From Rhyzopertha dominica (lineage: Eukaryota; Arthropoda; Insecta; Coleoptera; Bostrichidae), in the NCBI GenBank assembly GCA_025024175.1, contig QCXZ01000137.1, positions 3,844,001 to 3,908,000 on the forward strand: 64,000 bases of DNA, read 5' to 3'. The translations under genes and the position numbers were made by a program. Shown piece after piece: positions 1 to 64,000 of the stretch. The notes under the pieces were generated by a model. That model saw only the letters and a program-made list of their open reading frames with translations, had not been told where the DNA came from and did not search any database. Each line of letters opens with the position of its first letter. Within the stretch, counting starts at the first letter, position 1.

Positions 1-1158
1 CACTTTGGTTCAAAAGTGTTTTGTTACTGTAATAAAGAAAATTATCTGAAATGTACCTAAACAATAATAATATTCTAATTACGTAGTGAATTAATTCCAT
101 AATTCAGATTATTTTATTTAGATGGTTTATAAAACTACATAATTCTGTAACCCTTACTGCCACACAATAAAAGTATTGTTTACATATATCCAAATTGGTA
201 CTTTAGTTTAAACAAATAACTGCAAATTGTGCTGTGTTTATTATCATTAAACAAGCAGCTAAATGGAACTTAGGGATCAAGCCTTGCAATAATTAGATTT
301 TTGTAATTATGTCACAAGATTTGTATACATGTTAAAAAGTGTTTGAATGATACTATGTGGATAAGTTTTCACTTAATAATACACAAAACACATGAAAAAT
401 ATTTTTATAAACTTGATTTAGGGTGCATATTTGCAGCAAAATAGTATTTTGTAATCAGTGCAGTGCTTTGCTCATTTTCTTACATTTATTCTTCATAATA
501 CCCTTAATTATAGTAATATTGATACCACAAATTATTGCCAGAAATACAAGTGTAATTACTATTATATTTTACTCTGTTTCAAGCGCAATCAAATTGTTAC
601 ATTTCAGAACTGCATAGTTAATTTGGGAGTTATATTTGTATTGTACTTTACATTTGATGAACTTATTTCCATACCTACGTAGTTCTAAAGTTGTATCTGT
701 AAAAATTATGGACATTTAAATATTATAAACAATTGTAGCCTGAAGCTTTATATTAAATGAAAGTTATGTGGCTTTTAAACTCAAATATTAAAACTGAAGT
801 GTCCAATGCAAATTTTTATGTGTGCAGAATCTTAAAAGGGTGTGGCCATTTTCTCACTTGAGTATATTGGATATTATTATCACTAGTGTTAACGTTATAT
901 ACTTATAAATAACACTGTTTCATTATTATCCATCAGGAAACAATCCATGCTCTTTTGGCAGAGCCAACATAATATTGAGGTTAATTTTTTAAATTAAATT
1001 ATATTAAGGTTGTCGTAAGGAAATATTAAAGATGTCATCTGGTTATCTCTAATTCTCCCTGAATTGTAATAGTGTTGGAACATGATCCCTTACATCCATT
1101 AACAAATAAAATATTTAATTAATTTATTTAATTACGGTTTCATTTGTTTTTCTTGCAG
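1..1158 (+). other. AT-rich non-coding DNA upstream of the first Hr39 coding exon
   Basis: This AT-rich stretch has no open frame with coding character. It ends in a pyrimidine-rich acceptor (TTTTTCTTGCAG at about 1147-1158), so it is probably the 3' part of an intron. That implies at least one 5' UTR exon of Hr39 upstream of the window. No promoter can be recognised here. Confidence 0.6.
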
Positions 1159-1242
1159 TGAAAGACCGCACATATCCCGTTGTGACAATGCAGCAGAGAC
1201 CCCGATGGGGTGCGGCAGTAAGCTGATGGTAACGGGTCCGCT
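1159..1242 (+). promoter_or_regulatory. Hr39: Hr39 5' UTR segment with two chained upstream ORFs
   Basis: This is the exonic leader between the acceptor at 1158 and the main ATG at 1243. The main frame has stops here (TGA at 1159, another TGA, and TAA), so 1243 is the first usable in-frame start. A 12-codon upstream ORF runs 1188-1226. Its stop overlaps a second upstream ATG in a TGATG at 1224-1228. The second upstream ORF (1226-1258) overlaps the main ATG out of frame. Such overlapping upstream ORFs usually lower initiation at the main start; that effect is inferred here. Confidence 0.55.
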
Positions 1243-1320
1243 ATGGAAGGAAGCATGAGGTCGCCCAACATATCCGTCACCCCCATCAACATGGAGCCAC
1301 TGACCAACGGTGAAGTGCAG
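1243..1320 (+). CDS. Hr39: Hr39 coding exon 1 (start codon, residues 1-26)
   Basis: The exon begins at ATG 1243 ([20 protein letters not shown]), the first start after in-frame stops in the leader. It ends GAAGTGCAG at 1320, followed by GTATTT. The stretch [12 protein letters not shown] resembles the N-terminal region of fly HR39. A second in-frame Met lies at residue 5. The exon ends in phase 0 and joins the segment at 1380 across a 59-nt intron that contains Ns. Reading straight through shifts the frame and loses the conserved [12 protein letters not shown] block. Confidence 0.75.
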
Positions 1321-4300
1321 GTATTTAAGCTACCCAAAGNTCTAGAANTGTTTCTTGACGAACGCGAATTTCNCACCAGGTGCACACGCACTTGCATGAA
1401 CCCCAAAGAACGCACAGCGCCCCGCACCCCGGTGCTGCCACCAACGGAGAGCTGCTGGACAGCTCCGAAGACGCGGAGGTGGCTCAGATCGACTTCCGTT
1501 CGACGACTGTCAATCTGCGTACGAAAACGTTGAGCGGTGGTACGGGCGTTGGGCATGATGTGGCACCGCGTCCCATGTCTTGGGAGGGTGAACTGTCCGA
1601 TGGAGAGAGGGATATGTGCATCGATGAGGATAATGGATCTCAGGTGAAGAAATTGCATATATAGTCACTCGGATATGAAAGCTTATGTAAAAATAATACT
1701 ATTGGGAACTACTGAGATATCACCCTTAAACATAAGGTGGACGATTTGGTTTTTCAAAAATATCTCTTACAATATATATCTCTATTAGAATCATACCTAC
1801 ATTTTTTAAATAAATGTTTTTGTAGACCATGGGAAATTTCCCCGAATTTTACCCCTTATTTTTCAGGTGGGTAAATTTTTTTCAATTCCTCTATTCTTAA
1901 GGAGAAAACTGCAATTAAATTTTAATGGTTGCATTTTCACTGCCAACCTAATGTAATACTTTTTTATCAAACTGCATTAGGTAACATAGCACTCATTCCT
2001 TTTATATGTTTTGTAATTTATTACTAAACTCTGAAATTTAAAAATGGAATACTTATTTAACGAGTATACGGGGTGGTTCCCACGATTTTCTCTTTTTTGG
2101 GTTATTGTAGTGGATCCATTTTTCATCACCATTCATTATACAAACCAAAAAACCTGTTCTTTTTATGCCTGGCAAGCAGTATTTCACTTATGTAAAATCA
2201 ATATTCAACTTCTCCCAACGATTTTACACAATGATCTTTGCATTAAGAAATTAAAGTAGTCCAAAAATGAATTTCAAGTCTAGAAGTACGGGGTGTCCCA
2301 TTTTCGTTGTAATTGTAGGGTATCTCGGTAACTATTAATGCTAGAGTGTTGCGGTTTAGACATTACTCTATTACTTTTTTGTTGTGAGTTGAGCTATACC
2401 ATCGCCATTTTTGTATCATCTTTTGTTTTAAAGCCATAGACAACTTTTGAAAAATTATCCTTTCTTCAGTTCTCATTATCTCGATTGGCTATGTAGACGG
2501 AAAAAAACTGTAGAGACATTTTCTTTAGATATTTTTATTCTTAATCCAGTGACGTACTCAGAATTTTTTTAGGGAGTCACATTTTAGAGATATAACACAA
2601 ACTTGCATTTTTTAAATTGGAAATCATAGTTGGGTTTGTTATTGTTGAAAAGAACTATTTTTCTGATTAAGAAAATGTATACATTGTTAGGTTTATCTTT
2701 ACTAATTTTGGTATTATTCCAATTTTTGTAATAATTTAAAGGAGATTTTACGTTTTTTGTCAAAATGGATGTAAATACTTAATGAGAAACAATGCATAGG
2801 TACTTATCTCCAAATAAACAATCAATTTCATTAGTTACATGGCCTCCTAGATTATCAATAAAAAAATGTATGAGTGCTCTAGGAGTCTTATGTATATATT
2901 CAAATATGCATATATTATTTTGAAAGGATTAAAATTTTTACTTAATAATATAAATTATATCGTGTGTTTTCTTATTCCATAGCCTCCTGGATGTAAACGT
3001 AAAATATGATTAAATTATTTAAAAATTTTTGAATAATGGGGTATAAGACACTTTTCTGGAAAAATATGTTTTGTGAAGCTAAAGGTATGCTAATACTAAT
3101 TCCAAAATATTTCTTTCGTCTGTGGAGTTTTAATGCCCTAAAAAAATTATTGTAAATTGGCGGGAGACAACGCCCCTTTTTAAACGCGGCCAGTACATAC
3201 GTCATCATGACGTATGTACTGGTCGAACATTTGACAACAGAGAAAGGCAATCAGCTGACGGACATGCCCGTAACCAATGACAAATGACAGCATGACAGTG
3301 AAACACGAAAGTGCACGTGTTTGTGTTTGGTTATGTATAGTACTCGCAGATTTTGCTATTTGTTATTTGATGTTGTGATCAATACGCGATGAGCTGCTCG
3401 AATCAGTCTTTATGCTTCCTGATGATATTTTGCCTAGAAACTGAGAAATGGTATTAATACACCCAGTTTTCGACAACTCTAAAGTACCCATTAGTTTAGG
3501 TTATGTTTACATAAACATATGATCATGTAAATAAACTTGGCAAGGACATACAATGATGCCAAGTGTGCAACAGACTGAATACGATTGGCTGGAAAGAAGC
3601 GCGAATTCGGCAAGTCATTGAAACCAGGACGAACGGACCCTTCAGATTTGTAATTGTTATAAACTATTCGTATGTATTTTTTTTAAATAACTGATGGTTG
3701 TATTAGGATAGTAGAGCAAAATAGAAACATTGTAAGTGATTGTCTTGTTCAGTTTCAATAGTTGTCTTATACCCCATTCAGAAATTAGTAAAATAAACCT
3801 AACAATGTTTTTTTTAATCGAAAAAAAATAGGCCNTTTCCATTTTTCCATTAAAAAAAATGCAGGAGTATGTTATATCTCAAAAATGTAACCTCCTAAAA
3901 AATTACGGGGTACGCCAAGGGATTCAAAATAAAAATATCTATAAAAAATGTCTTTATAGTTTTTTTTTTGTATCTACATACCCAAGCGTGAAATTGAGAG
4001 CTGGAGAAATGTTACATTTTCCAAAAGTGGGCTATGGCTTTATAACAAAAGACGATACAAAAATGGCGATGGTACAGCTTAACTCAGAACAAAAAAGTAA
4101 TACAGTAATGTCGAAACCGCAACCCTCTAGCATTAATAGTAACCGAGATACCCTACAATTACAACAAAAATGGGATACCCTGTACATTTAGATACTCAGC
4201 GCATGATAATCTTAACACAAAATTATCAAGCACCATTTTTGCAATCTTGGTATTCTAACTGTACCTGCAGTCTACATAAAGGAGTGTGTTCTCTATGCAA

Positions 4301-7300
4301 AAAAGCATACGGAGGAAAGAACTTATGTATGTCTCAAGAGGATGTGCACCAATACAACGCAAGAAATAGTAAAGTGCAAGTCCTTTTTTTTTGTGTTTGG
4401 GACTAATATTCCTCCTTCAATACTCGCGATTTCGTATCTGTACACCTTTGGCCTTCAACATCAAACTCAACTTTTTCAAACTTTTGAAATGCTTCTTCCA
4501 CACAAATCGTGATATTTTCACATGATATAAATGTTGATACGTAATCACTAATACTCAAAGGTTATGTTGTTACCAGATGACCAAACATACAATATTACGT
4601 TTTACATCTGATAACTTCAACATAACCTTCTGGTTACGGCGGAAGCTTATTTGTACTTGCATTAGAATTAGAAAACAAAGTCATCAAAAACAACTATACA
4701 GAGAATTTAAAGAACAGTTACTGCACTCTTTTCATGTGCAAAAGGTAGAATTAAATCCAGGTTTTTATGCTAAGATGTGGACACATCTAAAAAAAATGTG
4801 TTGCTGTAGAAGGAGCTCATTGTTGAACTTGCTTAATTTTTTTTTATTTACATAGGTGAATACTTGTTAATACACAGAATAATTCCAATAAAACCGTAAT
4901 AAATGAAATGTCTATATTTTATGAAAATGCATACCATACCATTAACATTGAACTGCAATTTTGTCAGAAACTATCAATTTTAGAGCATAATAAAAGAATG
5001 CCTCTTTTCTTCCTTAAGAACAAATAATGCCAAACATTTGATAATACTATATCAAGTGTTATAAGGGATAGTTTGAAACCATATGCTTAAGGGCTAATGT
5101 CTCTGTAGGAAGGTGTTAGTTAAGAAAAGAACACTGTACAGTGAACTGATGTTATTTTTAAATAAATATTTAGATTCCGAGAGATTGTCCGCATGTTCGG
5201 GAACACCCTGTGTATTGTGTAAAACAATTAATTATTTTTGAATTGAACTGTCATTTGTGTACCACTAGTAACAACTCACCCCTTTATACAGTTATACGTT
5301 CACCTTTATGATTATTGATTTTTTCATTAAGATTCAAAAATGGAATTAAGTTCACCACATTATTATAAAATAGATTAAAGAAAAAGGTCTCGTGGACCCT
5401 CTTTGTAAACGCTTAATTTGTATGAAAAAACCAAAGCATCAAAATTAACCTTTTCCTCTTCCATCCTCTAGTTGCCGGAAAACCTGTCCGTTTCTTCGAA
5501 GCCCTCGCCGATGGGCCAGCAAGATTCCAAAGAGAGTCCCGTTCTCAAGCTCAAGCAGCCGCCCGTCGGCACCTACTCCCTCCACAGCACGCCCAGCAAC
5601 TCGCCCCTCTTGAGCCAACGGCACCCCGTCCTGGGGGTGCCGATCATAAGTCACAAGGACATGATGCACAAGGCCCTGAACGTCCCGCCGACGCCCAGTC
5701 CCGACTCCGCCATCCATTCGGCCTACAGCGTCTTCAGCTCCCCGAACCAGAGCCCGCTGACGCAACGACACATCACGCTGACGCCGAACCTGAGTCGGAA
5801 CAACAGCGACGCCTCGCACTCGAGCTGCTGCAGCTATTCCAGCGTTTCCGTGAGCGTCTCGCCTACGCAGCAGTTCTCACCGACGCATAGTCCAATTCAG
5901 GTCAGTGTTTTTTCTTAGTAAGGAGTAATTTCTGGTTTAAAATTTTTCCTTGGACAAAAGCGAGAAATTTTGGTTTGTCTAACTGTCACTAGATGGCAGC
6001 ACTAATCCAAGGAACATCACCGAAACGTTAATATTTTGGCTTTTAAACATTTCCAAATTTTGTTTCGAGTAATTTGTATAGAATTACACCAAATTATGAT
6101 GTAAGTAAGAATTTAGATGGCAATGCCATCTGTCAGCATTACACTGATATGATGACAAAGCCACCTAGCTGCCTTAACGGGTAATAATTCCTAAAACTGC
6201 CGTGGGGGCCTGCTGTCAAATTGAAGTATGCAGGTGCATGCAAATTTGTCAAGGGTATAGGTCACTTCCTTTAGGAAGTAGTACCCGTTAAGGCAGCTAG
6301 GTGGCTTTGCCATCATGTCAGTATAATGCTGACAGATGGCGTCGCCATCTAAATTCTTACTTATTTTATTTCTTATTTTTCAGTCATGACAAGTTCACAA
6401 TTTCACTAACAGTAGTTTCCCGAATGTTACCTATGTTTATAGATATAATTTACTTGAAACCTTAAACATATTAGGCTGGTTTCTCTTCTCTATTGTAAGA
6501 TAAAATCGACCCCGATTTTAAAATCTAAACCAATCACATACCTCAATTTAAGGTGTTGTCATGGTTACTAGGATAATTTTAGCCAACATCAACTTTAACA
6601 AAGAGAAGAGCGTTTTACCATGTACTTGTTGACAGATATGTAACTTATTAGCATCAAAATCTAACATACTGTTACTGTTACAAGAGTAAGTTGGGCTACC
6701 CAAGTTCTAGGTATCTTGGTTGAGTCCAAAATCTTAATTCTTTGACAAGAACAAAACCCAAGATCTTAGCAGTACCACCTGCTGCAGATCTTTAGCCCTG
6801 AGTACAATTCTTAGATTAGTTACACAGAATTGTTAATTTCCTGGAGCAAAATAATAATACAAATACATTTACCTGTGGTAAAGCTTCAAAGAAAAATTAA
6901 AATTTTTAAGAATAGAATCAAAAATTGTCTGACACGGGTTCGACTAATTAAGTGGACTATATTTAGGTTGCGCCAGAAATTGATCGCTCCTGATCTTCCA
7001 TGTAACCTACTTTAAACCGAAACCGATGCGTAATTTTAGTTTTATTCGTTATAGGTTTTGGCATTCATAATTTTTGGTAGTAGAAAAACAATAGACGTCT
7101 TCAATAGAGTCAAAAATAAACATTTGCAATAATAAGTAGTACATTTAGAGATAGAGGAAACACAGCTTCAACATCTTGACATTGATTCCATCAACCCTTG
7201 TGGCGTGATTTTTGCCAAAAGCATAAGTTTATTGAATCACTGCAAGCAGTAGAAGACCTTACTACAGAATGCAAATATTTATTGTATGTGTTTTTAATTT

Positions 7301-10300
7301 TCTAAACAAACATTTGCAGTGATAAGTACTATATTTAGAGATAAACACAGGCTTCATTATTTTAGGAATTGATTCCATCAATCTCTGTAGTGTGAGGTTT
7401 TAGGCTTAAAAGCATCAATTCTATTAAATCACCATTAGAAGACAGAGCAAAAATGTTACCAACATTTTGAAAATGAACTTTGATTAGATTTGATGTTGAA
7501 TTGCATCAAGGTTTTTCAAAGTAGTGGTGGTACTATACTGTGTAGGAAATGCAACTTTTCATGTTTAATATATGAAACAACCAAATAAGGGTATTGATGA
7601 TAAGATTCGCGATCAGGTGGAGGTCTAGAAACTTCAAATTAATTTTTCTTATTGTATTTATTTGTAGGTTCTGGCTCCTTTTTTTTATAAATTAAAGACA
7701 CTTTTTTCTAATAATATAACGTTTCGACCTATAATTTAGGTTTTTGTTGAATATTAAATGTCATATTGATTTTCATAATAATTTGTCAATCTACAAAATA
7801 GAAATATTCGACAAAGACCTAAATTATAGGTCGAAACGTTATATTATTAGAAAAAAGTGTCTTTAATTTATAAAAAAAGGAGCCAGAACCTACAAATAAA
7901 TACAATAAGAAAAATCAACACAAAAGGACTCCACAAAATAAACATCAACATCTTCAAATTAATGTAGCGTAACAAGCACATCATGTGTTTTATATTATTA
8001 TCAATCAACCAAGGAACGTACCACTTGGCTATCCAGCCACAGCAGTTATTAAAGAAGTGAGTAACTTTTGCAACTATGTCTACAATGTAAAATATATTAT
8101 CCCAGCAAAATCTTTCATGAAAGCTTCATAACAAACATTATTATAATTTCTGCACCTAATAATTATGGAATGGTATGCACATGCAATAATTTTTAAATGA
8201 CAATAAGTAGCTCATTGGTCAAAAAAAATATCAGGATTGCAATTCCTGTTCTTGTACACGTGAAAATTTGTATAGATAATGCCAATAATTTTTTGTGAGA
8301 AGCTATTAATTCTAGTAAGTTCGTTGATTACTTGTCCAAAATTGTATGAATTAAATTTGTCCAAAATGCAATTTTTGAAACTGTGATTAGCAGCATTCAT
8401 CTCACCCAGTACAATGATCTATTCTACCAGAAGGTTTCTTAATGTATCATCCAAGAAACCTTCACTAAGTTTTTGATTATGTCCATTTTGAAGGCAAAAG
8501 AAGGTTCAACAACAAACGTAGCAAAATGCTTGATAGTGAGAAAATCAACATTTCACCTTATTTTTTATTAATTCCATGTTTTTAACACAGAGTATACATT
8601 TTTTTTGTGTTTTTGTCACTATACATTTACTCTTGAGTTTGATATGCATGATAAATATTTGCTTCAAATTTATAACAAAACAAATAACTTCTATGAGTTT
8701 GCAATACAATTTCATTTTTCAAAACCATTATCTAATACATTTCTTTGTAAACAGACTTTTTCTCTACAATTGCACTTGTATTTTCTGGCTTTATTTTCAT
8801 AACAGAGATCATAGATTCTTAAAATAATTTCACGTTTATAAACAAGAACTGACTAATGTTCCATCTACACGATATATACGCTCAATAATTATTAATTTAT
8901 GAGCACCACACCTCTCAGCTTTCTAACTCCTGTACGGTTAACAATGTTTAGTGACGCAATTAAGAGTTTGATTCATGGAAAATGGGTGCAACTTGACCTG
9001 ACTCAGGTGGGCTGTTAATGAAAATAATAACGAGGATTGGAGCATTGCAACACCAGGTGCACTGTTCAGACGAACCAATATAATGTGACCTTTAAATAAA
9101 TTGTTCTGTGAATAGCACAGCTTCAAGAAAAAAATGGTGATCTGCAGGTTCATGATTGCCTGGAAATATTAGGATATAAATTGAATATGTCAGAGTCAAG
9201 TAAATTAGTGTTTTGTATATATAGGGATGTTGTGTAATTACCGCTGAAGGTAACCGGAGATTATGCTGTGTTTACTGCTTCTGGTGATGTAATGTTGAAT
9301 ACAGTTAACATTAAACAACCATTTTTATTCATATTATGAGGCCGTTGAACTTTGTTGCGTGGGATGTTATGAAGCAATAATTTGCATTTACTTTTTGTAT
9401 CTGACATTAATAAATGGTTTCTGCAGGTCTGTCTAGACAATAATTGAACATCATTTTTAACTCTTTTTTTATTCTCTAATTCAGGGTCGTCACATGCCCA
9501 ATATCCAGAGTAGCCCCTTGCATCACAACGTCTTGTACAGGAGCCTTCAGGATGACAATAGTATTCATTACACACCTGAACAGGATGGTCTCGATGAGAC
9601 CGAAGAAAAGACTGGTATAATTCATACTTCCTTACCTGCCCAGCCTGGTATATCCCGGCAACAGCTCATTAATAGGTAAGAAGCGGGTCTTTAATCTTGT
9701 AAGATAGATTTCAGTTAAATACAAAATAATTAAATTAAACAATTTCATAGATACTTTGAGATTTTGTCTTGAATTTGATGGAACTGTGAAAATTTGACGT
9801 TACTGACGTGTTTTATAGCTTTTGATGGCCACAACAGTCTGTCAGACAACTTAATATTTTGACATTTATGTGAAGAATTTTTCATATGATTTTGACAGTT
9901 AGTGACATAAAACAATTAAGTATTTTGATAAAAATGCATGTCTATGCTGTGCTGTCTACACCTCAACCAACTGCAGATAGTACTATTTCGCTGTCATTAC
10001 AGCTCATCAGTGCAGTTTAGGTCTAGTGTAGACAACACGGCATAGAACTGGTTTTGCTTATATACCAAAGCGATGGTATGATGAAAGTAAGAATTTAGGA
10101 TGGCAATGCTACAGGTCACTTCCTTTAGGAAGTAGTTCCCGTTAAGGCAGCTAGGTGGCTTTGTCATCATGTCAGTGTAATGCTGACAGATGGCATTGCC
10201 ATCCTAAATTCTTAAGTATTTTGATGTTTGATGTGATGATTTTAACCTATCTATTAAAATTTGAGATTCAATTTAAGAAACTTGCATGATATGTTTTACT

Positions 10301-13300
10301 ATTTTTTGTTGACACATAAGACCGTCAAGCAAGTTATTACTTTGATGTTTAAATTATGAATTTGGTAGATCTATGAAAATTTGAGGTTAGACAAGAAATT
10401 TTCTCAACATATGGTTTTAATTACTGGTTAGATCCACGGATAAAAATGGTCCTCTTTAGAAACAGGATTGATAGAGGTTTCAAAAGTGACTGGTAGATAA
10501 CGGCAACATAGAAGTGTGATTTTATACATTTTTTGTTTCTAGTATATAGTAATTTTAAGTTTATGACGATAAACTCAATGGTTGGTGTTTGTAGTTTTAT
10601 TATTTGAAATGAAAATAATAGCTAACATTTACCCAGTAAATTGGAAATTGTGTCACATTTTGCCTAACTTATTTAAAAAAATCATACTTTTAACATGTGG
10701 CGCCCTATCAGCAATTTGTAAGAACTTAAATTCTCCAGCAAAAACATGGATGCTGCCGTAACGTTTGTTCGGCGTCAAATACGAACAACAAACAATTGAC
10801 TGAGTACTTTGACATTAAATGTCATGAATTTGATAGACTGTGTAAAATTTGAGGTTAAATAAGAATTTCCTTAAGATATTCTTAATTTTTGCTTAGGTCA
10901 ATAATTAAGACTGACAAACAGTTGGGTACTTTGACGTTTAATGTAATGAATTTGATTGATCTTGTAAAATTTGAACTTCAATAAGAAATTTACTGGACAT
11001 GTTTTACAATTTTTGGTTAGGTTACATAAGTTTTATAAAATTGACATGTGATGTCATAAACTTGGCCGGTCTGTTAAAATAATAATTTGCTCAACATGTT
11101 CAATTTTTGGTTAGGTCAGGTCATTATCATCATTTAAGTCATGAATTTGACAGTTCTATTAAAATTCGAGCTTAAATAAGAAATTTGCTGAATATGTTTG
11201 ACAATAATTATAAGTATGAAAGTTTTTTGAACTGTTAATTTAATTTATACTGTAGAATTCAAAAAAATGTCGCACTGTTAATTTTTATGTATTTCTTGAC
11301 AGCTTCAGTCCTCATTTTCATATTTTTTTGGTCTTTCAGTCCTTGTCCAATTTGTGGTGACAAAATATCTGGCTTCCATTACGGTATATTCAGCTGTGAG
11401 TCATGTAAGGGTTTTTTTAAACGTACAGTACAAAATCGAAAGAACTACGTGTGCCTGAGGGGAGCGGTCTGTCCTGTCACGGTTGCCACGCGAAAGAAAT
11501 GCCCAGCTTGCCGATTCGACAAGTGTCTCCAACGGGGGATGAGATTAGACGGTAAGCCTTTGGGGGTGAAGCAAACACAAGCTTAATTTTCCTTTTAAAT
11601 GGCTTTCGATTCAATCTCTTTCAATTTTCATATCATTTTTCCAGCTATAAGGGAGGACCGCACTCGAGGTGGTCGATCGACGTATCAGTGCTCTTATTCA
11701 CTGCCGCCTTCGTTAACGAGTCATCCGGAACTTAGGTCTAGTACTACGGATCTTCAGCAGGGTCTGACGGACCACTCGGGCAATCTGACAGTCAAATTGG
11801 AGCCACCTGATCCTTCTTTGTCCCACACAAAGAGGGGAACACTGTCGAATTTAAAGCACGGTGTCCCGCCACTATTGCAAGTAAGTATATGTAAAGAATG
11901 TTTCTTAAATATGCGTCAAAGTTTGAGGTATGATTTCCAAGGCATTTTTGTGAAAAAAGAAGTTCATATAAACATTTGTCGAAAAATGCTTCTTAAAGGA
12001 GGAGATACACCTCTGAAGATGGTTTTTCTCAATTATGACACTCTGTGCCCACATAACCTTTGATGCTTAGAATTTCAAATTTTTACATAGAAAAGTAACC
12101 CTATTTTTTAATGGTAATTTTCCTGACATTTTAATTATAGAATATTATATCTTAAGTATTATTTTTGAACGCAAAAGACATATAAATCAAGAAAAAATGC
12201 ATGTCTATGCTGTGCTAGGTGGCTTTGTCGTCATGTCAGTGTAATGCTGATAGATGGCATTGCCATCTAAATTCTTACTTACTCAAGGTTTTACCAGATT
12301 TAATCTGCATTCAATTTTCCTTTTAATTATGTGAAGAGTCCCCCTTTTATATTTAAAAATTTTGAAAAATATCAATATTGGGTAGAATATTTAGCAAAAA
12401 AAAAATATTATCCTATTTTTAATAATAAGTAATTAAACAGTTGATTTACCTAGCTTTTAATTTCTAACAATTTTATTCTATTCAACCTTTAATATTTTTG
12501 AATACCATAAACATTTAAATGCGATTTTCACTAGTTAAATTTGCATTTAATTTCCCTTTTAATTCCATAAGAAGTATTATATTGTTGTATTTAAACATTA
12601 TGAAAAAAATTGATATTTGGGTAGAACTACAGAGACTGTACAAGCACAGCGTAGCCATATGTGTATCGGACGCCAGTTTCTTCCAAATTAGGTTGCAAGC
12701 AAGTGTATCTTTTGAGGGCAGTTTTTGGCAAATAAAAAAAAATTGCAGTTTTCACTGTCGTATTCCGGATACTCTAGCACATACAGTTTTAGTCTGGGAA
12801 TTCTATTATTTGGGATACATTTTTTAACATCATTAAAAATAAAAATTTGTATTTTTGTGCTAAAAGTTACGAGGTCGGATTTTTTGAGTAGCTTTTCCAT
12901 GGTTGTACATAAAAATTGCGATTTCGAGTTGATAAGATTTGCATGTCCGGTTTAACATTCTGGTTAAAATTTGGGGTGGATTTTAGTTTTTTTTTTAATT
13001 ACTTTATTTGTTACTTAAGCTATCAAGATGAAACTTGATATGTAGGTATAGTTCGTTTTGATATATTTTTTGGCGGAAAATTTTCTGATTTTTCTCTAGT
13101 GTTCTGGAAAATATACCAGAAAACTTGTCAAATTTACACAACTAAACTTGAAATTGGATTTTCATACTGTTTTGAACATTGACAAGTTCTTGCTGAAATA
13201 ATTTTAATTAATATGCAAAGGCAATTTTGCGAAATGGTCAGGAAAATGAAAATTTTTCACCATCTTTTCCTTATACGCTTGAATTTGGCCCTGCTTAAGA

Positions 13301-16300
13301 TTTCCTGACGATTTCGGAAAATTTCCTTCAAAGATCAAGAATTATCGATATTCAAAACTGTATTTAAATCCATCATTAAATTTTTAATTGTGTAAATTTG
13401 GAAAGTTTTTACGGTTTATTTTCCAAAACATTAGAAATACACTTTTTCACAACCAAATTTGGAGGAAACATGACTTGACCAATAGAAAACTTGACCATGT
13501 ATGGCCTGTGCTTATAGAGTCACTGTAGCGGTAGAACATTCAGAAAACGCCCACTTGTGGTCAGTGCACAAACTATTTGCTAACATTTAACATTGTATAA
13601 ATTGCTTAAACCAAACCAGAGATATTAGTGATTTCCTATATCAATCATCCTTCCCACTCCTTTATTTGACTTTTTTCTAACAAATGTTTAATACAAAAAT
13701 GATTGAATTTAGTTCATAAAATATTATAATATTAACTACTGCATATCATTATTATTGGAGACTAGTATGGTGTCAACCCGCTTTGCGGGTTATAAATTGT
13801 AAGATGGGGTAAATGCTACATCCAATAATATATAGTAAAATAATTGGGTATCGTGGTTTGGAATATAATACTCCACCGCCCTTTTCCCCTCCACCGCCGA
13901 TACCCCTCCACCGCCCTTTTCCCCTCCACCGCCGATTCCCCCGGTTTGTAGTAGGACACAATTACATTTAGTCAACTTAATTTTTATGTAAAACCTCTAA
14001 TCCCGCTTTGAAATTGTATAAAAATTAATATAAGTTATGTTTTTGAATATAATACTCCACCGCCGTTCCCCATCCACCGCCTATTCCCCTCCACCGCCCT
14101 TTCCCCTTCACCTCCGATTCCTCCGGTTATTGATATAGAACATACATAGTTAACCTATTTAACTTTTATGTGAAATCTCTATCCCCGTCTTGAAATATAA
14201 TTAAAATACGTTAATGTCATGTTTGGAAATATAATACTCCGCCGCCTTTGTCCATCTACCGCAAAAATATTTTTTTAACCGGGGGGGGCTCCGCCCCCCC
14301 CGGACCCCCCCCCCCGTATCTATTCATTTTGCTTGCCTAAATAAATTTTATAACAATTAACTTTTATATAAAACCTCTAATCCCACTTTGAAATTGTATA
14401 AAAATTCATAAAAGTTGTTTTGGAATATAATACTCCACCGCCGTTCCCCCTCTACCGCCGATTCCCCCGGTTTGTAGTAGCAAACAATTACATTTAGTCA
14501 ACTTAACTCTTATATAAAATATCTAATCCCGCTTTTAAATTATATAAAAATTAATAAAAGTTATGTTTTTGAATATAATACTCCACCGCCGAATCCCCCG
14601 GTTATTGATATAGAACATACATAGTTAAGCTATTTAACCTTTATGTGAAATCTCTATTCCCGTCTTGAAATATAACTAAAACACGTTAATGTCGTGTATG
14701 CAAATATAATATTCCGCCACCCTTCTCTATTCACCGCAAGAGATTTCTTAATAGGACCTTACACCTATCTATCATGCAATGATGAGATAAATAATACACA
14801 ATTTTTATTATTTATTAGAACGCGAACGTTACTAACATATTCATAGTTATATACAGAAATGGTGATATATTTTTCTTCAATTGGCTTGATATCAATATTA
14901 CTTGTTATCGTAACAGAGGACGCCGGTGATCAATTTAAATTTAAAAAAAATTTTTTGGACAACGTTGATCACACACGTGTAGGCTGAAGAGGGAAGAATT
15001 TCCACGTTTTAAAGAAAAGTGGAAACCCNACCGTGTCCTCCCTGCTCGTTGTCCTATACAAAAGATTATTAACAAAAATATATAAAAAAACATTTAAGTA
15101 ATTAATTTAAGGACGATTAGCAGTCTACAATACATATGCATCCCTGGATATTTTTTTGGGTTTTATGTTTTTTTAATTTTTTTTGTTTTTTTTTGTTTTT
15201 TAATATTTTATAAACTTAAAATAGAAAATTAGTACATATATATTTAACAATGATAATAAATGAAATTTTTGTTTCGAAATGTGTTTGTATTGTAGAACTA
15301 CAATATATATAATATATAATTTATATATATTGCTATAATATGAGAATGGTATTAAATTTAGAAATGTTGGCATTCTATGATACATACACATTCGCAGTAC
15401 AATTTTTATTACTTATTATCTAAAACATTGAAGTGAAAGTAATAAAACATGAAAAATAAAATGTTTTAATATTTTCTGTTGTTTTTCTTTTTTATTTTTT
15501 TATTTTTAATATTTTTTTTATATTATTGATACTTAAAATAATATAATAATATAATTTTTTTATTATTTTTTTCCGTTTTTGTTTTTTTTAATTTTTTTTT
15601 ATTTTTTTCTTTTTTTTCCTGTATTTTTTCTTAAAACATTGAACAAAATAGATATATATGTACATTATGATGATATAGCATGCAAAAAAACAATATAATA
15701 TGAAACCTAAAATATATCTTATGTAATAAGACTCAACGGAATCTCTCAGGGAATGCATTTGTGTTGTAGAAATACAATATTTAAAAATACAATAACATAC
15801 AGTATGTACAATGATACACCATATAAGGATTAGGACGGTAGAACTGGAGTTAGATGGGCCCTGGTGGTAGATACTACGACGGATGAAGACCGGAGACGAC
15901 GCGTTTATTAAAGAAATTAATCGGCTGGATGTACAGTGTTTGAAGAAGTGTATAAACGTGTACGAAGAGAACGAACCAGGTCGGATGGACAGTTGTGCTG
16001 ACGTTTTCGCCAACGCTTTTGAAATTATTCATTTTCATAAAAAATATATTATTATAACATAACCCTTTCTGGTTTTCCATGCTCACTTGCCCACTGTCGA
16101 AGCTCGTTCACTTATAACAATGAGGGCTCACATATCAAACCGCAAGGGTTGTAATGATGTACAAAAGTTTGATTTAATTTTAAATATTATGAACTAACCG
16201 GTCTTCAATGATCACTTACCCACTGTCGAAGCTCGTTCACTTATAACAATGGGGGCTCACATATCGAACCGTTTAGAACACTTGACAGTAAAAAAAATGA

Positions 16301-19300
16301 AAAACACAATTTGGATATGCTGTTCTATATGACCGTCAACATTCACTCACCCACTATCGAAGCTCGTTCACTTATAATAATGAGGGCTCACGTATCGGAC
16401 CGCATAGAACAGCAACATATTTAATGTATTATATAAAAAGAAATGAACAGAAATGAACCGAAAACGAAACAGGTACTGACTGGATACGCGGATCTGTAAA
16501 ATTAATATGAAAAATGAAATGAAACGTATAATTTGGAATAATTCGGCCTTTTGAGAATTAAATTAAAATACTAATTGAAAAAATACGTATTCGAATATGA
16601 ATTGAAGGAATATTAAATATATTAAATTGTTACTGAAATATTAAAAATGGAAAATGTAGACTAAAAATTGAAAGTAAATTAATGAAACGTTACTGAAGGT
16701 AAAACTACAAAAAAGGTTTATTTAATTTCGAGAGGATCTGTTGAAGAATTAAAAACTACATGTATAAAATATCACAGATAATTATCACAGTCAAAAGAAA
16801 TAACGAAAAACTTAACAAAAGTTTGTACCAATAGGAGTACAAATAACAAATAACATTGTAAAAATATATATGTTGTAAAAAAATGTATATATATGTACAA
16901 ATATAAAGACGGGTGGTTGTTAGTCAGACGTACAGCGAAAGACTATAAAGCGCTGCGTGTAACAATATTTTTGGTATATGTTTTGTCACCAGCTCGGCCT
17001 TGACATGTTGTTTCTGTTATTTGTATTTTTAAGTTACTACGACTGGTGACTCTTGAAAAACTAACGTACAATTGCCCGTGGGCAAAGGGCGGTGTTTTTA
17101 AATAGACGCCCACTTTTTTGAACGTTTGTCCTTGACCTTTATGTGCGGTCATCGCGAACGCGAGCTTGACCGGAAATTGTGTGCGTGTCAATGGAAATGG
17201 TACGTCCTCCTCAGTTGTTAACTTAAATTTTGGCAAAATGACTTTTTGGCCCTTAAATTTCCCACAGATACTCTCTAAAATCAAAATATTATCTTTCATT
17301 TCTTTAACTACCAAACGCGTACCATTGCACAAATTCAATTGAGTATTTACATTACGCAACAACATCACAATTGCTCCCACTTTCAAACGCAGTTCATGAG
17401 GAGGCAAAGACTGCGGAACCAAACTGTTTATAAATTCTGAAGTGAGCTCAGATCCGTCCTGATCGTCTCGACATTCTAATCTAGTTGCGCTCAAATAGAC
17501 TCTTTCTTCCCCGGGAATTTTCTCTGATAGTATCTTATTATTAATTTCTATGGCGTCTTCGTTACGCATGCAGAGTATGGCGACGTCGAAATAAATGGAA
17601 ATGTCGTCAGTGGAAATTAAATTTTGATCAAAAATTTCATTTATTACATTATCGGTCAATAGATCTGAAGGGATTGCCACGTAATCCTCAGGACCGTCTT
17701 CGATAGAAAAATTAATTTTACCGTCGCCAACATCTAAGAGCCAATTTGCAAAATCGATTTCCTCGGGGGCAACACGCATGTTTCGAGTCAATTTCAAATA
17801 TGAAACGTGGCTCCACAAATAGAAATTTTTGGCGCATTGTTCGGCGGCGTCAACAGCACTTCCGTGTTTGACTACTGGCAGGCACTGACGGAAATCCCCA
17901 CCGAATACTACAATTTTGCCGCCGAACGGCTTATCGTTTGCCATTAATTCTGATAATTTATCATGAACGACTTTCAGAACGTATTTGGAGCTCATCGAAA
18001 CTTCGTCCCATATAATCACTGACGTGTCTATAATTTTGCGGGCCTTTTCTGAACGATTGTCTAAATTGGACACAGAAGTTTCGCTTAGTTGGAGCGGCAC
18101 CATGAACGTTGAGTGTACAGTGGCGCCATCCGGTAACAAACTGGCTGCGATTCCCGATGCTGCCACACATAAAAAGGACATCTGGCGGCTTTTTGCGTAG
18201 GAGCATATCAGTTCGAACAAATACGACTTTCCCGTACCACCGGGACCGTCGACCATGAAGAGCGTACGATCGTTCCGTTTTTCTATACTATTAACGATGG
18301 CATTGAACGCTGCCTTTTGTTCTACATTACATTTTTGTAATTTTTCAGCAAAATTTTGATCAAGCGGAGATGCGATCCGTTCTTCATCGTCGATCGTTAT
18401 TTGTTCCGTAGGTACGGACAGACCTAAATTCTCATTGTTAGTGCCCAATGTACGCAAAATTTTGTCTATGCGACTTAATGCCGCGTTATAAGCAGTCTCT
18501 TTACTGTAACCTTTGCGTATATAATCTTCTGACAGAAGGTCTTTGAATTTTTCCCACAAACCGTGAGGGTCGGTGGGCTGGGCAAATACGCAAAGTAGAG
18601 CGAAGAAGTTCCGTAACTGATATGGCACCGCGCTCAAGCTCGCTTCTCGCAGCGCATCTTCCCATTGTGCGTCTGAATCTAACAATCCCATCGCTTCAGC
18701 AGCCTCTTTAAAGGTGGCGTACAATCTGCCGTTAACCGTGCGGACGTCTTCGTAGCTGGTTTTACCCTTAACGTGAAGCAAACAAAGACGGAGGTAAAAC
18801 CTTTCTAAATCGCGTGGTGAAACTGCATACATTCTTACTACAACCTTAAATTTATTTTTACGCGTGTGCCAACTGAAATTTTGTCTATCCCACGTGTAAT
18901 GTTCAGGAATTTCGTAATAGGCGTATTGTCGAGCAACTTGTAATTCTTTATTTAATTCAAACCAACCGGTTAACATCGTGGGCTTGTCCGCGGCTTTTTG
19001 AACGGCTTCTTCCTCCTCGCCCTCCTGGAAATAAACTATCTGTTCGTTCGGCAAGTGCACGGGCAATCTCGTGATCGAATGAGATTGTTTAAAAATTTTG
19101 AATTCGCAAATGATATAATATCCCTCATTCGAAGTGAGATATCTGCAGTCGAGGAAACTGGTGCATTCATCATAACTTACTTCTACACGGGCAGCATCGA
19201 ACCCTTTGTAAACGTACAAATAAATATATTTAACCGATTTTATGGATGAACATATTTCGATGTTAATATGACATCTATAACGTAGAAGTAAATTTCGATT

Positions 19301-22300
19301 GTAAGGCACGACCCAAGAATTATCCACGATTACATCTTTTCCTTCGCGTTTCGTAATAATCTGAATATTATTTTTTGGTCTCTTGTAGACCGGATAACCT
19401 CTAACGTTCAAAACAGTTTCCTCGCTGAAGGCTTTAGGAAACGCTCTCTCGCATTTCTTTGGATCGTCCCTTCTGCATTGTAAATTCGACTGTTCGTTAC
19501 ATGGCCCATGAATCATATGTCTAAGAACTAAAGAAGTGAGGAGGTCGTTTTCATCAGGAGACGGAAGGTAGGCTTGGACGACCCGATCGACTGCCGTTGT
19601 ATCGGTAAATTTAAAAGGTTCATCTAGAATGATCAGCATGTGACAGTGCGGCAGTCCTCTTTTTTGAAATTCAATTACTCTGATCCAAGCCTTGACCTCG
19701 CCGAAAATGTGTTTCTTTGTAATTTGGTCCATCAAATCATTTAATTTTAACTCGAAAACTCTATTCACAATATCGGGTCTGTTAATGTAAGATTCACCCT
19801 TTCTCAAACTGTCTTTAATTTCTGTCCAGGACGGGTTAGCCGTAAAAGTTAAAAAAATGTCTGGCTTTCCGTACCGTTGGACTATACTCATGGCATCAAA
19901 GTAACGCTCCGTGTACATGCGTGGCGAACATCTGTGCGTGCTAGGTAAAATGACTGCCTTTCCAGGAGGTAAATTCAGGTCATCTACGCCACCTTTAACG
20001 TAATCAGATAAACCTTTATAAAGATCCGCTCGCAATTTAGTTTGGTTCTGTCGTATCCAGTTTAAATCGTTCGCTTCGATTTTCAAAGCGGCGTCTACTA
20101 TGAATTGCTGAGTTAGGCGGCCAACCTTAAAAATTCTATTTCGTTCGATCGGTTCATTTTTCGGTTGGCGATAATGCAACAAATATTTATAATATTTGTG
20201 CATAGTCAACGTCTGTCCGTTAGGAAGCTTCACGAAGGGTTGCCAACCTGGCTCTCCAGAGGGAAAGATGACCGGGTACATGAAAGCGTCGATGTTGGGC
20301 GATAAAATATTCAGCCGTTTATACACTACTTTATCGTCTTTATTTTTGGGCAAAGGATAAAAAACCATGTCTCGATGAAACGGCGGCCGCCCATCGATGC
20401 TCTCGAAAACCATTGCAACTTCCGTTGCTCCGGTGGCATTGTTGGGCAGGTTATACCTCCTTGGGTCGTCGCGGCGATCACGGATCATGGCTACCTTTGC
20501 GCTTGGCCTTTTATTGGGGTTTTGACACAACTGACGTTCGTACACTTCACGTAACATCATAAAAGATTTTGCAAAGGGATTACAGTCTTTCAAACACCGA
20601 TCCAGATCGTTTAACAATCTTTCGTCCAAATCTGCACTGAAATTATCTGATCGCGCTTTTGTCGCTTCCGCCGTATCGAGTACGTAAAGTTGTGCGTACT
20701 TGGGTCGACCAACATTTGGAAGTAAACTTTCACAAATCTGATGTAAAAACATCCCTTGAGTTTTGAAGGTATAGATGTGTGGACCGGCAGTATCGTGCAC
20801 AACTTTCGTCTCACCCAACGACGCAAACGCCAAAGAATTGTTATAACTACGGATATCTCTAATGAATTTTTTTGATTTTGGGTGCAGATCGTTTAAAAGA
20901 TCCCTAATCAATACTGGCATCGGTTTAAAATAATCACAAATAACTTTTCCGTTTTCGCAACATTTAAAATACGCGCCTCTAAAAGCCTCATCTTTGAAAT
21001 AGAGCGATCCGCAAAAGTGACACGTGAAATTCATTTGGCCAGAACTATGAGGCTTTACTTTAACTGAGTCTATAATTTGCCAAGCCCAAGGTACACGATC
21101 ATTAATAATTAAATTTTGAATTAAAGGAACTGAATCGTTTACCGCACCAACAGTTGCTCGTGTACGCCGGTTTTTTCGGGGACGTCCTCTTTGAGTGCGT
21201 GTAGATACAGGGGATAGTATTCGAGCAGATGTTGGGGAGGAGGTAACGGATGAAGTTTCAGAAGTAACATCTTTAGATTGTGCAACTACTTTGTTATGTG
21301 TACGTCCTTTTTTATTTGTAATAGTGGCCGGGATTGAAGTAGGCAATATTGCTGTAGGTCTGACGAAACTTGTTGTAGTAGACGAAATGTCAATGGGCGG
21401 TATAGGAGAAGTTGTTATTGATGAACTATCGGAATGGACGTCTTGTAATTGCGGAGGTAGCCTTTTGCGAGGACGTCCCTTTTTCCTTTCGGTTATAACT
21501 GAAGATGAAGGCGATGAAGATGGAGTTGATTGAAAGGATTTAATTTGAGAGGCAATTACATTTGAAATTATTGTATCAGTTTGTTCAATATTTTGTGATA
21601 TAGAATGAGCTGCGGTAGTAGGTTGTTTAGCAGTAGACTTACTTGATAGAAAACGGCCCTTCTTATCACGTTTGGTTATAGGTGTAATTGAAGAAGGTGG
21701 TGGTGGTGGTGGTGGTAAGAAGGTAGGAGATGATGTAGCAGAAGACGTATTCGATAAAATAAAAGGCGATGTACGTTTGCGGGGTCGTCCTCTACGTTTT
21801 GGCACATTGTCGGAAATTGAAGGTGCGGCAAACGGTATACAAATTGGCTGTTGAAGATTTATATTTTCAACTTCCATGTCAACATCTAGAATGGAAGTTG
21901 TCGATGAAGACGAAGGACTGCTTGAAGGAGTCGGAACATCGGAAACTGCAGCAGTCTTCGCAAAACGACGTTTACGGGGACGGCCCGTTCTTCCAGCTGG
22001 TTTGGGTTTATCCAAATTAGAAGTAGTTATCGGATCGGCCGTAGGAGTTACGGGCGTCGTAGGGGAATGAGCTCGTTTAGGCGCAGTGGGTTTGTCAATA
22101 GCAAGTTTTGAAATTTGACCTACAAATTTTTCGCTAAGGGAAGTCCTTTTGGATCTTGTCACACGCGTCGATGAGGGTATGATGATTTCCGTTGTTGGAA
22201 AAGGTGTTACAATTCTAGATTGCAAAATGTCGTAAAAATGCTGACGTAATTGTGTGACGTCGTATGTAGTTTCGGATGGGTTGCCACCTTGGGCTAAGAC

Positions 22301-25300
22301 GATACTGTTAGCTATTGCGTATAATGCGCAAGAGTTCATATCCAGTTGAAGTTGAACAGGATGAAACTGCACTGTTGCCGAAGGGTACAGTTTAGAAATA
22401 TAATCTCTCATGGAACCGTACGTAATGGAAGTAGAATTGAGAGAATCGAAAACGTGCACGGTACCGTTTTCGAACAAAACCGTGATCCAATGGCCTATTC
22501 TGTTGGCGTATTGTGCCTGATCAAGTCTTGACCAATCGATATCGCAAGCAGAAGCTTGGTTCAAAGTGAGGCTGTCGCCAAAAAGAATTTGAATATCACG
22601 GTTAGTGTGAGCCCTACATTCAAGGTTATCGAGAAAATCGTGATTATAATAGAATTGTGTTTCTTGTATGTTGTATGTGGGGAATTGCCGATTAAATAGT
22701 TCAATAAACGTTCCCATGACGGCAGTGTCAATGTAACTGTCCGGTTGTAGAATATGTTCGAAGGAACCCATCGTTGCGCGATGATAGCTAAAATATGCCA
22801 AAAAAATATAGTTGTAATTGTGTTAATGTAAAAAAGTAATATATCGTTTATTAAAAATATAATATTTGGTAAAGCAATAATGAGCGGTAATATTTTTGGT
22901 ATTGTAAAAGTAAAATAAAAGGTATAATAATTATAATATAGTATAAACATAGATAAATCAATAAATATACAGCCTTGCAGTGTGTATAATTGTAGATGAA
23001 ATTAATGTGCACAAAGTGTTGAGATATCTTATAATTTTATTAATTATAAAATTTAAGTAAATCATATTATTTTTTATTGTAGAAATATAATTTTTTTTTT
23101 ATAATTTCCAAAGTTTACAGACGCAAATATTTTTATTCATGTGAATAAAGAAATTGTGACAGTGTAGCTTATGTAGTTACACATTAAATATATATATTTT
23201 TTATTTACAATGGATTAAACGAAATGAAAACGATAAGTTATGAATGTGTGTAATATATTGATTAAAAGAAAAATAACGATTGTACAGAAATGTTAATAAA
23301 TTCTTGACTTACCCTTATATAATGTAAATATATGATAAAAGTACCACCGTGAAACCGTAGAAGGAACTCTTACAGCAGCAGTTAGTACTGAAACGAAATT
23401 CAAAAATAACAACAATAAAGGAAAATTAATACAATCGTATCGTAATAACTTAATTAACCGCTTTATTTAAAATTGTATGAAAAAATATTTTGAGTAAAAG
23501 TAACAATAGCCAAGGAGTACTCGATAAAACTGTTTACCATATTTATATAATGTGACCATATTTGAAGTGTGAAATGAAATGTACGCATTTTTAAATAAAA
23601 CCACTTATATTTTTATACCTAGTTGTAGTTACACATTAAATCCACAGCAAAGAATTATTAAGATATATGTGACTGAAAATTAATAATTTGGAAGATATGT
23701 GTAGATAATTTAACTCTCGTACTTGTTTGGTTCACGACTATTGTAGTTCTTGGGCGAAAATGACTGAAGTAGATGCGACAGTAGTAAATGAATATTGAAC
23801 AATGCAATGTGCAATTTGTTTACAGTGTTAGCAAACTGAAAGTAGTAAATTAAAGAGTGATTTTTTTTATTAAAAGCAAACGTACCGCCGAAACCGTCAA
23901 TTGTAAAGCACACGTATAGTAATGTTATTTTGTTTTGATTTTGATGCACAGTTAGAATTCGATATATAAAAGGTGAATAATAAAATGAAAAAAATAAATG
24001 CAAATTCGGTTTAGTATTCGAGAATTGGCAACGTTGTATAAGTTTGCTTTATTACATAATTTAGTACTCGGTTGTTATCGATTGTTTTGAAAAAAGAAGT
24101 TTCTGTACATCTCGAAATAGAACATTCAATTAGATGAATATACTACTTATATATATGTTACTCGAAAATGTGGAAAATTTGCACTTGACCCCCTCCCCCT
24201 AAAAAATCTAGGGGCGTGATCGCAAAAACAAAACTGTCGTTAGAAAGGCCCCCAAAAACAGGGTCGGACTGAATGTCGGGCTGCGGGCGCCGTCGATTGC
24301 CGCATCCTATAGTACTTGTCCAGATAAACATTTTTAAAAGAGAAAAATTTTTCGCTACCATGCACCGTTTTCGCGATACGGGCGATCTAATATTTCGTGT
24401 ACGGAAATTTTCCGAGTTTTCCAAAAGGAAAGCGTGCAACTTTAAAAGATCTACGAAATCAGTAAAGACGGCCGAAGGACCGTACTTTTCGAGGGTGGTG
24501 ACGAAATATGGCAGAAAAAATCATCCGCATTAAAAAAAATACCAAATTACCCCCATAATCGACCCTCCTCCCCCGTCGGGAAAATGGAAAACAATGAAAA
24601 ACTAACTACAGACAAAAAGAACTCGCGCAACTGATTCTAACGCACTTTTACCCGATTCGATATCTAAAAAAATGTAAAAGTTAGGCGCCGTCAAAGTATG
24701 AGAGTTAAAAAAAGACGGCAAAAATTTTCCCATTTTCCGACGTTTCCGGAAAATTTCCTTCGACCATCGAAATCGACTCACGGAGTATTACCGATAACGA
24801 TAATTCGGTGAAAATCCAACTATTTACGTGTGCCATAATAACATCACGTTTGGGGGTGGTTTTTCCAATAAATTTTCCGAACGGGTAAAGGAAAATTCGA
24901 AATTCCACCGGACGATGTCCTTAAATGAGCTATACCTGCGTACAAAATTTCATCGCCCCAGCTCAAATAACAAAGCGATAATGGGAAAAAAACGTAAAAC
25001 CATTCTCCGAACTTTACCGGACCGCCGTACCGGAACAGAGGGCGCCACCTGCGACAAAGATGCATTTTTGAAAAGCGCTCGGACCCGACATCGTCTCACC
25101 GTGAAGAGAACCAGGCAAAATGCTCCGTTGCGAAAAAAAAAATTTTCGTTTTCGGTAGAGAATTTGAACGTCGACCCGGAACGATCCGGGCCCCAGGAGT
25201 CCCGGAGCCGTCGGAAGCGGACGGACCTCCCAGACACGACAGTGAAAACCGCAAGTCGCTATCTCTTTCCGTTCGGAAGTTACGGGCCTCCGAATGGGGC

Positions 25301-28300
25301 AGGTCGCGAAGCGAAAGGGAGCCTTCTGGTGCCGACGCCGCCAGGGGGTGGAAACTGAAAATGGAGCGTCCAAACCGGACTCTATCGAAAGCCCCGTCCC
25401 TAAATCGATTTTACAAACGCGATGGTGTTTGAGGGGTCTAGGATGNACCGTTTCCGAGATATCAGCCCTTAAAGTTTCTGCTGCGAGGGCGGTTTTTAAC
25501 AAATCGAAACCTACCCCTTTCGAGCTGGGACCGTGGGTCTTCTGGCGCGTAGAAATCGATTTGCAAAATTTGGATCTGATCGGACGATTAGTTTTCGAAA
25601 TATCGCACCCCTTAGTTCTAGGGGGTGGCTCTGACGGCGGCGAACTTCGAAGCCCCGTATCTCGGGAACGGAAAGTCGTATCGGGACGTGCGAGGGCTCG
25701 TCGTAATCGCCTCGACGAAAGCAACTAACGACGTCTATAGGGAAAAAGCTAAAGAAAAGCGGAAAATTTTCATAGGAAAGAGTAGTTTTCGAAGGCCTCG
25801 TTGGGGGATGAAAATACGTCGTAGTCGAAAAATTCCGACGGAAACGGATTCCTCAAAGTCTAAAGTATCTGTTTGCCAAAAAGAACGTCGAAAACATTTC
25901 GAGCGTTGTTAATTTTCCAAAAAGAATATATTTTCCCGATTTTCCAACCCCTCAAATTTTAAACGTAGTACAAAACGGGTCTTGCGGAACCTCGTTAGAA
26001 AGCCAGCGATCTCCTCTAAACGACCGCGTAAAAACGACCGTCGTAGCTCGAAAAGCACCGGAGATATTCGGCAAAATCTCCCCGAAGGTTCGAAGAAACA
26101 GGCCTTTTAAAAAATTGAAGGCCCCCGCGGCCCCCAGGTAAACGGAATCGAATCGAACGTTTCGCCGTCGGGTAGAACTCGTCGTCCTCGACAAAAAAGC
26201 ATTCCACGGTGAAAGTCGTACCGTCACGCGTTTAAAAGTTATCACGCGAAAACCGTCAAAAGAGACGCAGGGCCGGCACAGGAAAAATCTCGTCGGACCT
26301 GTTCGACGCGAGTTTCCGAATCTGAAATCCCCTTCCCAAAGTAACGACAATTTGCTCTCGGGTATTTTTCGCTCTGACGCACCGTTTTCGAAACAGAGAA
26401 GAATCGAGGGAATTTTCAGACCCCACTTTGAAGGCACATAGCTCGAAAACTGTACATCAGTAAAAATTTTTTAAGCTTTCATAATTAGGTACGCGAAGCG
26501 AGCTTTAACGTATGACGTGTGCTGTTCTTGCTCCGAATCATGGAACGCGCCATGGCCCGTCGAAAAATGTCGTGTTTTGAGCCCCCCAGGTGCACCTCCT
26601 GGCGGACGACGCGAGCTAAAAGCGACGATTCCGAGAGATTTCGTTGAGATCTTTCGAACGTCGAAAACCGCGTTCCGATCCGATTCGGCGTGGGAAAGTT
26701 ATTCGAAGTGAAAATCGGCCACGTCGTTTCAGCGCACTCTATCTAAGTTTACAGATTTTTCCCGCATATACGGCACACGAGGCGATAACGGGGGCGCCGG
26801 TACCTACCGATCGGCGAATCGTGATCGACCGGTTTCAGGCAGTTTTCGATAATTTCGAAATCGCTCTTAAAAAAATTTTCGCTTTTTGCGAAAAGGGGTG
26901 GAAGGGGAGGGGGGAAATTTTTACTACAATTAATGGAGCTTCCCTCACACCACCTTTCACCAAAATTTCGTCCCGCTTCTTTCAAAAATGCAAAAGTAAT
27001 TCGCGAAAAACATTTTTTTTTGACCCGCAATAACTTTGGAAACTTTCGTCGATTATTCCCAGAGGGCGCCATCTATCGGGACGTGCGACCTCTCAAACGA
27101 CAACTACAAATGTGCCCATTTGAGCGTCCCCACCCTCGTTTCCCTAGCCGAAAAAAAAACATCCCCCCAAAAGAGCCTTTTTCGGATGCGGACCTGCATT
27201 TTTCGGGCACTTCCCGTGCGACAAAACCTACCAGATGGTGGAGATGATGACAGCTATACGCTGAACCCATCCTAGGTGTCAACAGACCTAGAGGACCTTC
27301 AGCATGGACGTGGAATTAATTTTTTAAAGTTGCACTTTCGAGGGTCATAACTTTCTTAAGACAAAATCTACCAGGCGGTGGAGATCGTAGGAGACGATGA
27401 GCGGTATACCCCGAGTCCTTCCTAGGTGTCGGCACACCTAGAGGACCTTCAGCATAGACGTGGAATTAATTTTTAGCACTGGCACTTCCGAGGTTCATAA
27501 CTTTCTTAGGAAGGGTGCGACAAAATGCACCAGATGGTGAAGATCGTAGGAAACGTCGAGAAGTATACACTGAGCACTTCCTAGCTGTGGGCAGACCTAG
27601 AGGACCTTCAGCATAGACGTGGAATTAATATTTAGCACTGGCACTTCCGAAGGTCATAACTTTCGTAAAAGAGGTGCGATAAAATCTACCAGATGGTGGA
27701 GATCGTAGGAGATGATGAAACCTATACGCTGAGCCCGTCCTAGTTGTCGGCAGACCTAGAGGACCTTCAGCATGGACGTGGAATTAATTTTTAGCAGTGG
27801 CACTTTGGAGGGTCATAACTTTCTTAGGAGGGTTGCGACAAAATCTACCAGGTAGTGGATATCTTAGGAGACGATGAGCGGTATACGCCGAGTTCCTTCC
27901 TAGGTGTCGGCAGACCTAGAGGACCTTCAGCATAGACGTGGAATTAATTTTTATCTCTGGCACATCCGAAGGCCATAACTTTCTTAAGAAGGACACGACA
28001 AAATGTACCAGGTGGTTAAGATCGTAGGAAACGATGAGAAGTATACCCCGAGTCCTTCCTAGGTGTCGGCAGACCTAGAGGACCTTCAGCATAAACGTAG
28101 AATTAATTTTTAGTACTGGCACTTCCGAGGTTCATAACTTTTTTAGGAAGGATGCGATAAAATGCACCAGGTGGTGAAGATCGTAGGAGAAAAGAGAGAA
28201 GTATATCCTGAGCACTTCCTAAGTGTCAGCAGACCTAGAGGACCTTCAGCATAGACGGGAATTAATTTTTAGCACTGGCACTTCCGAGGGTCATAACTTT

Positions 28301-31300
28301 CTTAAGGGGGGTGAAACAACATCTACCAGGTGGTGGAGATCGTCGGACATGATGAGAGGTATACCCTGAGCCCTTCCTAGGTGTTGGCAGACCTAGAGGA
28401 CCTTCAGCATGGACGTGGAATTAATTTTTAGCAGTGGCACTTCCGAGGGTCATAACTTTCTTAGGAGGGTTGCGATAAAATCTACCAGGTAGTGGATATC
28501 TTAGGAGACGATGAGCGGTATACGCCGAGTTCCTTCCTAGGTGTCGGCAGACCTAGAGGACCTTCAGCATAGACGTGGAATTAATTTTTATCACTGGCAC
28601 ATCCGAGGGCCATAACTTTCTTAAGAAGGACACGACAAAATGTACCAGGTGGTTAAGATCGTAGGAAACGATGAGAAGTATACCCTGAGCACTTCCTAGG
28701 TGTCGGCAGATCTAGAGGACCTTCAGCATAGACGTGTAATAAATTTTTAGCACTGGCACTTCCGAGGTTGAAAACTTTCTTAGGAAGGGTGCGACAAAAT
28801 GCACCAGGTGGTGAAGATCGTAGGAGACGATGAGAGGTATACCCTGAGCACTTCCTAGGTGTCAGCAGCCCTAGAGGACCTTCAGCATAGACGTGGAATA
28901 AATTTTTAGCACTCGCACTTCCGAAGGTCATAACTTTCGTAGAAGAGGTGCGACAAAACCTACCAGGTGGTGGAGATCGTACCAGATGATGACAACTCTA
29001 TTCTGAGCCCATCCTAGGTGTCGGCGGACCTAGAGGACCTTCAGCATAGACGTGGAATTAATTTTTAGCACTGGCACTTCCGAGGGTCATAACTTTCTTA
29101 AGGGGGGTGAAACAAAATCTACCAGGTGGTGGAGATCGTTGGAGATGATGAGAGGTATACCCTGAGCCCTTTCTAGCTGTCGGCAGACCTAGAGGACCTT
29201 CAGCATAGACGTGGAATTAATTTTCAGCATTGACACTTCCGAGGGTCATAACTTTCTTAAAGGGGGTGAAGCAAAGTTTACCAGGTGGTGCAGATCGTCG
29301 GAGATGATTAGAGGTATACCCTGAGTCCTTTCTAAGTGTCGGCAGACCTAGAGGACCTTCAGCATAGACGTGGAATTATTTTTTAGCACTGGCACTTCCG
29401 AGGTTCATAACTTTCTTAGAAGGATGCGACAAAATGCACCTGGTGATGTAAATCGTATGAGACGATGAGAGGTATACCCTGAGCCCTTCCTAGGTGTCGG
29501 CAGACCTAGAGTACCTTCAGCATAAACGTGGAGTTAATTTTTAACACTGGCACTTCCGATGTTCATAACTTTCGTAGAAGAGGTGCGACAAAACCTACCA
29601 GGTGGTGGAGATCGTAGCAGATGACGACAGCTCTACCCTGAACCCCCTCCTAGTTGTCGGCAGACCTAGAGGACCTTCAGCATAGACGTGGAATTAATTT
29701 TTAGCAGTGGCACTTCCGAGGGTCATAACTTTCTTAGGAAGGGTGCGACAAAATCTACCAGGTGGTGGAGATCGTAAGAAACGATGAGAGGTATACCTCG
29801 AGTCCTTCTTATGTGTCGGCAGACCTAGAGGACCTTCAGCATAAACGTAGAATTAATTTTTAGTACTGGCACTTCCGAGGTTCATAACTTTTTTAGGAAG
29901 GATGCGATAAAATGCACCAGGAGGTGAAGATCGTAGGAGAAAAGAGAGAAGTATATCCTGAGCACTTCCTAAGTGTCAGCAGACCTAGAGGACCTTCAGC
30001 ATAGACGGAAATTAATTTTTAGCACTGGCACTTCCGAGGGTCATAACTTTCTTAAGGGGGGTGAAACAACATCTACCAGGTGGTGGAGATCGTCGGACAT
30101 GATGAGAGGTATACCCTGAGCCCTTCCTAGGTGTTGGCAGACCTAGAGGACCTTCAGCATAAACGTGGAATTAATTTTTAGCAGTGGCACTTCCGAGGGT
30201 CATAACTTTCTTAGGAGGGTTGCGATAAAATCTACCAGGTGGTGGATATCTTAGGAGACGATGAGCGGTATACGCCGAGTTCCTTCCTAGGTGTCGGCAG
30301 ACCTAGAGGACCTTCAGCATAGACGTGGAATTAATTTTTATCACTGGCACATCCGAGGGCCATAACTTTCTTAAGAAGGACACGACAAAATGTACCAGGT
30401 GGTTAAGATCGTAGGAAACGATGAGAAGTATACCCTGAGCACTTCCTAGGTGTCGGCAGATCTAGAGGACCTTCAGCATAGACGTGTAATAAATTTTTAG
30501 CACTGGCACCTCCGAGGTCGAAAACTTTCTTAGGAAGGGTGCGACAAAATGCACCAGGTGGTGAAGATCGTAGGAGACGATGAGAGGTATACCCTGAGCA
30601 CTTCCTAGGTGTCAGCAGCCCTAGAGGACCTTCAGCATAGACGTGGAATAAATTTTTAGCACTCGCACTTCCGAAGGTCATAACTTTCGTAGAAGAGGTG
30701 CGACAAAACCTACCAGGTGGTGGAGATCGTACCAGATGATGACAACTCTATTCTGAGCCCATCCTAGGTGTCGGCGGACCTAGAGGACCTTCAGCATAGA
30801 CGTGGAATTAATTTTTAGCACTGGCACTTCCGAGGGTCATAACTTTCTTAAGGGGGGTGAAACAAAATCTACCAGGTGGTGGAGATCGTTGGAGATGATG
30901 AGAGGTATACCCTGAGCCCTTTCTAGCTGTCGGCAGACCTAGAGGACCTTCAGCATAGACGTGGAATTAATTTTTAGCATTGACACTTCCGAGGGTCATA
31001 ACTTTCTTAAAGGGGGTGAAGCAAAGTTTACCAGGTGGTGCAGATCGTCGGAGATGATTAGAGGTATACCCTGAGTCCTTTCTAAGTGTCGGCAGACCTA
31101 GAGGACCGTCAGCATAGACGTGGAATTATTTTTTAGCACTGGCACTTCCGAGGTTCATAACTTTCTTAGAAGGATGCGACAAAATGCACCTGGTGATGTA
31201 AATCGTATGAGACGATGAGAGGTATACCCTGAGCCCTTCCTAGGTGTCGGCAGACCTAGAGTACCTTCAGCATAAACGTGGAGTTAATTTTTAACACTGG

Positions 31301-34300
31301 CACTTCCGATGTTCATAACTTTCGTAGAAGAGGTGCGACAAAACCTACCAGGTGGTGGAGATCGTAGCAGATGACGACAGCTCTACCCTGAACCCCCTCC
31401 TAGTTGTCGGCAGACCTAGAGGACCTTCAGCATAGACGTGGAATTAATTTTTAGCAGTGGCACTTCCGAGGGTCATAACTTTCTTAGGAAGGGTGCGACA
31501 AAATCTACCAGGTGGTGGAGATCGTAGGAAACGATGAGAGGTATACCTCGAGTCCTTCTTATGTGTCGGCAGACCTAGAGGACCTTCAGCATAAACGTAG
31601 AATTAATTTTTAGTACTGGCACTTCCGAGGTTCATAACTTTTTTAGGAAGGATGCGATAAAATGCACCAGGTGGTGAAGATCGTAGGAGAAAAGAGAGAA
31701 GTATATCCTGAGCACTTCCTAAGTGTCAGCAGACCTAGAGGACCTTCAGCATAGACGGGAATTAATTTTTAGCACTNGCACTTCCGAGGGTCATAACTTT
31801 CTTAAGGGGGGTGAAACAGAATCTACCAGGTGGTGGAGATCNTCGGACATGATGAGAGGTATACCCTGAGCCCTTCCTAGGTGTTGGCAGACCTAGAGGA
31901 CCTTCAGCATAAACGTGGAATTAATTTTTAGCGCTGGCACTTCCGAGGGTCATAACTTTCTTACGAAAGGTGCGACAAAGTCTACCAAGTGCTGGAGATC
32001 GTAGGTGACGATGAGAGGTATACCCTGAACCCTTCTTAGGTGTCGGAAGACCTAGAGGACCTTCAGCATAGACGTGGAATTAATTTTTGGCCCTATTGGT
32101 ACAGTGTTTATTATAAACTTCACACGCGCAAGCGATCCTTTTACCTACATATAACCGTAAAGAATCTTCGATTATCGATGAAAATGCATATGAAATCTGA
32201 AATTGTATTAATTCGCGTTAAAAAGTTGCGTAGTAAAAAGAAAGTGAAGCAGGGTACGACGCCACGTTATAAAGTATTATGTAGAAATAATTACAACACT
32301 TATATCGTTTACGTGAACAAAGCAATATATCGTAAATAAAAAGCTGTAAGATTTTGAAATTGTACCTACCTTATGGAATGCAGGAAATAATTGGATAACA
32401 CTTAAAGCACAGCACTATTCACTACACCAGACTGCAAAAAATGGCAAGTCATGAAATGGCGATTCACTAAGCGTCGAAGCGTCGGTTAAAACATATTGCC
32501 AACATCGAAAAATAAATAGTGCAAGTGCGAGCAGAAAAGGTTGGTCGACACCGCCAAATTTAAATTTCTATAAATGATGATTGAATAAGAAATTAATGTA
32601 ATAGCTATTATGTCGTTTCACTTTAAAATGAAATAATAATAAGTATAATAACGTTAAATAAATAATTCATGGTTATTCTGCGAATAAAAAAAAATACGAA
32701 CATGTTCTTTCCGTATGTTCTAAATTAGCATGTCAACTTTTTCTGTATCATTTCTAATATTATTTTCACGCATATTTATTCATACTCCTTCGAATTACCT
32801 GAAAAACTATAAAACATGTTCTAACATAACTTAATTGCGTGCTACTGATGATACTGTCAGTACTACTTGTATACAGTATGTCTTAAAGGGCAACTTACAA
32901 ATTAATGGCTACTTTAAAATATTGGCAAAATAGGTTGTATAGTACCTATATTGTATTGTAATAAGTATTTGGATGAACAAAAGACATAATAGTGTAATGT
33001 GTTCCAACGATACCATCCTAAACCGTTACACGAACGCCCATCGTGACATTGCATTTTATTTTAAATGTTTCTTGACAATATTATTTGCAGTATACCTGTA
33101 AACGAAAATAAGAATTATCGATTACACAAAATAATTTTATTGTGTTGCTCATCGCTGCCTATTTTGAAAATAATTGTCGTCGTTAATTAACAGCGATAAG
33201 GCTTAATCTGCTGTATATGTATAATCGTCGTTATTATTATTATTACATAAGCAATTGTAATATAGCAAGCGTTTGTAATTTCTTTTGATAGCACATGCAA
33301 AGCAAAAAATAATAATTGTAATTTTTTGTTTTTTAGTTATTTTTTATTGAAGGTCGTCATATTGATATCAAAATTGTTTTAAATATACTGTATTAGTATT
33401 ATATGAATAATTGTTTTGGAAGAATGAGCGAAAATTATTGATGACTGACATAAGTTAAATTACGAAGTCATAATTTAACTTAAATGCTTGTAATAATTAA
33501 GATATCATTAGCAAGGCATTTTATTTTTGTATATAATGAAAGTTTAATTATTATTAAGTAATTTGTGATGTAATTAGGATAGAATGTTTTGAAAATGTTT
33601 TACTGTAGTAGCGATTTGTTAAAAAAAATTTTAAATGTGATTTGACACTTTGTAATGAACTGTCCTCAAAATCACTTCATTATTTACTTCACAAGTATAT
33701 AATTTATGAATGTATAGCAGCTAAACCAGTTGTATAATGTCATCGTCATGAATTCTATAATATACGTATCAATAATGAAACGATATTTAGATAAATGATA
33801 TTTTATAGTATCTGTTTTGACAGTAATATTAAAAATGTATATGTGAAATGAAAATGTAGCTGTAACTTTTGCAACAGTATATTATTTTATTAAATTTAAT
33901 AATCCTATGAATTTGTAGAGCAATAAATTATTGAAGTTATTTTGATTTTGCTGAACACATTAAAAAAAAGAAAGTGAATGGAATGTGAAAGAATGAAACA
34001 AAAGTGTCAGTTGTTAATATTTCTTCCTCTTGACCAAACAGCACGTTGACAACGATGAATAAACCTCCTTAATAAATTTCAATGTATTTTTTTCCCAAAT
34101 TTAAATATGTATTCATTTTAAATTATCAAAGTTGTTGCAATCTATTATTATTATTAAAATTACAAAAGGAACCAAACACAACACTTTAAAAATTTTAAAT
34201 TAACGCACTGTGAAAGTTTTATGTTAGAAACACTATTAGCAACATCGATAACATAAAAACCATAAATGCAAGCAGAAAAAGATAGTTCGATACTATTAGG

Positions 34301-37300
34301 TTTAAAGTTTTACAGATCATCATTTAGTGATAAATTAATGAATTTTTTCTAAAAAAGTAAATACCTTTTTTATAGCATGCTTTTTACTTAAAGGATAGTA
34401 TAGTGATTTTCATTTATTGCGTGAAATGAATGTAATATTTACATTTGTGGAAATGAAACACAATTTAAAATAAAATATATATTACATGAAATATTTAGAA
34501 CGAAAAACAGATATTTATAAAGTAGTATAAAAAATGACATATATGTACGTAAAAAATTTAAAATGTGCAGCAAATATATACATTGGAATAGAAAGCAGAT
34601 AGGATACACGAAACGTATGTAATAATTATTATACAATATTGTTATTGTTGTATAGTTGAAATGCATAAATATTGTATAAAAATTAAAGCAATTAGTTAAT
34701 TGATCGTTATAAAATTGATATGGTGAAAGCATTTGAAAAAGTATAAAAAAAGTAACAATAATTTGAACGTAATCTAATGATGTACGTACCATTGTTATCG
34801 TGGTAATATAAAAAAGATATATAATATAATTTCGTTATGTTTATTGATATATGCAATTGTGATTATGTGAAAAAAGCAAAAGACGAATGGTACATGGAAT
34901 TGATGTACACTATAAAAAATATTTACATATTAATACAGTATGAAATTGTAATCGCAAAATAAGCGAAAATATCAAAAAAATGTTTGTAATATAAGGAAAA
35001 TCATGAAACAATATTTCTGAAAAAAAGTATCAGACACGATAAAAAAATTAGTAGTAATGAAATTATGTAAATAATAATTATTTGACGATTGCCACAAAAA
35101 GTAGTTCAGTTTGTATAATATGTAAACAGCAACATATTCTATTTAGATGAGCAATGTTTTATGAAATTGCATGTTAATAATCGTACATAAATTATAAATA
35201 TAACATACAGTGTACAGTAGCCAAAGGGGGGACAGAGGGGCAATTGTCCTCCCCAGGAACTAAATTATTTTGATAATGAAATAGTAGCTTTTTTACATTT
35301 AACAGTACAAATACGTTGCAAACTATAGGTTTGTTTATAATAAACATTTTAGCAAATTAAACATTAAAATTGAAGTCACACCTCTTCTGGTTTTTCTTGT
35401 GTTTGTACTTAACATTTTTCTCGTGTTTGAAACTTTGCCCCCTCCCCCCCCAAGATAGAATGGCAACTATTTTGATTGGTACAAACGACATAGATCCGAA
35501 GAGTATACAGGAAATAATCCCACGGCGGGCCGTTTGCCTAAATTACGACGATCGCAGTTACTTGGGAAATACAATGCAGTCATCAGAGGTAGCTGTTGGA
35601 GGCAGTGAACTGGTAGATTTATACATCTGAAATGGATGGTAGGTTGGATCAATGGATTATCCACCATAATCGGCCAGGCTATAAATAGAAAGAAATATAA
35701 CATATTAATAGCATATGTAATAATAATAACAACAGTATAATAATAATAAATCTTAATATACAGTAGGAGATAAATAAGATGTTATTAATGAAATAGTGTA
35801 AATTAATATACGTAAAGACAGAACTGGTAAGTGAAGAACAACACTGCATGAATACGTGTAAATAAATATACTAAAGTGACAGTGATAATGGTGATAAAAA
35901 GTAAATTGATAACTTACGCTTGCATGATTGCACGATCAATCATGCACATCCCACGCCGGTTATGGTGGATGCCATCATTGGCCAACAAATCGAACCTACC
36001 ATCCATGATGTGGTATAAATCCACCAGCCGAATTTCCTCCTCCGTAGCGACATCTCTGATAACTGCATTGTACCTCTTTATTAGTTCGGACTGTAACTGC
36101 GACCGTCGTAACGGTGGCAATGTGCACAGCACGATTCGTCTCGGCCCACAGCGCTTTACTTTTCGTACCAACATCCTGTATACTCTCCGGATCTGTCCCG
36201 GCGTTCTTTCTTTCAATTGGAGTACGTCATTTGTACCAATCAAAATGATCAAATCTTTGTCAGCCAATTCCTCTTCGCGGTTGGTCAGACGGCGAATCAA
36301 TTGATTAACCGTCTGACCACCAACACAAAACCCAATACATTTTTGGCCTCTGGGAACCGTACGGTCCCAGGGCAGTCTGTATAAATTTTCTAATATTCTT
36401 CTGAGGAGTGAATCTCCTAAAAAGATTTCCATTCTAAAAAAGAAAAAATATCTTAATTAAATTATTTATAATAAATGTTATTTCAATGAAAATGAAAAAG
36501 TTGTACATATGTACTTATTCATAAAATAGAAACAGTATGTATTAAAAATTAAAACTGTTTTTTAATTAAAACCATAAACAGTNAATGAAACTTACACGNA
36601 GATGTTATCGTAAACGATTATATAAAAATATTCTATATATTTAATTTTGTATGTTTTTTTTTGGAAACAAAGAAACAGCTATCTCAACTTACCTTAACTG
36701 TAGTTAGAAACAACTTTAGTTATTTATTTTTGAACACAAATGCAACCCACGTACTACACCAATAAACCAATGGATGCTACAGCCACTACGGCGTGTCGGC
36801 ATCCAGTGTCACTGACCTAGCTTAAAAAATGCGTCCGTGACGTATTTACTCGACGGCGAACGAACGGTTCCGAAATGTTTCTGTTTTTACCGACGAACTG
36901 AACCTTTTACTGATCACCGATAGATGGCGCCCCAGTTAAGTGTTGAAATTGAAATAAAGTTGGCAGTATAGCATTGCAAATATTAGTAATAATATTTAAA
37001 AAGATGAATATGCATATTAAATGTAAAGTAATGAAATTGCATGTTTATTATTGAACGTAATAATAAAATAGTTGGATGATTGGAAATTAAATAATACGTA
37101 ACACAAAAGTATTGTTATGCTATATGTTGGAATGCATGGGTGTACTTTTAGAGAACACTTATATAACGTGAAAAAGCATCAATGAAATTTAAAATAGAAA
37201 TCTTACCTTAACAAAGTTGTCATAAATCTATATTCGAATTTAAGAAATTTGCTAGGTACATTTGAACTACGATGTTGACTGATGTTCCTTTCATCATGAA

Positions 37301-40300
37301 AGAAACGGTTCTTATCAATTGCAATGTATAAATGTATTCTAAACACTGTTAAAAACAGTACCATAAAAGCAATGTATATCACGATAACTGAAAAGAGATA
37401 CGTATTAAAGAGCAATAAAATACTAACCGCAGTGGTAGTCGTGATGGTAATGTTCCTTCTGTAGTTATACGAATATAAATGTCAATTGTTGAAAATTAAC
37501 GTTGGCAAATATGATAAAAGGTATGTGAACGTAAATATGAAATTAAAATGAGCCCATGACGGACACGATGCAGAACATTTAGGATCAAGAATGTTAGCAA
37601 AAAATAGCCCAAAATGAGGAGTTTCCTGTTATATGCAAACAGTATGAAACTGTCGAAATAGAGGCGTTTTGGACGCGATGTAGAACGTGTTCGAAAAATT
37701 CACTGAAACTGTTCCCGACATCATCATGACACGTGCGATACTGCAAAATAAAGAAGAAAAAGAATTGTTTATTGTCGAATGCGTTTTCCTCGTCGTTATG
37801 TAATACTTATTGACGACTCGTGAATGAAGCGTTCCATAAAAATATTCCTGGCGCCACCATCACCTACGGCACTCGTAAAAATAACCATTTTTGAAACAAA
37901 CTAAAAATTTTGTGTACGAAATTTCCCGCATTTTCCATAAAGATAGCGTGTAACGTTGAAAGACCGACAAAATCAGCAAACATCGGCAAATGATCGTACT
38001 TTGCGAGGACATTAAAGAAATATCGCGACAGAAATTGCCCGCACCAAAGACCAAAGTACCACCATAATCTACCCACCTGCCCCATCGAGAATATCGAGAT
38101 ATATGAAAAATTAACCTCATAGAGGGAAAGAACTCACGTAGCTGATTCTAATGCAATTTTACCCGACCCTATACGTAAATGATTTTAAGAGTTACGCGCC
38201 GTCAAAATATGATGATTAAAAAAGGTGGCAAAAATTTTCCGACTTTCCGACATTTCTGAAAAATTTCCTTCGACCATCGAAATCGATGCGGCAAAGACTA
38301 CCAATGACGAAAATACGACGAAAATCCGATAAGTTACGTGCGCCATATTGAGATCACACGTGGGGGTGGTTTTTCCGGTATATTTTCCGAACGGGTGAAA
38401 GAAAATTCAAATTCTTTTTGCCAAATTAAGTATTTCAATGAGCTATACCCTTATGCAAAATTTCATCCCCCTAGCTCAATTAACAAAGAAATAAAAGTAA
38501 AAAATCCTTAATCCTCCCCCCAACTTCACCCGAATGCCGTACCTGAACAGAGGGCGCCACCTGCAGTACAGATGTATTTTTGAGAAGGGCTCGTATCAGA
38601 CAACGTCTCACCTTGAACAGAACCCGGCAATACGTTCCCCTGCGAAAAAAGAAATTTTCGTTTTCCAGAGACGATTTTAAAATTTATCCGGAACGATCCA
38701 CGCTCCCGGAGTCCCGGAATCGTCGACTCCGGCACTCCCCGAAGCGGACGGACGTCCCGAACGCGACGGTGAAAACCGCAAATCTCTATCTCGTTCCGTT
38801 CGGAAATTACGGGCATCCGAATTGGACAGGGTCGCGAAGCGAAAGGGTCCGAACCCCGCCAGGGGGTGGAAACTGAAAATAGAGCGTCCTAACCCAGCCC
38901 GATCGGTGGCACGGTCTCTGATCCCATTTTGGATAGGAGCATTCGATAAATCGAATGCGATAACTTTTAGGGGTCTGCGACGCACCGTTTTCGAGATATC
39001 AGCCCCTAAAGTTTCGGCTGCGGGGGGCGATCTCGAAAATTTCGAAATCTACCCCTTCAGAGCTAGGAGGACGAAACTCGGTATCCGGAGTCTCGTGGTG
39101 GGTAGAAATCGATTTCCCAAGCGGCGATCCGATCGGACGTTCGGTTTTCGAAATATCGCACCCCCAAGTTTAAGGGATGGTCGCGATAAACGACGCTACG
39201 GCCGGCCCCATATCTCGGGAACGGAGAATCCGATCGGAGCGTGCGAGGGCTCGTCGGAATCGTCTCGGCGGAGGCAACCAAGCGGGCCTAGGTGGAAAAC
39301 GGTCAGGAAAAGCGGAAAATTTTAATAGGAAAAAGCAGTTTTCGAAAGCCCCGTCGGGGGATGAAATTACGTCGGACGCGAAAAATTCCGACGACACGTA
39401 ATCGGTCGATGTCTAAATTACGTAATGAGTTTAAAAAAATAGAAAAAAATGTAAACGCCCACGATTTTCCAAAAACAATAATTTTCCGGATTTTCCCGCC
39501 CCTAAACCTTTAAGGGTAGGCGATAGAGGGTCGTGCGACACCTCGTCAGAAAGCTCTCGATCTTCCGGTGACGGCGGTGTAAAAACATCCGCCTTAACTC
39601 GAAGGACTCGGGAGACGTTCGAGAAAATCCTCCGACGCGTCCGCCGAAGGAGCCCCCTTTAAAAGCCGTTATTTTAATAATTTAATAAAGAAACTAACTG
39701 CTTAACGTAAGTTTTCACCTCCCGTAAGTAATTTCATAAGTTATACAACACACACGAATAAATTTTTCGTCAACACATAACCAAACTGTATGTGGGAACG
39801 ACTCGTTCGTTAGTCCATCCAAAAAGATACGTACGAAGTTGCGACCACTGCAGAGTATAATTAAAAAATTCACAGTGGCCGTCCCCGGCGTCGCAGAAAC
39901 ACGTGCGATACGGCAAAAGAAAGGCCAAAGAACGTAGTTTCATCCCGTACGTAAACAGTAANAGTATAAAAAAAGCACATTCCAAAATGTGACTTTCCTT
40001 TCTTGAAAAAATTTTGGCAATTTTGGAAATAAACGATAACAACGTTTTGAAGGCAATATTTTGAAAGGGGTGTGAAGTATTAGTGCAGAAGTGGTACCGA
40101 AAGATAGCCCGGAATCTGGACTTCCATGCGGTACGTGAGCGAAACGGATCGCCGCATAAACGTCGTCGCTATGACTGGAACACTACGGAGCCGTCGCGAA
40201 ATAGACCGATCGAAGGCTTCGCGGGCACGATGCAAGGCATTTTTGAAAAATTCACCGCGACCGCCCCAGACATCGTAGAGACACGCGCGACACGGCAAAA

Positions 40301-43300
40301 GAAAGGGGAATAAACGCAGTTTCTCGTCGAGTGTGTGATACTTCGTCAAAATGCGCCGATTAGTTCATAAAGGGCGACTCGTCAGAGGGGCAACCTAAAA
40401 AAAAAATTGTCAGCGCCGCCACTGGAGCCGAGGACTTTTGGTGCATGCGGAAGGTGCTCAGCACAGTCGGTGAGGTGACGACCCGTCAACGCACGTGATT
40501 TTTAAGGGACCTTTAACATTTGACTTTTCCGCTAGGAAGCGAAGTTTATTTTCCGCCCCTTCATGAAAAATTTTGGAGAGGTGGCAGACTGGCCCACCCT
40601 ATCGAGACGGTCGTCGGGTACCGTCGAAGGGAAAAATCGTACAAAGTTTGAACCCGATCGGCCAAAAAATGCGAAAGTTATGAGGGAAACACGTGACGAA
40701 GCAAACGGTCGACTTTTCAAGGTCACAGCTTCCGAAGGGTACTATCTACGAAGGTGGGACGGGTACTAAAAGATAGCCTGAAATCAGCTCTTTCCAACGG
40801 TACCCGCACGGAACGGATCGACCAATATACGTGGTCACTACGGCAGCCCGAGTGCAAACGTGCGCTCAGACAGACGATTTTTGGCCCCGACGGGCGCGAC
40901 GCACGGCCGTTTCCTTAAAAATTCACTGCGGCCGTCCCAGACGTCGTAGAGACACGCGCGGCGGGGCAAAGGAAAGGGAAAAGAACGTAGTTTCGTGTCG
41001 AACGCGTTTCCGCTCGTCAAAATGTACCGATCGGTATATAAAGGGCGACTCGTCAATGAGGCACCCCATTACTAAAGTTCTCGACGCCGCCACTGGAACC
41101 AAGGACTTTTCCCGCACATGAGGAGTACTCGGCGCAGTCGGGGGGATGACGACCTATCGACCTATCCGGTTTCGAAGGGACCTTCGACGTCTGACATCTA
41201 CACCGGAAGCCGGAGTCGGTTTTCGACACCACCCAAAAAAATTTTGGGAGGGGTGCGACGCAGGCGTTTTCGATCAAGGCGATCGAAGCACACCGTCGAG
41301 GGGGTAGGTCGTACGAAGTTTGAACCCGATCGGAGCAAAAATGCGAAAATTACGGAGGAAACACGTTACGACGAAAAAGGTCGACTTTTCAAGGTCACAG
41401 CTTCCGACAGATGCGGCTCAGGGTGTCGGGGTAGTTACCGAGAGATAGCCCCGAATCAGCTCTTTCCGACGGTACCCGCGCGGAACGGATCGACGAATAT
41501 ATGCGGTCGCTAGGGCAACCGGAGTGCAATCGTGCGCTCGAACGGACGATTTTTAGACCCGGCGGGCGCCATGCGGAGCATCGTTTGAAAATTCACCGCG
41601 CCCGTCCCAGACATGGTGGAGACACGCGCGATGGGGCAAAAGAAAGGGGAGAGAACGAAGTTCATCGTCAAATGCGTTTCAGCTCCCCAAGATGCACCAC
41701 TTAACCTGCAAAGGACGACTCGTCGAAGGGGAGCCCACAAAAAATATTCGCGACGCCGCCACTGGAACCCAGGACTTTTCCCGCACATGAGGGGTAGTCG
41801 GCGCAGTCGGGGGGGCGACGGCCTATCGACGTATCCTATTTCGAAGGGAGCTTCAACGTCTCACTTTTCCGCCAGAAGCCGGAGTCGTGTTTCGGGCCAC
41901 CCCTAAAAATTTTCGAAGGGGTGCGACGTAGACGCGCCCGATCGAGGCCGCCTTCGAGCACCCTCGAGGTAGTAATTCTTACGAAATTTGAACGCGATTG
42001 GGCAAAAAATTCAAAAATTACGGACGACACACGCGACGACGAAGAAGGTCAACTTTTCAAGGTCACAGCTTCCGACAGATGTCACCCAGGGTGTCGGGGT
42101 AGGTACCGAGAGATAGCCCCGAATCAGCCCTTTCCGACGGTACCCGCGCGGAACGGATCGACGAATATACGCGGTCACTACGGCAGGCAGACCGCAAACG
42201 TGCGCTCAAATTGACGATTTTTGGCCCCGGCGGAGGGGTCGCAGAGCATTCTTTAAAAATTCACCGCCGCCGCCCCAGACATCGTGAAGACACGCGAAAT
42301 AGGGCAGAAGAAAGGGCGAAGAACGCAGTTAATCGTAGAACACGTTTCGGCTCCTCGAGATGCACCGTTTCGTCCGTAAAGGGCGACTCGTCAAAGGGGA
42401 GCCCCCAGTAAAAAATCGCGACGCCGCCACTGGAACCCAGGACTTTTCCCGCACACGAGGGGTAGTCAGCGCAGTCTGGGGGACGACGGCCGATCGACGT
42501 ACCTACTTTCGAAGTGACCTTCAACGTCTCAGTTTTTCGCCAGAAGCCCGAGTCGGTTTTCGAAGCCCCCAAAAAAAAATTTCGGAAGGGTGCGACGCAG
42601 GCGTACCCGACGGGGGCGGTCGTCGGGGACCGTCGAGGGGAAAAGTCGTACGAAGTTTGAACCCGATCGGAGCAAAAATGCGAAAACTACGGAGGAAACC
42701 CGTTACGGCGAAAAAGTTCGACTTTTCAAGGTCACAGCTCCTGTCAGAAGCGACCCGGAGGGTCGGGACCGGTACCGAGAGATAGCCCCGAACCAGCTCT
42801 TTCCGACGGTACCCGCGCGGAACGGATCGACGAATATACGCCGTCGCTACGGCAGGCAGACCGCAAACGTGCGCTCGAACGGGCGATTTTTGGCCCCGGC
42901 GGGCGCGACGCAGAGCGTTCTTTGGAAATTCACCGTGACCACCCCAGACACGGCACGAAGGCGAGCGATACGGTAAACGAAAGGGGAAGGAACGTAGTTT
43001 CTTGGCGAACGCGTGTCCGCCCGTCCAGATGCGCCGCCCGTTCGGTAAAGGGCGACTCGTGAAAGAGGTGTCCCCTACGAAAATTCGCGACGCCGCCGCT
43101 GGAACCCAGGACTTTTCCCGCATATGAGGGGTGGTCAGCGCAGTCGGGGGGCTGACCGCCTATCGACGTATCCTATTTCGAAGGGACCTTCAACGTCTCA
43201 CTTTTCCGCCAGAAGCCGAAGTCGTGTTTCGGGCCCCCCCTAAAAATTTTCGGAGGGGTGCGACGCAGACGCGCCCGATCGAGGCCGTCTTCGACCGTCC

Positions 43301-46300
43301 TCGAGGAGGGAAATCGTACCAAGTTTGAACGCGATCGGACGAAAAATGTGAAAGTCACGGGGGAAATACGCAACGAAAACGAAGGTCGACTTTTCAAGGT
43401 CACACGTCGAGACGGTGACCTCCGAGAGGAACGTGTCGGGTACCGAAGGATAGCCCCGGACCTGCCCTTTCCGACGGTGCCCGAAAGAAGCGGATCGGTG
43501 AAGAAACGTCGTCGCCGGCGGGGCGAAACCGGAGAGACGTCTCGAAATCGAGTCGAACTACCCGGATTATCCCGGAGTCGAACGTCCACCCGGAGTTCCG
43601 GAACCTCACGCCCGAGTAGCGCGGCGCGGCGTCCGTCCGACGCAGAAAACCGCATTTCGATAGGGCGCTCGGTTCGGGAGCTATAAAACGATATAGTGCG
43701 AAAACGGCGATTCCGGACGGCCCGAAAAACACCCTCCGACACNCCGACCCCCATATCTCGGCAACGGAGGGTGACATCGGGACGCGCGAGGTACCGTCGG
43801 ATTCGGGAAGGAACGCTCTATCACGCCGCTCGGAAAAAGCGAAATTTCCGTTCCCGCCGTAATCGGGAGGAATTTTTTTTTGAACTTCACCCCCATTTTA
43901 GGGGATGAAGAAGCGAGCCAGGGCAAAAATCGTTCCGGAGTCGCGTCGGGCACGTCGAGAAACGCGGGTTTGCAAAAAAACGCGATGCGAAAAACTAAGG
44001 AAACGCGGCGGGGTAGACCCGCACGTTCGACACCCCCGTTCTGCTCGTGGGGGTCGGAGGGGTGCGAGCGACGGCCGTTCCCGAAGCAGAAAGCCCGCTC
44101 CGTCCTACGGTCGAAAAAATACGGCGATCGGGCCGAAAACACGTGTTTTATGGAAAGAGCGCGAAGGGCTAACCCGAAAACTGGAAAAATTCTCATTTCA
44201 ACCCCCCCCGTCCAAAAAATTGCGGGCCTAAATCGCGATCGCGACGCGACCGTTCGGACGGCCCGCGAAAAAAACTTCGATTTGAGTCCGGAGACCGGGG
44301 GTCGCATTTTCACGGTTGAGGAGCTACGGGCGAAATTTCGGAGTTCCGTGCCGGAACGAAAGCCCCCCGAAAAACAGGGTCGGACCGAAAAATCGGGCCC
44401 CGGGGCGCCGCCGACCACCGCAACCTATAGTACCCGTCCACATAAACATTTTTCGAAGAGAAAAATTTTTCGCTACCGCGCACCGTTTTCGAGATACGGG
44501 CGATCAAAGATTTTGTGCACGGAAATTTTCCGAATTTTCCGGAAAGAAAGCGCGCGAGCGTGAAAGTCCGACGACGTCGGAAAATATCGGGCAAAGGACC
44601 GTTCTTTCCGGAGACGCGGACGAAATATCGCGAAAAAAATTACCCGCGGCAGAAAAAAATACGAACTACCCTCACAATCGACCCCCTCCCCCGTCGGAAA
44701 AATCGAGAAAAACTAAAAGCGAAAGGCAGGGGGAGAAAGAACTCGCCGAGCAGATTCCGACGCACTTCGGCCCGACCCCGATACGCGAGAAAACGTAAAA
44801 GTTACGCGCCGTCGAAATATGAGGATCGAAAAAGACGGCGAAAATTTTTCCGATTTCCCGACTTTTCCGGAAGACGCCCTTCGACCGTCGACGTAGGCTC
44901 GCCGAGGACCACGCGTCACGAAAACTCCGTGAAAATCGGGACGACCCTCGTGCGCCACGCGGAAGTGCAGAACGGGGGTGGTTTTTCCGATACATTTTCC
45001 GACGGGTGAAGAAAAATTAGGAAATTTTTCCACCGAACCGAGCCTCCAGGTAAGCCTCATCCGGCGTTGCAAAAATTTTCATCGCCCTAACTCGAAAGAC
45101 AAAGGAACGGCATCGAAAAAACCGTAAAAAATCGTAAATTCACCCCCGAAACTTCGCCGTGCCGCCGTGACCGAAGCGGTGGCGCGAATCGGCGGCCGAG
45201 ACGCGTTTTCGAGAGGGCTCCGGCCCGACTTCGCCTCGCCGCGAACGGAACCCCTCGGGACTCTCCGTCGCGAAGAAAAAATTTTTCGTTTCCTAGAAAC
45301 GATTCCGGCGTTAACCCGGAGCCGTCCGGGCCCCCGGAGTCCCGAAGTCGTCGAGTGCGGCTCCGGTCAGGGAGCGGACGGACTTTCCCGAACGCGACGG
45401 CGAAAACCGCGAGCCTCTAGCTGTTTCCGTTCGGAAGTTACGGGCTTCCGAAGGGGGCCGGTCGCGACGCGAAGGGTAGCCCTCGAGTCCCGACGCCGCC
45501 GAGGGGTGGCAAGTGAAAACGGAGCGACCGGACCCGGCGCGATCGACAGTTCGACCCCGAAATCGGTTTCGCCGGGCCGACTTATTCGAAGAATTCGAAT
45601 GGACCAAAATCGCGAAAGCGCTAGGACGCACCGTTTTCGAGATATCAGCCCCCAAAGTTTCGCCTACGGGGGCGGTCCGCGGAAAATCGAAACCCACCCC
45701 TTCGGCGCTAGAGGGACGAAACTCGGCGTCCGGGGTCCTTTCGTGCGCCGAAGTCGATTTCCGAAACGGGGATCCGATCGGACGCTCCGTTTTCGAAATA
45801 TCGCACCCCCAATTTTAGGGGTTGTTCCTGAANACGGCCGACTTCGCCTCCCCGTAACTCGGGAACGGAAAATCCGATCGGGGCGTGCGAGGGCTCGTCG
45901 GAATCGTCTCGACGGGGGCTACGCGGCCGGCTCGCTCGGAAAACGCCGAGGAAAAGCGGAAAATTTTCGTGGGAAAAAGTAATTTTCCGAAGGCTCGCGG
46001 AGGGGTGAAAAAACGTCGCACGCGAAAAATTCCGACGGGATCGTGATCCTCGATGTCCGGACCGTTTAAAAAGTGAAAACGGAGAGAAAAAAATTTCGAG
46101 GCCCGCGACTTTCTGAAAAAAATCGATTTTCCCGACATTCCCGCCCCCGCAATTTTAAGGGTGGGCGCGAGGGGGTCGTGCGACGGCTCGTCGGAGAGCC
46201 CCCGACGTCCTCTGAANGACGGCGTAAGAACGGGCGCCNNNNNNNNNNNNNNNNNNNNNNNNNNNNNNNNNNNNNNNNNNNNNNNNNNNNNNNNNNNNNN

Positions 46301-49300
46301 NNNNNNNNNNNNNNNNNNNNNNNNNNNNNNNNNNNNNNACCTGAACAGAGGGCGCCACCTGCAGTACAGATGCATTTTTGAGAAGGGCTCGTATCCGACA
46401 ACGTCTCACCTTGAACAGAACCCGGCAATACGTTCCTGCGAAAAAGAAATTTTCGTTTTCCAGAAACGATTTTAAAATTTATCCGGAACGATCCACGCTC
46501 CCGGAGTCCCGGAATCGTCGACTCCGGTACTCCCCGAAGCGGACGGACGTCCTGAACGCGACGGTGAAAACCGCAAATCTCTATCTCGTTCCGTTCGGAA
46601 ATTACGGGCATCCGAATTGGACAGGGTCGCGAAGCGAAAGGGTCCGAACCCCGCCAGGGGGTGGAAACTGAAAATAGAGCGTCCTAACCCAGCCCGATCG
46701 GTGGACGGTCTCTGATCCCATTTTGGATAGGAGCATTCGATAAATCGAATGCGATAACTTTTAGGGGTCTACGACGCACCGTTTTCGAGATATCAGCCCC
46801 TAAAGTTTCGGCTGCGGGGGGCGATCTCGAAAATTTCGAAATCTACCCCTTCAGAGCTAGGAGGACGAAACTCGGTATCCGGAGTCTCGTGGTGGGTAGA
46901 AATCGATTTCCCAAGCGGCGATCCGATCGGACGTTCGGTTTTCGAAATATCGCACCCCCAAGTTTAAGGGATGGTCGCGATAAACGACGCTACGGCCGGC
47001 CCCATATCTCGGGAACGGAGAATCCGATCGGAGCGTGCGAGGGCTCGTCGGAATCGTCTCGGCGGAGGCAACCAAGCGGGCCTAGGTGGAAAACGGTCAG
47101 GAAAAGCGGAAAATTTTAATAGGAAAAAGCAGTTTTCGAAAGCCCCGTCGGGGGATGAAATTACGTCGGACGCGAAAAATTCCGACGACACGTAATCGGT
47201 CGATGTCTAAATTACGTAATGAGTTTAAAAAAATAGAAAAAAATGTAAACGCCCACGATTTTCCAAAAACAATAATTTTCCGGATTTTCCCGCCCCTAAA
47301 CCTTTAAGGGTAGGCGATAGAGGGTCGTGCGACACCTCGTCAGAAAGCTCTCGATCTTCCGGTGACGGCGGTGTAAAAACATCCGCCTTAACTCGAAGGA
47401 CTCGGGAGACGTTCGAGAAAATCCTCCGACGCGTCCGCCGAAGGAGCCCCCTTTAAAAGCCGTTATTTTAATAATTTAATAAAGAAACTAACTGCTTAAC
47501 GTAAGTTTTCACCTCCCGTAAGTAATTTCATAAGTTATACAACACACACGAATAAATTTTTCGTCAACACATAACCAAACTGTATGTGGGAACGACTCGT
47601 TCGTTAGTCCATCCAAAAAGATACGTACGAAGTTGCGACCCACTGCAGAAGGTATAATTAAAAAATTCACAGTGGCCGTCCCCGGCGTCGCAGAAACACG
47701 TGCGATACGGCAAAAGAAAGGCCAAAGAACGTAGTTTCATCCCGTACCGTAAACAGTAATAGTATAAAAAAAGCACATTCCAAAATGTGACTTTCCTTTC
47801 TTGAAAAAATTTTGGCAATTTTGGAAAATAAAACGATAACAACGTTTTGAAGGCAATATTTTGAAAGGGGTGTGAAGTATTAGTGCAGAAGTGGTACCGA
47901 AAGATAGCCCGGAATCTGGACTTCCATGCGGTACGTGAGCGAAACGGATCGCCGCATAAACGTCGTCGCTATGACTGGAACCACTACGGAGCCGTCGCGA
48001 AATAGACCGATCGAAGGCTTCGCGGGCACGATGCAAGGCATTTTTGAAAAAATTCACCGCGACCGCCCCAGACATCGTAGAGACACGCGCGACACGGCAA
48101 AAAGAAAGGGGAAAGAACGCAGTTTCTCGTCGGAGTGTGTGATACTTCGTTCAAAATGCGCCGATCAGTTCATAAAGGGCGACTCGTCAGAGGGGCAACC
48201 TAAAAAAAAAATTGTCAGCGGCGCCACTGGAGCCGAGGACTTTTGGTGCATGCGGAAGGTGCTCAGCACAGTCGGTGAGGTGACGACCCGTCAACGCACG
48301 TGATTTTAAGGGACCTTTAACATGTGACTTTTCCGCTAGGAAGCGAAGTTTATTTTCCGCCCCTTCATGAAAAATTTTGGAGAGGTGGCAGACTGGCCCA
48401 CCCTATCGAGACGGTCGTCGGTACCGTCGAAGGGAAAAATCGTACAAAGTTTGAGACCCGATCGGCCAAAAAATGCGAAAGTTATGAGGGAAACACGTGA
48501 CGAAGCAAACGGTCGACTTTTCAAGGTCACAGCTTCCGAAGGGTACTATCTACGAAGGTGGGACGGGTACTAAAGATAGCCTGAAATCAGCTCTTTCCAA
48601 CGGTACCCGCACGGAACGGATCGACCAATATACGTGGTCACTACGGCAGCCCGAGTGCAAACGTGCGCTCAGACAGACGATTTTTGGCCCCGACGGGCGC
48701 GACGCACGGCCGTTTCCTTAAAAATTCACTGCGGCCGTCCCAGACGTCGTAGAGACACGCGCGGCGGGGCAAAGGAAAGGGAAAAGAACGTAGTTTCGTG
48801 TCGAACGCGTTTCCGCTCGTCAAAATGTACCGATCGGTATATAAAGGGCGACTCGTCAATGAGGCACCCCATTACTAAAGTTCTCGACGCCGCCACTGGA
48901 ACCAAGGACTTTTCCCGCACATGAGGAGTACTCGGCGCAGTCGGGGGGATGACGACCTATCGACCTATCCGGTTTCGAAGGGACCTTCGACGTCTGACAT
49001 CTACACCGGAAGCCGGAGTCGGTTTTCGACACCACCCAAAAAAATTTTGGGAGGGGTGCGACGCAGGCGTTTTCGATCAAGGCGATCGAAGCACACCGTC
49101 GAGGGGGTAGGTCGTACGAAGTTTGAACCCGATCGGAGCAAAAATGCGAAAATTACGGAGGAAACACGTTACGACGAAAAAGGTCGACTTTTCAAGGTCA
49201 CAGCTTCCGACAGATGCGGCCCAGGGTGTCGGGGTAGTTACCGAGAGATAGCCCCGAATCAGCTCTTGCCGACGGTACCCGCGCGGAACGGATCGACGAA

Positions 49301-52300
49301 TATATGCGGTCGCTAGGGCAACCGGAGTGCAAACGTGCGCTCGAACGGACGATTTTTAGACCCGGCGGGCGCCATGCGGAGCATCGTTTGAAAATTCACC
49401 GCGCCCGTCCCAGACACGGTGGAGACACGCGCGATGGGGCAAAAGAAAGGGGAGAGAACGAAGTTCATCGTCAAACGCGTTTCAGCTCCCCAAGATGCAC
49501 CACTTAACCTGCAAAGGACGACTCGTCGAAGGGAGCCACAAAAAATATTCGCGACGCCGCCACTGGAACCCAGGACTTTTCCCGCACATGAGGGGTAGTC
49601 GGCGCAGTCGGGGGGGCGACGGCCTATCGACGTATCCTATTTCGAAGGGACCTTCAACGTCTCACTTTTCCGCCAGAAGCCGGAGTCGTGTTTCGGGCCA
49701 CCCCTAAAAATTTTCGAAGGGGTGCGACGTAGACGCGCCCGATCGAGGCCGCCTTCGAGCACCCTCGAGGTAGTAATTCTTACGAAATTTGAACGCGATT
49801 GGGCAAAAAATTCAAAAATTACGGACGACACACGCGACGACGAAGAAGGTCAACTTTTCAAGGTCACAGCTTCCGACAGATGTCACCCAGGGTGTCGGGG
49901 TAGGTACCGAGAGATAGCCCCGAATCAGCCCTTTCCGACGGTACCCGCGCGGAACGGATCGACGAATATACGCGGTCACTACGGCAGGCAGACCGCAAAC
50001 GTGCGCTCAAATTGACGATTTTTGGCCCCGGCGGAGGGGTCGCAGAGCATTCTTTAAAAATTCACCGCCGCCGCCCCAGACATCGTGAAGACACGCGAAA
50101 TAGGGCAGAAGAAAGGGCGAAGAACGCAGTTAATCGTAGAACACGTTTCGGCTCCTCGAGATGCACCGTTTCGTCCGTAAAGGGCGACTCGTCAAAGGGG
50201 AGCCCCCAGTAAAAAATCGCGACGCCGCCACTGGAACCCAGGACTTTTCCCGCACACGAGGGGTAGTCAGCGCAGTCTGGGGGACGACGGCCGATCGACG
50301 TACCTACTTTCGAAGTGACCTTCAACGTCTCAGTTTTTCGCCAGAAGCCCGAGTCGGTTTTCGAAGCCCCCAAAAAAAAATTTCGGAAGGGTGCGACGCA
50401 GGCGTACCCGACGGGGGCGGTCGTCGGGACCGTCGAGGGGAAAAGTCGTACGAAGTTTGAACCCGATCGGAGCAAAAATGCGAAAACTACGGAGGAAACC
50501 CGTTACGGCGAAAAAGTTCGACTTTTCAAGGTCACAGCTCCTGTCAGAAGCGACCCGGAGGGTCGGGACCGGTACCGAGAGATAGCCCCGAACCAGCTCT
50601 TTCCGACGGTACCCGCGCGGAACGGATCGACGAATATACGCCGTCGCTACGGCAGGCAGACCGCAAACGTGCGCTCGAACGGGCGATTTTTGGCCCCGGC
50701 GGGCGCGACGCAGAGCGTTCTTTGGAAATTCACCGTGACCACCCCAGACACGGCACGAAGGCGAGCGATACGGTAAACGAAAGGGGAAGGAACGTAGTTT
50801 CTCGGCGAACGCGTGTCCGCCCGTCCAGATGCGCCGCCCGTTCGGTAAAGGGCGACTCGTGAAAGAGGTGTCCCTACGAAAATTCGCGACGCCGCCGCTG
50901 AACCCAGGACTTTTCCCGCATATGAGGGGTAGTCAGCGCAGTCGGGGGGCCGACCGCCTATCGACGTATCCTATTTCGAAGGGACCTTCAACGTCTCACT
51001 TTTCCGCCAGAAGCCGAAGTCGTGTTTCGGGCCCCCCCTAAAAATTTTCGGAGGGGTGCGACGCAGACGCGCCCGATCGAGGCCGTCTTCGACCGTCCTC
51101 GAGGAGGGAAATCGTACCAAGTTTGAACGCGATCGGACGAAAAATGTGAAAGTCACGGGGGAAACACGCAACGAAAACGAAGGTCGACTTTTCAAGGTCA
51201 CACGTCGAGACGGTGACCTCCGAGAGGAACGTGTCGGGTACCGAAGGATAGCCCCGGACCTGCCCTTTCCGACGGTGCCCGAAAGAAGCGGATCGGTGAA
51301 GAAACGTCGTCGCCGGCGGGGCGAAACCGGAGAGACGTCTCGAAATCGAGTCGAACTACCCGGATTATCCCGGAGTCGAACGTCCACCCGGAGTTCCGGA
51401 ACCTCACGCCCGAGTAGCGCGGCGCGGCGTCCGTCCGACGCAGAAAACCGCATTTCGATAGGGCGCTCGGTTCGGGAGCTATAAAACGATATAGTGCGAA
51501 AACGGCGATTCCGGACGGCCCGAAAAACACCCTCCGACACTCCGACCCCCATATCTCGGCAACGGAGGGTGACATCGGGACGCGCGAGGTACCGTCGGAT
51601 TCGGGAAGGAACGCTCTATCACGCCGCTCGGAAAAGCGAAATTCCGTTCCCGCCGTAATCGGGAGGAATTTTTTTTTGAACTTCACCCCCATTTTAGGGG
51701 ATGAAGAAGCGAGCCAGGGCAAAAATCGTTCCGGAGTCGCGTCGGGCACGTCGAGAAACGCGGGTTTGCAAAAAAACGCGATGCGAAAAACTAAGGAAAC
51801 GCGGCGGGGTAGACCCGCACGTTCGACACCCCCGTTCTGCTCGTGGGGGTCGGAGGGGTGCGAGCGACGGCCGTTCCCGAAGCAGAAAGCCCGCTCCGTC
51901 CTACGGTCGAAAAAATACGGCGATCGGGCCGAAAACACGTGTTTTATGGAAAGAGCGCGAAGGGCTAACCCGAAAACTGGAAAAATTCTCATTTCAACCC
52001 CCCCCGTCCAAAAAATTGCGGGCCTAAATCGCGATCGCGACGCGACCGTCGGACGGCCCGCGAAAAAAACTTCGATTTGAGTCCGGAGACCGGGGGTCGC
52101 ATTTTCACGGTTGAGGAGCTACGGGCGAAATTTCGGAGTTCCGTGCCGGAACGAAAGCCCCCGAAAACAGGGTCGGACCGAAAATCGGGCCCCGGGGCGC
52201 CGCCGACCACCGCAACCTATAGTACCCGTCCACATAAACATTTTTCGAAGAGAAAAATTTTTCGCTACCGCGCACCGTTTTCGAGATACGGGCGATCAAA

Positions 52301-55300
52301 GATTTTGTGCACGGAAATTTTCCGAATTTTCCGGAAAGAAAGCGCGCGAGCGTGAAAGTCCGACGACGTCGGAAAATATCGGCAAAGGACCGTTCTTTCC
52401 GGAGACGCGGACGAAATATCGCGAAAAAAATTACCCGCGGCAGAAAAAAATACCGAACTACCCTCACAATCGACCCCCTCCCCCGTCGGAAAAATCGAGA
52501 AAAACTAAAAGCGAAAGGCAGGGGGAGAAAGAACTCGCCGAGCAGATTCCGACGCACTTCGGCCCGACCCGATACGCGAGAAAACGTAAAAGTTACGCGC
52601 CGTCGAAATATGAGGATCGAAAAAAGACGGCGAAAATTTTCCGATTTCCCGACTTTTCCGGAAGACGCCCTTCGACCGTCGACGTAGGCTCGCCGAGGAC
52701 CACGCGTCACGAAAACTCCGTGAAAATCGGACGACCCTCGTGCGCCACGCGGAAGTGCAGAACGGGGGTGGTTTTTCCGATACATTTTCCGAACGGGTGA
52801 AGAAAAATTCGAAATTTTTCCACCGAACCGAGCCTCCAGGTAAGCCTCATCCGCGTGCAAAACTTCATCGCCCTAACTCGAAAGACAAAGGAACGGCATC
52901 GAAAAAACGTAAAAAGTCGTAAATTCACCCCCGAAACTTCGCCGTGCCGCCGTGACCGAAGCGGTGGCGCGATCGGCGGCCGAGACGCGTTTTCGAGAAG
53001 GGCTCCGGCCCGACTTCGCCTCGCCGCGAACGGAACCCCTCGGGACTCTCCGTCGCGAAGAAAAAAATTTTCGTTTCCTAGAAACGACTCCGGCGTTAAC
53101 CCGGAGCCGTCCGGGCCCCCGGAGTCCCGAAGTCGTCGAGTGCGGCTCCGTCAGGAGCGGACGGACTTCCCGAACGCGACGGCGAAAACCGCGAGCCTCT
53201 AGCTGTTTCCGTTCGGAAGTTACGGGCTTCCGAAGGGGGCCGGTCGCGACGCGAAGGGTAGCCCTCGAGTCCCGACGCCGCCGAGGGGTGGCAAGTGAAA
53301 ACGGAGCGACCGGACCCGGCGCGATCGACAGTTCGACCCCGAAATCGGTTTCGCCGGGCCGACTTATTCGAAGAATTCGAATGGACCAAAATCGCGAAAG
53401 CGCTAGGACGCACCGTTTTCGAGATATCAGCCCCCAAAGTTTCGCCTACGGGGGCGGTCCGCGGAAAATCGAAACCCACCCCTTCGGCGCTAGAGGGACG
53501 AAACTCGGCGTCCGGGGTCCTTTCGTGCGCCGAAGTCGATTTCCGAAACGGGGATCCGATCGGACGCTCCGTTTTCGAAATATCGCACCCCCAATTTTAG
53601 GGGTTGTTCCTGAAAACGGCCGACTTCGCCTCCCCGTAACTCGGGAACGGAAAATCCGATCGGGGCGTGCGAGGGCTCGTCGGAATCGTCTCGACGGGGG
53701 CTACGCGGCCGGCTCGCTCGGAAAACGCCGAGGAAAAGCGGAAAATTTTCGTGGGAAAAAGTAATTTTCCGAAGGCTCGCGGAGGGGTGAAAAAACGTCG
53801 CACGCGAAAAATTCCGACGGGATCGTGATCCTCGATGTCCGGACCGTTTAAAAAGTGAAAACGGAGAGAAAAAAATTTCGAGGCCCGCGACTTTCTGAAA
53901 AAAATCGATTTTCCCGACATTCCCGCCCCCGCAATTTTAAGGGTGGGCGCGAGGGGGTCGTGCGACGGCTCGTCGGAGAGCCCCCGACGTCCTCTGAAAG
54001 ACGGCGTAAGAACGGGCGCCGTAGCTCGAAGGACTCCCGAGATATCGGGGAAAATACGCCGACGGGTCGGCCGGACGGGCCCCCTTCGAAAGTCCGGGCC
54101 CCCCGGGCCCCTCCCGCGAAAGATACCGAACCGGCCGCGAGACCGACGCGTAGAACTCGCCTTCCCGAACGAAAAAGCTATGCGAAGGGAAAGTCGTGCG
54201 ACCGCGCGTTCCAGAGTTACGGCCGGAAAACCCTTTCGGCGAGCCCGGGACCGGCACGGGGCGAAGCCCCTCGGGGCCCGATCGGCTCGAGCTCCCGGAT
54301 TCCGAACGCCCTTAGAGAAATAAGCGTTTTTCGCCCGCGGGCGATTTTCGCTACGACGCGCCGTTTTCGAGATACGGGGTGATTCGCGAAATTTGCAGGC
54401 CCGTCTTCGGACCGACCTGGCTCGAAAATTTCCTGGACATAAATTCTGTTCTCGCTTTCGAAACGACGAACGCGGAGCGAAGTTTACGTCGCCGGACGTG
54501 CCGTCCTCTCGTGGGCATCGGAAGTCGCTCCGCGGGCTCGCCGAATTTTATCGTTTTTCGACCCGCCCCGGCGCGCCCTCTGCCGGCGAACGCGCGAACC
54601 GCGACCGTCGGATCCCGGAGACCCCGGCGGGACCTGTCGAACGGCGAAAACCGCGTTCCGATCGGACGACGCGTTCGGAAGCCGTTCGAGTTGGAAATTC
54701 GCAAAAAAAATTTTCAGCGCCCCCTATCTCCGAAAATAGATTTTTTCCGCACGTACGGCCCACGGGGCGTTTACCCGCGCATCACGGACCGTCCGACGGG
54801 AGACCCTGAAGAAGATATTTCAAGCCGTTTTCGAGCACCGAAAGGCGGTTTTAAAAAAAATTTTCGCGTTTCGTAAAGAGAAGGGGAGGGGTAGGGGGGC
54901 GACTTTTACCTCGACGGATGCGCCCTACCGGAGGCCACCTTCGGTCAAAATTTCGTCCCGATCCGTCGGCAAACGCCCGAGTTATTCTCGAAAAACGCGT
55001 TTTTTTTGACCCGCAAAAAGTTCGAGTTTATCTCGCCGTAGCTCGCGAACGGCGCCACCTGGCGGGACGCGCTACCCCTCGATCGACGACGCCGAGTCCG
55101 CCCTTTCGAACGCGCCCCGTCCCGTCCCGATCGGAGAATGCCGCGGGTCGGTCCCTCCGGGACCGACCGTTTTCCCGTACCTCGCACCGATTTTCCGGGG
55201 CTTTCCCGGCTCCGCCGGGAAACCCCCGTATTTTTCCCTTCGCCCGGGGCCGGGGGAAAAACGAACGCAAAAAACCGCATCTTTCTAACCTTGTCGGAAG

Positions 55301-58300
55301 TGGGTGATTTCGAAAACATGTAATTTCGTTATACTATAGAGATAATGTAGCCCTCTCTAGAGATGATTTTACGAACTTGACAATAATTTTCAGCTTTTTG
55401 GTTGTGTAAATTTTTTCCTCGAAGCTCTAGGATTGCTGGTATATGAGATAAGGCTGATCACCTATTTTTATGTACACATAACACCGTTATTTTGCTGTAT
55501 TTACTCTTTAACCTTAAAATACAGAATCTGTCTAGTAACAGTTTAAAATCGATTACTTAATTTTAATTTCTTTATTTATTAAAGCGCTGTCCCAAATCTT
55601 CTACTGTCACTACTGTTGTACTTGAAATATAGGGTGTTCCGATTTTCCGAAGTGCCGTTATTCCAGTCATTAAATTATTTGTTTATTTTACTCTTATCTC
55701 TTGCTTTACTGTCTCAAGTATGACTACGAATACTGATCGTTCTTTGGTTATAAAACCCTTTCAGTACACACAGTAATCTCCAAATCCAGCAAATTTGTTT
55801 CTCAAAGTAACACTACCACTTCTCTTCAGGAAATAATGGACGTGGAACACCTGTGGCACTATAACGAGCTGGAGCTCAACAAACTGAACAACGATGCCAT
55901 CATCAAGAAGGAGAACTCCAGCGGTTCCGTACACAACCTCTCTAATCATCCGTTACTTGCCGGTACCGCTCTCGCTGGTACTACGGACGCAAATCCCGAT
56001 TTCGTTGCGAACCTGTGCAGTATAGCAGATCGGAGGCTGCTGAAAATCGTCAAGTGGTGCAAGAGTCTTCCGTTGTTCAAAAACATCTCCGTAAGTCATC
56101 GATGAAGTATTTTGTTCAAATTCTTGTACAGTAAGTGATTTGTTTCTAGATTGACGATCAAATTTGCCTTCTCATCAACTCCTGGTGCGAACTGCTTTTG
56201 TTCTCGTGCTGTTTTCGGTCGATGTCGACACCTGGAGAGATCAGAATCTCGTTGGGGAAGAGCATAACGCTGAGCCAGGCGAAGGACATGGGCATGCAGG
56301 CGTGCATCGAAAGAATGCTCAACTTCACGGAACAGTTGCGTAGGCTTAGGGTTGACCAGTATGAATATGTTGCCATGAAAGTTATAGTACTTCTTACTTC
56401 CGGTAAGTACAAATTTGCTGGCCCACTCATTCTATAAAAGCATGTATTGCATATGAAGACTGTCATAGAAACTGCGAACGAAATGATTTTTGACTTTGAC
56501 CTGACCAAACCTTTATAAAAAGTAATTCTAAAAATAAGTGTTACCATATATTTTTAACAAACTTTTTAATGAGCAAAAAAGAACCACTTTATTCTATTTT
56601 GTGTTCTTAATGGAGCCATTATGAAAAGCAAATTGTGTATTGTAATAGAGCCATTATAAAATGGAATTTTTTGTTTCAATGTTGGTATTACTAAAAAAAC
56701 TCTGAATAGGGTCATCCCGCACATTAAAATTTGATAGTTTTAACCTATGCCTTTTATTGCCTGCATCATTAATACTAGTGCTATGCATCTATTTTGCTTT
56801 TAGATTAATTCAACTCGTAACAAACAGAGGTAGAAAAATTACCATGTTTCAAACATTTTCTTAAATCCGCCAACAACTACGCAAAAGGTTCCTAATTTCC
56901 GTCATGCGCACTGTTACAGCTCCCTAGGTAACTAGGTGCTCACTGTTGTCAGTTTTATAAATAGCCAGAGAAATACAAATAATGCAAAGGGGATGAGAGA
57001 GAGGAGCGAAGGTATAACCATCAACGTCAATATTACAATATTATAATGTAAACGTAGGAATATCCTGTAACTGTTTATCAGCACTAGTATTCCTACAACA
57101 CGGAACAAAACACTTGTTAATGTAAGCCATTCTTACATTAAAAAAACAACAGATTACCCAAATACTTTGACAATATCTTATTCCACCACTTAATCTGACA
57201 AATACGAAACTCGAAAGTTTGACAAAACTATGTAAACAAAAACGCGTGGCTAGAGTTAGGTTAGGGTTATTACGTTGCACATGGGACACATGCAACATGT
57301 GCGAACATGTGATGTTGTCAGTGGTACTTTATTGTTTTCTTCCTAACGACGGCCAGAGACAGTCCTGACAGTTTCAAAATTTATCATACCGTTCTGATAA
57401 GTAAGTATACAAACTTTAAACATTATCAAGCGTCGTTTAATTCCTCATAATAAAGACATTAGTTCAAAAGCAGGTTCGATGGTTAAAGTGCTTTCGTGTT
57501 TCAGCGAAATGCCAGTGAATGAGCTTATTATATTGAATTGTTCATTAACTGTCTGAAGGATGATATAAGTTATTTTCACAAATATGCCTTAAGTTGACGT
57601 AGGTATCAATGTCACAATGTTAGTTTACGAGTACATCCCTCAAGGTATCACGAAAATTTGCCCACATTGGCAACCCGACGCAGCTAAAAAAAAATGTAAA
57701 CAAATATTACTTGCAATGCCGCTAGAGCACTGGCTATTATTGGTGTTTCTCACTTTCGTCAGCATGAGAACCTTTTACGTCATCTCCGTGGTGGAATATC
57801 AAGGCATTTGAAACGGATATTGAAAATCCATACTTTCACATTTTTTTTCTCGGTAAACAAGAACCGGAAAATATCGCGAAAAAATATCTTTGTGCTTCAG
57901 TTTTTATGTACATTTTTAATGTAAAATAAAAAAAATTGTGTGACGACCCCATTGACATTGAACAAACTCCAACTCGTAATGTTGTAACTGTCATGGGTCT
58001 TGTNAAAATTGATACTTAAATATGGCAGCTTAAAAATCCCAAAATTTTTAAATTGTTTGCCCTACGGCTAAAATACTCAAGTACTGATTAAAATAATAAA
58101 ATTACTGTTTTATGAGGAATCTTGGCAATATTTTTTGAGGAATTACAAGAATAAACTTCACAAGAAAGGTTGCACTAAACATAAAACATTGAATTAAAAA
58201 CCAGGGGCTTGTACAGGAAAATGCTTGATACCCTAACCTAGCAATAAATTATATAATTAACTGAAAAATGTACTTCCAAGAATTCATCAACAAAATTAAT

Positions 58301-58857
58301 CACTGTTTCATAATTAGAGTTTAGAGAGAACAAAAAGCCTTTATATTAATCATTTAAAAGCAGGATAGTTACATTTTAAACGACAATAACTAGTATCGTT
58401 ACTATACCAAAGGCTAGAAATAGTCACACAAAAGAATATAATATAGTAAAAAAATTTCTTGAGTCTCAAAATTTAATGTTGGGGGGATTTTTTGTTGCAG
58501 ATACTTCTGAGCTACGAGAAGCGGAAAAAGTAAGAGCATCACAAGAAAAAGCCCTAAAAGCCCTTCAGGATTATACATTATCACACTATCCTGAAAGTCC
58601 CGCCAAATTTGGAGAATTGCTGTTGCGTATACCTGAACTACAACGAACGTGCAATGTAAGTTGTATATTCACTAATTATGCCAAAAAACTAGGGATTTCT
58701 TTGGTATTTTTTAAATTTTTTTGCTTGAGAAATGTTCAGATGTCTGATCTTTATGATCTTGTTAAAGGTGAGCAAAGAGATGCTGACAAACAAGTCAAAG
58801 GACGGCGAGGGTCCAAGTTTCAACCTGCTGATGGAACTCCTACGAGGGGACCATTAA
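1243..58857 (+). CDS. Hr39: Hr39, FTZ-F1-related orphan nuclear receptor (whole split gene, 10 coding exons)
   Basis: This is a transcription factor of the NR5 family (Drosophila HR39/FTZ-F1-beta type). The family binds extended monomeric FTZ-F1 half-sites in the nucleus and, in flies, acts in ecdysone-linked and reproductive-tract programmes. The coding segments are 1243-1320, 1380-1643, 5472-5900, 9485-9675, 11340-11551, 11645-11880, 55830-56090, 56150-56402, 58501-58655 and 58768-58857. They join with consistent phases to 2169 nt, or 722 residues. The fly protein is somewhat longer, about 800 residues. Layout: N-terminal region with [12 protein letters not shown], Ser/Pro-rich linker, DBD at about 323-388 (P-box CESCKG), FTZ-F1 box [15 protein letters not shown] from about 490, and an AF-2 helix at the C-terminus. 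The introns carry several transposons, including a giant Helitron between the FTZ-F1-box exon and the first LBD exon. No disabling mutation is seen, apart from Ns at 1321-1379 that I read as intronic. Confidence 0.96.
1321..1379 (+). other. Hr39: 59-nt intron of Hr39 containing ambiguous bases
   Basis: The segment starts GTATTT and ends CACCAG. It carries Ns at 1340, 1348 and 1373. Its length is not a multiple of three, and removing it restores the reading frame into [12 protein letters not shown]. Intron 56091-56149 of the same gene is also 59 nt, so the length is normal for this gene. The pyrimidine tract is weak. An alternative is a small error-prone assembly insertion. Confidence 0.6.
1380..1643 (+). 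CDS. Hr39: Hr39 coding exon 2 (residues 27-114)
   Basis: The acceptor is CACCAG at 1379 and the donor is CAG|GTGAAG at 1643/1644. The exon is 88 codons, phase 0 at both ends. It encodes an acidic and Ser-rich segment containing [14 protein letters not shown], a signature also present in the N-terminal A/B region of fly HR39. That identifies this otherwise low-complexity exon as part of the receptor gene. Confidence 0.85.
1644..2286 (+). other. Hr39 intron 2, 5' part
   Basis: AT-rich intron sequence. Its short open frames, such as the one at 2044-2259, have no coding character. A TACGGGGTG-like string at about 2065 resembles the terminus of the element at 2287 and may be a decayed fragment of it. 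Confidence 0.5.
2287..4184. mobile_element. 1.9-kb long-terminal-inverted-repeat DNA element, non-autonomous
   Basis: The left end reads TACGGGGTGTCCCATTTT and the right end reads AAAATGGGATACCCTGTA. The two arms are imperfect inverted repeats over roughly 340-420 bp (about 2287-2700 against about 3745-4184), with many mismatches and small indels. TA at both edges fits a TA target duplication of Tc1/mariner type. No transposase frame is present between the arms. The centre includes the hairpin at 3190-3222. Arm divergence indicates an old copy. Confidence 0.7.
3190..3222. repeat. Perfect 15-bp-stem hairpin, 3-nt loop
   Basis: CCAGTACATACGTCA is followed by TCA and then its exact reverse complement. 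The stem contains TACGTCA/TGACGTA, which is CRE/AP-1-like. It lies in the centre of the long-TIR element and may be a nested fold-back relic. Confidence 0.7.
4185..5471 (+). other. Hr39 intron 2, 3' part
   Basis: AT-rich intron with no supported gene. It ends in the acceptor ATCCTCTAG at 5471. The open frames at 4170-4406 and 4577-4855 have no recognisable family similarity and no splice context. Confidence 0.5.
5472..5900 (+). CDS. Hr39: Hr39 coding exon 3 (residues 115-257), Ser/Pro-rich activation/linker region
   Basis: The acceptor is CCTCTAG|TTGCCG at 5471/5472 and the donor is CAG|GTCAGT at 5900/5901. The exon is 143 codons, phase 0 at both ends. It encodes [44 protein letters not shown] and FSPTHSPIQ. 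These motifs occur in the same order in fly HR39. The exon is GC-richer than the surrounding intron. Repeated Ser-Pro sites suggest phosphorylation, which is inference. Confidence 0.95.
6103..6362. mobile_element. ~260-bp MITE with long terminal inverted repeats (copy 1)
   Basis: The left arm starts AAGTAAGAATTTAGATGGC. The right arm ends with the reverse complement (GCCATCTAAATTCTTACTT). The arms match over about 80-90 bp, including a CCACCTAGCTGCC/GGCAGCTAGGTGG block. The interior holds a small ACTTCCTTTAGGAAGT palindrome. There is no coding capacity. Two more partial copies lie in later Hr39 introns. Confidence 0.8.
6363..7641 (+). other. Hr39 intron 3, AT-rich
   Basis: No gene, RNA or complete repeat was recognised. 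Two loosely similar segments near 7110-7260 and 7310-7450 share ACATTTGCA and TTTAGAGATA strings, which suggests an old local duplication. Confidence 0.4.
7642..7915. mobile_element. 274-bp fold-back element
   Basis: Arms 7642-7753 and 7806-7915 are nearly perfect inverted repeats flanking a spacer of about 50 bp. The arms contain AACGTTTCGACCTATAATTT and its complement. This is a MITE/fold-back class element without coding capacity. High arm identity suggests it is younger than the 2287-4184 element, or kept similar by gene conversion. Confidence 0.8.
7916..9484 (+). other. Hr39 intron 3, 3' part
   Basis: AT-rich with no supported gene. It ends in the acceptor TCTAATTCAG at 9484. Short hydrophobic frames such as 8576-8827 follow from T-rich composition. 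Confidence 0.5.
9485..9675 (+). CDS. Hr39: Hr39 coding exon 4 (residues 258-321)
   Basis: The acceptor is TTCAG|GGTCGT and the donor is AATAG|GTAAGA at 9675/9676. The length is 191 nt and the exon ends in phase 2. The final AG plus the T at 11340 make a Ser codon. The end [11 protein letters not shown] leads directly into the zinc-finger exon and matches the conserved [11 protein letters not shown] stretch of fly HR39. Confidence 0.94.
9676..11339 (+). other. Hr39 intron 4
   Basis: AT-rich intron holding MITE copy 2 (10085-10214). Several short similar phrases built on 'atgaatttga' and 'aaatttgctgaacatgtt' recur between 10250 and 11200, giving a loose, decayed repeat texture. No gene is seen. 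Confidence 0.5.
10085..10214. mobile_element. MITE copy 2, internally deleted
   Basis: It starts AAGTAAGAATTTAGGATGGC and ends CCATCCTAAATTCTTA. It retains the TTCCTTTAGGAAGTAG, CCGTTAAGGCAGCTAGG and TGTCAGTGTAATGCTGACAG blocks of the copy at 6103. Most of the left arm is deleted. Confidence 0.75.
11340..11551 (+). CDS. Hr39: Hr39 coding exon 5: DNA-binding domain
   Basis: The acceptor is GTCTTTCAG|T and the donor is GACG|GTAAGC. The exon encodes the whole two-finger C4 DNA-binding domain. Finger 1 is CPIC..CESC. The P-box CESCKG is the NR5 type that selects AGGTCA-like half-sites. Finger 2 is [14 protein letters not shown]. The recognition-helix region [15 protein letters not shown] and the [12 protein letters not shown] stretch are characteristic of HR39 rather than FTZ-F1, which reads GYHYGLLTCESC. 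All eight zinc-ligand Cys are present. The exon ends in phase 1. Confidence 0.98.
11645..11880 (+). CDS. Hr39: Hr39 coding exon 6: FTZ-F1 box and hinge
   Basis: The acceptor is TTTTTCCAG|CT and the donor is CAA|GTAAGT. With the split Ala codon it begins [18 protein letters not shown]. This is the C-terminal extension (FTZ-F1 box) that contacts bases 5' of the half-site and lets NR5 receptors bind as monomers. The hinge follows, with a VKLEPPDPS motif that resembles a SUMO consensus (psi-K-x-E). The preceding intron is only 93 nt. The following one is 43.9 kb and carries the Helitron. Confidence 0.96.
12194..12280. mobile_element. MITE copy 3, fragment
   Basis: This right-arm fragment runs from CTAGGTGGCTTTG to AAATTCTTACTT. 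It is preceded by AAAATGCATGTCTATGCTGT, which also occurs at 9931-9950 upstream of copy 2. The fragment and its flank therefore derive from a duplicated and then deleted copy. Confidence 0.65.
12281..13761 (+). other. Hr39 intron 6, host part before the Helitron
   Basis: AT-rich intron with no supported gene. It ends at host A 13761, immediately before the Helitron 3' terminus. Confidence 0.5.
13762..13791 (-). other. Helitron 3' terminus: hairpin plus CTAG
   Basis: The hairpin 13775-13791 (AACCCGC-TTT-GCGGGTT on +) is followed on the - strand by GACACCATA and then CTAG (13765-13762), with host T next. Spacing and order match the canonical Helitron termination signal. Confidence 0.8.
13800..14760. 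repeat. Subterminal ~150-200-bp tandem repeats with CCACCGCC/G-run tracts
   Basis: A phrase of the type 'aacctctaatcccgctttgaa...ttgaatataatactccaccgcc' recurs at about 13990, 14175, 14365, 14515 and 14655, with substitutions and indels. Between units lie tracts of CCCCTCCACCGCC. On the - strand these are GGCGGTGGAGGGG runs with G-quadruplex potential. The array sits next to the 3' terminus of the Helitron. Confidence 0.65.
14279..14303. repeat. Near-pure G/C hairpin
   Basis: CCGGGGGGGG, loop CTCCG, then CCCCCCCCGG form a perfect 10-bp stem, followed by a further C run to about 14316. It lies inside the subterminal repeats and has no CTRR within 12 nt, so it is not itself a terminus. Confidence 0.8.
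14761..15882. other. Very AT-rich Helitron interior, no gene
   Basis: It is dominated by poly-T and TA-rich tracts (15150-15640). One N lies near 15029. No coding or RNA gene was recognised. Confidence 0.5.
15883..16062 (+). CDS. Small 59-residue open frame of unknown function
   Basis: This ATG-to-TAA frame ([20 protein letters not shown] at its start) has balanced amino-acid composition and mixed codon use, inside very AT-rich DNA. It looks more like real or former coding sequence than its surroundings. An AG lies just upstream (GGTGGTAG at about 15863-15870), so it could be a terminal exon. It is antisense to the RepHel gene and about 0.9 kb beyond its stop. I do not recognise the family. 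It could be a captured exon or a chance frame. Confidence 0.3.
   Translation: MKTGDDAFIKEINRLDVQCLKKCINVYEENEPGRMDSCADVFANAFEIIHFHKKYIIIT
16082..16405. repeat. Three ~130-bp direct repeats with a ~55-bp conserved core
   Basis: The core CGAAGCTCGTTCACTTATAA...GGGCTCACATATC occurs at about 16091, 16220 and 16351 (spacing 129 and 131). The AT-rich spacers between cores are poorly conserved. The array lies about 540 bp beyond the 3' end of the RepHel frame. Position and form resemble iterons, but Rep binding is only a guess. Confidence 0.75.
16406..16942. other. AT-rich 3' flank of the RepHel gene
   Basis: Between the stop codon at 16943 and the direct repeats the DNA is AT-rich with no gene. 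A transcript from RepHel would end here. No single polyadenylation signal stands out among many A-rich strings. Confidence 0.4.
16943..22771 (-). CDS. Helitron RepHel transposase with N-terminal Ulp1/C48-like protease domain and AT-hooks
   Basis: Single intact frame, 1942 residues from ATG 22771 ([10 protein letters not shown]). The frame stays open upstream but has no earlier ATG, and TTTTAG just before may be a splice acceptor. About 1-190 is Ulp1-like: GHW (H94), HVFDS (D109), Q142 and [10 protein letters not shown] (C148) form a plausible His-Asp-Gln-Cys site. Residues 200-560 are low-complexity with AT-hooks GRPRK near 263, 328, 431 and 529. A Cys cluster lies at 584-612. The HUH nuclease has PHCH (H1042, H1044) and [10 protein letters not shown] with catalytic tyrosines Y1182 and Y1186. 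The Lys usual between them is Leu here. The Pif1-type SF1 helicase has GPGGTGKS (1509-1516), IIWDE (1586-1590), GGDFRQ and HKGQGQT. Typical RepHel proteins lack the first 560 residues. It would nick, unwind and transfer the element strand. No frameshift or stop is present, so recent activity is plausible. Confidence 0.95.
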   Translation of the reverse strand: MGSFEHILQPDSYIDTAVMGTFIELFNRQFPTYNIQETQFYYNHDFLDNLECRAHTNRDIQILFGDSLTLNQASACDIDWSRLDQAQYANRIGHWITVLFENGTVHVFDSLNSTSITYGSMRDYISKLYPSATVQFHPVQLQLDMNSCALYAIANSIVLAQGGNPSETTYDVTQLRQHFYDILQSRIVTPFPTTEIIIPSSTRVTRSKRTSLSEKFVGQISKLAIDKPTAPKRAHSPTTPVTPTADPITTSNLDKPKPAGRTGRPRKRRFAKTAAVSDVPTPSSSPSSSSTTSILDVDMEVENINLQQPICIPFAAPSISDNVPKRRGRPRKRTSPFILSNTSSATSSPTFLPPPPPPPSSITPITKRDKKGRFLSSKSTAKQPTTAAHSISQNIEQTDTIISNVIASQIKSFQSTPSSSPSSSVITERKKGRPRKRLPPQLQDVHSDSSSITTSPIPPIDISSTTTSFVRPTAILPTSIPATITNKKGRTHNKVVAQSKDVTSETSSVTSSPTSARILSPVSTRTQRGRPRKNRRTRATVGAVNDSVPLIQNLIINDRVPWAWQIIDSVKVKPHSSGQMNFTCHFCGSLYFKDEAFRGAYFKCCENGKVICDYFKPMPVLIRDLLNDLHPKSKKFIRDIRSYNNSLAFASLGETKVVHDTAGPHIYTFKTQGMFLHQICESLLPNVGRPKYAQLYVLDTAEATKARSDNFSADLDERLLNDLDRCLKDCNPFAKSFMMLREVYERQLCQNPNKRPSAKVAMIRDRRDDPRRYNLPNNATGATEVAMVFESIDGRPPFHRDMVFYPLPKNKDDKVVYKRLNILSPNIDAFMYPVIFPSGEPGWQPFVKLPNGQTLTMHKYYKYLLHYRQPKNEPIERNRIFKVGRLTQQFIVDAALKIEANDLNWIRQNQTKLRADLYKGLSDYVKGGVDDLNLPPGKAVILPSTHRCSPRMYTERYFDAMSIVQRYGKPDIFLTFTANPSWTEIKDSLRKGESYINRPDIVNRVFELKLNDLMDQITKKHIFGEVKAWIRVIEFQKRGLPHCHMLIILDEPFKFTDTTAVDRVVQAYLPSPDENDLLTSLVLRHMIHGPCNEQSNLQCRRDDPKKCERAFPKAFSEETVLNVRGYPVYKRPKNNIQIITKREGKDVIVDNSWVVPYNRNLLLRYRCHINIEICSSIKSVKYIYLYVYKGFDAARVEVSYDECTSFLDCRYLTSNEGYYIICEFKIFKQSHSITRLPVHLPNEQIVYFQEGEEEEAVQKAADKPTMLTGWFELNKELQVARQYAYYEIPEHYTWDRQNFSWHTRKNKFKVVVRMYAVSPRDLERFYLRLCLLHVKGKTSYEDVRTVNGRLYATFKEAAEAMGLLDSDAQWEDALREASLSAVPYQLRNFFALLCVFAQPTDPHGLWEKFKDLLSEDYIRKGYSKETAYNAALSRIDKILRTLGTNNENLGLSVPTEQITIDDEERIASPLDQNFAEKLQKCNVEQKAAFNAIVNSIEKRNDRTLFMVDGPGGTGKSYLFELICSYAKSRQMSFLCVAASGIAASLLPDGATVHSTFMVPLQLSETSVSNLDNRSEKARKIIDTSVIIWDEVSMSSKYVLKVVHDKLSELMANDKPFGGKIVVFGGDFRQCLPVVKHGSAVDAAEQCAKNFYLWSHVSYLKLTRNMRVAPEEIDFANWLLDVGDGKINFSIEDGPEDYVAIPSDLLTDNVINEIFDQNLISTDDISIYFDVAILCMRNEDAIEINNKILSEKIPGEERVYLSATRLECRDDQDGSELTSEFINSLVPQSLPPHELRLKVGAIVMLLRNVNTQLNLCNGTRLVVKEMKDNILILESICGKFKGQKVILPKFKLTTEEDVPFPLTRTQFPVKLAFAMTAHKGQGQTFKKVGVYLKTPPFAHGQLYVSFSRVTSRSNLKIQITETTCQGRAGDKTYTKNIVTRSAL
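22772..24150 (-). other. AT-rich 5' flank of RepHel, possible leader introns
   Basis: No gene is seen. On the - strand there are a donor-like GTAAGT at 23312-23307 and acceptor-like TTTCAG and TTTTAG strings nearer the gene. These are consistent with spliced 5' leader sequence. The promoter cannot be placed. Confidence 0.35.
24150..27216. repeat. CpG-rich non-coding module, copy 1 (~3 kb)
   Basis: The sequence is rich in CGAAA, TTTTCG and CCG strings and aligns by eye, in the same order, with 44370-46238 and 52160-55317. Shared landmarks are GGGTCGGAC, ATAGTAC..GTCCA.ATAAACATTTTT, CAGAGGGCGCCACCTGC, CGAGATATCAGCCC, CGAAATATCGCACCCC and ATCTCGGGAACGG. The open frames here are stop-poor by composition and overlap on both strands. 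No family homology is visible, so I call no gene. The family of the module is unknown to me. Confidence 0.75.
27217..32089. repeat. 159-bp satellite array (~30 monomers) with an 11-monomer higher-order repeat
   Basis: GAGGACCTTCAGCAT recurs at 27291, 27441, 27600, 27759, 27919, 28078 and onward, at about 159-160 bp after a shorter first interval. Identical monomer variants recur 1750 bp apart, for example the one with GGAGAAAAGAGAG near 28190, 29940 and 31690. That gives an 11-monomer higher-order unit in two full copies plus part of a third. Each monomer contains CTAGGT..ACCTAG, able to form a short stem. The first monomer grows out of the end of CpG-rich module copy 1 without a gap. Confidence 0.9.
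32498..32605. repeat. Diverged direct repeat, copy 1 (partner at about 34239-34345)
   Basis: GCCAACATCGAAAA...GCGAGCAGAAAAGG resembles GCAACATCGATAAC...GCAAGCAGAAAAAG about 1.74 kb downstream. The similarity continues into a run ending ATGATGATTGAATAAGAAATT. This suggests an old internal duplication of the AT-rich block. Confidence 0.45.
35460..35690 (+). pseudogene. Broken, inverted copy of the SGNH hydrolase exon
   Basis: Across shifting frames of the + strand one can read ILIGTND, RRAVC, LRRSQL, KYNAVIR, ELVDLY, MDGRLD and IHHNRPGY. They fall in the same order as in the intact - strand exon at 35914-36432. The stretch before IGTND and part of the middle are missing, and frameshifts and a stop separate the blocks. 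It is therefore a deleted relic of a related gene, head-to-tail inverted relative to the intact one. The intact copy is about 220 bp away. Confidence 0.7.
35914..36432 (-). CDS. SGNH/GDSL-family hydrolase, probably one exon of a spliced gene
   Basis: The 172 residues start at ATG 36432 ([18 protein letters not shown]). They carry the four SGNH blocks: GDSL with S8, a glycine in CVGGQT (G38/G39), GTND with N68, and DGIHH with D153 and H156. The family is esterases/lipases and related acyl hydrolases; the substrate here cannot be told. The frame is flanked by splice-like signals on its own strand: TTTTTTAG one base before the ATG, and GTAAGT overlapping the stop. The bracketed segment (35918-36433) is 516 nt, an exact multiple of three. 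It may therefore be an internal exon of a longer protein. It has the same orientation as RepHel, and its GC and codon use differ from the AT-rich surroundings. It could be Helitron cargo captured from a host or another transposon. Confidence 0.75.
   Translation of the reverse strand: MEIFLGDSLLRRILENLYRLPWDRTVPRGQKCIGFCVGGQTVNQLIRRLTNREEELADKDLIILIGTNDVLQLKERTPGQIRRVYRMLVRKVKRCGPRRIVLCTLPPLRRSQLQSELIKRYNAVIRDVATEEEIRLVDLYHIMDGRFDLLANDGIHHNRRGMCMIDRAIMQA
37640..39670. repeat. CpG-rich module, copy 2 (partly decayed)
   Basis: From about 37640 to 37840 it resembles part of the 670-bp unit. From about 37880 it follows module copy 1 and the later copies (AAATTTTGTGTACGAAATTT, AGTTACGCGCCGTC, CAGAGGGCGCCACCTGC, CGAGATATCAGCCCC, ATCTCGGGAACGG). 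The first 650 bp are much poorer in CpG than the other copies, as after CpG-to-TpG/CpA decay. Sequence from 38541 on is repeated at 46339. Confidence 0.7.
39770..43450. repeat. ~670-bp tandem repeat array (five units plus partial ends)
   Basis: The anchor GGTACCGA-AGATAGCC recurs at 40093, 40762, 41434, 42102, 42771 and 43439, a spacing of 668-672. Each unit carries, in order, CACGGAACGGATCGAC, a TTCACCG..GCCCCAGACATCGT block, AAAGGGCGACTCGTC, GCCGCCACTGGAACC, GACTTTTCCGC and a GGTCGACTTTTCAAGGTCAC block. Units differ by substitutions and short indels. The open frames inside shift between units, which argues against coding. The array recurs at about 47560-51250 in the duplicated segment. Confidence 0.85.
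43451..46238. repeat. CpG-rich module, copy 3, ending at the assembly gap
   Basis: The 43451-44370 stretch links the 670-bp array to the module. From 44370 the order of landmarks follows module copy 1 (ACAGGGTCGGACCG, CATAAACATTTTTCG, CACCGTTTTCGAGATAC, CGAGATATCAGCCCC, ATCGCACCCCC). It stops abruptly at the N gap. The same sequence appears at about 51250-54020. Confidence 0.75.
46239..46338. other. Assembly gap, 100 Ns
   Basis: Exactly 100 consecutive Ns, a conventional placeholder for a scaffold gap of unknown size. Both flanks belong to the same 7.7-kb sequence: the left flank is its end and the right flank its beginning. Confidence 0.98.
46339..54020. repeat. Near-identical second copy of 38541-46238 (probable unmerged contig overlap)
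   Basis: The order and sequence of 38541-46238 are repeated with an offset of 7798 at the start and 7782 at the end. The few differences are mostly single-base indels in runs, plus rare substitutions. Copy 1 has unique sequence only on its left and copy 2 only on its right, which is a dovetail overlap. It is annotated as a repeat because it is present in the assembly, but it is probably not real DNA duplication. Confidence 0.85.
54021..55317. repeat. CpG-rich module, 3' part of the last copy
   Basis: This continues the module beyond the point where copy 3 is cut by the gap. It matches 26040-27130 of copy 1 in order: CGTAGCTCGAA, CGCGTT..AGTTA, GCGCCGTTTTCGA, TCTCCGAAAATAG against the corresponding text, GGCGCCACCTGGCGG, then CCTCGATCGAC. 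It ends about 25 bp before the Helitron 5' terminus. Confidence 0.7.
55318..55342 (-). other. Helitron 5' terminus
   Basis: On the - strand the element begins TCTCTATAGTATAACGAAAT, preceded by host A (complement of T 55343). The TC start, the TA-rich beginning and the A|TC junction fit Helitron 5' ends. An alternative TCTCTAGAGAGGG start lies 21 bp further out, at 55363. Confidence 0.65.
55343..55829 (+). other. Hr39 intron 6, host part after the Helitron
   Basis: AT-rich intron ending in the acceptor CTTCTCTTCAG at 55829. It has no other feature. Confidence 0.6.
55830..56090 (+). CDS. Hr39: Hr39 coding exon 7: start of the ligand-binding domain
   Basis: The acceptor is CTTCAG|GAAATA and the donor is ATCTCC|GTAAGT. 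The exon is 87 codons, phase 0 at both ends. It begins [16 protein letters not shown] and ends [18 protein letters not shown], the helix 3 region conserved with fly HR39 and the signature region of the LBD. It follows the 43.9-kb intron and is still in phase with exon 6. Confidence 0.97.
56150..56402 (+). CDS. Hr39: Hr39 coding exon 8: central ligand-binding domain
   Basis: The acceptor is TTTCTAG|ATTGAC and the donor is TCCG|GTAAGT. The exon begins [20 protein letters not shown], covering the helix 4/5 signature. It continues through [19 protein letters not shown] to [15 protein letters not shown]. It ends in phase 1. The intron before it is only 59 nt. Confidence 0.97.
56403..58500 (+). other. 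Hr39 intron 8
   Basis: AT-rich intron ending in TTTTTTGTTGCAG. It contains a possible nested small ORF (57617-57811). A TTAGGTTAGGG string near 57253 is too short to mean telomeric DNA. Confidence 0.5.
57617..57811 (+). CDS. Possible nested 64-residue membrane protein
   Basis: This ATG frame has one plausible membrane segment ([19 protein letters not shown]), two Cys and a Lys cluster before it. A poly(A)-like AATAAA lies about 115 bp downstream, near 57926. A donor-like GATAAGTAAGT near 57400 and an acceptor-like TTTCAG near 57505 would give a short leader intron. I recognise no family, and the context (inside an Hr39 intron, same strand) does not help. A chance frame remains likely. Confidence 0.25.
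   Translation: MLVYEYIPQGITKICPHWQPDAAKKKCKQILLAMPLEHWLLLVFLTFVSMRTFYVISVVEYQGI
58501..58655 (+). CDS. Hr39: Hr39 coding exon 9: late ligand-binding domain
   Basis: The acceptor is GTTGCAG|AT and the donor is TGCAAT|GTAAGT. With the split Asp codon it reads [50 protein letters not shown], the helix 8-10/11 part. The dimer-helix motif [12 protein letters not shown] is strongly conserved in NR5 receptors. It ends in phase 0. Confidence 0.97.
58768..58857 (+). CDS. Hr39: Hr39 coding exon 10: C-terminus with AF-2 helix
   Basis: The acceptor is GTTAAAG|GTGAGC, preceded by an intron of 112 nt. It encodes [20 protein letters not shown] and then the AF-2 coactivator helix LMELLRGDH with a TAA at 58855-58857. 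The fly protein ends in the same way. A competing AG lies at 58739-58740 (TTCAG|ATGTC) but gives no homologous reading. Confidence 0.95.
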
Positions 58858-59024
58858 AAACACGTGCCTTATTAGCTTCTGGTGGCGGGTACTACTTATC
58901 ACAGACAGTATTTTGCTTATTACTCCATTTTTTAGCTTTAAGTGGAACTCTTACGTACTTAGTTCAACGTGCTGGACACTTTTCTTTTTAAAGAAAGTTC
59001 TTTTTTTACCCCCCGCGTCTCGCC

Positions 59025-59047
59025 GTGCGAGAATCAGATTCTCGCAC
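59025..59047 (+). promoter_or_regulatory. GC-rich hairpin in the Hr39 3' UTR
   Basis: GTGCGAGAAT, loop CAG, ATTCTCGCAC: a perfect 10-bp stem with a 3-nt loop, in otherwise U-rich sequence. In RNA it would be a stable stem-loop. A protein-binding or decay element is possible; its function is unknown. Confidence 0.5.
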
Positions 59048-59744
59048 CGTGGGAAGCCCCTTTTACTTTTAGGCGGCCCTTTTGTAAATATATTTTACAC
59101 GATAAGTTTTTATTTTGAAGTCTTTTCTGTTTGTCATTGCGTACTAGTGAGTCATTCCATGGAATTCATGTGAACTGGAAGGGCATAGTCATCAAAAGGA
59201 AATTTGAGCCTCGCCGTTTTTTTTTTTTATAATTGGTATCTTTCTCAGCCTGAAAGGAATATATGATGTGCAGGAAAAATTTTGATCTCTTTTGTGCATT
59301 GCCAAATTTTTCAATTTGACCTACAATGTTTTATTTTGATCTCCTGAAAGTTATATTTAGTGATTTGTGGTTAGTTCAATACTTTTTCTTTAAAATTTCA
59401 GCCTTAAAGTTATAATTTGCAACACAAGCGTTACCTTGCCATATTTACTTAGTATTGAAAAAAAATACAGTATTTTTTTTAAATGCCATAGACTGACGAG
59501 CAAAATATTATTACACCATTGGTCTTTAGACAATGATGTCATTTTAAATTCTTTTAAAAACTACCTTAATTTTTTGCATATGTTTGATAAATCTTTGGTA
59601 TCTAGCAAAACAATTTTATTAATAGTTAACTGATTACATACAATAATTTTTTAGAGTTTCTAGATTTATGTTTCTTAACCTATTTATTACTTTAGTTTTT
59701 GGAAGAACTTTATTTGAGAATGTTATCAGTTTTTATTTCATTTT

Positions 59745-59750
59745 AATAAA
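59745..59750 (+). terminator. Candidate polyadenylation signal of Hr39
   Basis: AATAAA in TTTTAATAAAGTTG, about 890 nt after the stop codon. It is chosen as the first canonical hexamer in a plausible context. Confidence 0.4.
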
Positions 59751-59760
59751 GTTGAAACCT

Positions 59761-61050
59761 AAGATTGTTATTTAAAAAAATCATAATGTCATTGAGTGAA
59801 TGCCGTAATCATATTTTGCACATTAGAAGATGACATCTTTAAAAACAAAATGAACATGAACGCGAATTAAGAAAAAACTCTTCAAACAAGAGAGTTATTA
59901 AATTGTTTCCAAATAAATTCATCCGTGTTCAAATCATTCAGTATTCATTTTATGGCTGAAAGATCCATATTTATTTTTTCTCAAAATTTTGTATCTTTGC
60001 TATTGAAAAATCTAGGAGACTCTCAGAAAAATATGCGAGCAATATGTGCTCACTAAACAAAGGAATATTATGTTGTATAATATTAAAATTGATCGTAAAA
60101 CGCTAACATCTCTCTGTGATCGTATAATTCGAGTATTTCCTGTTGCTGTTTCGATGCCTTTGCCCTTTGAGGAGTAAGTATGAGGCGTAGCGCGAGATAT
60201 TTCCTATTGTACATAAATCGTCGCTCTATTGTTCTAAATAGCAGCGGCACAGCTAAACCCCGGTTTTGATACTTATTTATTATGTGTGTGACATTTTATT
60301 ACATATTTTTTTTACATTCAAGTGCCAATCGAAATTAGGAGGCTTGCGTGCATGAAGAAATTAGTTGCTCTGTTTCCTATTATAAATTTTTTTTGAGGGT
60401 TTTATGAAATCGTTATTGGCTTCGAGTTTGTAGTTTACGGACGTTTTCTGTTCTGTTACACGAGATGGTTGCGCAAAATTGTACAAAGTTACTCGTATAA
60501 CCAATGTCAATACGCATTGTAAGACTTAGGGAGGCCTTTTTGCCTGCATATAATGCAGTATTAGCCCTAAAAAAAAAAGTTTTGTACTTGCATTTTACTA
60601 GCGGTTTATACAAACAATTTGTATTAAAATATTGAATATACATTTTACATTGGATTCTGTAGTTTTTATACCAATCGAATACCTGCAACTATTGAATTAT
60701 TACATAGACTTCATATGCATCCGTGCTTATTGTGATGGCATAATAAGTTTTTTTTTATTGAGTGCATTTCTAAATAACCTTACACTACACGTCTTTAAAA
60801 CACTACAAACAAATATGTGGGGTATTATTGCAATAAGAAATGGGTACGAACCGAAAACGATAAAAAATCAAAACTAATAATGTCACAATTTTACCATTCG
60901 CAAAGATCAACTGAAGTTAAATATGGCAGTCAATAAATTACATATGCAATGTTAGTAAAAAAATCGCAAGATACCTATCTAATGATGATAGAAGTTTATG
61001 TCCGTGAATAAAAGCAACTTAGGAGCATTGCTAGTGCACAATAAAGATAA
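59761..61050 (+). other. AT-rich downstream DNA
   Basis: No gene was recognised. The open frames at 60413-60688 (-) and 60632-60877 (+) overlap each other on opposite strands and are T/A-rich, so neither is called. The end is next to a Penelope relic. Confidence 0.45.
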
Positions 61051-61155
61051 GACGGACAAAACAAAAGTGATGTGTACGAAAATAATTGTGAAGAATGTAA
61101 TATTAGTTATATAGGTTACACAGATCGTACATTTAAAGAAAGAACTCCATATTAA
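61051..61155 (+). pseudogene. Fragment of a GIY-YIG endonuclease domain, Penelope-like element
   Basis: One frame reads SDVYENNCEECNISYIGYTD followed by RTFKER. It matches the CxxC..YIGxTxR.F..R core of the GIY-YIG endonuclease at the C-terminus of Penelope-like retroelements. Stops lie on both sides. In another frame just upstream, NKSNLGALLVHNKDKTDKTK looks like the preceding Penelope sequence after a frameshift. No reverse transcriptase is present. It is a short dead 3' relic, next to the satellite. Confidence 0.55.
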
Positions 61156-61165
61156 ATAATTAGAA

Positions 61166-64000
61166 TTGTTGGGAGAAGTTATTTATTGTCTCAGAGTATT
61201 AATGTTGATTAACACTTCTTACAAACAACATTGTGATATTGTTTTTATTACTTAAAAGTGTAGCCTTTAGTACATAAAATTCTTAAAACAATACAAAAGC
61301 TACAATGTGCATGATCTTCAAGTATCCTCTAAATAAATTAGCAAGTATTTTTGTCCTATATAAAGGCTACCCCAATGATTCACCCATCCAACCACCCCCG
61401 AGCACAGAGAATATTGAATAAAGTTATTTATTGCCTCAAAGTATTAATATTGATTAACTATTTCTTACAAGAAATATTGTGATATTGTTTTTATTATTTA
61501 AACGTGTTTGAGTAGCCTTTAGTACATAAAATTCTTAAAACAATACAAAAGCTACAATGTGCATGATCTTGAAGTATCCTCTAAATAAATTAACAAGTAT
61601 TTTTATCCTATATAAAGGCTACCCCAACGATTCACCCATCCAACCACCCCCGAGCACAGAGAATATTGAAAAAAAGTTATTAATTGCCTCAAAGTATTAA
61701 TATCGATTAACTATTTCTTACAAGGAATATTGTGATATTATTTTTATTATTTAAACGTGTTGGAGTAGCCTTTAGTACATAATATTCTTAAAACAATACA
61801 AAAGCTACAATGTGCATGATCTTCAAGTATCCTCTAAATAAATTCGCAAGTATTTTTGTCCTATGTAAAAGCTACCCCAATCATTCACCCATCCAACCAC
61901 CCCCGAGCACAGAGAATATTGAAAAAAGTTATTAATTGCCTCAAAGTATTAATATCGATTAACTATTTCTTACAAGGAATATTGTGATATTATTTTTATT
62001 ATTTAAACGTGTTNNAGTAGCCTTTAGTACATAAAATTCTTAAAACAATACAAAAGCTACAATGTGCATGATCTTCAAGTATCCTCTAAATAAATTCGCA
62101 AGTATTTTTGTCCTATGTAAAGGCTACCCCAATCATTCACCCATCCAACCACCCCCGAGCACAGAGAATATTGACAAAAGTTATTAAGTGCCTCAAAGTA
62201 TTAATATCGATTAACTATTTCTTACAAGGAATATTGTGATATTATTTTTATTATTTAAACGTGTTGGAGTAACCTCTAGTACATAAAATTCTTAAAACAA
62301 TACAAAAGCTACAATGTGCATGATCTTCAAGTATCCTCTAAATAAATTCGCAAGTATTTTTGTCCTATGTAAAGGCTACCCCAATCATTCACCCATCCAA
62401 CCACCCCCGAGCACAGAGAATATTGGAAAAAGTTATTAATTGCCTCAAAGTATTAATATTGATTAACTATTTCTTACAAGGAATATTGTGATATTGTTTT
62501 TATTATTTAAACGTCTTGGAGTAGCCTTTAGTACATAAAATTCTTAAAACAATACAAAAGCTACAATGTGCATGATCTTGAAGTATCCTCTAAATAAATT
62601 CGCAAGTATTTTTGTCCTATGTAAAGGCTACCCCAATCATTCACCCATCCAACCACCCCCGAGCACAGAGAATATTGGAAAAAAGTTATTTATTGCCTCA
62701 AAGTATTAATATCGATTAACTATTTCTGTCAAGGAATATTGTGATATTGTTTTTATTATTTAAACATGCTGGACTAGCCTTTAGTACATAAAATTCTTAA
62801 AACAATACAAAAGCTACAATGTGCATGATCTTCAAGTATCCTCTAAATAAATTCGCAAGTATTTTTGTCCTATGTAAAGGCTACCCCAATCATTCACCCA
62901 TCCAACCACCCCCGAGCACAGAGAATATTGGAAAAAGTTATTAATTGCCTCAAAGTATTAATATTGATTAACTATTTCTTACAAGGAATATTGTGATATT
63001 GTTTTTATTATTTAAACGTCTTGGAGTAGCCTTTAGTACATAAAATTCTTAAAACAATACAAAAGCTACAATGTGCATGATCTTGAAGTATCCTCTAAAT
63101 AAATTCGCAAGTATTTTTGTCCTATGTAAAGGCTACCCNAATCATTCACCCATCCAACCACCCCCGAGCACAGAGAATATTGGAAAAAAGTTATNTATTG
63201 CCTCAAAGTATTAATATCGATTAACTATTTCTGTCAAGGAATATTGTGATATTGTTTTTATTATTTAAACATGCTGGACTAGCCTTTAGTACATAAAATT
63301 CTTAAAACAATACAAAAGCTACAGTGTGCATGACCTTGAAGTATCCTCTAAATAAATAGCAAGTATTTTTGTCCTATGTAAAGGCTACCCCAATGATTCA
63401 CCCATCCAACCACTCCCCAGCACAGAGAATTTTTAAAAAAAGTTATTTATTGCCTCAAAGTATTAATATCGATTAACTATTTCTTACAAGGAATATTGTG
63501 ATATTGTTTTTATTATTTAAACGTCTTGGAGTAGCCTTTAGTACATAAAATTCTTAAAACAATACAAAAGCTACAATGTGCATGATCTTGAAGTATCCTC
63601 TAAATAAATTCGCAAGTATTTTTGTCCTATGTAAAGGCTACCCCAATCATTCACCCATCCAACCACCCCCGAGCACAGAGAATATTGGAAAAAAGTTATT
63701 TATTGCCTCAAAGTATTAATATCGATTAACTATTTCTGTCAAGGAATATTGTGATATTGTTTTTATTATTTAAACATGCTGGACTAGCCTTTAGTACATA
63801 AAATTCTTAAAACAATACAAAAGCTACAGTGTGCATGACCTTGAAGTATCCTCTAAATAAATAGCAAGTATTTTTGTCCTATGTAAAGGCTACCCCAATG
63901 ATTCACCCATCCAACCACTCCCCAGCACAGAGAATTTTGAAAAAAAGTTATTTATTGCCTCAAAGTATTAATATCGATTAACTATTTCTTACAAGGAATA
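61166..64000. repeat. 252-bp satellite array, more than 11 units, continuing past the window
   Basis: CACCCATCCAACCAC recurs at 61381, 61633, 61886, 62138, 62390, 62642, 62895, 63147, 63399, 63652 and 63904 (252-253 bp). Units carry TTGATTAACTATTTCTTACA, GTACATAAAATTCTTAAAAC and ACATTGTG-type blocks. From about 62440 two variants alternate (TTCTTACAAGG with CGTCTTGGAG, and TTCTGTCAAGG with CATGCTGGAC), giving a 505-bp dimer. The first unit (about 61166-61380) is the most diverged, as expected at an array edge. Confidence 0.92.

Follow-up and report, generated by a model that had tools for sequence, protein, structure and literature searches.

A giant Helitron1-type insertion in an intron of a putative NR5-type receptor gene of Rhyzopertha dominica, probably containing the remains of two tandem units

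Results

A giant Helitron1-type insertion occupies an intron of a putative NR5-type gene in Rhyzopertha dominica, and its body probably consists of the remains of two tandem units. In the window (the whole 64,000-nucleotide stretch of DNA that was analysed), the element is read on the minus strand from a TC at 55342 to a hairpin, 9 nt and CTAG at 13762, with host A and T as flanks. The first unit would be of A type, contributing the 5′ end at 55342, a set of 668-bp repeats and an SGNH hydrolase gene, with its 3′ end lost; the second would be autonomous, contributing RepHel and the 3′ end at 13762, with its first ~132 bp lost. A satellite array would fill the join between them.

Outer ends and host site

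At the 5′ terminus (A type; 55313–55342, minus strand), host A precedes TCTCTATAGTATAACG, which begins at 55342 and supplies the TC characteristic of Helitron 5′ ends. At the 3′ terminus (13762–13791, minus strand), the hairpin AACCCGC-AAA-GCGGGTT, with its 7-bp G+C-rich stem, is followed by a 9-nt spacer, GACACCATA, by CTAG at 13765–13762, and by host T (the complement of 13761 A), in keeping with the CTRR end and hairpin ~10 nt upstream that define Helitron 3′ termini. Subterminal repeats with a period of ~182 bp, rich in TCCACCGCC, lie at 13857–14755 (minus strand). At the right boundary, G+C content falls from 0.54 (37904–55342) to 0.34 (55343–61100), and CpG o/e from 1.61 to 0.93.

Genome searches, whose match counts are lower bounds, returned at least 15 matches to the 5′ end and at least 14 to the 3′ end, including the window (at least 14 and at least 13 further matches, respectively). 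Moreover, the 3′ and 5′ ends are joined directly, head to tail, in ungapped sequence at C64:22369548 and C137:18243473. The recurrence of the termini, together with these junctions, puts the ends beyond chance. The joined host flanks matched at least 16 places: two are the window's own halves, 11 cover one side only, and three (on C1, C136 and C86) cross the join. The latter are copies of a dispersed host repeat, in which the flanks continue across the join at 66–71% identity with short indels. Because both flanks match these three copies as a single stretch, the element is one net insertion; its placement between A and T, with no target-site duplication, is read from paralogues rather than from an allelic empty site. 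Both outer ends are those of the family itself; between them lies one net insertion, placed at an A|T site within a copy of the dispersed repeat. The preliminary description had recognized canonical Helitron ends, an A|T insertion site and a compositional shift at the right boundary, all of which are borne out, and the further copies of both ends that it proposed to look for do exist.

The element is flanked on the plus strand by a presumably NR5-like DNA-binding domain (11344) and a ligand-binding-domain exon (58380), so the insertion is intronic. The earlier placement in a DBD-LBD intron holds, while both the name Hr39 and the assignment of the DNA-binding domain to NR5 are presumptive. In the PDB, NR5A2 ranks among the best matches to the exon at 58380, and the host gene looks like an NR5-type (Hr39-like) insect hormone-receptor gene.

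RepHel and the SGNH hydrolase

An intact RepHel ORF (P0001; 1942 aa from ATG) lies at 16943–22771 on the minus strand, matching the strand of the element as first described, and joins a two-tyrosine HUH endonuclease to a PIF1-family helicase. Downstream of its N-terminal region come Helitron_like_N (Pfam, 2.4e-58), with HUH (PHCHML) and YxxxY motifs, and PIF1 (1.4e-58); the motif positions are residues 1042, 1182 and 1512, with GGTGKS among the motifs. Between the window and C64 copies, dN is 0.13 and dS 0.96 (dN/dS 0.14); at least three intact RepHel copies occur in the family, and a protein search, which sees relatives sharing short exact words, found 16 relatives. The N-terminal region gave no credible match in a PDB sequence search or in Pfam. 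Its fold model is poor (pLDDT 48); SENP/Ulp1 proteases fill the top 12 rows of the Foldseek listing, with an E value of 4e-3 at best and none of 0.001 or less, weak evidence on which a SENP/Ulp1-like domain ahead of the Rep domain is possible. The GRPRK motifs preceding the Rep domain are presumably AT-hook-like.

The element also carries an intronless ORF of 172 aa at 35914–36432 (minus strand) with intact catalytic blocks of the SGNH superfamily: Ser (GDS), Gly, Asn (GTND) and Asp-x-x-His. It matches Pfam Lipase_GDSL_2 at 7.5e-16, and the columns conserved in four sequences are S8, G38-G39, N68, D153 and H156. Compared by Foldseek, the predicted structure, which is of low-to-moderate confidence (pLDDT 66.7), matches SGNH hydrolases at E 4e-6; among the PDB entries similar in sequence are PAF acetylhydrolase and a LINE ORF1 protein (4c1b, zebrafish ZfL2-1 esterase). 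What had been called a hydrolase exon does carry SGNH motifs, but as a complete ORF of 172 codons. In a relative at C136:41.25 Mb, the SGNH ORFs are intact and repeated, amplification there involving a 5.2-kb unit that holds two paralogues (dN 0.48, dS not computable). A search of ~5.8 billion proteins, which sees only relatives having short exact words in common, yielded 67 word-sharing candidates, two of them relatives at E ≤ 0.001, one of which has the same sequence as the first C136:41.25 Mb gene. This protein probably serves the Helitron as an accessory hydrolase and is not random cargo; the earlier claim that the element carries cargo holds, and the SGNH gene recurs in family copies.

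Modules, satellite and relatives in the genome

The G+C- and CpG-rich module M1 (52113–55342) forms the A-type 5′ terminus, while M2 (37904–39668), upstream of the SGNH gene, is an internal, diverged copy of the 5′ module. M3 (24158–27216) is the 5′-terminal module of a B-type unit and stops ~132 bp short of the terminus, inside a subterminal G+C hairpin; positions 24242–27216 are 87% identical to B-type 5′ modules. All three lie on the minus strand, as does an A-type array of ~668-bp G+C-rich repeats (40221–43515). A 159-bp satellite array with a host-like CpG o/e of 0.71 occupies 27217–32094. Satellites and CpG-rich modules had thus been correctly placed inside the element. Related short arrays occur elsewhere in the genome, ruling out confinement of the satellite to this element; within 5.2 kb, a decayed copy at C136:39.41 Mb combines this satellite with an SGNH pseudogene and sequence from downstream of RepHel.

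C64 and C137 each contain a two-unit tandem of uniform polarity, in which an A-type unit with its own 3′ end is directly followed by a B-type unit; the head-to-tail junctions, a rolling-circle signature, are found in these relatives and not in the window itself. As controls these loci are imperfect, since an assembly gap interrupts each A unit and near-identical gap-flush copies occur at C137. A gap-free 25.9-kb element at C64 and a 37.4-kb candidate at C136:16.28–16.32 Mb, partly read (on either side of C136:16299501–16316248), have internal sequence and satellite in common. These sequences indicate a giant family with units of ~26 kb, and probably 37 kb, bearing satellite arrays.

One unit or two

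A body of two tandem units is the most likely reading of the sequence. The preliminary description's single 34–42 kb unit moving whole is unsupported as stated, given the second unit's 5′-truncated module, the unique satellite join and the tandems elsewhere. When a query across the join between M3 and the satellite (27216/27217) was searched across the assembly, it was spanned in the window only. Its M3 side was found at seven or more other places (one of them in a gap-flush duplicate, described below), with the near edge 104–136 bp from a 5′-end match.

A Helitron that has entered between host A and T starts with its own T (A|TC...) and so remakes an AT target on its left side, which is how tandem pairs can come about. 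Insertion of a second element into this remade target would produce CTAG|TC, the junction kept at C64 and C137. Since the left end, the right end and RepHel are all kept, the composite could still move as a ~34-kb unit, through a nick at the left end, displacement by rolling-circle synthesis and closure at CTAG.

Several observations run against a composite. The terminus search found no A-type 3′ end or B-type 5′ tip in the window interior, among the matches listed; the window 3′ end is nearer the C137 A-unit end than the B-unit ends; and internal 5′-module copies occur anyway, as M2. The decayed C136:39.41 Mb copy has the satellite too, which may therefore have long been part of the family's cargo and not a late filler.

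A possible but less probable reading is a single coherent Helitron of ~34 kb inserted in one event, in which the order would be A-type 5′ end, repeats, SGNH gene, satellite, 5′-like module (as header of a RepHel cassette), RepHel and A-type 3′ end. Consistent with it, one left and one right end were found inside the borders by terminus search, and giant single units appear to exist, as the 25.9-kb and partly read 37.4-kb relatives suggest; the paralogous empty sites fit a composite equally well. The closest counterpart of the window 3′ end is that of the C137 A unit (collinear over 844 bp at 92.3%), a divergence resembling that of the 5′ part from the same unit (92.7–94.1%), as compared with about 88–91% for B-unit ends over their longest pieces. 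Relative to C64, however, the two parts disagree (98.6% for the 5′ part, about 85–87% for the 3′ end versus the A unit). Also against a single unit, M3, unlike M2, comes as close as ~132 bp to a B-type 5′ terminus, the satellite join was found only here, and the A units of C64 and C137, both of them gapped, end in 3′ termini of their own and gave no RepHel match over the part that was read.

A broader proposal, in which modular giant Helitrons (26–37 kb) would move with satellites and amplify SGNH genes, and A|B pairs, among them the pair in the present intron, would each be mobile as a whole through bypass of the first 3′ terminator, is doubtful.

Quite improbable is a chance accumulation of transposons and host satellite between borders left by different, unrelated insertions. 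It would accommodate the mid-element satellite with host-like CpG content, the satellite-related arrays at places (themselves unread) where no family end, RepHel or SGNH match was reported, and the weak or fragmentary matches of window 22.8–24.2 and 32.1–35.8 kb to other copies, among the matches listed. Against it, the joined flanks are contiguous in three paralogous host-repeat copies, family 5′ and 3′ ends are directly joined at two other places, and other family copies also contain the modules, SGNH gene, RepHel and 3′ region. On the direct junctions and paralogous empty sites, the view of 13762 and 55342 as unrelated borders is rejected.

Length and assembly

Two 7.7-kb stretches, 38541–46238 and 46339–54020 (minus strand), are 99.0% identical, and each abuts an assembly gap of 100 N (46239–46338). 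Because such near-identical stretches adjoin the gap on both sides, the second copy is most likely an unmerged contig overlap, and the likely length is ~33.8 kb; 41.6 kb as the real length is rejected on account of the duplicate. Of the earlier 34–42 kb estimate, the lower figure stands and the upper is most likely an assembly artefact. That the locus is largely a construct of mis-joined contigs is most improbable: scattered single Ns, the gap-flush duplicate and similar duplications in the C137 region, which is full of near-identical copies, would suit it, but the duplicate accounts for 7.8 kb only, the gap lies inside the A-type array, and the sequence is free of gaps at the joins (13762, 27216, 32094 and 55342).

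Discussion

Helitrons usually measure some 5–20 kb and pick up gene fragments. The present element resembles canonical Helitron1-type elements in its 5′ TC, 3′ hairpin and CTAG, A/T insertion, intact RepHel and, in relatives, head-to-tail junctions; beyond these, it carries an SGNH gene and satellites in its interior, its 5′ modules are G+C-rich, and GRPRK motifs and possibly a SENP/Ulp1-like domain precede the Rep domain. It is far larger than the 8,065-bp maximum among seven insect and spider Helitrons with coding remnants in a 2019 survey, according to the available part of that source (PMC6544945).

In fish, the available text on Texim (PMC4021074) describes multicopy SGNH-hydrolase genes associated with Helitrons and related to CR1 esterases and PAF acetylhydrolases. 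By that description, the present gene is similar in being multicopy and tied to a Helitron, with PAF acetylhydrolase and the LINE ORF1 esterase 4c1b among its PDB matches. In contrast to Texim genes, which have introns, it is an intronless 172-aa ORF in an insect-like host, located between an A-type 5′ end and RepHel, and one relative has an amplified 5.2-kb unit. Large maize Helitrons with captured gene fragments, of up to 39 kb as cited in the available part of PMC6431247, are likewise rolling-circle elements of comparable size with non-transposition sequence; unlike their many host gene fragments, the cargo here is a complete accessory ORF, repeated in a relative, along with tandem repeats. 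Tandem Helitron arrays of plants and bats, as cited in the portion of PMC5876387 available, share the direct 3′-end to 5′-end junctions seen in the relatives; as far as that portion describes them, the relatives differ in that their joined, very large units belong to diverged subfamilies, with A preceding B at both places in this one genome.

For this assembly, caution is warranted, as gap-flush duplications inflate repeat-rich elements. The complete SGNH gene, open and repeated in one copy, raises the question of what use it is to the transposon, a question already posed for SGNH hydrolases of fish Texim and CR1 elements in the available text of PMC4021074. The satellite-bearing relatives raise the question whether Helitrons seed satellites and, more generally, the relatives raise that of how much DNA rolling-circle transposition carries in an animal.

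Insertion site and architecture of the Helitron

The window corresponds to C136:3844001-3908000 of the 479-Mb assembly (C1, C41, C42, C64, C86, C136, C137 and C138 are its contigs). The Helitron lies on the minus strand between a nuclear-receptor DNA-binding domain (11344, plus strand) and a ligand-binding-domain exon with NR5A2 among its best PDB matches (58380, plus strand); the receptor gene is presumably Hr39, as first named. In agreement with the preliminary description, both ends are canonical (minus strand): host A precedes TCTCTATAGTATAACG at 55342, and a hairpin, 9 nt and CTAG precede host T at 13762. An intact RepHel with Helitron_like_N and PIF1 domains (16943-22771, minus) occupies the matching strand; the interior also holds a 159-bp satellite (27217-32094) and an SGNH hydrolase ORF of 172 aa (35914-36432, minus). 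The CpG o/e ratio is ~1.6 in the G+C-rich modules, 0.72 in the left flank, 0.93 in the right flank, and 0.71 in the satellite. Outside the Helitron, a 252-bp satellite array occupies the right part (61176-64000), and inverted repeat pairs with ~1.2-1.6 kb between arms occur in the left flank (2279-4192).

Searching the genome with both flanks joined (152 nt) returned 16 matches: two window halves, 11 one-sided matches, and three crossing the join (C1:11669211-11669354, C136:30871640-30871771, and C86:7820280-7820405). These three align at 66-71% identity with both flanks in order and only short extra stretches near the join; therefore, 13761 and 55343 are adjacent in the unoccupied host repeat, as in the empty site proposed as a check. 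This empty site is paralogous rather than allelic, and its identity is too low to locate the join with single-base precision.

A 100-N gap (46239-46338) is abutted flush by copies (38541-46238 and 46339-54020) that are 99.0% identical. An unmerged contig overlap is the simplest reading, so that the Helitron would measure 41,581 - 7,798 = about 33.8 kb; of the 34-42 kb originally proposed, the lower figure is then the likely one, the upper one including the duplicate. Further gap-flush duplications in the C137 region (e.g., 98.8% over 12.6 kb and 98.6% over 6.1 kb) are probably assembly artefacts inflating repeat regions. Gap-flush, near-identical pairs there are C137:18159179-18171740 with 18212451-18225020 and C137:18248714-18254741 with 18254842-18260853. 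The relative at C136:41.24 Mb has one array only, shorter than that of the window.

Copies of the termini across the genome

The ends recur, as an earlier proposed search was meant to establish, with at least 15 genome matches to the 5′ 160 bp and at least 14 to the 3′ 100 bp, window included. Besides the window, matches were paired by coordinates into units: C64:22343695-22369547 (25,853 bp), C64:22369548-22381157 (11.6 kb plus gap), C137:18157902-18169319 (11,418 bp), C137:18233773-18243472 (9,700 bp, gap inside), and C137:18243473 to about 18263339 (5′ tip diverged, gap inside). Candidates defined by end matches, with interiors unread or read in part, are C42:3261947-3272697 (about 10.75 kb), C64:59684914-59692885 (about 8 kb), and C138:18032-31970 (13.9 kb); C136:16280476-16317900 (37.4 kb) is a candidate with its interior read in part. 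Unpartnered 5′ matches are located at C136:41241365, C136:47763587, C41:40913616, a second C138 piece, and C137:18222431 (inside the gap-flush duplicate of the 18169319 unit), and unpartnered 3′ matches at C1:38500885, C86:9726549, C136:41085766, and C136:47459162. In C137, the unit at 18157902-18169319 resembles that at 18233773-18243472 with 98.3-98.8% identity both before and after a gap, and C137 is therefore not fully independent evidence.

Counting the window, host A precedes the A-type end (A and B being two 5′-end/module subfamilies) in all three loci read, and T follows the 3′ end in all four non-tandem ends read. The base preceding both the C42 B-type end and the 37.4-kb candidate (5′ tip TCGTATAATATAACG) is G; thus, insertion between A and T does not hold at every copy.

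One unit or two

Window positions 24242-27216 share 87% identity with the B-type 5′ terminal module, and 24158-24250 add a further 93 bp at 88%. On the satellite side, the module breaks off ~132 bp before the B terminus, in a G+C-rich hairpin abutting the satellite. A query across this module-satellite join gave 51 matches, of which the window's alone crossed the join. Seven other places (one in a gap-flush duplicate) matched the module part, the nearer edge of each lying 104-136 bp away from a 5′-end match. At both C64 and C137, an A-type unit ends in a 3′ terminus of its own and is joined directly to a B-type unit, as CTAG then TCTATAATATAATG (C64:22369548 and C137:18243473). The cut module, the window-only join and the A-then-B tandems together favor two units, suggesting that the window Helitron is probably a composite whose internal junction was lost. 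That it is instead a single unit is less likely, given where the 24158-27216 module stops and its private join with the satellite. Three observations argue against the composite. Module copies also occur internally, as in M2 (a diverged copy at 37904-39668). The window 3′ end most resembles that of the C137 A unit (92.3%), compared with about 88-91% for B ends and about 85-87% for the A unit of C64. Within 5.2 kb, a decayed family copy at C136:39.41 Mb (L046, 39411501-39417500) brings together RepHel-downstream sequence, the 159-bp satellite and an SGNH pseudogene. Of the initial view of one Helitron moving whole, a single net insertion agrees with the paralogous empty sites, which fit one unit as well as two, and one coherent unit is less likely than the composite.

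Giant family members and RepHel

The 25.9-kb C64 element has both ends, no gap of ≥5 N, and an open RepHel frame of 1921 codons (4 unread owing to N). The 37.4-kb candidate, whose span derives from terminus matches with 16.7 kb of interior unread, is collinear with it in the 10 kb read: 93.9% over 5.46 kb, a stretch that includes a ~4 kb array of a 133-bp satellite directly upstream of RepHel (C64:22353229-22357028; C136:16289861-16293889), and then 94.6% and 93.8% in further pieces. CpG content in these arrays is below that of the rest of the element.

Full-length intact RepHel occurs in three family copies (window, C64 and C136:16.28 Mb), with a dN/dS of 0.14 between window and C64. In the genome search, 24 of 316 candidates were scored and gave 40 matches; apart from the three, these are fragments, disrupted copies, or members of other lineages at 35-40% identity. 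Open RepHel frames that belong to other Helitron lineages, with 37-40% identity, lie at C137:36528456-36532601, C64:36091708-36095994, and C42:2985-6401. A SENP/Ulp1-like protease may form the N-terminal part of RepHel: Foldseek ranked SENP/Ulp1 first, from a poor model and with a nonsignificant E-value, and the H95, D110, C149 pattern, which we take to be catalytic, is kept in two copies.

SGNH hydrolase cargo

The SGNH ORF matched PAF acetylhydrolase and a LINE ORF1 protein in PDB, and Lipase_GDSL_2 and OSK in Pfam; the score to the OSK domain of Oskar (PF17182) was good (1.6e-12). A protein search with it found two relatives. A fragment resembling part of the gene lies in opposite orientation at 35534-35674. 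At C136:41.25 Mb, SGNH1 occurs four times, spaced 5.2 kb, and another paralogue, with 51% identity, is seen twice within the part read. Tandem 5.2-kb units with two paralogues each lie at C136:41247618-41261000 (locus L042/L044; 99.7-99.8% identical); beyond this interval, an SGNH1 copy lies at C136:41264829. The A-type Helitron copy carrying these units appears to sit in another Helitron's 3′ region. SGNH1 of the window and C136 differ by 20 nt changes (dN 0.032, dS 0.067, ratio 0.47), too few to demonstrate strong constraint. The sequence read of C64, C137 and C42 contained no SGNH match, and the gene is therefore absent from some units.

Relation to known Helitrons and proposed mechanism

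SGNH genes together with Helitrons are already known from fish Texim (PMC4021074), and tandem Helitrons have been described in plants and bats (cited in PMC5876387), those at C64 and C137 being A-type then B-type. Maize Helitrons reach 39 kb (cited in PMC6431247), compared to about 33.8 kb for the window Helitron and 37.4 kb for the candidate; in contrast, among seven insect and spider Helitrons with coding remnants in a 2019 survey, the longest measures 8,065 bp (PMC6544945). The titles and abstract openings returned by literature searches named no insect Helitron of the window's size or with an SGNH gene, which does not prove that none has been published.

Following the Helraiser work (PMC5876387), RepHel would nick at the 5′ TC and the strand would be peeled off as synthesis proceeds; the hairpin-CTAG would close the cycle, with new insertion between A and T. 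A Helitron starting with T after host A would create a new AT target at its left edge, which would account for the A-B junctions. Since one left and one right end are kept, the window copy would formally be mobilisable as a ~34-kb unit. The giant copies indicate that very large, satellite-bearing units have transposed within the genome of Rhyzopertha dominica.
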